From contig JAURFT010000011.1 in NCBI GenBank assembly GCA_030834185.1, forward strand, positions 1-33,884: a stretch of 33,884 nt of DNA, written 5' to 3'. Origin of the DNA: Candidatus Nanopelagicales bacterium (GTDB lineage: Bacteria > Actinomycetota > Actinomycetes > S36-B12 > UBA5976). The notes beneath the pieces are model-generated. The model was given only the letters and a program-made list of their open reading frames with translations. It did no database searches and was not told the DNA's origin. Made by a program: the position numbers and the translations under genes. Positions within the stretch are counted from its first letter, which is position 1, and each line of letters begins with the position of its first letter. Shown here in pieces: positions 1 through 33,884 of the stretch.

Positions 1-496
1 CACCGCCTCCTCTGGGCTTGCAGTGACCCTAACCTCAAATACACCAGCCGTTTGCAGCATTGTTTCCGGTCAGGTTGATCAGGTTGCTTCAGGAACTTGC
101 TCCATTACCGCATCACAACCTGGGCAATCACTCAATTATTCGGCAGCAGATCCAGTTACACGCAGTTTTGTAATTTCAAAAGTAAATCAAAATCCTTCAA
201 TTTCTGGAGTTCCAAGTAATGTTAGTAGAGCTACAAGTGGGCAGGCTTGGAATTATTCGCCCTGGATTACCGCATCCAATTCTTATGGCACAATTACTTG
301 GTCATTAGAAGGTGCTAATCGTGAACGCGGGACAATATCTGAAAATACCGCAGATACAAGACAATACTCATCCAAAAGCGGTAATCCAATCAAGGTGGGA
401 AGGAACTGGCAGACTGGGAATCTCACTTTGCGACTTACTGTTTCAGGTAACAATATTTACAACAGCTACACCAGAACATGGAGCATTGGCTGGTGA
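1..496 (+). CDS. C-terminal part of a secreted/cell-surface protein with actinobacterial Ig-like repeat (5' truncated by window)
   Basis: Frame open from nt 2 (TASSGLAVTLTSNTPAVCSIVSGQVDQVASGTCSITASQPGQSLNYSAADPVTRSFVISK), typical 'CtV..G.....GtCtItA.Q.G...y.aA..v.rsF.v' repeat; stop at 494-496. Confidence 0.7.
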   Translation, partial: TASSGLAVTLTSNTPAVCSIVSGQVDQVASGTCSITASQPGQSLNYSAADPVTRSFVISKVNQNPSISGVPSNVSRATSGQAWNYSPWITASNSYGTITWSLEGANRERGTISENTADTRQYSSKSGNPIKVGRNWQTGNLTLRLTVSGNNIYNSYTRTWSIGW

Positions 497-581
497 TGCT
501 ACCCAATAGGCCTTTTCACATTTTTGTGATTGAACTTATTAAATTGGTAGCTAATTAGAAGTTGGTTTCTTTCCCGTTGGG

Positions 582-699
582 GCAGTAATCCAGCCAGCGT
601 GACCGTAGCTCCCACGCGCCTTAGAGGGGAGTTGGGAACTGGTAGAGTCCTTACGATTTAAGCGTGAAAGTGCAATTTAGGGCCTTTAGCTCAGCTGGC
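582..699 (+). repeat. Left copy of ~120-bp direct repeat: tRNA-Lys upstream region plus first ~20 nt of the tRNA (truncated)
   Basis: GCAGTAATCCAGCCAGCG...CGATTTAAGCGTGAAAG.GCAATTTAGGGCCTTTAGCTCAGCTGGC aligns to 27378-27497 with about 9 substitutions and one 2-nt indel. Confidence 0.93.
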
Positions 700-708
700 T
701 AGGCATCG
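680..708 (+). pseudogene. Truncated tRNA 5' remnant (acceptor 5' strand and D-arm only)
   Basis: GGGCCTTTAGCTCAGCTGGCTAGGCATCG matches the 5' end of the intact tRNA-Lys at 27478; no anticodon arm or 3' half follows. Confidence 0.85.
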
Positions 709-752
709 TATTTATTTCTCAAGATGAACTCAGTTCAGCTCAACTATTGCTG

Positions 753-766
753 GGGAATCGTTACCG
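753..766 (+). promoter_or_regulatory. Candidate LacI-family operator (GGGAATCGTTACCG)
   Basis: Intergenic, upstream of SDR at 864; shares core AATCGTTACC with sites at 4366, 4395 and 24062. Confidence 0.5.
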
Positions 767-863
767 CACCTAATCTAAGTAAGTAATAGTTTTATTGAGG
801 CTGAGATTAATCGAACCGCAGTTTGAATTGCCTGAATTATCTCAGCTTGAGCAAGGGAGCATT

Positions 864-1670
864 ATGGGATTAGAAATGTTTGACCTAACTGGCCGAGTTG
901 CAGTGGTCTCTGGTGCTGCCAGTGGCATGGGTAAAGCTATGGCAACTGCGGTTGCCGAAGCAGGCGCTGATGTTCTGCTTGTTGATATAGATCAAGGTGG
1001 TGTGGAGCGAACCGCGAGAGAGTTAGCGTATCTAGGTAGAAAAATTGTTGCTGAAGTATGTGATGTATCTGATCTGGCAGCGATAGATCAGTTATGGGAG
1101 AAATTAGATAAGCATTTTGGCAGAGTTGATTTTCTGGGAAATGTTGCCGGCAATGGGGCACTAGGTAAACCAGAAGAGATTTCGATGGACACAGTTAAGC
1201 AGGTTGTTCAGAATTTAGTTATTGGACGTTTTTATATGTGTCAGCATGCTGGTAAACGAATGTTGAAGCAAGGCAAAGGCAGCATTGTCAATATTGGTTC
1301 TTTAGCATCAATGAATGCGTTAGGTCGCGGCCATATTGCATACAGCATGTCAATGGGCGCAGTTATTCAGATGACTCGAGAGCTCAGCACCGAATGGAGC
1401 AGCAGAGGGGTTCGTGTTAATGCCATTTTGCCAGGACAGATAATGAATCCACAAATGGAGAAACGAATTGAGAATGATCCAGATATTGAAAACTTCTGGC
1501 TGCGCGGTCTGCCAATTGGAAGATTAGGACAGCCAGATGAAATAAAAGGTCTGTCAGTTTTGATGGCATCTGATGCATCTTCATTTATTACTGGTGCACT
1601 GATTCCATTTGATGGTGGCAACTTGGCTAAGAATGCTGGTGGCTCACATCCAGGGATGCCTAAAAGCTAA
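864..1670 (+). CDS. Short-chain dehydrogenase/reductase family protein (atypical active site)
   Basis: MGLEMFDLTGRVAVVSGAASGMG...; ATG at 864 with upstream GGGAGC preferred over TTG at 795. YxxxK reads YSMSM. Confidence 0.85.
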   Translation: MGLEMFDLTGRVAVVSGAASGMGKAMATAVAEAGADVLLVDIDQGGVERTARELAYLGRKIVAEVCDVSDLAAIDQLWEKLDKHFGRVDFLGNVAGNGALGKPEEISMDTVKQVVQNLVIGRFYMCQHAGKRMLKQGKGSIVNIGSLASMNALGRGHIAYSMSMGAVIQMTRELSTEWSSRGVRVNAILPGQIMNPQMEKRIENDPDIENFWLRGLPIGRLGQPDEIKGLSVLMASDASSFITGALIPFDGGNLAKNAGGSHPGMPKS

Positions 1671-2572
1671 CTAGTTTTTGGTTGCGCCAGGTTATAAATC
1701 ACTAAACCAGTGATAGTTAATATCAAAGCTGGAATAACTGCCAAGCTCACTTTTTGTTCAAACAACCACCAACCAATAAGCGCAATAATTGGGATTTTGG
1801 TTAATCCAACCAGCTGCAATACTGCTGCTTGGCCGTGTTTTAGATACAGATTAGTCATCGCATGAACCACGATCTGACCAATGAAGGCGATTAAAGCAAT
1901 ACCAAGCCATTCTTGATTTGTTTGTACCATAAGCGAACTCTGAGTTAGTAACGCATAACCGAGTGCAATTAGCGTTGAAATTGAAAAAACAATTGCAACA
2001 TATGAAAAGTTTGTAACTGTGGATCTAACTTGTTGTCCAATAATCATATACAGCGCATGAGTTATGGCTGCGATTAGCAGTAATAGCAGTGAAATTAGAT
2101 TCTTTGCTGAAAATGAACTTGCATAGTATGCATAAAGCACAATGCCACCAAATCCAGCCAGCAATCCCGCCCACTGGCCAGCTGTCAGAGTTTGTTTGAA
2201 AAGCAGCATGGATAACACACCAACCCAGATGGTTCCAGTTGACATAATGGTGTAAAAAACTGCCAAACTAACTTGATACAAACCTTCCATGTATGTGATT
2301 AAATGAATTGCGAGCGCGAGTCCAGCAATCAGCATTAAACCCCACTGCTTTTTATTGATAGCTCGATAAAATCTTGGCTCTCCTATAAATGCCAATGGTA
2401 AGAAAAATAATGCAGCAATAAGGCAACGCCAGAATGTCACTACCAAAGGATCCATCGCATAAGCCAGCACAATCGGACTTACAACTAGCGCAGATAACTG
2501 AATAATAAGTAAATATGCAACATCACGAAATGGATGATCAGCAATGCGATTGCTGGCACCTTTAAAATTCAT
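1667..2572 (-). CDS. DMT/EamA-family transporter
   Basis: 301 aa, about ten hydrophobic segments, 'VTFWRCLIAALFFLPLAF' EamA-like N-terminal motif. Confidence 0.85.
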   Translation of the reverse strand: MNFKGASNRIADHPFRDVAYLLIIQLSALVVSPIVLAYAMDPLVVTFWRCLIAALFFLPLAFIGEPRFYRAINKKQWGLMLIAGLALAIHLITYMEGLYQVSLAVFYTIMSTGTIWVGVLSMLLFKQTLTAGQWAGLLAGFGGIVLYAYYASSFSAKNLISLLLLLIAAITHALYMIIGQQVRSTVTNFSYVAIVFSISTLIALGYALLTQSSLMVQTNQEWLGIALIAFIGQIVVHAMTNLYLKHGQAAVLQLVGLTKIPIIALIGWWLFEQKVSLAVIPALILTITGLVIYNLAQPKTS

Positions 2573-2622
2573 TCTGCCACCAAATTATTCTGGATTTTTT
2601 TGCTGAAAAGCTCATATCTGCA

Positions 2623-3528
2623 TCAGCCAGTTCTTGGTTGAGCAAGGTTATAAATTACTAAGCCACCAATTGTTAGCACCAACGCCGGAATTACCTGTAA
2701 TCCAATTCGCTGATTAAATATAACCCAACCAATTATGGCAACCAGCGGAATTTGAATTAACATGGTTAGTTGCAGCAGCGCTGCTTCACCATGCTTTAAG
2801 TAAAGATTTGAAACTGTGTGAACCAAAATTTGACCAAAAAAAGTGATTAACAAAATACCTATCCAGTCACTACTTTTCTCAACCAGAATTGGCCGCTGGG
2901 TAATTAGGGAATAACCCAGCGAAACAACTGCAGCAACCGCAAAAATTACTGCGACATAAGCAAAATTAGTCATGGTTGCGCGAACCTTTTGACCAATCAC
3001 AACATATACCGCACCAGATGAGGCTGAAGCTAACAGCCATAGCAGCGCAGCTAAGTTATCAGCTTCAAAAGAACTTCCAACATAGGCATAAAGCACAATG
3101 CCGCTGATACCTAAAGCCAAGCCTGCCCATTGGCCGGTAGTTAAGAATTGCTTTAATAAAAATATGCCAATTAATCCAACCCAGATTGCGCCAGTTGACA
3201 TAATTGTGAGCGCAACCCCAAGGCTAACTTGATACAAACCTTGCATTAATCCTATGAAATGGATCGCTAGTGCAACTCCTGCCAACAACATATAACCCCA
3301 TTGTGAGTTAGTTATGTTTTTATAGAACTTTGGTTGAGTGAAAAGCGCAATTGGAAAAAAAATTAGCGCCCCAAAAAAACAACGCCAGAAGGTAACTAGC
3401 ACCGGATCTATGGCATAGGCGACCACAATTGGGTTAAGGATCAATGCAGAGGTATTGATAGTAATTAAGTAAATAATGTCACGATGGCGATGAGATGAGA
3501 TGTGATCCCCAGCAGCAGAAAGACTCAT
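2623..3528 (-). CDS. DMT/EamA-family transporter (tandem paralogue)
   Basis: 301 aa; shares blocks such as VTFWRC, QGLYQVSL, IMSTG-IWVG, TGQWAGL, GIVLYAY, LYLKHG-AA-LQL, GLVIYNLAQP with the neighbour. Confidence 0.85.
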   Translation of the reverse strand: MSLSAAGDHISSHRHRDIIYLITINTSALILNPIVVAYAIDPVLVTFWRCFFGALIFFPIALFTQPKFYKNITNSQWGYMLLAGVALAIHFIGLMQGLYQVSLGVALTIMSTGAIWVGLIGIFLLKQFLTTGQWAGLALGISGIVLYAYVGSSFEADNLAALLWLLASASSGAVYVVIGQKVRATMTNFAYVAVIFAVAAVVSLGYSLITQRPILVEKSSDWIGILLITFFGQILVHTVSNLYLKHGEAALLQLTMLIQIPLVAIIGWVIFNQRIGLQVIPALVLTIGGLVIYNLAQPRTG

Positions 3529-4293
3529 TTAGTTGGCGGACCAACCTCCATCAACTGACAACACAATTCCATGCACATATTCAGCAGCTGGTGAAGCTAA
3601 GAACACCGCAGCTCCTGCAATATCTTCTGGCTTTCCCCATCGCTTGGCAGTAATGCGACTATTGATGAATGCATAACGCTCAGGCATATCGGTTTTTAAA
3701 TTAGAATTTATATCAGTTTCAATAAAGCCTGGTGCAATTGCATTTACATTAACCCCATGCTGCGCCCACTCATTGGAAATAGCTTTGGTGATGCCGCCAA
3801 TTCCATGCTTTGAGGCGGCATAACTAACCACATTTAATCCACCCTGTAGTGTCCAAAGTGAGCCAATAAAGATTATCTTTCCGCTTTTTCGCTCTACCAT
3901 TTGTTTACCAACTTCACGGGCCAACACAAACGGTGCAGTTAAATTCACCTGCATGACTTGATCCCACATCTCATTAGTGTGCTCAAGGGTTGGGGTGCGC
4001 TGAGTTATTCCCGCATTATTGACCAAAATATCAATTTTTAAATCAGTTAATTTCTCAGTTAGGGCTTTAACTTCAGCTGGGTTAGCAAAATCACATTTTA
4101 TTGCAGTAAACCTGCGCCCAAGTGCCTTAACTTGGTCTTCAACTTCACTTGGACCTTCACCTAGTTGGGCACTAACGCCAATTATGTCCGCACCCTGAGC
4201 TGCGAAAGCTACCGCGATTGCCTTACCAATACCCCTTCGAGCTCCAGTAATAAGCGCTGTTTTCCCGCTTAGATCAAAAATGGGTGATACCAA
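3529..4293 (-). CDS. SDR oxidoreductase, KduD-like (2-deoxy-D-gluconate 3-dehydrogenase family)
   Basis: FDLSGKTALITGARRGIGKAIA, NNAG, SYAASK, SVDGGWSAN. Confidence 0.85.
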   Translation of the reverse strand: MVSPIFDLSGKTALITGARRGIGKAIAVAFAAQGADIIGVSAQLGEGPSEVEDQVKALGRRFTAIKCDFANPAEVKALTEKLTDLKIDILVNNAGITQRTPTLEHTNEMWDQVMQVNLTAPFVLAREVGKQMVERKSGKIIFIGSLWTLQGGLNVVSYAASKHGIGGITKAISNEWAQHGVNVNAIAPGFIETDINSNLKTDMPERYAFINSRITAKRWGKPEDIAGAAVFLASPAAEYVHGIVLSVDGGWSAN

Positions 4294-4365
4294 TTAGTCA
4301 CCATTCCAAGATTAGAAAAATCATTGGGTTCACCTTAGTTGGATTGAGGTGAAGAAGTCCATCTC

Positions 4366-4379
4366 TGGTAACGATTTAA
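4366..4379 (-). promoter_or_regulatory. Candidate LacI-family operator (minus strand TTAAATCGTTACCA)
   Basis: In the divergent intergenic region 4294-4509; paired with the opposite-facing site at 4395-4408. Confidence 0.5.
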
Positions 4380-4394
4380 TATCTAAGCAAATTA

Positions 4395-4408
4395 TGAATT
4401 CGTTACCA
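4395..4408 (+). promoter_or_regulatory. Candidate LacI-family operator (TGAATTCGTTACCA)
   Basis: Shares CGTTACCA with the site at 4366-4379 (opposite orientation). Confidence 0.5.
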
Positions 4409-4441
4409 CACCAAGTTTGGTTGCAGTTTGGTTTCATCGTG

Positions 4442-4470
4442 TTGACTTGCACTTTAGGCAAGTCTACGCT
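4442..4470 (+). promoter_or_regulatory. Candidate sigma70-type promoter overlapping an inverted repeat
   Basis: TTGACT (4442-4447), 17-nt spacer, TACGCT (4465-4470); GACTTGC-actttag-GCAAGTC perfect IR at 4444-4464. Confidence 0.5.
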
Positions 4471-4509
4471 TCACCACAGTTACCAAAAAGAAATTACAAA
4501 TGGAGCAAA

Positions 4510-5484
4510 ATGACAAAACCTATATTTGCAGTAGCAACTGGATCTATTGCAATGCCAAACTGGATTGATCCACTTGCAAAAGAATTAGGTTTTGAATTGC
4601 GACCTGGGTCCATTGACACTCCAGCTGAAGTTGCAGAATTAACTGAAGGCGCGACCTCATTGCTTGTTGCAGTGCAACCAGTTACTCGCGAAAAAATTGC
4701 AGCGCTGGCAAGTTCGGTTGAATCAATTGGTCGAATGGGAGTTGGGCTAGACAATATAGATTTAGATGCAGCTAAGGAACATGGCATTGCAGTAGTGCAT
4801 CAGCCAGCCTATGCAATTGATGAAGTTTCTAACCATGCTGCCGCAATGATTCTGGCTTCAAATCGAGTGCTGTTGCAATCAGATCAAGACTTGCGCAGCA
4901 ATGGTTGGCGAACGCAGGATTTTCCAAGGGTAATGTCACTTGAGAATTCAGTGTTAGGCGTGATTGGTTGCGGTCGAATTGGCCATGCGCTGATGACCAA
5001 GATGCGACCTTTCTTTACTGAAGTTATTGGATATGACCCAATGCTAAAAGCAGATTCATTTGATTTTGAATTAGTTTCATCTGTTGATGAAATATTAAAG
5101 CGTTCTGATGTGATTTCGCTGCATTCACCACTTACTCCAGAAACTAAGAATTTAATCGATGCGCGTGCAATTTCTGTTATGAAAGATGGCGCAATGTTGG
5201 TTAACGTTTCTCGCGGTGGATTAATCGATGAAATAGCTTTAGCTGCTGCACTTGCCTCAGGTAAAATCTCAGCTGCTGGTTTGGATGTTTTTGAAGCCGA
5301 ACCGCTACCTGAAAATTCAGTGCTTCGCGGTGCTCCTAATTTGATCCTAAGCAGCCATATTGCCTGGTACTCCGAAGTTGCTGGACCTCGGCTAGTGCAG
5401 TGGTCAGCAAAAGATGTTTTTGAATATCACAAATCTAAATCAATAACTCACGGTCGCTTAGCTGTTGACCCAAGATCTAATTAG
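4510..5484 (+). CDS. D-isomer specific 2-hydroxyacid dehydrogenase
   Basis: MTKPIFAVATGS...; VGLDNIDLDAAKEHGI, GVIGCGRIG, VNVSRGGLID, AGLDVFEAEPLP, SSHIAW (catalytic R, E, H present). ATG 4510 preferred over upstream GTG 4417. Confidence 0.88.
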   Translation: MTKPIFAVATGSIAMPNWIDPLAKELGFELRPGSIDTPAEVAELTEGATSLLVAVQPVTREKIAALASSVESIGRMGVGLDNIDLDAAKEHGIAVVHQPAYAIDEVSNHAAAMILASNRVLLQSDQDLRSNGWRTQDFPRVMSLENSVLGVIGCGRIGHALMTKMRPFFTEVIGYDPMLKADSFDFELVSSVDEILKRSDVISLHSPLTPETKNLIDARAISVMKDGAMLVNVSRGGLIDEIALAAALASGKISAAGLDVFEAEPLPENSVLRGAPNLILSSHIAWYSEVAGPRLVQWSAKDVFEYHKSKSITHGRLAVDPRSN

Positions 5485-5499
5485 TTAAGGAGCATCACA

Positions 5500-5748
5500 A
5501 TGGAAGAAGTGTTCATTCCTGCGCTGGGCATGGCGATGGAAGAGGCTTATTTAGAAAAATGGCTAAAGCATCCAGGTGATGCTGTGAACGCTGGAGATGT
5601 CATTGCACTTATTGAGACGGATAAAGCGCAAGTTGAAGTTGCATGTGAAACAGCAGGAACTGTTGGTAAGCACCGATTCGAAGTGGGGGCTTCGGTACCG
5701 GTTGGTGAAACCATTACTGTTGTTTTAGCGCCAGGCGAATCTGAATAA
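5500..5748 (+). CDS. Stand-alone lipoyl/biotinyl domain protein (82 aa)
   Basis: MEEVFIPALGMAMEEAYLEKWLKHPGDAVNAGDVIALIETDKAQVEVACETAGTV; lipoyl-Lys motif ETDKA; nothing after the single domain. Confidence 0.85.
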   Translation: MEEVFIPALGMAMEEAYLEKWLKHPGDAVNAGDVIALIETDKAQVEVACETAGTVGKHRFEVGASVPVGETITVVLAPGESE

Positions 5749-5752
5749 GGGA

Positions 5753-6742
5753 ATGGTAGGAGAAGTCATGGGGACAAGAGAAGAAATGCTAGCCATGTTG
5801 CGAATGATGATGATGATTCGCAATTTTGAAGAAACTGCCGACAAGCTGACACTTCGGGGAAAAGTTTCTGGTGGTATGCATAACTCATCAGGCCAAGAGG
5901 CGGTTGCCGTTGGCGTGATGAGTGCTCTTGCCCCTGACGATGTAATTGCTACAACACACCGGTCTCACCATCACACCTTGGCAAAAGGATTTAGTGCGCG
6001 TGAAGTGATGGCAGAGTTAATGACTAAAGCAACCGGAGTATCTAAGGGTCGTGGTGCATCAATGCACCTTGGCGATGTTGCTCGCGGCCACTTTGGTGGT
6101 AACGGAATTGTGGGCGCAGGCATGGGTATTGGTATGGGTGCTGCACTTGGCATCAAACTTGCTGGCGATAAAAAAGTAGCAGTTGGGTTTGTTGGAGATG
6201 GTGGTATGAATACCGGCCGCACCTGGGAAGCTGTAAATATGGCTGCGATCTGGAAGCTACCTTTAATTGTGGTAGTTGATAACAATCAATATGCTGTTGA
6301 AACTTTCATTGAACGTGTAACCGCTGGTGGCGACCTACCAAAGCGCGCTAGTGGATTTGGGTTGCCAGCATCAACAATTGATGGCCAAAATGTGCTCGAA
6401 GTTAAAGATGCAGTAGCTAAGGCGCGTGATTTTGCGCTAGCTGGCAATGGTCCAACATTTTTAAATGCGGTTACTTATCGCTATTACGGACACAACGTTG
6501 GCGAAAAAGGGCAGTATCGAACTTTAGAAGAGATTGAAGATTGGCGAACCAATCGTGATCCTATTGATCAACTTGCAGCTAGATTATTTGCTGATGGTTT
6601 ATTAGATCAAGCAACATTTGATGAGATGACCGCGAGTGTGGAAGCTGAAATTAAAGATGCCGTGGAGTTTGCTGAAAACTCACCGAATCCAGATCCAGCT
6701 GACGTAATGCTAAATGTTGATTCTGGAAAGTTGAGAGGTTAA
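5753..6742 (+). CDS. Thiamine-PP-dependent dehydrogenase E1 component alpha subunit
   Basis: MHNSSGQEAVAVGV, TTHRSHHH, GDGGMNTGRTWEAVNMAAIWKLPLIVVVDNNQYA. Start may be ATG 5768, which has the SD-like GGAG upstream. Confidence 0.88.
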   Translation: MVGEVMGTREEMLAMLRMMMMIRNFEETADKLTLRGKVSGGMHNSSGQEAVAVGVMSALAPDDVIATTHRSHHHTLAKGFSAREVMAELMTKATGVSKGRGASMHLGDVARGHFGGNGIVGAGMGIGMGAALGIKLAGDKKVAVGFVGDGGMNTGRTWEAVNMAAIWKLPLIVVVDNNQYAVETFIERVTAGGDLPKRASGFGLPASTIDGQNVLEVKDAVAKARDFALAGNGPTFLNAVTYRYYGHNVGEKGQYRTLEEIEDWRTNRDPIDQLAARLFADGLLDQATFDEMTASVEAEIKDAVEFAENSPNPDPADVMLNVDSGKLRG

Positions 6743-6744
6743 TC

Positions 6745-7716
6745 ATGGCAAGTGAACCAACATACTCTGAGGCTTATCAATCGGGTATTCGCGAGGAGAT
6801 GAATAACAATCCAAAAATATTCATCATGGGCACAGACCTACAAGAGCGCGGTGGACACTTTGCTCAGGTTAAAGGAATTGCACAAGAGTTTGGTGGCGAG
6901 CGGGTAAGAGATACCCCAATTTCAGAAGCAGCCATGATCGCAGCTGGAGTTGGCGCAGCGATGTATGGCATGCGCCCAGTTGTAGATTTAAATTTCATGG
7001 ACTTTGCGTTAGGCGCAATGGATGAAATTATTAATCAAGCAGCCCATATTCGATATATGTTTAATGGCTCAGTTCCGCTAATTATTCGTGCAACATCTGG
7101 AATTGCTCAAGCAGGTGCGCATCACAACAATAGTTTTGAGTCATTTTTTGCGCACACCCCAGGACTCTCTGTTGCAGTGCCAGGAACACCATGGGATGTT
7201 AAAGGGCTGCTAAAAACTGCGCTACGCGCTGATGATCCAGTTATATTTATGATGCACAAAAAATTAACTGGCATGCGCGGTCCTATTGGTGGGCCAGAAG
7301 ATTTAGTTCCGTTTGGCAAAGCTCGCATCGCTCGAGAAGGTGCAGATGCGACTTTGGTTACCTACGGCTACACCTTGATTCCAGCCATGAAAGCTGCTGA
7401 AACTTTAGCTGCTGAAGGCAAGCAGGTTGAGATTTTGGACTTAAGAACACTGTTCCCAATGGATATGGATGCAGTAATTGAGGCAGTTAAGCGAACTGGT
7501 CGCATGGTGGTTGTTGATGAAGCGCCGCTGTTTGCTTCAATCACTGCTGAAATCGCTGCTACTGCATCTGAGGCTGCATTTGATTCGCTGAAGGGTCCAA
7601 TAGTTCGAGTTGGAGCACAACGAGCTCCGCTTAGTGCAGATCCTGGGATGGTGGAAGCTACTATTCCATCGATTTCGGATATAGAAGCAGCGTTACGTAA
7701 AGTGCTTAGCTACTAA
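6745..7716 (+). CDS. Dehydrogenase E1 component beta subunit
   Basis: GGVFGVT-type N-terminus variant, DTPISEAAMIAAGVGAAMYGMRPVVDLNFMDF, QAGAHHNNSFESFFAHTPGLSV, DLRTLFPMD; immediately downstream of E1 alpha. Confidence 0.88.
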   Translation: MASEPTYSEAYQSGIREEMNNNPKIFIMGTDLQERGGHFAQVKGIAQEFGGERVRDTPISEAAMIAAGVGAAMYGMRPVVDLNFMDFALGAMDEIINQAAHIRYMFNGSVPLIIRATSGIAQAGAHHNNSFESFFAHTPGLSVAVPGTPWDVKGLLKTALRADDPVIFMMHKKLTGMRGPIGGPEDLVPFGKARIAREGADATLVTYGYTLIPAMKAAETLAAEGKQVEILDLRTLFPMDMDAVIEAVKRTGRMVVVDEAPLFASITAEIAATASEAAFDSLKGPIVRVGAQRAPLSADPGMVEATIPSISDIEAALRKVLSY

Positions 7717-7747
7717 TATCTGAACTACTTAGTTTAGGAGTGGGCTA

Positions 7748-8932
7748 ATGCCAAACTTGCTACCCAAGTTTCGCAAACCTGAATTCAGCGCGAAAAAACG
7801 CCGAGTTAAACGAGCGCTAACTATTTATGATCTTCGCAATGCAGCAAAAAGCTGCACGCCAACGCCAGCTTTTGATTACACAGATGGTGCTGCTGAAGAT
7901 GAGATTAGTTTGCAGCGAGCTCGGGATGCCTATCGCAATGTGGAGTTTCAACCAAATGTGCTGCGAGATGTCTCGCAGTTAGATACTGCAGTTGATTTAT
8001 TTGGCAAAGCTTCAGCTTTTCCACTAGGGATAGCACCAACTGGATTCACTCGAATGATGAATACTGAAGGTGAAGTTGCTGGTAGCAGGGCAGCTGCAAA
8101 GTTTGGTATTCCATTCTGTCTTTCAACCATGGGCACAACTTCTATTGAAGATGTGATGCAGGCAGCGCCAACTGGTCGCAACATGTTTCAGCTTTATATG
8201 TGGAAAGACCGCGAGAAAAGCATGGCGCTAGTAGATCGGGCAGCGAAAGCAGGCGTTGACACTTTGATGTTAACCGTTGATGTTCCAGTTGCCGGGGCCA
8301 GATTGCGCGATGTGCGAAATGGCCTAACTGTGCCACCAACTTTAACTTTGAAAACAATGTTAAATGCCGCACCACGAGTTGGTTGGTGGTGGAATTTTCT
8401 AACAAAACCAAAATTGGAATTTGCTTCGCTAGGCGAATGGCCCGGCACGGTTGCTGAATTGATTGATAGCATGTTTGACCCAACTATTGATTATCAAGAT
8501 TTAAAGTGGATTCGCGAATATTGGAGCGGCAATTTAGTAGTTAAAGGCATTCAGACAGTTGAAGATGCCAAGTTAGCTTTTGATCATGGCGCTGACGCAA
8601 TTATGCTTTCAAATCATGGCGGCAGACAGCTCGATAGAGCTCCAGTGCCGCTGTATCAGTTGCAAGAAACTGTTAAAGCAGTTGGTAAAGATAAGCCAAT
8701 TCATATTGATACTGGAATTATGCATGGCGCAGATGTGGTCACTGCGCTAGCTCATGGAGCTAAGTTCGCCTGGGTAGGTCGCGCCTACCTATATGGACTG
8801 ATGGCCGGCGGCCAGTTAGGCGCGGAGCGATCACTTGAGATATTAACTAATCAAATGTCACGCACTATGAGATTATTAGGTGTAAGCAATGTGGCTGAAC
8901 TTGAGCCAAAACATGTTAAGTTTTTGCAATGA
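7748..8932 (+). CDS. FMN-dependent alpha-hydroxy-acid dehydrogenase (LldD/GOX family)
   Basis: FDYTDGAAEDEISLQRARDAYRNVEFQPNVLRDVS, LTVDVPVAGARLRDVRNG, LSNHGGRQLDRAP, FAWVGRAYLYGL. Confidence 0.9.
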   Translation: MPNLLPKFRKPEFSAKKRRVKRALTIYDLRNAAKSCTPTPAFDYTDGAAEDEISLQRARDAYRNVEFQPNVLRDVSQLDTAVDLFGKASAFPLGIAPTGFTRMMNTEGEVAGSRAAAKFGIPFCLSTMGTTSIEDVMQAAPTGRNMFQLYMWKDREKSMALVDRAAKAGVDTLMLTVDVPVAGARLRDVRNGLTVPPTLTLKTMLNAAPRVGWWWNFLTKPKLEFASLGEWPGTVAELIDSMFDPTIDYQDLKWIREYWSGNLVVKGIQTVEDAKLAFDHGADAIMLSNHGGRQLDRAPVPLYQLQETVKAVGKDKPIHIDTGIMHGADVVTALAHGAKFAWVGRAYLYGLMAGGQLGAERSLEILTNQMSRTMRLLGVSNVAELEPKHVKFLQ

Positions 8933-9249
8933 GCTTTGTAGTAATTGCTAAATTAACTGCAAAACCTGAAACCCAGCAGCAGCTGCAAGAATTAATAACT
9001 CAAACCGCGAAAGCAAGCTGGCTTGAAGCAGGATTGCTCAAATACATTTTAGTTAAAGACCCAAATCAACCACACAGCTTCGTATTAGTTGAATTTTTTA
9101 ACTCTGAAGCAGATTACATTCTGCACCGAGATAGCTCTCATTTAAATAACTTTAGGTCTCAAGTTTCAGAGCTGCTTGCTGGCGAGCCTGAAGTTTTCCG
9201 AGGCGCGCCAGCATTAGCCCAGCTAGATCCAAAAGCTGGGATTAATTAA
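8929..9249 (+). CDS. Antibiotic biosynthesis monooxygenase (ABM)-domain small protein
   Basis: 106 aa: MSFVVIAKLTAKPETQQQLQELI...EAGLLKYILVKDPNQPHSFVLVEFFNSEADYILH; ATGA overlap with upstream gene. Confidence 0.75.
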   Translation: MSFVVIAKLTAKPETQQQLQELITQTAKASWLEAGLLKYILVKDPNQPHSFVLVEFFNSEADYILHRDSSHLNNFRSQVSELLAGEPEVFRGAPALAQLDPKAGIN

Positions 9250-9860
9250 TAAGCTGCAATTTTTGCTAGCGCTTGCTGGGCATAAGCTTTTGCAGCGCCA
9301 ACATCACCAGTGCTAACAATCTCTTGGGTCCATAAAGCACCACCAAGGCATACCCCAACAACGCCAGCTGCAAGATACGAATTTACTTCTGCTGGAGTAA
9401 CTCCACCGGAAACTACAAGTGGTAGATCTGGCAGCGGTTCTAATACATAATTAACAAAGTCCAGCCCACCAACTGAATTGATTGGAAAAATCTTCACTGA
9501 ACTTGCGCCAAGTTGAATTGCTTTAACCATCTCAGATGGGGTTAGGCAACCTGGTGTAGTTGGAATTCCTAAATCTACCGCAGCTTTAACTACCTCAGCG
9601 TCAAGATGTGGTGAAACAATGAAGCTGCTGCCAATTTTTGCTAGCTTCTTAACTTGATCAACAGTTCTAACTGTGCCAACACCAACTCGAGCAACTCCCT
9701 CACCAATTAATTGCTCAATTACCTTTGGGGCATCTGGCACGGTCATGGTGACTTCAATTGCGATTACATCAGTATCGGCCAAGGCTCGACCTAGGGTTAA
9801 AGCATCAGCTGCTGAGTTTGTGCGCAGCACTGCGATAACTCCACGTGGTGAAGTTGTCAT
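9246..9860 (-). CDS. eda: KDPG/KHG-type aldolase
   Basis: GVIAVLRT, AIEVTMTVPDA, GVGTV, PGCLTPSEMVKAIQLGASSVKIFP, VVSGGVTP. Confidence 0.85.
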   Translation of the reverse strand: MTTSPRGVIAVLRTNSAADALTLGRALADTDVIAIEVTMTVPDAPKVIEQLIGEGVARVGVGTVRTVDQVKKLAKIGSSFIVSPHLDAEVVKAAVDLGIPTTPGCLTPSEMVKAIQLGASSVKIFPINSVGGLDFVNYVLEPLPDLPLVVSGGVTPAEVNSYLAAGVVGVCLGGALWTQEIVSTGDVGAAKAYAQQALAKIAAY

Positions 9861-10624
9861 ACTGCAGTTAACCCCGCATCCATTACAAATAAACTGCCAT
9901 TAACAAATCTACCTTCAGGGCTAAGCAGAAATGCAATTCCGTTTGCAACTTCTTCAGGAGTTCCCATTCGTCCATCGAGCTGTCTGGCTTCCATTAATTT
10001 TCTGGTAGCTACAGGATCTGGAGCATCAGCTAATATTTTTGCAATCCAAGTTGAATCTACAGTTCCAGGCGCAATTGCATTTATTCGAATTCCCTCAGCT
10101 GCATGGTCGGCGCAGATTGCTCTCGTAAGGCCTGCAACCCCTGCTTTTGAGGCGCAATATGCAACCCGGTTCTTCAAACCAATAATTGATGCTGCTGAAG
10201 CCACATTCACAATCTCCCCACCGCCAGCTGCAACCATTTTGGGTACAAAGTATTTACACATCACAAAAACTGCTTTGAGATTTATATCTATTGTTAAATC
10301 CCACTCATCAAATGAAGTGCTTTCTACATTTCGTGCAAAACCTACACCGGCATTATTAATTAGTTGATCAACCACAGCTCCAGCTAATGCAGCATCTAGC
10401 GCTGGAATTATTTGATCTGATTTACTCAGATCCAAAACTAATGATTTAGTTTTTGCTCCTAGCGCACTTAGCTCTGCTACTGCAGCTTCAAGTGGGGCTT
10501 CATCTTTGTCTAGGATAAACAAATCGTGACCAGAGCTGGCCAGTTTTCTCGCAGTTGCTAATCCAATTCCGTTGGCAGCACCTGTGATTAGAACTAACTT
10601 TTTAGTACTATCTGAATAACTCAT
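9857..10624 (-). CDS. SDR oxidoreductase
   Basis: KLVLITGAANGIGLATARKL, NNAGVG, AYCASKAG, IRINAIAPGTVDS. Confidence 0.87.
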   Translation of the reverse strand: MSYSDSTKKLVLITGAANGIGLATARKLASSGHDLFILDKDEAPLEAAVAELSALGAKTKSLVLDLSKSDQIIPALDAALAGAVVDQLINNAGVGFARNVESTSFDEWDLTIDINLKAVFVMCKYFVPKMVAAGGGEIVNVASAASIIGLKNRVAYCASKAGVAGLTRAICADHAAEGIRINAIAPGTVDSTWIAKILADAPDPVATRKLMEARQLDGRMGTPEEVANGIAFLLSPEGRFVNGSLFVMDAGLTAV

Positions 10625-10688
10625 AATTTTCCAATCATTGAAGTGACATAACTATAGAAAAATTTTGTAGCACTCGTCAATGGCCTAG

Positions 10689-11705
10689 TCAACTGGTTGC
10701 AAGTTCTTGCAAGGAATTCCACACCGCAGTTGAAACTGTCAAATGAGTTGTAACTTTCGCACGATTTGCATTCTCAATATCTCCTGGAATCAAAACTGGA
10801 TTTGCAGGATCGCTTGGTTTAGTTGCTCGTACAACTTCTGTAGCATGATCAACATCAACTAAGAACAAATCCATTGGAACAAGTGCGGTTGGGTCCATTG
10901 CAATTAAAACGGTTCCCCAACCATAGGTGTAATTAGGGCTGACATTTGGATGGATCTGGGAGAGTGAGCCGCCAAGTAGTTCGATCATCAAAGTCAAGCA
11001 GTAACCCTTATGCCCTCCAAATGGCAGCAGTGAGCCACCGTTATAAAAGTCATTTGGATCTTGGCTTGGATTTCCCGCAGCATCAATTACCGTATTTGGG
11101 GGAATTTGTTGCCCATTGGCTTTAGCAACTCGCAGTTTGCCCTCAGCGCTAGCTGCTGTTGCAAAATCAATTACTACCGGCTTTGCTGAAGTTGGAATTG
11201 ATGCTGCAAATGGGTTGGTACCAAAAAGTCGCTCTCTGCCACCAAAAGCTGCAACAGCTGGATCCCCGTTGCACCACATCATTGCTATCAAGTCTTGGTT
11301 GGCTAGGTGCTCAACGTATTCACCAAGTCGTCCGATGTGATTGCAGTTTTGAATTGTGGCAACAGCAATTCCAGTTGTTTTTGCCTTTTTGGTAACTTGC
11401 TCCACAGCTAGCTGACATGCAATCTGACCCCAACCCCATGCCCCATCAATTACTACTGCAGAAGTTGTTTCAGACTTCACATATGGTGAGACATCGGCTT
11501 TAACTGACCCTTCAACTACAGAGCTTGAGTACTGTAGTAACCGAATTAGTCCATGTGATGCATGACCAACTGCTTGCGCTTCGATGAGTGAGTCAGTAAT
11601 TAGTTGTGCATACTTAACAGGAGTTCCCACTTTAACTAATAACTTTATTCCGAGCTCTCTAGCTTCTGGTAACGGTACCTCTTTATTAACACTAACATCA
11701 CTCAT
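10689..11705 (-). CDS. Ldh2-family (malate/L-lactate/2,3-diketogulonate-type) dehydrogenase
   Basis: VGHASHGLIRLLQY, VIDGAWGWGQIA, NCNHIGRLGEYVE, FGTNPFAASIPT, PFGGHKGYCLTLMIELLGG. Confidence 0.87.
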   Translation of the reverse strand: MSDVSVNKEVPLPEARELGIKLLVKVGTPVKYAQLITDSLIEAQAVGHASHGLIRLLQYSSSVVEGSVKADVSPYVKSETTSAVVIDGAWGWGQIACQLAVEQVTKKAKTTGIAVATIQNCNHIGRLGEYVEHLANQDLIAMMWCNGDPAVAAFGGRERLFGTNPFAASIPTSAKPVVIDFATAASAEGKLRVAKANGQQIPPNTVIDAAGNPSQDPNDFYNGGSLLPFGGHKGYCLTLMIELLGGSLSQIHPNVSPNYTYGWGTVLIAMDPTALVPMDLFLVDVDHATEVVRATKPSDPANPVLIPGDIENANRAKVTTHLTVSTAVWNSLQELATS

Positions 11706-11823
11706 AACTCTCCTAATGTTTACGAGTTAGTTAAAGCATACAAATTAGTTTAATATATTTCTTGTTTTAACTAAGATTACAATTTACGCTGATACTCAAT
11801 AATTTAGTTAATTGGAGTGATTC

Positions 11824-13293
11824 GTGTCCGAGCAGGTATTAGTTGGATTGGATGTAGGAACATCATCGGTAAAAGCATTATTTATCACGACAACTGGTGA
11901 AGTTTTAAGGCGAGTTGAACATAAGCTGACCACTAAATATGAATCGGGCGGAGTTGCCGAACAATCAGCAACTGATTACTGGGATGCAGTTAAGAGCATA
12001 TTTGCACAGGCGGCCGATTTGGCTAGTAAGGTAATTGCAATTGGACTCTCTGGGCAAACACCTTCGGTGGTTTGTATTGATCAAATGGGGGAGCCAACAT
12101 TTCCAGTTTTAATCTGGCAAGACAGTAGAGCAACACTTGAAGCTGCAAAGCTAGTTGAACGATTTGGAAACCCAGCTCCATGGATTGGCACTTCGCTGCC
12201 ATGGGCTCCATCTGGCTGTCCTGCAAAATTATTTTGGATTGCGCAGAACCATCAGGAGGTGCTTAATCAAACTAGATGGGTGCTACAACCAAAAGACTAC
12301 CTAGGTTTTAAATTAACTGGATCCGCAATTTCAGATCCTTGGTCATCTAAAGGACTTTGCAATGTGCTAACTAGCGCTGCAATACCTGAAGTATTTGAGT
12401 TTATAGGTTGGGATACAGCCGTACTTCCTGTCATAAAATCAGGGACTGCAACTAGAGGAAATGTTTCAGCTGCAGCAGCTGCACAGTTAGGACTGAATAC
12501 CGCTGAGATTCCCGTGAGCGTTGGGCTATCAGATGCAATGTGTGGAATGCTTTCAATAGGGGCGTTAACTGAATCAAAAGCCTTTATTATTACTGGAACT
12601 TCAGCGATTGTAGGAATATCTACAGATCAAGATATTCAAGATGCGCAAGGATTGTATGTAATTCCAAAAACTTGCTCACCAACCACTGTGGTTTATGGCC
12701 CCACCCAGTCAAGTGGTGCTGCAGTTGATTGGGTAGCGAAGTTGTTTAATATTTCAATAGCTGAAGTCATGGCTGAAGCAGATCAGGCAAATTTAGAATC
12801 CGTGCCAATTTTCTTGCCATACATAAGTGGCGAGCGCGCACCGATATGGCGAACTGATATTCGTGGCTCATTTAATTTTGTTGATGCAGCAGCAGCGCGC
12901 TCTGAGTTTCTTGCAGCTGTGCTGGAAGGGATATCGCTTGCTGAACGTTCAGTTTTGGAGGTAGCCGCCCAAAAATTAGGAATCGAATTTGGCGACATTA
13001 CTTTGGGAGGGCATGCTGGTAACGATCACAGATGGGACCCAATTAGGTTGCGCACGCTCGGGAAAAACTTAGTTAGAAAAACTGATATCGATTCCACCAC
13101 TAGAGGTTCCGCAATTCTGGCACTAGTTTTGCTCACAGGATCCGTAGTCGACTCGGTCGCCGCATTAAGCCCAGCGAGTGAAATTTCAGCACCGGTAGGG
13201 GCAGATAACGATTACTCATCGAAAAAGTATGAGCTTTTTTTAAAATTACGCGCTGCCACTTTAGAGTTAATCGATACCAGAAATCAAAGCTAA
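11824..13293 (+). CDS. FGGY-family carbohydrate kinase
   Basis: VLVGLDVGTSSVKALFITTTGEVL, WQDSRA, GLSDAMCGMLSIGA, GERAPIWRTDIRG, LGGHAGND. GTG start. Confidence 0.88.
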   Translation: MSEQVLVGLDVGTSSVKALFITTTGEVLRRVEHKLTTKYESGGVAEQSATDYWDAVKSIFAQAADLASKVIAIGLSGQTPSVVCIDQMGEPTFPVLIWQDSRATLEAAKLVERFGNPAPWIGTSLPWAPSGCPAKLFWIAQNHQEVLNQTRWVLQPKDYLGFKLTGSAISDPWSSKGLCNVLTSAAIPEVFEFIGWDTAVLPVIKSGTATRGNVSAAAAAQLGLNTAEIPVSVGLSDAMCGMLSIGALTESKAFIITGTSAIVGISTDQDIQDAQGLYVIPKTCSPTTVVYGPTQSSGAAVDWVAKLFNISIAEVMAEADQANLESVPIFLPYISGERAPIWRTDIRGSFNFVDAAAARSEFLAAVLEGISLAERSVLEVAAQKLGIEFGDITLGGHAGNDHRWDPIRLRTLGKNLVRKTDIDSTTRGSAILALVLLTGSVVDSVAALSPASEISAPVGADNDYSSKKYELFLKLRAATLELIDTRNQS

Positions 13294-13410
13294 ATTTTCA
13301 AAAATTGTGAATAGGAATTTATCTCGTCCTGCATTGCTAATTACCCTAGTTGTTTGAGAGGATTCCAGTCTCATCGTTCGTATTGGGCTTTCGATGGGAT
13401 AGGAGGATAA

Positions 13411-15033
13411 ATGTTTAAATTGATTGGCAAGCGTGCAACGGTGCTACTTGCATCGTTTGTAATCACTGCTTCAGGTCTTGCAATGGTGCAAACTGCAAAT
13501 GCAGCAACAAGTGCACGTTGTAACCTGAACACTAAGGTGGCACAAGCAGTCTGTAATGAAGTTATTTATGGTGCCGTAGCTCGTGTTGGTGGTTTAGACC
13601 GCAAGACACCAAGCACCGGCGGTTATGTAGATTCACAGATGGCATACATAACTCAAGGTCAGCTATATCGTTTTGATGAGAACCTAGTTCCTCGACGCGA
13701 TTTAGTTACCAAGAAAGTTACATCCAAAAACAAATTAACTATTACCTTGACCTTGAGAACTGCTAGTTATTCTGATGGCACACCGGTTCGTGCTCAAGAT
13801 GCAGTTGTTTCTTATCAGCGCTGGGTTGCTTCGGCTCAGTCACCTGCGTACATTCAAAAAGTGGCAAGTATGAAAGCTTTGAATGCACAAACTCTTCGAA
13901 TTAAGTTAAAGTCAACGTATCCAGATTTAGACTTTGCGTTAGCTTCGGAGTTTTTTGGCTTGCATCCAGCAAATAAAATCAATACTCCTGCTAAGGCAGC
14001 TGCTTACTTCAGAAATCCGGTCTCAGCTGGACCAATGAAAGTAAAGACTTTTACTCCTGGTGCAGAGACATTCGTCGCTGTTGCAAATCCTAGATATTGG
14101 GCCAAGCCAGTTGTTAAGACATTGAAGGTAGTTCACATTCCTGACGCAACTTCTCGTCAGTTAGCTTTACAACAGGGAACAGTTGATTATGTGTTTGAAT
14201 TACCACTAACTGCGCAATCTCAAGCAGCATCATCAACCGTAAAGATCTTCCCGCACTTTGATCCAGGTTCATTTAAGTTGTCAATCAACATGCGAGATGA
14301 CCTACAACCAAACGCTGCGCTAAAAGATGCTCGGGTTCGTCGCGCAATCTCACTTGCGTTGGATCGCAACCAGATCATGCGAGTTGCATTTGCTAATTTG
14401 TCCAAGCCAAACTGCGGATACCAATTCAACGTTAATAACCCGCTATATGTTTGTTCACTACCAAAAGACGGTGCTCGAGATCTCACAGCAGCGCGTCAAT
14501 TGATGCAACAAGCCGGTTATGCAAATGGGTTCAAAATGACCATGATCTATCCAAACCGAGTGCTGTGGCCAGAAGCTAATGCGATCGTAAAGAGTAATCT
14601 TGCCGATATCGGCATTGATGTGACTTTGCGTCCCGAGCCAGATGCAAACATGGGACCAATTCTCACCGTTCAAAAGGACTGGGAAATCATGTGGTTTGGA
14701 AACAACGCTGCAACCCCAATTCTTCAACTATCAAACTGGTTTGCAATTGGTGGATTGTGGGCTGGTTTCGTTGGCAAGGGAGTAGCTACAAATCCAGATG
14801 ATGTCGAGTTGAATCGACTATTGGATCAAGCAGGTTCCGAGACTAGCCTGAAGAAGCGAAGAGCTATCCTTTTGGAATTGGAGAAGAAGGCATATGAGTC
14901 TTCCCACTTCATTCCTATTGGCACTCGCTATCGCTTATCGGGAACAAAGCTTGCTCCAGGAATTGCACAACCTCAAATTCCAGGTGACCTTTGGTTCCAC
15001 ATTGGCACAAATCCCCCTCTTCCAAAGAAGTAA
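13411..15033 (+). CDS. ABC transporter substrate-binding protein, family 5 (peptide/nickel/oligosaccharide type)
   Basis: Sec signal (ITASGLAMVQTANAATSA), YDGTPV-like motif YSDGTPVRAQDAVVSYQRW, PNRVLWPEANAIVKSNLADIGIDVTL; followed by two permeases and two ATPases. Confidence 0.87.
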   Translation: MFKLIGKRATVLLASFVITASGLAMVQTANAATSARCNLNTKVAQAVCNEVIYGAVARVGGLDRKTPSTGGYVDSQMAYITQGQLYRFDENLVPRRDLVTKKVTSKNKLTITLTLRTASYSDGTPVRAQDAVVSYQRWVASAQSPAYIQKVASMKALNAQTLRIKLKSTYPDLDFALASEFFGLHPANKINTPAKAAAYFRNPVSAGPMKVKTFTPGAETFVAVANPRYWAKPVVKTLKVVHIPDATSRQLALQQGTVDYVFELPLTAQSQAASSTVKIFPHFDPGSFKLSINMRDDLQPNAALKDARVRRAISLALDRNQIMRVAFANLSKPNCGYQFNVNNPLYVCSLPKDGARDLTAARQLMQQAGYANGFKMTMIYPNRVLWPEANAIVKSNLADIGIDVTLRPEPDANMGPILTVQKDWEIMWFGNNAATPILQLSNWFAIGGLWAGFVGKGVATNPDDVELNRLLDQAGSETSLKKRRAILLELEKKAYESSHFIPIGTRYRLSGTKLAPGIAQPQIPGDLWFHIGTNPPLPKK

Positions 15034-15066
15034 TTGAGCGCATATACGCTTAATTAAAGCTCAATT
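15032..15066 (+). promoter_or_regulatory. Alternative stem-loops at the 3' end of the SBP gene
   Basis: AATTGAGC (15032-15039)...GCTCAATT (15059-15066), 8-bp perfect IR; the same left arm can also pair as AATTGAGCG-catata-CGCTTAATT (15032-15055, one G-U). Confidence 0.55.
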
Positions 15067-15077
15067 GGGATAGTCCA

Positions 15078-15113
15078 CAGTAGGAGAGACGATTTAAATC
15101 GTCTCTCCTACTG
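15078..15113. repeat. 36-bp perfect palindrome, potential 16-bp-stem hairpin
   Basis: CAGTAGGAGAGACGATTTAAATCGTCTCTCCTACTG equals its own reverse complement; between SBP and first permease gene; no T-run after it. Confidence 0.9.
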
Positions 15114-15150
15114 CTGGGGAGATGTACACTAATTTTGATGGGAGAATTGC

Positions 15151-16146
15151 TTGAACACTGTTAATGAAAAAGTAAATAAAACTGCTGAAAAAGGCGTAGA
15201 TAATCGAAAAGTCTTCGCTTATAGAGTCGGAATTAGATTTATTCGCTCTATTGCAGTTGCTTTTTGGGTGACAGTGATCGCTTTTACGCTGATACGTCTT
15301 GCACCAGGAGATCCGGCTCAGGCCAGATTAGGTGCAGCAGCTGAACCAGAGGCAGTTGAAGCGCTGCGAAAGCAACTGGGGCTAGATGTAAATCCACTTG
15401 AACAGTTTTTTAACTTCTTCCGAGGTTTGATCAAAGGCGATATGGGTATATCGCTGCAATTTGACCGTGAAGTTACAGACATTATTTTTACTGCACTTCC
15501 AGTTACATTATGGTTAATTGGCTTCTCAGTTTTAATCTCTATATTTGTTGCGATTCCGATTGCTTTGTTTGTTGCCACTTCAAACAATGTGCTTATTGCT
15601 TATATTTTTAGATCTACAACTGCGATATCAATTGCGCTACCAAATTTCTTTATTGCGTTACTTGGCATTCTTATATTTTCTATTAGATATAACTGGGCCC
15701 CACTTCTTGGTTACACGCCAAGTTTTCCAGAGAACTTGAAATACCTATGGCTTCCGGCATTAGTTAATGCAACAACGCTTGTAGCCATTTTGTCGCGCGT
15801 TCTTTATAGCTCTATTTCAGATACGCTTAAAGAAGAGTTTGTAGAAACTGGTGTTATCCGAGGTATCAAGCGTCCTCGCTTCTTCTGGTTCTATATCTTG
15901 AAGCCATCTTTAGCACCAACAGTTGTTCTACTCAGCTACATAATGGGAGTCATGCTTGGCACCACAATAATTATGGAGTCGATATTTGCACTTCCTGGCA
16001 TTGGTACAGAGCTAATTACAGCCGTGATATCTCGTGATTATCCAACTGTGCAGGGCATCACCTTTATATTTGGCATTATTGTGGTTTTCTTCAGTTTCTT
16101 TGGCGATCTAATGGCATATTGGCTAGACAGGCGAGTGAAGTTCTAA
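15151..16146 (+). CDS. ABC transporter permease (DppB-type)
   Basis: TLIRLAPGDPAQARLG, DMGISLQF, GVIRGIKRPRFFWFYILKPSLAPTVV, ALPGIGTELITAVISRDYPTVQGI. TTG start. Confidence 0.88.
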   Translation: MNTVNEKVNKTAEKGVDNRKVFAYRVGIRFIRSIAVAFWVTVIAFTLIRLAPGDPAQARLGAAAEPEAVEALRKQLGLDVNPLEQFFNFFRGLIKGDMGISLQFDREVTDIIFTALPVTLWLIGFSVLISIFVAIPIALFVATSNNVLIAYIFRSTTAISIALPNFFIALLGILIFSIRYNWAPLLGYTPSFPENLKYLWLPALVNATTLVAILSRVLYSSISDTLKEEFVETGVIRGIKRPRFFWFYILKPSLAPTVVLLSYIMGVMLGTTIIMESIFALPGIGTELITAVISRDYPTVQGITFIFGIIVVFFSFFGDLMAYWLDRRVKF

Positions 16147-16979
16147 TGTCAATTAAGAAATTCCGTCGGTGGCTCGATGAGCCAGGCAATTCAGTAATTT
16201 TTACTGGGTTTTCAATGTTTGTGGCGATCGTGCTTGCTGGAATATTGGTGCCACTTTTCTATAAGTATGGTCCTAATGACTTTGTTGGTATGCCCTTTGA
16301 GCGACCTGGTGGCGAATTCCTGTTTGGCACAGACCAGCTGGGTCGAGATATCTTGTCCCGCACTTTTCATTCTGTGTATCGAGATCTAGGCGTCGCATTT
16401 TTAGGTGTTTCAATTCCATTTGTAGTTGGCACATTTATTGGAATTATTCTTGGATTATCTAAAAGCAAGAAAATTATTGCGGTTATCAGCTCAGTTATCG
16501 ATGGCATAAATGCATTCCCACTATTGATATTGGCTGTTGCGCTAATCGCTTTTCTAGGCCCTGGCCTTGGCAGCGTGGTAATTATTTTGGCACTGACTAA
16601 CTGGGCTAGGTATGCACGTATTGCTAGAACCAAAGCAGTTGTGGTTAGTCAGCAAAATTATATTGAAGCTGCCTACACGCTTGGCTACCCAAGGCGCCGC
16701 ATCATTCGTAAGCATGTGTCACCAAATGTTTCATCTGAAACTATTGCATATGCTCTAAGCGATTTTATTTTGGTGATTTTGCTAATTGCAGGTTTGTCAT
16801 TCTTAGGTTTAGCAGCAACCCCGCCAACAGCTGAATGGGGGGCGATGATTAGCGAAGGAAGAACATACATAATCAATGCACCATGGATCACGCTGTTCCC
16901 CGGTGCTGCGTTGTGCTGGTCAGCGATCTCACTAGCTTTTATTGTTGAAGGTATTTCTCGACGCGAAGGAAAGGTATAG
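16146..16979 (+). CDS. ABC transporter permease (DppC-type)
   Basis: FLFGTDQLGRDILSRTFHSVY, YIEAAYTLGYPRRRIIRKHVSPNV, LSFLGLAATPPTAEWGAMISEGR; ATG 16146 overlaps the upstream stop (TAATG). Confidence 0.88.
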   Translation: MSIKKFRRWLDEPGNSVIFTGFSMFVAIVLAGILVPLFYKYGPNDFVGMPFERPGGEFLFGTDQLGRDILSRTFHSVYRDLGVAFLGVSIPFVVGTFIGIILGLSKSKKIIAVISSVIDGINAFPLLILAVALIAFLGPGLGSVVIILALTNWARYARIARTKAVVVSQQNYIEAAYTLGYPRRRIIRKHVSPNVSSETIAYALSDFILVILLIAGLSFLGLAATPPTAEWGAMISEGRTYIINAPWITLFPGAALCWSAISLAFIVEGISRREGKV

Positions 16980-16981
16980 CC

Positions 16982-17986
16982 GTGAGCAATAGTGCTTTGG
17001 TGGATATTGACTCACTTCAGATAAGTGTCAGACTTTCTAGAACACGTCGATTAAAAATTGTTGATTACGCCAGTATGAAGATTAATCCAGGTGAGATGAT
17101 TGGTTTAATTGGAGAATCTGGTTCAGGCAAAACCATGTTATGCCGAGCATTGATTGGAACACTTCGCCGCCGTGATGCATATATTTCTGGTGGTTCAGTC
17201 ATGTTTGATGGCATGGATCTAGCGACAGCTAAAAATGATGTTTGGCGTCAGGTTCGTGGTAAACGAATTGGTTATGTGCCGCAATCAGCGCTAGCGGGAC
17301 CAAATCCAGTACTAACAATTGAAGCCCAGTTGCTTGAATCATTGGGCGGAGATGAAACTCTTTCTCGCGCTGATGCCAAAAAGCGAGCTAAAGAATTACT
17401 AGACATTGTGCAGATTCGACGCCCAGATATCGTAATGAAGCAGTATCCAAATCAATTATCTGGTGGCATGAAGCAGCGAGTCATGATCGCATGTGCAATT
17501 GCGTTACAACCAGAATTAATTGTTGCCGATGAACCAACAACTGGACTAGATGTGACAGTTCAGGCTGAAATTATGAAGTTACTGAAAGAAATTAGAGATC
17601 AATTCAATACCGCAATAATTTTAGTATCACATGATCTTCCGCTAATTAATGACGTCTGTGATCAAATTACAGTAATGCACGCGGGAGCCACAGTTGAGAA
17701 CATCGCATCAGCTGAAATCGAGAAATCAAAACATCCATACACGATTGCGTTATATAAATCTAGAATTGATTTAGCTCCACCGCGAGGTGAGTTAATAACA
17801 ATTGCTGGTCAACCTCCTGCTGTTGGAGCTTGGCAGACTGGGTGCAGATTCAATCAGCGCTGTGATTTTGTAACAGATGCATGCTTAATCGGCGAACATC
17901 CAAAATATATTGAGCTCTCAGCAACACATCAAACAGCGTGCATTAATCATGCTGGTATCGAAGCCAAGATTGGATCATCACTATGA
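16982..17986 (+). CDS. ABC transporter ATP-binding protein (DppD-type)
   Basis: GLIGESGSGKTMLCRALIG, QYPNQLSGGMKQRVMIACAIALQPELIVADEPTTGLDVTVQ, C-terminal CxxC..C-type OppD tail. Confidence 0.9.
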   Translation: MSNSALVDIDSLQISVRLSRTRRLKIVDYASMKINPGEMIGLIGESGSGKTMLCRALIGTLRRRDAYISGGSVMFDGMDLATAKNDVWRQVRGKRIGYVPQSALAGPNPVLTIEAQLLESLGGDETLSRADAKKRAKELLDIVQIRRPDIVMKQYPNQLSGGMKQRVMIACAIALQPELIVADEPTTGLDVTVQAEIMKLLKEIRDQFNTAIILVSHDLPLINDVCDQITVMHAGATVENIASAEIEKSKHPYTIALYKSRIDLAPPRGELITIAGQPPAVGAWQTGCRFNQRCDFVTDACLIGEHPKYIELSATHQTACINHAGIEAKIGSSL

Positions 17987-18759
17987 CAATTAGGCTTGAG
18001 GGCAAGGGTGTTACCGTAACTTTTGGCGACATGTTTCGTAAAGTTGAAGCTGTCAAGAATATTGATGTTGCGCTGCATGCAGGTCAGACCATTGGCATTG
18101 TTGGTGAATCAGGTAGCGGTAAATCAACGCTAGCTCGAGTGCTGGCTGGAATCCAGGTACCAACTTCTGGCGAGGTTTTTTATGAAGGAACAAATATCTG
18201 GCAAGGCAAAGTTAGCTATCCCGGCGAGATGCGAAAAAAAGTTCAGATGGTATTTCAAGATCCGTATGGATCTTTAAATCCTCGGATGCGAGTAGTTAAC
18301 GCAGTAGCTGAAGCAGTCAAATTTCATCAAAATGCAGATGGTGAGCAAGCACGACAGATAGCGCTAGATCTGTTGGAGCGAATGGGCATTGCAAAAAATG
18401 ATGCAATTAAATTGCCCAGAGCGCTCTCTGGTGGTCAGCGTCAGCGTGTAAGTGTGGCCAGAGCGCTTTCAGCTAACCCTGAAGTTTTAATCGCTGATGA
18501 GCCAACATCAGCTATTGATCAAAGCGCACAATCGCAGCTGCTGAGCTTGTTCAGTGAGCTAATTGCTGGTGGGCTCTCGGTGATTTTGGTCTCCCATGAC
18601 TTAGGTGTGATTAGATATTTGACTGACCGGGTTTATGTGATGGAAAGCGGAGATTTTGTTGAAGCTGGCGACACTGCCCAAATCTTTGAAGATCCGCAGA
18701 TGGAATACACCCAAAAGTTGATCTCATCAATACCTGGCCATAAAAAGCTGAAGTCATAG
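17983..18759 (+). CDS. ABC transporter ATP-binding protein (DppF-type)
   Basis: GIVGESGSGKSTLARVLAG, MVFQDPYGSLNPRMRV, ALSGGQRQRVSVARAL, LIADEPTSAIDQ. Confidence 0.9.
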   Translation: MTIRLEGKGVTVTFGDMFRKVEAVKNIDVALHAGQTIGIVGESGSGKSTLARVLAGIQVPTSGEVFYEGTNIWQGKVSYPGEMRKKVQMVFQDPYGSLNPRMRVVNAVAEAVKFHQNADGEQARQIALDLLERMGIAKNDAIKLPRALSGGQRQRVSVARALSANPEVLIADEPTSAIDQSAQSQLLSLFSELIAGGLSVILVSHDLGVIRYLTDRVYVMESGDFVEAGDTAQIFEDPQMEYTQKLISSIPGHKKLKS

Positions 18760-18775
18760 TTTGCCTGGAGGTTTG

Positions 18776-19519
18776 ATGAATCAGGTTTGGTCAACTCCAG
18801 TTAAAGCGCCGCTTTATCCAACTTTTCCAGTGGAATATAAAGCAGTGAAGATTTTAAGCATTGTTTATCGAAGTGATATTGAGTTAATTCAAGCAGATCT
18901 ACCTGCAGGTCTAGTTGCTACATCAGATTGCGTAATGGTCCATTGCTATGACATGCCAGATGTGCAAGGGATGGGGCAGGTGCAAGAGGCCAATGTCATG
19001 GTTGGCGTTAAGACCGATTTTGGTGGCGAAGTGATTTCAGGTGGCTTTAGCACCAACCTAATTATTAGCTCAGATGTGGGATTGGCTCAGGGGAGAGAAG
19101 TTCATGGTCAACCAAAAAAACTTGGTAATGTCAGTTTGCAAGCAAGAGGCGATACTCATGTCGCAGAGATCTGGCGAAACGACATCAGGGCTTTTAGAGC
19201 AACCACTCCATACAAATATCAACGCAGTGAGATTGCCGAGTTAGAGAATATTTTTAGTTTCAAAAATAATATTAATCATAAAGTCATCCCAAATATTGAT
19301 GGCAGCATTGCGATCAATCAGATAACAACTCGAACTTTGCGTGATGTTGAGGTTTATGAATTTTGGTCTGGACCTACAACTGTTGAATTGGCACCGCATA
19401 TTCAGGTTCCGCTTTATCGGCATCCAGTTATAGAGCCGGTGCTTGCGTGTTATTGGGTAGCTGATTTTAAGTTAAAACCAGGTGCGATAGTTCATGATTA
19501 TCTGGCAGTTGAAAAATGA
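18776..19519 (+). CDS. Acetoacetate decarboxylase (ADC)-family protein
   Basis: GREVHGQPKKLGNVSLQ (ADC-type lysine motif); ATG 18776 preceded by GGAGGT. Confidence 0.8.
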   Translation: MNQVWSTPVKAPLYPTFPVEYKAVKILSIVYRSDIELIQADLPAGLVATSDCVMVHCYDMPDVQGMGQVQEANVMVGVKTDFGGEVISGGFSTNLIISSDVGLAQGREVHGQPKKLGNVSLQARGDTHVAEIWRNDIRAFRATTPYKYQRSEIAELENIFSFKNNINHKVIPNIDGSIAINQITTRTLRDVEVYEFWSGPTTVELAPHIQVPLYRHPVIEPVLACYWVADFKLKPGAIVHDYLAVEK

Positions 19520-20271
19520 CAAACACAACTGACATTACAAATCACATTATTCTTGTGACTGGAGCCGCTAGCGGAATTGGGAAACAGATAGCTGCGCAGT
19601 TAGCAGCACAAGGCGCAGAGGTTATAGCTGCAGATTTAAATCTAGAAGCATTAGAAGCGCTCAAATCTGAGGTCAACAAAGCCAATTTTCATATTAAGAA
19701 AGTTGATTTCAACAATGACCAAAGTATTATCTCTTTAGTCTCTGAGGTAGAAAACCAGATTGGGCCAATTAAAGGTTTGATAAATTGTGTTGGAATTTTA
19801 GGTAAAAGTGGCATGCTTTCTGAAGATATTGATTTAGTTAATTTTGATCTGGTTTATCAAATTAATTTACGCGCCGCACTGGTTTTATCAATGCAGGTTT
19901 TAAAAGCCATGAAGCCTCGTGGGTATGGCCGAATTTTGCAGCTAGCAAGCATTTCTGGCAAAGAGGGCAATCCAGGTTTAGTTGCATACTCAGTAACTAA
20001 AGCTGGGTTGATTGCGCTAGTTAAGGCACAAGGAAAAGAGTATGCGCCATTTGGCATAACAATTAACGCGTTAGCGCCTGCGCTAATTGATACCCCAATG
20101 ACTGCAAGTTTTGAGCCAGAGCAGCGACAATATTTAGAATCCAAAATACCTATGAATCGCTTAGGCACTGTGGAAGAAGTTGCATCTTTAGCGGCCTGGA
20201 TCATTTCGCCAGCTTGCAGTTTCACAACTGGGTTTGCTTTTGACTTGACAGGGGGAAGAGCTACTTACTGA
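19516..20271 (+). CDS. SDR oxidoreductase
   Basis: HIILVTGAASGIGKQIAAQL, AYSVTKAGLIAL, ITINALAPALIDTPM; ATGA overlap with upstream gene. Confidence 0.87.
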   Translation: MTNTTDITNHIILVTGAASGIGKQIAAQLAAQGAEVIAADLNLEALEALKSEVNKANFHIKKVDFNNDQSIISLVSEVENQIGPIKGLINCVGILGKSGMLSEDIDLVNFDLVYQINLRAALVLSMQVLKAMKPRGYGRILQLASISGKEGNPGLVAYSVTKAGLIALVKAQGKEYAPFGITINALAPALIDTPMTASFEPEQRQYLESKIPMNRLGTVEEVASLAAWIISPACSFTTGFAFDLTGGRATY

Positions 20272-20317
20272 TTTAGTTTTAGTTTGTTAAAACCAACCAA
20301 AAAAAGGAGAGATAGAT

Positions 20318-21169
20318 ATGCGAATTATTAGACTCGGAGAGTATTTGGCAGAGCGTCCTGCTGTCCAAGTTTCTGCGACCGAAGCGGTTTTTGTGGATTC
20401 AATCATCCCTGATTGGAATCGTGAATCACTTTCAACAGGTGGCTATGAAGCCGTGAAATCTGCAGACTTAAATAGTTTGCCAAAGGTAAAAATAGCTGAT
20501 TTTAGAATTGGTTCACCAATGGCAAGACCAACCAAACTGATTTGCATTGGTCTTAATTATGCAAAGCATGCAGCAGAATCAAATGCAGAAATACCAAAAG
20601 AGCCAGTTGTGTTCATGAAGGCACCAGATGCACTTATTGGTCCAAATGATGACATTAGAATTCCAAAAAATAGTGTTAAAACTGATTACGAGGTAGAGCT
20701 AGCAATAGTTATTGGTAAGCGAGCGCTGTATCTTGAATCAGAGAAAGATGCGCGAGAACATGTTTTGGGCTTTTCATTAAGTCAAGACGTTAGTGAGCGC
20801 GAATGGCAGATCGAGCGCGGCGGCCAATGGGTAAAAGGAAAGTCATTCCCAACATTTAATCCAATGGGCCCAGTTGTGGTCACCAAAGATGAATTTGATC
20901 CAGCTGATGCGAATTTGTGGACCAAGGTCGATGGTGAATCCAGACAAAATTCTTCAACTAAAGATCTAATCTTCAATGTAGATCACATTGTTTGGTATGT
21001 AAGTCAGTGTATGGAGCTTTTCCCTGGTGACATCATTAATACCGGCACACCTGAAGGTGTTGCAGCAGGAATGAAGCCACCGGCATTTTTAACTGTAGGT
21101 CAACATGTGACAACCGGCATTGCTGGAATTGGCGAACAGAGTTCAAAAGTTATCGCTTACAACGCCTAA
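20318..21169 (+). CDS. Fumarylacetoacetate hydrolase-family protein
   Basis: KLICIGLNYAKHAAES, PVVFMKAPDALIGPNDDI, DYEVELAIVIGKRA, FNPMGPVVVT, LFPGDIINTGTPEGVAAGM; AAAGGAGAG SD. Confidence 0.88.
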   Translation: MRIIRLGEYLAERPAVQVSATEAVFVDSIIPDWNRESLSTGGYEAVKSADLNSLPKVKIADFRIGSPMARPTKLICIGLNYAKHAAESNAEIPKEPVVFMKAPDALIGPNDDIRIPKNSVKTDYEVELAIVIGKRALYLESEKDAREHVLGFSLSQDVSEREWQIERGGQWVKGKSFPTFNPMGPVVVTKDEFDPADANLWTKVDGESRQNSSTKDLIFNVDHIVWYVSQCMELFPGDIINTGTPEGVAAGMKPPAFLTVGQHVTTGIAGIGEQSSKVIAYNA

Positions 21170-22065
21170 CTAGTTGTAACCACATTTGTAATCGGCTCGC
21201 CTTGTGCGAGCCGATTCAATTGTTGGGCAATCATTCTTTTAGCTCGACCTGGAAATGCCGTTGAATTTCCGCCAGTATGCGGACTGATCAAAAGGTTTGG
21301 CGCCTGCCACAGCGGGTGATTTAGCGGCAGTGGCTCAGGATCAGTTACGTCCACAGCAGCAGTTATCCACCCTGAGCTAAGCGCTTCAACTAAATCTGCG
21401 GTGACAACTACCGGTCCGCGTGCCATGTTAACCAGTAGGGCGCCGCGCCTCATTAATTTCATCTTATTCAGATCAAACAATCCTTTAGTTTCAGCAGTTA
21501 AAGGGGTAATCAGAATTACAATGTCATATTGATTTAACTCAGCATCTAGCTGACTTATTTTCTTTGTGCCATTTGAGCCAGACCTGGTGTAGCCGGTGAT
21601 GTTCTGCGTAAACGGCAAGAACACTCTGCCAATCTCTTGCCCAACTGAGCCATATCCAACAATTGCCACCGACGCATCGATGATCGAATCTCGCACATAC
21701 CTCAACCAATGCTGTGAGCTTTGAGATGCAATCAAGTCTGAAACTCTAGCTTTGCTAGCTAGCGTCAAGGTGAGAGTTAGTTCAGCTGTGGATAAATCAT
21801 GTAAACCACGGGCATTTGCCAAAGTTACGCCTTCTGGAATTAGCGGCAATACATCGTCATAACCGGCGGTTAGCACTTGCACTAGTTTCAGATTGGGCAT
21901 CTTGGGGATGCGATGTAAAGACTCCGCTCCACCCATATATTTAGGAATGTAAACGGTGATCTGGTCTAACTTAGCTTGATCAGTTAAATCATTTTCATCG
22001 GTTAGAAAATTAAATCCATTTGGGAGATCGATATCATCCCATTGGCACCAAATTGTTTCGGTCAT
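21166..22065 (-). CDS. D-isomer specific 2-hydroxyacid dehydrogenase
   Basis: VAIVGYGSVGQEIGRVF, LVNMARGPVV, AAVDVTDPEPLPLNHPLW, ISPHTGG. Confidence 0.88.
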   Translation of the reverse strand: MTETIWCQWDDIDLPNGFNFLTDENDLTDQAKLDQITVYIPKYMGGAESLHRIPKMPNLKLVQVLTAGYDDVLPLIPEGVTLANARGLHDLSTAELTLTLTLASKARVSDLIASQSSQHWLRYVRDSIIDASVAIVGYGSVGQEIGRVFLPFTQNITGYTRSGSNGTKKISQLDAELNQYDIVILITPLTAETKGLFDLNKMKLMRRGALLVNMARGPVVVTADLVEALSSGWITAAVDVTDPEPLPLNHPLWQAPNLLISPHTGGNSTAFPGRAKRMIAQQLNRLAQGEPITNVVTTS

Positions 22066-22132
22066 TATTTCCCTAAGTTGTGATTTGCATATTGAACACG
22101 GATATGAGCACTTAAGTCAACTATTAAATCTA

Positions 22133-22160
22133 TTGACTTTAAAATTTATATGAGTAGATT
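22133..22160 (+). promoter_or_regulatory. Candidate sigma70-type promoter
   Basis: TTGACT (22133-22138), 16-nt spacer, TAGATT (22155-22160); -35 is one arm of AAGTCAA-N12-TTGACTT inverted repeat (22114-22139). Confidence 0.5.
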
Positions 22161-22189
22161 TAAACTAACCTTATCTAGTTGGGATATAA

Positions 22190-23161
22190 ATGAAAGTATT
22201 AATTTTTGGCGGCACTCGATTTATGGGTAGGTATGTATGTGAAAGTTTACTAGCAGCAGGTTTTGATGTAACTATTGCTAATCGTGGAACCCGTGATCAG
22301 GCGCCTGGCACAACTCATATTTCTTGTGATAGATCAGATGTTAGTAATTTAGCTAAACTAAAAGACATAAGCTTTGATTATGTAATTGACTTTTCAGCTT
22401 ATGATTCAAATTGGGTAGAGCAGGCTGCAGAGATCTTTAAACATAAGATAAAAAGATATATTTTCATTTCCAGTGGCGCTGTATATAAACCATCAACTGT
22501 ATTTCCAATTCAGGAGCATTTTGTTCGTGAAGCTGCGGGCTTACATTATGAATACTCGGCTCAAAAAATACGATCAGAGCAGTTGCTGGTTAGCTATCAT
22601 GAACAAGGGTATTTTGAGACCGTTTCTTGCAGATTGCCATACGTGCTAGGCGCACACAATTATGAAGATCGCGAGGGTTTTGTACTAAGTCGACTACTTG
22701 CTGATAAGCCAATTGTGGTTCCAGATGATGGAGCAGCTTTGCATTCCTTTATTTTTGCTGGTGATGTTGCATTGGCAATCTTGAAATTAATTAAAGCACC
22801 TGCATTTGTCTCTGGAGAAGCTTTTAATATTGCAATATCTCAAGGAATTACAACTTTAGGTTTTATTGAGACCTGCGCTGAAATAGTTGGGAAAACACCT
22901 CAGCTGCATCCACTCAATCTTGAAAAGGCGGGACTGAAAACAGATCGATTTGATCTTAAGAATCTGCTATTCCCATTTCCTCAAGCAAACGGGTATCTGG
23001 ATAACACCAAGCTGCTTAAGTATTTGAATTTTACCCCAACACACACGCTGCCAGAGATGATCGAGCAGTTCTATAAGTGGTGGTTAGTAAATTCTGATCT
23101 GCAGCCAACTAAGTATGAACTTGAAGCAAAAGCACTAGCAGCGCTGGGCCTATCGGACTAG
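22190..23161 (+). CDS. NAD-dependent epimerase/dehydratase (extended SDR)
   Basis: MKVLIFGGTRFMGRYVCESLLAAGFDVTIANRG, YEYSAQK. Confidence 0.83.
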   Translation: MKVLIFGGTRFMGRYVCESLLAAGFDVTIANRGTRDQAPGTTHISCDRSDVSNLAKLKDISFDYVIDFSAYDSNWVEQAAEIFKHKIKRYIFISSGAVYKPSTVFPIQEHFVREAAGLHYEYSAQKIRSEQLLVSYHEQGYFETVSCRLPYVLGAHNYEDREGFVLSRLLADKPIVVPDDGAALHSFIFAGDVALAILKLIKAPAFVSGEAFNIAISQGITTLGFIETCAEIVGKTPQLHPLNLEKAGLKTDRFDLKNLLFPFPQANGYLDNTKLLKYLNFTPTHTLPEMIEQFYKWWLVNSDLQPTKYELEAKALAALGLSD

Positions 23162-23994
23162 TTCTTTATTTTAGGTGCTTGTTGTGACTTTACTGGCAGT
23201 CGCATATAGCCAAGATCGGTAGGGATTAATTGTTTGGATAGTGACTTTACGTATCCAACAATTTCTGCAAATGAACTATTTGCTGGAACAGCTTGTTCAA
23301 TTATCTTCGCTACCTCATCAATTTCTTGCTGGGCTTTTTTGATGTCACCAGCAATATAAAATGCATAAGCTGCACAAAATTTATCTGGAAACACATTAGC
23401 AAGCCCAAGGATGCCGCCATTTGCCCCAGCTTCAAGTGATGGGATTAGGAGTTTGTCGCTTCCAACTAAAAGATTTTTCCCAGTTGCTAGATATTTTTTA
23501 GTTGCAGCTAAGTCTCCGCTGGAATCCTTAACTCCCCAAACATCAACCTGTTCAACTACTTCTACGGGTAGCTCAACTGCACAAGCTGGGATGTTGTAAG
23601 CGATAATTTTAATTTTAGTTGCTGCAACGATATTTTTATACATCGCAACCATCGCCTCTGTGTCAGCAGGCTGAAAGTAACTTGGTGGCAACACCATCGC
23701 GTGCGTAACGTCTGTGCTTTCAAGCCAAGTAAGAAATTCCTTGATGGTTCCCAGGCTATTAGTAATTAAGGTTGGAATAACATGTTTGTCACCTTTTATC
23801 TTGAGTAGCTCTGAAGTAATCAGCTTCATTTCTTCAAGACTTAAAGATGCGCCTTCGCCAAAGGTACCAAAAGGAATTAGCCCTGCAATATCAGTTTTGA
23901 GTAACCAGTTAGCATGATCAATAGTGGCGCTTAAATCTAAATCACCGTTTGCGGTGAAGGCGGTGAAAGTTGGTACAAAGATTCCTTTTAACAT
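23158..23994 (-). CDS. DapA/N-acetylneuraminate lyase-family aldolase
   Basis: MLKGIFVPTFTAFTANGDLD, GTFGEGASLSLEE, IAYNIPA (Tyr), VWGVKDSSGD (Schiff-base Lys). Confidence 0.85.
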   Translation of the reverse strand: MLKGIFVPTFTAFTANGDLDLSATIDHANWLLKTDIAGLIPFGTFGEGASLSLEEMKLITSELLKIKGDKHVIPTLITNSLGTIKEFLTWLESTDVTHAMVLPPSYFQPADTEAMVAMYKNIVAATKIKIIAYNIPACAVELPVEVVEQVDVWGVKDSSGDLAATKKYLATGKNLLVGSDKLLIPSLEAGANGGILGLANVFPDKFCAAYAFYIAGDIKKAQQEIDEVAKIIEQAVPANSSFAEIVGYVKSLSKQLIPTDLGYMRLPVKSQQAPKIKN

Positions 23995-24061
23995 GGGCTG
24001 AGTGTATATCTTGAGTTCCAAAATATGCGAAAACTCAAGTTAATCTTCCCCGTTGGTTCTG

Positions 24062-24075
24062 TGTAATCGTTCCCC
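24062..24075 (+). promoter_or_regulatory. Candidate LacI-family operator (TGTAATCGTTCCCC)
   Basis: Divergent intergenic region between the aldolase and the SDR at 24141; fits TGnnAnCGnTnnC. Confidence 0.45.
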
Positions 24076-24140
24076 TTAAATACACTCGCGTTCGATACAG
24101 TTCTCCACATAAATGAGATTGCAGAATTGGACAGGTGATC

Positions 24141-24959
24141 ATGGTTGATTCACGTTTTGATCTGACTGGGAAAGTCGCAATTGTTACCGGTGGCGCTGGC
24201 GGGATTGGATCTGCGACCGCACGGCTACTAGCTAGCTATGGTGCGAAGGTTTTGATTACAGATATAAATCAAGCATCGCTAGATGCAGCTCAAGAAATGT
24301 TTAAAAGTGAAAATCTTGACGTAGTTGGTTACTTAACAGATTCAAGTGACGAAAAGCAATCAGTTGCATTCTTTAATAAAGTTGAGCAACTTCATGGCAC
24401 CGCTGATATTTTGGTGAATAACGCGTACCAGGGCATACATTCACCACCACATCAGACTTCACTTGATGAATGGAATCGAGTGATTACAACATCTTTAACT
24501 GGATATTTTTTATATGCTAGAGAGTTTGCTAATCGTTTGATTGCAGCAAAGCGTTCAGGCCAAATCGTAAATATCAGCTCTATTGCTGGCAGCAGCGCAT
24601 TAGGTCGGGGAAATTTTGCTTATAGCGCTGCAAAAGGTGGCGTAAATCAACTAACCAGAGAGTTGGCTATTGAGTGGGCGAGATCAAAAATTCGAGTTAA
24701 CGCCATTCAGCCTTGCTCGGTTAACACTCCAGGTTGGCGGCGCTGGATTGATAGCGAGGGCGAACGAGGCGAGCAAATTGTCGCCAATCTAGTTAGTGGA
24801 ATTCCGCTTGGCAGGGTAGCTGAACCAACTGATATCGCCAGCGCTGTGCATTTTCTAGTCAGTGACGCATCAGCAATGGTGACTGGCGTGATCTTGCCTG
24901 TAGATGGTGGAAATTTGGTCTTGAATGCTGGTGGCACTATAGGGAATTATTCGGGATGA
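24141..24959 (+). CDS. SDR oxidoreductase
   Basis: FDLTGKVAIVTGGAGGIGSATA, AYSAAKGGVNQLTRELAIEW, VDGGNLVLNAGG; similar to the 864 SDR but with intact YxxxK. Confidence 0.87.
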   Translation: MVDSRFDLTGKVAIVTGGAGGIGSATARLLASYGAKVLITDINQASLDAAQEMFKSENLDVVGYLTDSSDEKQSVAFFNKVEQLHGTADILVNNAYQGIHSPPHQTSLDEWNRVITTSLTGYFLYAREFANRLIAAKRSGQIVNISSIAGSSALGRGNFAYSAAKGGVNQLTRELAIEWARSKIRVNAIQPCSVNTPGWRRWIDSEGERGEQIVANLVSGIPLGRVAEPTDIASAVHFLVSDASAMVTGVILPVDGGNLVLNAGGTIGNYSG

Positions 24960-24979
24960 ACTTCAATAATTGCAAGCTA

Positions 24980-25048
24980 GCCAGCGGGCTTTGGGCATCG
25001 CGGGCTGCTGCAGTACAGTTAATTATTGGAGTTACCCACTCCGCTGGC
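24980..25048 (+). promoter_or_regulatory. Potentially structured leader of the LacI gene
   Basis: GCCAGCGG (24980-24987) pairs with CCGCTGGC (25041-25048) just upstream of the SD; enclosed/overlapping hairpin GGAGT-TACCC-ACTCC (25028-25042). Confidence 0.35.
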
Positions 25049-25059
25049 AGAGGTGAAAA

Positions 25060-26064
25060 GTGAGCACAGAAAACTTTAAACACCCCACTATCTCTGATGT
25101 TGCTGCCCTAGCTGGTGTTTCAACAGCAACGGTTTCTAGAGTGTTGGGTCACAGCGGATATGTTTCTGGAACCGCACGAGCTCGCATCGAAGCAGCTATA
25201 GCTGAATTAGATTATCGACCATCCTCAGTTGCACAATCACTTAAGCAACGAAGAACCAACTTAGTTGGCGTTATCGTAAGAGATATCCACCATCCTTATT
25301 ACCCAACCCTGGTGCATGGAATTGAAACTCAGGCACAGGAGTATGGCTACTCGATGATTCTTTGCAATGGCATGAATGACATAGATCGAGAAACTAAGTA
25401 TTTTGACTATCTAGCATCAAGAAGTGCTGACGGCATCATTATTGCAAGTGGAAGTTTCATGCAAAGGCATTATGACTATTTATGTCAATCCAGAACGCCG
25501 GTAGTGATTTCAAACGTAGATACTTATGATGCAAAGATTCCTTCTATATCAAGCGAAGCCAGAGAAGGTGCGCGCCTAGCCGGGAAACACTTAGTTGAAG
25601 CTGGCTATGAAAAATTTGCTTATATTTGTGGACCAAAAGACCTAAGCACTGCAATTGTTCGGCGAGATGGATTTATTGAAGGTGTTGGAACTAGTGATGT
25701 CACTGTGGTTTATGGTGAATCTGATGTGGCAAGTGGTGAGCGAGCAATCGAGGAACTTAAATCAGTATTGGGTCCAGGATTGGGTATTGCTGCTACTAAT
25801 GATCAAACCGCCATTGGAGCTATGCAAGCAGCGCAGCGATTAGGTTATCGCGTACCTGATGACATTGGTTTCATTGGTTTTGACAACATCGACACTGGTC
25901 AATTCACCAGTCCTAGACTTTCTACCATCGATAATAATCGACATCTAGTTGGTATGAAATCTATGCAGGTATTAAAAAATGTCATTGACAAAAAAGGTGG
26001 ACCACTTCATGATGCTGTTCGCCCGGTTTTGGTAGTGCGAGGCTCAACTCAGCGTTATCGATAA
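25060..26064 (+). CDS. LacI-family transcriptional regulator
   Basis: PTISDVAALAGVSTATVSRVLGHSGYVSGTARARIEAAIAELDYRPSSVAQSLKQRRT; GTG start. Confidence 0.93.
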   Translation: MSTENFKHPTISDVAALAGVSTATVSRVLGHSGYVSGTARARIEAAIAELDYRPSSVAQSLKQRRTNLVGVIVRDIHHPYYPTLVHGIETQAQEYGYSMILCNGMNDIDRETKYFDYLASRSADGIIIASGSFMQRHYDYLCQSRTPVVISNVDTYDAKIPSISSEAREGARLAGKHLVEAGYEKFAYICGPKDLSTAIVRRDGFIEGVGTSDVTVVYGESDVASGERAIEELKSVLGPGLGIAATNDQTAIGAMQAAQRLGYRVPDDIGFIGFDNIDTGQFTSPRLSTIDNNRHLVGMKSMQVLKNVIDKKGGPLHDAVRPVLVVRGSTQRYR

Positions 26065-26078
26065 TTGCTGGTGGCGCG

Positions 26079-27284
26079 TTGATTACTTCTAAGTCATCTG
26101 ACGTATTAATTGTTGGGGCTGGCGTTGTTGGGCTTGCAATTGGTTTGGGAATTTTAGAATCACGTCCAACTTCTAAAGTAATAATCCTAGAAAAGGAATC
26201 AGCGCTAGGTAAGCATGCCAGTGGTAGAAATTCTGGTGTATTACATGCTGGTTTCTATTATTCGCCAGATTCCCTGAAGGCAAAATTTTGTCGGGATGGA
26301 AATTTAGAGCTTAGAGAACTATGTCGTGAGTTTAATATCCCGCTAAAAGAAGTTGGTAAAGTTGTTGTATCTAGAAATGAAGCTGAAGATCTTCGACTTG
26401 ATAATCTACTTGAGCGTGGTGAAGCTAACGGTGTAGAGCTTGAATTGCTACCTAAATCACGGTTAGCTGATTTTGAACCGCTAGCAAAAACATATGAAAG
26501 ATTTTTGTGGTCTCCAAATACGGCCATCTCAGATTCGAGCAGTGTGATTTCGGCAATGCGCAGTAAATTTATAAGTCTTGGTGGAGAGTTAATTTTTGAT
26601 GCTCGAGCAGAATTAACACTTAACCAAGATGAAGTAGTTATAGCCGGCTATGACGCAACAATTGTAATTAATGCAGCTGGAGCTCAAGCTGATCGCGTTG
26701 CACGCAAACTTGGTCTTGCCAAAGATTATGCGATGGTGCCATTTATGGGCTTGTATCGAAAGACAAATTCCCAGTTATTGCCATTGCAAAAATTGGTTTA
26801 TCCAGTCCCGCATCCAATAAACCCATTTTTAGGTGTGCACTTCACAGTTACTTTGACTGGGAGTGTAAAAATTGGCCCAACTGCAATTCCCGTTTTAGGG
26901 CGTGAGCAGTATTCGCTTTGGTCGGGGTGGTCAATCTCGGATATGTATCAAGGAATCATTGGTGCAACCGCGCTAATCAGCGGAGATGCTCACAGTTTTG
27001 GTGAGATTTTGAAATCAGAGCTGCCCAAATTATTACAACGATCTTTGGTTAATCAGGCTGCTGAGTTAGTGCCAACTGCAAGCAGTGTAAAAAAATGGCA
27101 GCGGCAGCAGCCTGGAATTCGTGCGCAGTTGGTTAATAAGCGAACTGGCGAGCTGGAGCAAGATTTTATTGTGGAGCAATCACACAACTCAATTCATGTA
27201 TTAAATGCCGTATCTCCTGGCTGGACGAGCTCGATCCCATTTGGCCGTTGGGTTGCCCAGACCAAAGTGTTACCTCAGTTATAA
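26079..27284 (+). CDS. lhgO: L-2-hydroxyglutarate oxidase-like FAD-dependent oxidoreductase
   Basis: VLIVGAGVVGLAIGLGIL, ILEKESALGKHASGRNSGVLHAGFYYSPDSLKAKFC, VINAAGAQAD; TTG start. Confidence 0.85.
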   Translation: MITSKSSDVLIVGAGVVGLAIGLGILESRPTSKVIILEKESALGKHASGRNSGVLHAGFYYSPDSLKAKFCRDGNLELRELCREFNIPLKEVGKVVVSRNEAEDLRLDNLLERGEANGVELELLPKSRLADFEPLAKTYERFLWSPNTAISDSSSVISAMRSKFISLGGELIFDARAELTLNQDEVVIAGYDATIVINAAGAQADRVARKLGLAKDYAMVPFMGLYRKTNSQLLPLQKLVYPVPHPINPFLGVHFTVTLTGSVKIGPTAIPVLGREQYSLWSGWSISDMYQGIIGATALISGDAHSFGEILKSELPKLLQRSLVNQAAELVPTASSVKKWQRQQPGIRAQLVNKRTGELEQDFIVEQSHNSIHVLNAVSPGWTSSIPFGRWVAQTKVLPQL

Positions 27285-27377
27285 ATTATCAGCCAAGTTG
27301 GCTAACTCGCGCATACTTGTAGGCCAAGGATTGCTGCTGAATTGCTCAGTTATCAGGGCTTTACGGGTTTAGCTGGC

Positions 27378-27497
27378 GCAGTAATCCAGCCAGCGCGAAC
27401 GCAGCTCCCACGCGCCTTAGAGGGAAGTTGGGATAACTGGTAGAGTCCGCTCGATTTAAGCGTGAAAGCGCAATTTAGGGCCTTTAGCTCAGCTGGC
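27378..27497 (+). repeat. Right copy of the direct repeat (tRNA-Lys upstream region plus tRNA 5' end)
   Basis: Aligns to 582-699. Confidence 0.93.
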
Positions 27498-27550
27498 AGA
27501 GCAACGGACTTTTAATCCGTGGGTCGTCGGTTCGATCCCGACAGGGCCCA
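27478..27550 (+). tRNA. tRNA-Lys (anticodon TTT), 73 nt without encoded CCA
   Basis: GGGCCTT.TA.GCTC.AGCTGGCA.GAGC.A.ACGGA.CTTTTAA.TCCGT.GGGTC.GTCGG.TTCGATC.CCGAC.AGGGCCC.A; all four stems fold. Confidence 0.97.
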
Positions 27551-27572
27551 CTTAATCAAAGACGGTGACTGC

Positions 27573-29165
27573 ATGATTCCAATCACAACTCATCGAGGGG
27601 TGGTTTATGCCCAAAATGGGGCCGCCGCATCCAGCCAGCCGCTCGCTGTTTCAGCAGCGCTAGAAATTCTGCGAGATGGTGGCAGCGCAATCGATGCTGG
27701 TATTGCAGCAAGCGCTGTGCTTACCGTAATTGAGCCAGGTGCATCTAATTTAGGTGGCGATGCATTTTTAATTGTGCATGAAGCTAAAACAAAAATCAAT
27801 ACTGCCCTAAATGGCAGCGGGGAAGCGCCGCATAACGCAGCTGCAGATCAATTCCCAACTGGAATTGATAATCATGGCTATCGCGCTGCAACTGTGCCAG
27901 GTTTGGTTTCAACTTGGTTTGCTGCGCACGAAAAGTATGGCAAACTACCAATGGCCAAATTACTAGCTAGAGCAATTGATTATGCTGAAAACGGAGTTGC
28001 CGTAAATGATCGCTTTGCCAAAGCAGTAGTTGGACATAAAGCACTATTTCCAGCTACAAAAGTATTTCAAGCCATGGGAATTAGCGATGCGTTAGTTGGC
28101 GGCGATGTTGTGGTGCAGCAAGATTTAGCTTGGACGCTAAAGCAGATTGCAGCTGATGGCAGAAGTGCATTTTATGAAGGTGAGATAGCAGCCAAAATAA
28201 TTGCTGGCACTGATGGTTGGTTTAGTAACGAAGATTTGAAAAATCATCGCACCCGAATATTGGATCCACTTTCAGTTAAATACCGCAACCTCATGGTGCA
28301 TGGTCAGCCACCACCAAGTCAGGGGATGATTTTTCTAGAGGGACTTAAACTTGCTGAAGGATTTGATCTAGCAAAGCTAAGCACAGCTGAGCTAACTCAT
28401 ATTTTGGTAGAGGCAAAAAAGATTGGATATGCCGATCGGTATGAAGTATTGGCAGATCCAGAGCTAATTGAGGTGCCAGCTGCAGCTGTATTGGCCGATA
28501 GCCATATTGCTAAGCGCCGATCTGAGATTAATTTAACGCAAGCTAATAACAACTTAACAAAACCGCTGCCTGAAGGCAGCGATACCACTTATTTCTTAGT
28601 AGCAGATAGTGATGGCAATGCTGTTTCTTGGATTCAGAGCGTATTTCATAGTTTTGGCTCATCGTTTGCAGTGCCAGGAACTGGGATGGTGCTAAATAAC
28701 CGATTAACTGGATTCTCACTAGATCCAAGCTCAGTTAATTTTATTGCACCAGGTAAGCGCCCAGCTCATACACTAAATGCCTGGCTAGCAACTAACCTTG
28801 ATGGCAGCCTTAAATATGTTGGCGGCACACCTGGTGGCAATATTCAGGTGCAATCAAATTTGCAGCTAGTTATTAATTTAGTTGATCTAAAAATGAATGT
28901 GCAGCAGGCAGCTGAAGCGCCGCGCTGGCAGCATCTAACCACACCGGGAAATCCTAATATTGAAGAAGATTATTTTGGGGTGCTAGAAATTGAGAGTAGA
29001 TTTGATGAAAAAACGCTGGCCGAATTAAAAGCGCTTGGCCATGATGTAAAACTTATTGCTGCTTATGGTCATGGCTCAGCTGTGCAATTACTTGAAGTGC
29101 TCTCAAGTGGCAGTTATGCCGTTGGATCAGATCCAAGAGTTGATGGCCAAGCTGCGGGTTACTAA
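27573..29165 (+). CDS. ggt: Gamma-glutamyltransferase family protein
   Basis: GVVYAQNGAAASSQPLAVSAALEILRDGGSAIDAGIAASAVLTVIEPGASNLGGDAFLIV, SDTTYFLVADSDGNAVSWIQS. ATG 27573 used because the ORF-track start (27519) lies inside the tRNA. Confidence 0.9.
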   Translation: MIPITTHRGVVYAQNGAAASSQPLAVSAALEILRDGGSAIDAGIAASAVLTVIEPGASNLGGDAFLIVHEAKTKINTALNGSGEAPHNAAADQFPTGIDNHGYRAATVPGLVSTWFAAHEKYGKLPMAKLLARAIDYAENGVAVNDRFAKAVVGHKALFPATKVFQAMGISDALVGGDVVVQQDLAWTLKQIAADGRSAFYEGEIAAKIIAGTDGWFSNEDLKNHRTRILDPLSVKYRNLMVHGQPPPSQGMIFLEGLKLAEGFDLAKLSTAELTHILVEAKKIGYADRYEVLADPELIEVPAAAVLADSHIAKRRSEINLTQANNNLTKPLPEGSDTTYFLVADSDGNAVSWIQSVFHSFGSSFAVPGTGMVLNNRLTGFSLDPSSVNFIAPGKRPAHTLNAWLATNLDGSLKYVGGTPGGNIQVQSNLQLVINLVDLKMNVQQAAEAPRWQHLTTPGNPNIEEDYFGVLEIESRFDEKTLAELKALGHDVKLIAAYGHGSAVQLLEVLSSGSYAVGSDPRVDGQAAGY

Positions 29166-30241
29166 TCAACTAGCTTTAGAGTTTTTCGAATAATCTGACT
29201 TACCGCATCAGTTTCAATTAAAAATCCATCATGCCCAAATGGCGAAGTGATAACTTCAAGTGGCAGCGCAGTTGGAGTTAGGTCAACAATTTCTTGCTGC
29301 AGTCTTGGCGGAAATAATCGATCAGTATCAATTGCCGCTACTACTACGGGCACTTTAACCTGCGTTAGTGCAGCGCTAAGGCCACCTCGATCTCGGCCAA
29401 CATCATGCGAATTCATCGCTGCAGTTAGGTGAATATAAGTATTAGCATCAAATCGCTGCTGCAATTTAGCTGCTTGATGATCTAGATAACTTACAACTGC
29501 AAACCTGCCGCTACCATCATTTTGTGGTTGCGCACCAAAGCGCTGGGCCATCTCGATCTCAGTGCGATAAGTTAAATGGGCAATTCGACGAGCTAGTCCC
29601 ATTCCAACAACTGGACCAGCTGCATTTTCATAATAATCGCCGCCAGCAAAATTTGGATCAGCCTCAATTGCCGCTATCTGAATTGAGTGCGTTGCAATCT
29701 GGTCACCAGCTGCAATAGCTGAAGATCCAATTGAGCAAATCGCCCCAACTCGATCACCATACATAATTCCCCACTCCAGCGCGCGCATCCCGCCCAGTGA
29801 TGGTCCGGTGGTCATTAAATAGTGATCAATTCCAATGGCATCATTGAATAAAAATTCGGCGTTCACCATGTCTCTGATTGTTAACTTAGGAAATCGCGAT
29901 CCCCAACGTTTACCATCAGGCGCAATAGATGAAGGTCCAGTAGAGCCTTGACAGCCGCCGATTACGTTTGGGCAGACAATGAAATATTTATCAGTATCAA
30001 ATGCTTTACCTGGGCCAATTAACCCTGGCCACCAAGCTGGCGCATCGCTCCATCCGGTCATGGCGTGATTTATAAAAACTGCATTTGATTTTTGTTTATT
30101 TAGCTCGCCAAAAGTTTGATAGGCAATTGTGATATCAGGAATCACTTCACCTGATTCCAACTTCAAGTCACCGATTTTTATAAACTTTCGATCTCCCGGA
30201 TCATCTAATTCCAGCCAAGCTCCAGTTACGTTATTATCCAT
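29162..30241 (-). CDS. metX: Homoserine O-acetyltransferase
   Basis: VFINHAMTGWSDAPAWWPGLIGPGKAFDTDKYFIVCPNVIGGCQGSTGPSS, GPSLGGMRALEW. Confidence 0.9.
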   Translation of the reverse strand: MDNNVTGAWLELDDPGDRKFIKIGDLKLESGEVIPDITIAYQTFGELNKQKSNAVFINHAMTGWSDAPAWWPGLIGPGKAFDTDKYFIVCPNVIGGCQGSTGPSSIAPDGKRWGSRFPKLTIRDMVNAEFLFNDAIGIDHYLMTTGPSLGGMRALEWGIMYGDRVGAICSIGSSAIAAGDQIATHSIQIAAIEADPNFAGGDYYENAAGPVVGMGLARRIAHLTYRTEIEMAQRFGAQPQNDGSGRFAVVSYLDHQAAKLQQRFDANTYIHLTAAMNSHDVGRDRGGLSAALTQVKVPVVVAAIDTDRLFPPRLQQEIVDLTPTALPLEVITSPFGHDGFLIETDAVSQIIRKTLKLVD

Positions 30242-30251
30242 ATTAGTTAAA

Positions 30252-31001
30252 TCACAACCTGCCTGCTTCGTGGACGCGTTTAATAAACTCTCTCGTCTCT
30301 GGATGTTTTGGATCTTCTAAAATTGCTGTAGGCGCACCCCATTCTAAAATTCTGCCAGCATGTAAATAGCAAACCTCATTTGCAACCTGCTTTGCAAATC
30401 CCATTTCATGAGTTGCCAACACCATCGTCATGCCTTCACCTTTTAAGTCACGAACTGTGCTTAACACTTCGTTGACTAATACTGGATCAAGGGCGCTGGT
30501 AATTTCATCAAGCAGTAATAAGCGCGGATGCCTTGCAATAGAGCGAATAATTGCCACTCGCTGTTGCTGTCCGCCGCTTAATCGGTCTGGGTATTGATCA
30601 GCTTTCTCTTTTAAACCAAAGCGATCAAGTAGCTCAAATGCCTCATGAATTGCCGCCTCGTTTTTCACCTTCTGCACTTTAGTTGGCGCTAGCGTGATGT
30701 TTTCTAACACTGTCATATGCGGAAATAGATTAAATGATTGAAATACCATGCCAAGTTTTTTGCGAACTTCATCTGGATCAATATCAGCACCAGAAATATC
30801 ATGATCGTCTAATTTAATTACACCATCATCAATTTGATCAAGTAAATTTATGCAGCGCAGCAATGTTGATTTGCCACTGCCAGAAGCCCCAATAAATACT
30901 GTTGCTGTGTGCTCTGGCACCGTGAACGAGATATCTTGTAACACAATTTCGCTACCAAATGTTTTTCGTAGCTTCTCAACTCGCAATACTGGCGTGCTCA
31001 T
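30252..31001 (-). CDS. Polar amino acid-type ABC transporter ATP-binding protein
   Basis: MSTPVLRVEKLRKTFGS, FIGASGSGKSTLLRCINLL, YPDRLSGGQQQRVAIIRSIARHPRLLLLDEITSALDP; ATG 31001 preferred over 31094. Confidence 0.9.
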   Translation of the reverse strand: MSTPVLRVEKLRKTFGSEIVLQDISFTVPEHTATVFIGASGSGKSTLLRCINLLDQIDDGVIKLDDHDISGADIDPDEVRKKLGMVFQSFNLFPHMTVLENITLAPTKVQKVKNEAAIHEAFELLDRFGLKEKADQYPDRLSGGQQQRVAIIRSIARHPRLLLLDEITSALDPVLVNEVLSTVRDLKGEGMTMVLATHEMGFAKQVANEVCYLHAGRILEWGAPTAILEDPKHPETREFIKRVHEAGRL

Positions 31002-31909
31002 GCTTGGCCCTGGGCATTTTGTCGCTCGAGAGTTCTTCGCAGCATTCGATCTGTGGCACGCGTTAAAGGAATAGTTACTGCCAGAAATACACACGCTGCC
31101 ATTACATATGGGGTGTAATTAAAAGTTTTTGCAGTTTGAATCTGCGCTGCTCGCACTGCATCAGTCACGCCTAAAATTGAGATCAAACCTGTATCTTTAA
31201 TCAGCGCAACTAAATCATTTAGCAGCGGTGGGGTAACGCGCTTAATTGCCTGCGGCAGCACCACAAAGCGTAAAGTTTGAAAATGGCTTAAGCCAAGAGA
31301 TCGCGCAGCTGCGCGCTGGCTTGGATGAATGGTCAGAATGCCACTTCGAATAACCTCAGCAACATAGGCAGAGTAAGTGATAATTACCGCAATTGTTCCA
31401 AGCACTAAAACATTATTTGTAACGCCTTTAAGTTGCAGCGCCGGAACGCCAAATCCAATTAATAAAATTACCAACAGCATTGGAATGCCGCGAAATACAT
31501 CTACATAAATCATGGCTAAGAATCGAAACGGAGTTAGCGCGGGAGTTCGCGAGGTTCGAATTAGCGCAATCATTAAACCAATAATTGCCACGCTGCTACC
31601 AGCAATAACAGTTAGCGTCATATTGGTGGTGAAGCCAAGCAAAATCTTAGGCAGAATCTCAACGCCATAGGCCCATTTAAAAAAGGTATCTCGAAGCGCA
31701 ATCCAGCCAGGTGAGGTAACTAGCACCACAATCAACGAACCAATTACTACTGCGCTAGATCCCGCAGCAATAAGCGCATTTCGTTGATTGCGTTTTCGTC
31801 GAGCGACTCTTCTAGTTAGCTCAATTTCACTAGGTTGCCACGCTCCACCAAAATCATAAGGCGCAGGATCAGAGTTATCCCCAATCCTGCGCCCTTGATT
31901 TTCAATCAT
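30998..31909 (-). CDS. Polar amino acid-type ABC transporter permease
   Basis: YVDVFRGIPMLLVILLIGFGVPAL, YSAYVAEVIRSGILTIHPSQRAAARSLGLSHFQTLRFVVLPQAIKRVTPPLLNDLVALIKDTGLIS. Confidence 0.92.
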   Translation of the reverse strand: MIENQGRRIGDNSDPAPYDFGGAWQPSEIELTRRVARRKRNQRNALIAAGSSAVVIGSLIVVLVTSPGWIALRDTFFKWAYGVEILPKILLGFTTNMTLTVIAGSSVAIIGLMIALIRTSRTPALTPFRFLAMIYVDVFRGIPMLLVILLIGFGVPALQLKGVTNNVLVLGTIAVIITYSAYVAEVIRSGILTIHPSQRAAARSLGLSHFQTLRFVVLPQAIKRVTPPLLNDLVALIKDTGLISILGVTDAVRAAQIQTAKTFNYTPYVMAACVFLAVTIPLTRATDRMLRRTLERQNAQGQA

Positions 31910-32769
31910 TACTGCAGAACTGGTGCACCAGCAGAGTCAGCAAGCCACTGTGAAGTGATGTTTGCAAGTTCACCGCTGCTACGAATGGCATCAACTGCTT
32001 GTGTTACGCAGCTAGTAATTGGGCTGCTCTTAGCTAGCAGCAATCCAAAGCCTTGATCGCTGGCATCGCTACCTTCAATCTGACCTACGATGATGCCATC
32101 TGGAATCTCAACTGCAGCTAGATAAAAAGCAGTTGGTAGATCTACTACTAGTCCATCAATCTGCTGGTTCTTTAGCGCAGTAACGCCTGCGGCATTGTCG
32201 TTATAAACCGCAGGAGAAAGTCCAAATGCTGATTCAATAACCTCAAGTGAAGTTGTACCAACAGCAGCACCTAGTTTTGCTCCAGCATCAGCAACTCCTT
32301 GCAAAGTGGTAACTCCATCTAGCTTGCTACCCTTAAAGGAAATAATTGTCTGATTTGCTTTGTAGTAAGGTGATGAGAAATCAACTACCTCGCGGCGCTG
32401 ATCAGTGATTGAATACTGCTGCAAGTTGATATCAAATGTTTTTGGTCCTGGTGCAATTGCTGCATCAAATGTGGTGCGAACCCAGGTTACGGCAGCTTGG
32501 TCATATCCCAACTGAGCAGCTACGGCATATGCAACTGCAGCTTCAAAGCCCTGACCACTTTCTGGTGCATCATCTATCACCCATGGGTAATACGCAGGCT
32601 CACCAGTTGCAATTGTTAACACTCCTGGCGTTAAAGTCTCCAATGATTCTGGTGCACAAATAACAGCTTCGTCAGTTGTGGATTCAGTTGCTGTTTCTTC
32701 TGCTGCAGAGCAGGCAGTTAGTACTAAGGCAACCAGAAAAAATGGGATTAACTTGAACAATTTTTTCAT
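31909..32769 (-). CDS. Amino acid ABC transporter substrate-binding lipoprotein (SBP family 3)
   Basis: Lipobox LTAC; LTIATGEPAYYPWVIDDAPESGQGFEAAVAYAVAAQLGY, FDINLQQYSITDQRREVVDFSSPYY. Confidence 0.88.
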   Translation of the reverse strand: MKKLFKLIPFFLVALVLTACSAAEETATESTTDEAVICAPESLETLTPGVLTIATGEPAYYPWVIDDAPESGQGFEAAVAYAVAAQLGYDQAAVTWVRTTFDAAIAPGPKTFDINLQQYSITDQRREVVDFSSPYYKANQTIISFKGSKLDGVTTLQGVADAGAKLGAAVGTTSLEVIESAFGLSPAVYNDNAAGVTALKNQQIDGLVVDLPTAFYLAAVEIPDGIIVGQIEGSDASDQGFGLLLAKSSPITSCVTQAVDAIRSSGELANITSQWLADSAGAPVLQ

Positions 32770-32804
32770 CAATAACCTCTCTTAATATCCAATACGCTGG
32801 ACCT

Positions 32805-32930
32805 GAGAGCTTCAGACCCGCGCTTGTCGATGCACTTTGCTATCGACCAGGTCTTCACCCGGAGCACCCCACCGCGGAGGAGGGTTGCCGTCCAGTAAGC
32901 CGGGGCTAAACACTGGAACTCATGACCTAG
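32805..32930 (-). ncRNA. SAM-IV-class S-adenosylmethionine riboswitch
   Basis: Minus strand reads GGTCATGAGTTCCAGTGTTTAGCCCCGGCTTACTGGACGGCAACCCTCCTCCGCGGTGGGGTGCTCCGGGTGAAGACCTGG, recalled as the SAM-IV consensus core; followed by GTCGAT...ATCGAC hairpin; sits 5' of an operon ending in metX. 3' boundary approximate. Confidence 0.82.
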
Positions 32931-32972
32931 CGGAACTATAAAGGATGCAAAATCTAACTGTAAATCGGGTGC

Positions 32973-33668
32973 TTAGTTAATTGGCTGCAGTTCATCGTGG
33001 GCAGCAGGCAGATCGCAGCGGTAGCCAACATTTCGTACCGTGCCAATTAGTGATTCATATTCTGGGCCTAATTTGGCGCGTAACCGTCGCACATGCACAT
33101 CAACAGTTCGAGTGCCACCAAAATAGTCATAACCCCATACTTCCTGCAGCAGTTGTGACCTGGTAAAAACCCGACCAGGGTGCTGTGTTAAAAATCGAAG
33201 CAGCTCAAATTCTTTAAATGTTAAATCTAACGATTCACCGCGCAGCTTGGCAGTGAATCCTTTAGTGTCAATTACTAGTTCTCCAATTTTTTGCTCATTG
33301 ATAGCACCTGCTGCTGGCTCTAAAATTGTGGTAACCAATCTAATTCGCGCATCTAACTCAGCTGGGCCAATTGTGTCTAAGACAAAGTCAGTTATGCCCC
33401 AGTCGTTTTGTAACGCAACAGCACCGGTTTCACTTAAAACTAAAATCACCGGCGCTCCAGCTCCGGTGGCGTTTAGCATTCGACAGAAGCTTCTAACAGC
33501 GGGCAGATCGCGGCGGCCATCAACTAGTAATAAATCTGTGCTGGGTGCTGTTAGCAGCGCAGCTGGGTCCGCGGGCATAACTCGAACTTGATGAGCCAAC
33601 AGGCCCAAGGCAGGCAGCACCTCTGCAGACGCTTGCGGGGCGTCAGTTAGCAGCAAAATGGTCGCCAT
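32973..33668 (-). CDS. glnR: GlnR-like orphan OmpR-family response regulator
   Basis: [63 protein letters not shown], w[57 protein letters not shown] 33668 preferred over 33731. Confidence 0.82.
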
Positions 33669-33749
33669 TGCCAAAGAATAGATGCTGCAGGTTGCAGATT
33701 TCGCGGCAACGGTGAAACAGTTAGAGTTCACCTATAAGGAGCACCCCTG

Positions 33750-33884
33750 ATGGCTGAGCCGCAACTGATCGCTGGAGTCCCAGCTCCAATGGCCCATTTG
33801 TCCTGGCTGATTGGATCCTGGCTTGGCGTTGGCGTGGGCGGCGAGGCGTCAGGTAAACCATTTCAGTTTGCCCAAGAGATTCAA
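33750..33884 (+). CDS. Nitrobindin/FABP-like (DUF1794) protein, 3' truncated by window
   Basis: MAEPQLIAGVPAPMAHLSWLIGSWLGVGVGGEASGKPFQFAQEIQ; SD AAGGAG; adjacent to glnR as in many actinobacteria. Confidence 0.65.
   Translation, partial: MAEPQLIAGVPAPMAHLSWLIGSWLGVGVGGEASGKPFQFAQEIQ

Follow-up and report, generated by a model that had tools for sequence, protein, structure and literature searches.

A truncated tRNA-Lys 5' end and an old catabolic gene block at a tRNA-Glu/tRNA-Lys hotspot of a lake actinobacterium

The integrases that act at tRNA genes have known crossover subsites, in the anticodon loop, in the T-loop and at the T/acceptor junction, and islands marked by a 5' fragment of the tRNA gene form a minority class, 159 of the 3,919 in Islander (PMC4383910). 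Tycheposons are defined by a border tRNA together with a tyrosine recombinase (PMC10872708). Additive flexible genomic islands (fGIs) lie at tRNA genes of streamlined aquatic bacteria, examples being fGI1 of Ca. Actinomarinales (PMC7771536) and fGI-2 of Methylopumilus, Methylophilaceae (PMC10872708). Homology-facilitated illegitimate recombination, with sequential displacement of modules, has been proposed for the T6SS immunity arrays of V. cholerae (PMC5361080).

The locus compared with these systems here is a 33,884-nt stretch of DNA (the window), which is contig C21 of a 1.34-Mb, 142-contig metagenome-assembled genome (MAG) of a lake actinobacterium (G000). A sequence-only reading had proposed that a ~120-bp direct repeat beside tRNA-Lys bounds an acquired 26.7-kb catabolic island. 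The repeat is real: within-genome comparison finds 91% identity (E 3.6e-44) between a left copy of 122 bp and a right copy of 124 bp, which differ, as that reading had counted, by 9 substitutions and one 2-nt indel (Table 1). Its content is the promoter side of tRNA-Lys(TTT) and the first 20 nt of the tRNA. The left copy ends in the D-arm, and the right one runs on into an intact tRNA, which ARAGORN and Rfam find to be the single complete one in the window. Contig C63 ends in a further, partial copy, the only other one in the genome, and the repeat is thus no common element. Rfam, at gathering and at relaxed thresholds, assigns the non-tRNA part of the repeat to no RNA family; folding of the repeat is not significant (z -1.7 for the right copy, +0.2 for the left); a viral contig collection searched with it gave no match. 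The idea that the left fragment is a decayed copy that once reached the anticodon loop was rejected: positions 21-36 match at ~10/16, but evenly spread decay would not give the abrupt drop from 100% to ~60% identity. A 5'-tRNA match in another genome (G023) was also rejected as a fragment, being a contig end.

Table 1. Features of the window, in order. G002 is a congener; C63 is another contig of the same MAG.
Feature	Position	Strand	Remark
Secreted/surface protein gene, C-terminal part, cut by contig start	1..496	+	probable allele of the 433-aa protein at the C63 end
Left repeat copy	578..699	+	tRNA-Lys upstream region and nt 1-20
tRNA-Lys 5' fragment, nt 1-20, D-arm end at GCTGGC	680..699	+	20/20 match; identity lost past nt 20
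Original flank on the left of the block (on the tRNA-Glu side in G002), adjoining the seam	700..863	+	742-777 vs G002, 80%
Resident catabolic gene block, ~27 metabolic genes	864..27284	.	Pfam/NCBIfam; complete and collinear in G002
Extra upstream stretch common to the C63 surface-module allele, lost from the left copy	27335..27373	+	
Right repeat copy, continuing into the intact tRNA	27374..27497	+	
Intact tRNA-Lys(TTT)	27478..27551	+	ARAGORN, Rfam
Gamma-glutamyltransferase (ggt), first right-flank gene	27573..29165	+	G002 orthologue 70% identical

That the repeat pair bounds an acquired island is not supported by the congener G002 (public Actinomycetota MAG K_DeepCast_35m_m1_047, VGBH01; contig VGBH01000027), which holds all the block genes in the same order, at 60-93% amino acid identity, and in the same place between tRNA-Glu and tRNA-Lys, without the left repeat. 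Its contigs C15, C27 and C9, joined through end overlaps of 38/40 and 32/32 nt, give the layout tRNA-Phe/Asp/Glu, ~240 bp, block, ~100 bp, tRNA-Lys. One tRNA-Lys match and no fragment is present in G002, nothing upstream of that tRNA is similar to the repeat, and the genes of the surface-protein module described below were not found there. The second congener, G001, is the empty relative that the sequence-only reading had predicted along with variable cargo: its tRNA-Glu and tRNA-Lys are ~106 bp apart with nothing between them, and it has no match to the block's left third. The block therefore sits at this position in one congener of two, and its presence there in all relatives, the outcome named in advance as adverse to an island, is half realized.

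In other genera of the family tRNA-Glu and tRNA-Lys lie 0.6 kb (G004) and 1.8 kb (G025) apart. Because the spacing is short in these genomes and in G001, the two tRNA genes are ancestral neighbours, set apart by insertions in the genus of the window genome. Conserved borders thus enclose differing content: nothing in G001, short stretches in G004 and G025, the block in G002, and in the window genome the block presumably linked to a surface-protein module. The interval from the divergent tRNA-Phe/Asp/Glu cluster to tRNA-Lys(TTT) is an integration hotspot, that is, a flexible genomic island, in this actinobacterial genus. The 3' side of tRNA-Lys is variable too, since G002 has an extra gene between tRNA-Lys and ggt (contig C9, L035, 9907-12322), transketolase/pyruvate-dehydrogenase-E1-like as read from its sequence. 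Elsewhere in the family, contig C112 of G007 (L044) carries on its minus strand three copies, at 3.4 kb spacing, of a ~110-nt unit (4847-4891, 8254-8301, 11652-11701), in which the 3' half of tRNA-Lys (from ~nt 31) is fused to a conserved non-tRNA stretch of ~60 nt. Glycosyltransferase and envelope genes lie between the units, and the whole looks like a classical integrative-cassette array at tRNA-Lys.

Pfam and NCBIfam assign to the block five SDRs, two EamA permeases, two 2-hydroxyacid dehydrogenases, a lipoyl protein, E1 alpha/beta, an FMN-dependent dehydrogenase, an ABM protein, a KDPG-type aldolase, an Ldh2-type dehydrogenase, an FGGY kinase, a family-5 binding protein with an Opp/Dpp-type ABC transporter, an acetoacetate decarboxylase-like protein, a FAH hydrolase, an epimerase, a DHDPS-family aldolase, a LacI regulator and an L-2-hydroxyglutarate oxidase-like protein. 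The operon at 5500-9249 combines a stand-alone 82-aa lipoyl-domain protein (motif ETDKA) with E1 alpha/beta and the FMN-dependent 2-hydroxyacid dehydrogenase; as neither an E2 catalytic domain nor an E3 lies close by, it is an unusual 2-oxoacid dehydrogenase set, and at 88-93% amino acid identity to G002 it is the most conserved part of the block. The genes at 3529-4293, 9246-9860, 20318-21169 and 26079-27284 suggest, from their predicted products, a role in sugar-acid catabolism; the candidates are a KduD-like SDR, the KDPG-type aldolase, the FAH hydrolase and the L-2-hydroxyglutarate oxidase, the last of these scoring above its cut-off. The FAH hydrolase is nearest to 2,4-didehydro-3-deoxy-L-rhamnonate hydrolase, below the cut-off of that model. 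In the right flank, a search of the genome contig collection with the ggt protein gave no match, and a SAM-IV riboswitch (108 bits, 32815-32927, minus strand) precedes an amino-acid-type ABC transporter operon (30252-32772). The same operon occurs on CANLAC010000113.1 (L120, 4-3833; a MAG contig of isolate ZE-17mar17-60) beside relatives of the FMN dehydrogenase and of SDR2, and block and right flank may therefore once have been one cluster.

The relative ages of block and repeat follow from a comparison of G000 with G002 over 27 block genes and 12 flanking genes. Median nucleotide identity is 70.4% in the block and 72.2% in the flanks (Mann-Whitney P 0.19), identical 4-fold sites amount to 39.2% and 41.1%, and GC (43.5 and 45.8%) and GC3 (33 and 35%) are similar; in neither composition nor divergence does the block depart from its core-gene neighbours as a recently acquired foreign island should. 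Since its divergence from G002 equals that of the flanks, the block has long been resident here and was inherited vertically. The repeats, 91% identical to each other and with no similar sequence upstream of tRNA-Lys in G002, are then the product of a duplication far younger than the block, and not the mark of its arrival, although an old duplication would seem young if gene conversion had homogenized its copies. Such a tRNA-fragment repeat thus by itself neither dates nor bounds the block that it encloses; here a single congener was enough to turn the sequence of events round.

The left side of the seam is seen in fuller form on C63. Outward from tRNA-Phe/Asp/Glu this contig encodes first a response regulator and then a membrane protein of 599 aa, which has weak similarity to histidine-kinase-like proteins of relatives; three proteins that are secreted or anchored follow. 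Together they form a two-component/surface-protein module of ~6.6 kb that adjoins tRNA-Glu. The last gene, for the 433-aa surface protein, is followed by a spacer and then by the first 39-43 nt of the repeat. Window positions 1-199 are 94% identical to that gene, after which the C-termini diverge; over the longer comparison of window 1-577 with C63 (locus L004) 44-664 the surface alleles give way to wholly different C-terminal domains and spacers, which is possibly strain-level, antigen-like variation. Neither the protein of window 1..496 nor the 433-aa protein has a Pfam match. Over 27335-27416 the C63 spacer, with the beginning of the repeat, agrees at 79 of 82 nt with the right copy and the sequence before it, although the repeat segment itself carries the left-copy variants; since the homology reaches back to 27335, the duplicated segment measures at least ~163 bp in one allele. 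Exact runs of 33 and 39 nt are shared by the ends of C63 and C21. These sequence likenesses suggest that C63 and the start of C21 are two alleles of one place, which makes the order tRNA-Glu, surface module, left repeat likely; the two are separate contigs that we infer to be linked, and C63 could belong to a second strain in the bin (4.1% contamination). A candidate repeat copy at the tRNA-Glu end of the module (22-nt match, P 0.02; second alignment, P 0.08) was set aside. Response regulator, histidine-kinase-like gene and large repeat/LRR surface proteins also adjoin tRNA-Lys in G030 (contig C91, L042, 3477-9384), and cargo of the same kind lies at a tRNA-Met with 3'-tRNA fragments in G016 (contig C3, L045, 2814-13694); resembling the C63 module as they do, these are instances of a recurrent cargo type at tRNA hotspots.

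The left tRNA fragment most likely marks the seam, at 699/700, of surface module and block. To its right the sequence is homologous, clearly so from ~742, to what lies in G002 between tRNA-Glu and the block's first gene; the collinear distance to this gene is 169 nt in the window and 160 nt in G002. The tRNA-Glu side of C63 is similar to G002 as far as the same motif (GATTTGACCTGCTGG against GATTTGAACTTGG). The GCTGG(C) shared over 6 bp at the inferred join is not significant alone, and a 17-nt match of 695-711 to the G002 flank (P 0.0024 with the CTGGC shared with the tRNA, 0.10 without it) is suggestive only. On the simplest reading the module, together with the 5' end of tRNA-Lys, was joined to the flank of tRNA-Glu over a few shared bases; equivalently, the D-arm of tRNA-Lys received the block and its flank over the same kind of short match. 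That the seam is an assembly chimera of two strains is very remote: the MAG is in 142 contigs, and C63 and C21 resemble the two branches of an assembly bubble, but the two sides of the seam have at most ~6 bp in common, much less than the word length of any assembly, and the sequence on its right has a homologue in the G002 flank. Ectopic copying, as an internal duplication of what lies upstream of tRNA-Lys and without exchange of a module, would suit the shortness of the copied segment and the failure to find a donor strain; it is highly improbable, as the copy sits just where a surface module absent from G002 meets the block's original flank.

The reading that we prefer, at a probability of roughly 0.6, is that the old resident block and the surface module were stacked at the Glu/Lys hotspot by strain-to-strain recombination, with the truncated tRNA as scar. 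Two alternative alleles would have existed, one with the surface module and one with the catabolic block between tRNA-Glu and tRNA-Lys, and recombination between strains, with either allele as the recipient, would have put both into one chromosome. Homologous exchange would have taken place at one anchor, either the tRNA-Glu cluster or tRNA-Lys with its downstream genes; the other end would be an illegitimate, microhomology-sized join between GCTGGC of the tRNA D-arm and the similar motif in the tRNA-Glu flank. The outcome would be a truncated tRNA on the left and an intact tRNA-Lys on the right. One-sided homology with an illegitimate second end accounts for a seam without an integrase and for the leftover piece of an older allele. 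No strain with the surface module and an intact tRNA-Lys but no block was found. The mirror image, which corresponds to the sequence-only reading, has the block enter a locus that already held surface module and tRNA-Lys, through recombination at tRNA-Lys with DNA of a strain of the species or of a near relative, and would yield exactly the same product; the C63 surface gene stands directly before a right-type spacer and repeat, and G001 lacks the block. We nevertheless consider this order of events rather unlikely, because block and flanks are equally diverged from G002; by the same token only a close relative with the block already at this locus could have been the donor, and the event would be an exchange of alleles, not the arrival of an outside island.

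An integrase has been sought more widely. None is present among the window genes scanned with Pfam, in keeping with what the sequence-only reading had seen, nor in C63 1-6.2 kb, and matches to the tyrosine recombinase family PF00589 occur in the genome on C57, C65 and C121 only. An intact tRNA and a same-strand fragment flank the cargo, as Islander expects; no tyrosine integrase gene lies inside or overlaps the island, and the match breaks off in the D-arm, after tRNA nt 20, where no crossover subsite is known. Insertion by an integrase into the 5' half of tRNA-Lys, with loss of the integrase since, is distinctly improbable: Islander admits a 5' fragment upstream of the tRNA, and the G007 array shows classical-looking tRNA-Lys 3'-half units in the same family, but besides the missing integrase and the D-arm end, the similarity extends 98-143 nt into the promoter side, the block is older than the repeat, and G002 lacks the fragment. 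The earlier contrast with classical duplication of the 3' end has to be softened, since the Islander minority class has a 5' fragment too. Recombination stands as likelier than classical 3'-end integrase insertion; that the repeats bound an acquired island is not supported.

Apart from its unusual 5'-tRNA scar, the locus is an ordinary hotspot of the flexible-genomic-island kind, a new instance of the well-known swapping of genes at tRNA loci. It defines in this family a tRNA-Glu/tRNA-Lys hotspot to which metabolic and surface-protein cargo has been added and which could be followed in lake populations. The broader proposition, that streamlined freshwater actinobacteria stack gene blocks at a tRNA hotspot without an integrase, using the tRNA 5' end as joining point, is improbable on present evidence; were it true, 5'-tRNA scars would record successive additions between strains.

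Islander-type islands with a 5' tDNA fragment share with the window locus the fragment upstream, the intact tRNA downstream and their common orientation; the locus departs from them in having no integrase, a break away from the crossover subsites, and a block older than the fragment (PMC4383910). A tRNA is present as in tycheposons, and the recombinase is absent. With the additive fGIs it has in common the tRNA hotspot, the stacked cargo, a partial tRNA as direct repeat, and envelope-related cargo on one side, but the Methylopumilus repeats are the last 20 bp of the tRNA-Lys(ctt) gene, whereas the repeat here is the 5' end with the promoter region, and no integrase is seen (PMC10872708). Replacement fGIs, which arise by homologous exchange between flanking conserved genes (PMC10872708), resemble it in that, without an integrase, different gene sets occupy one and the same interval between conserved tRNA genes; here the alternatives appear to be stacked and not swapped, and the two alleles suggested by C63 and C21 are seen within one MAG. 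The V. cholerae arrays are alike in combining one homologous anchor, one illegitimate end and a leftover of the older allele; there the modules are protein genes, and here the leftover is the 5' end of a tRNA (PMC5361080).
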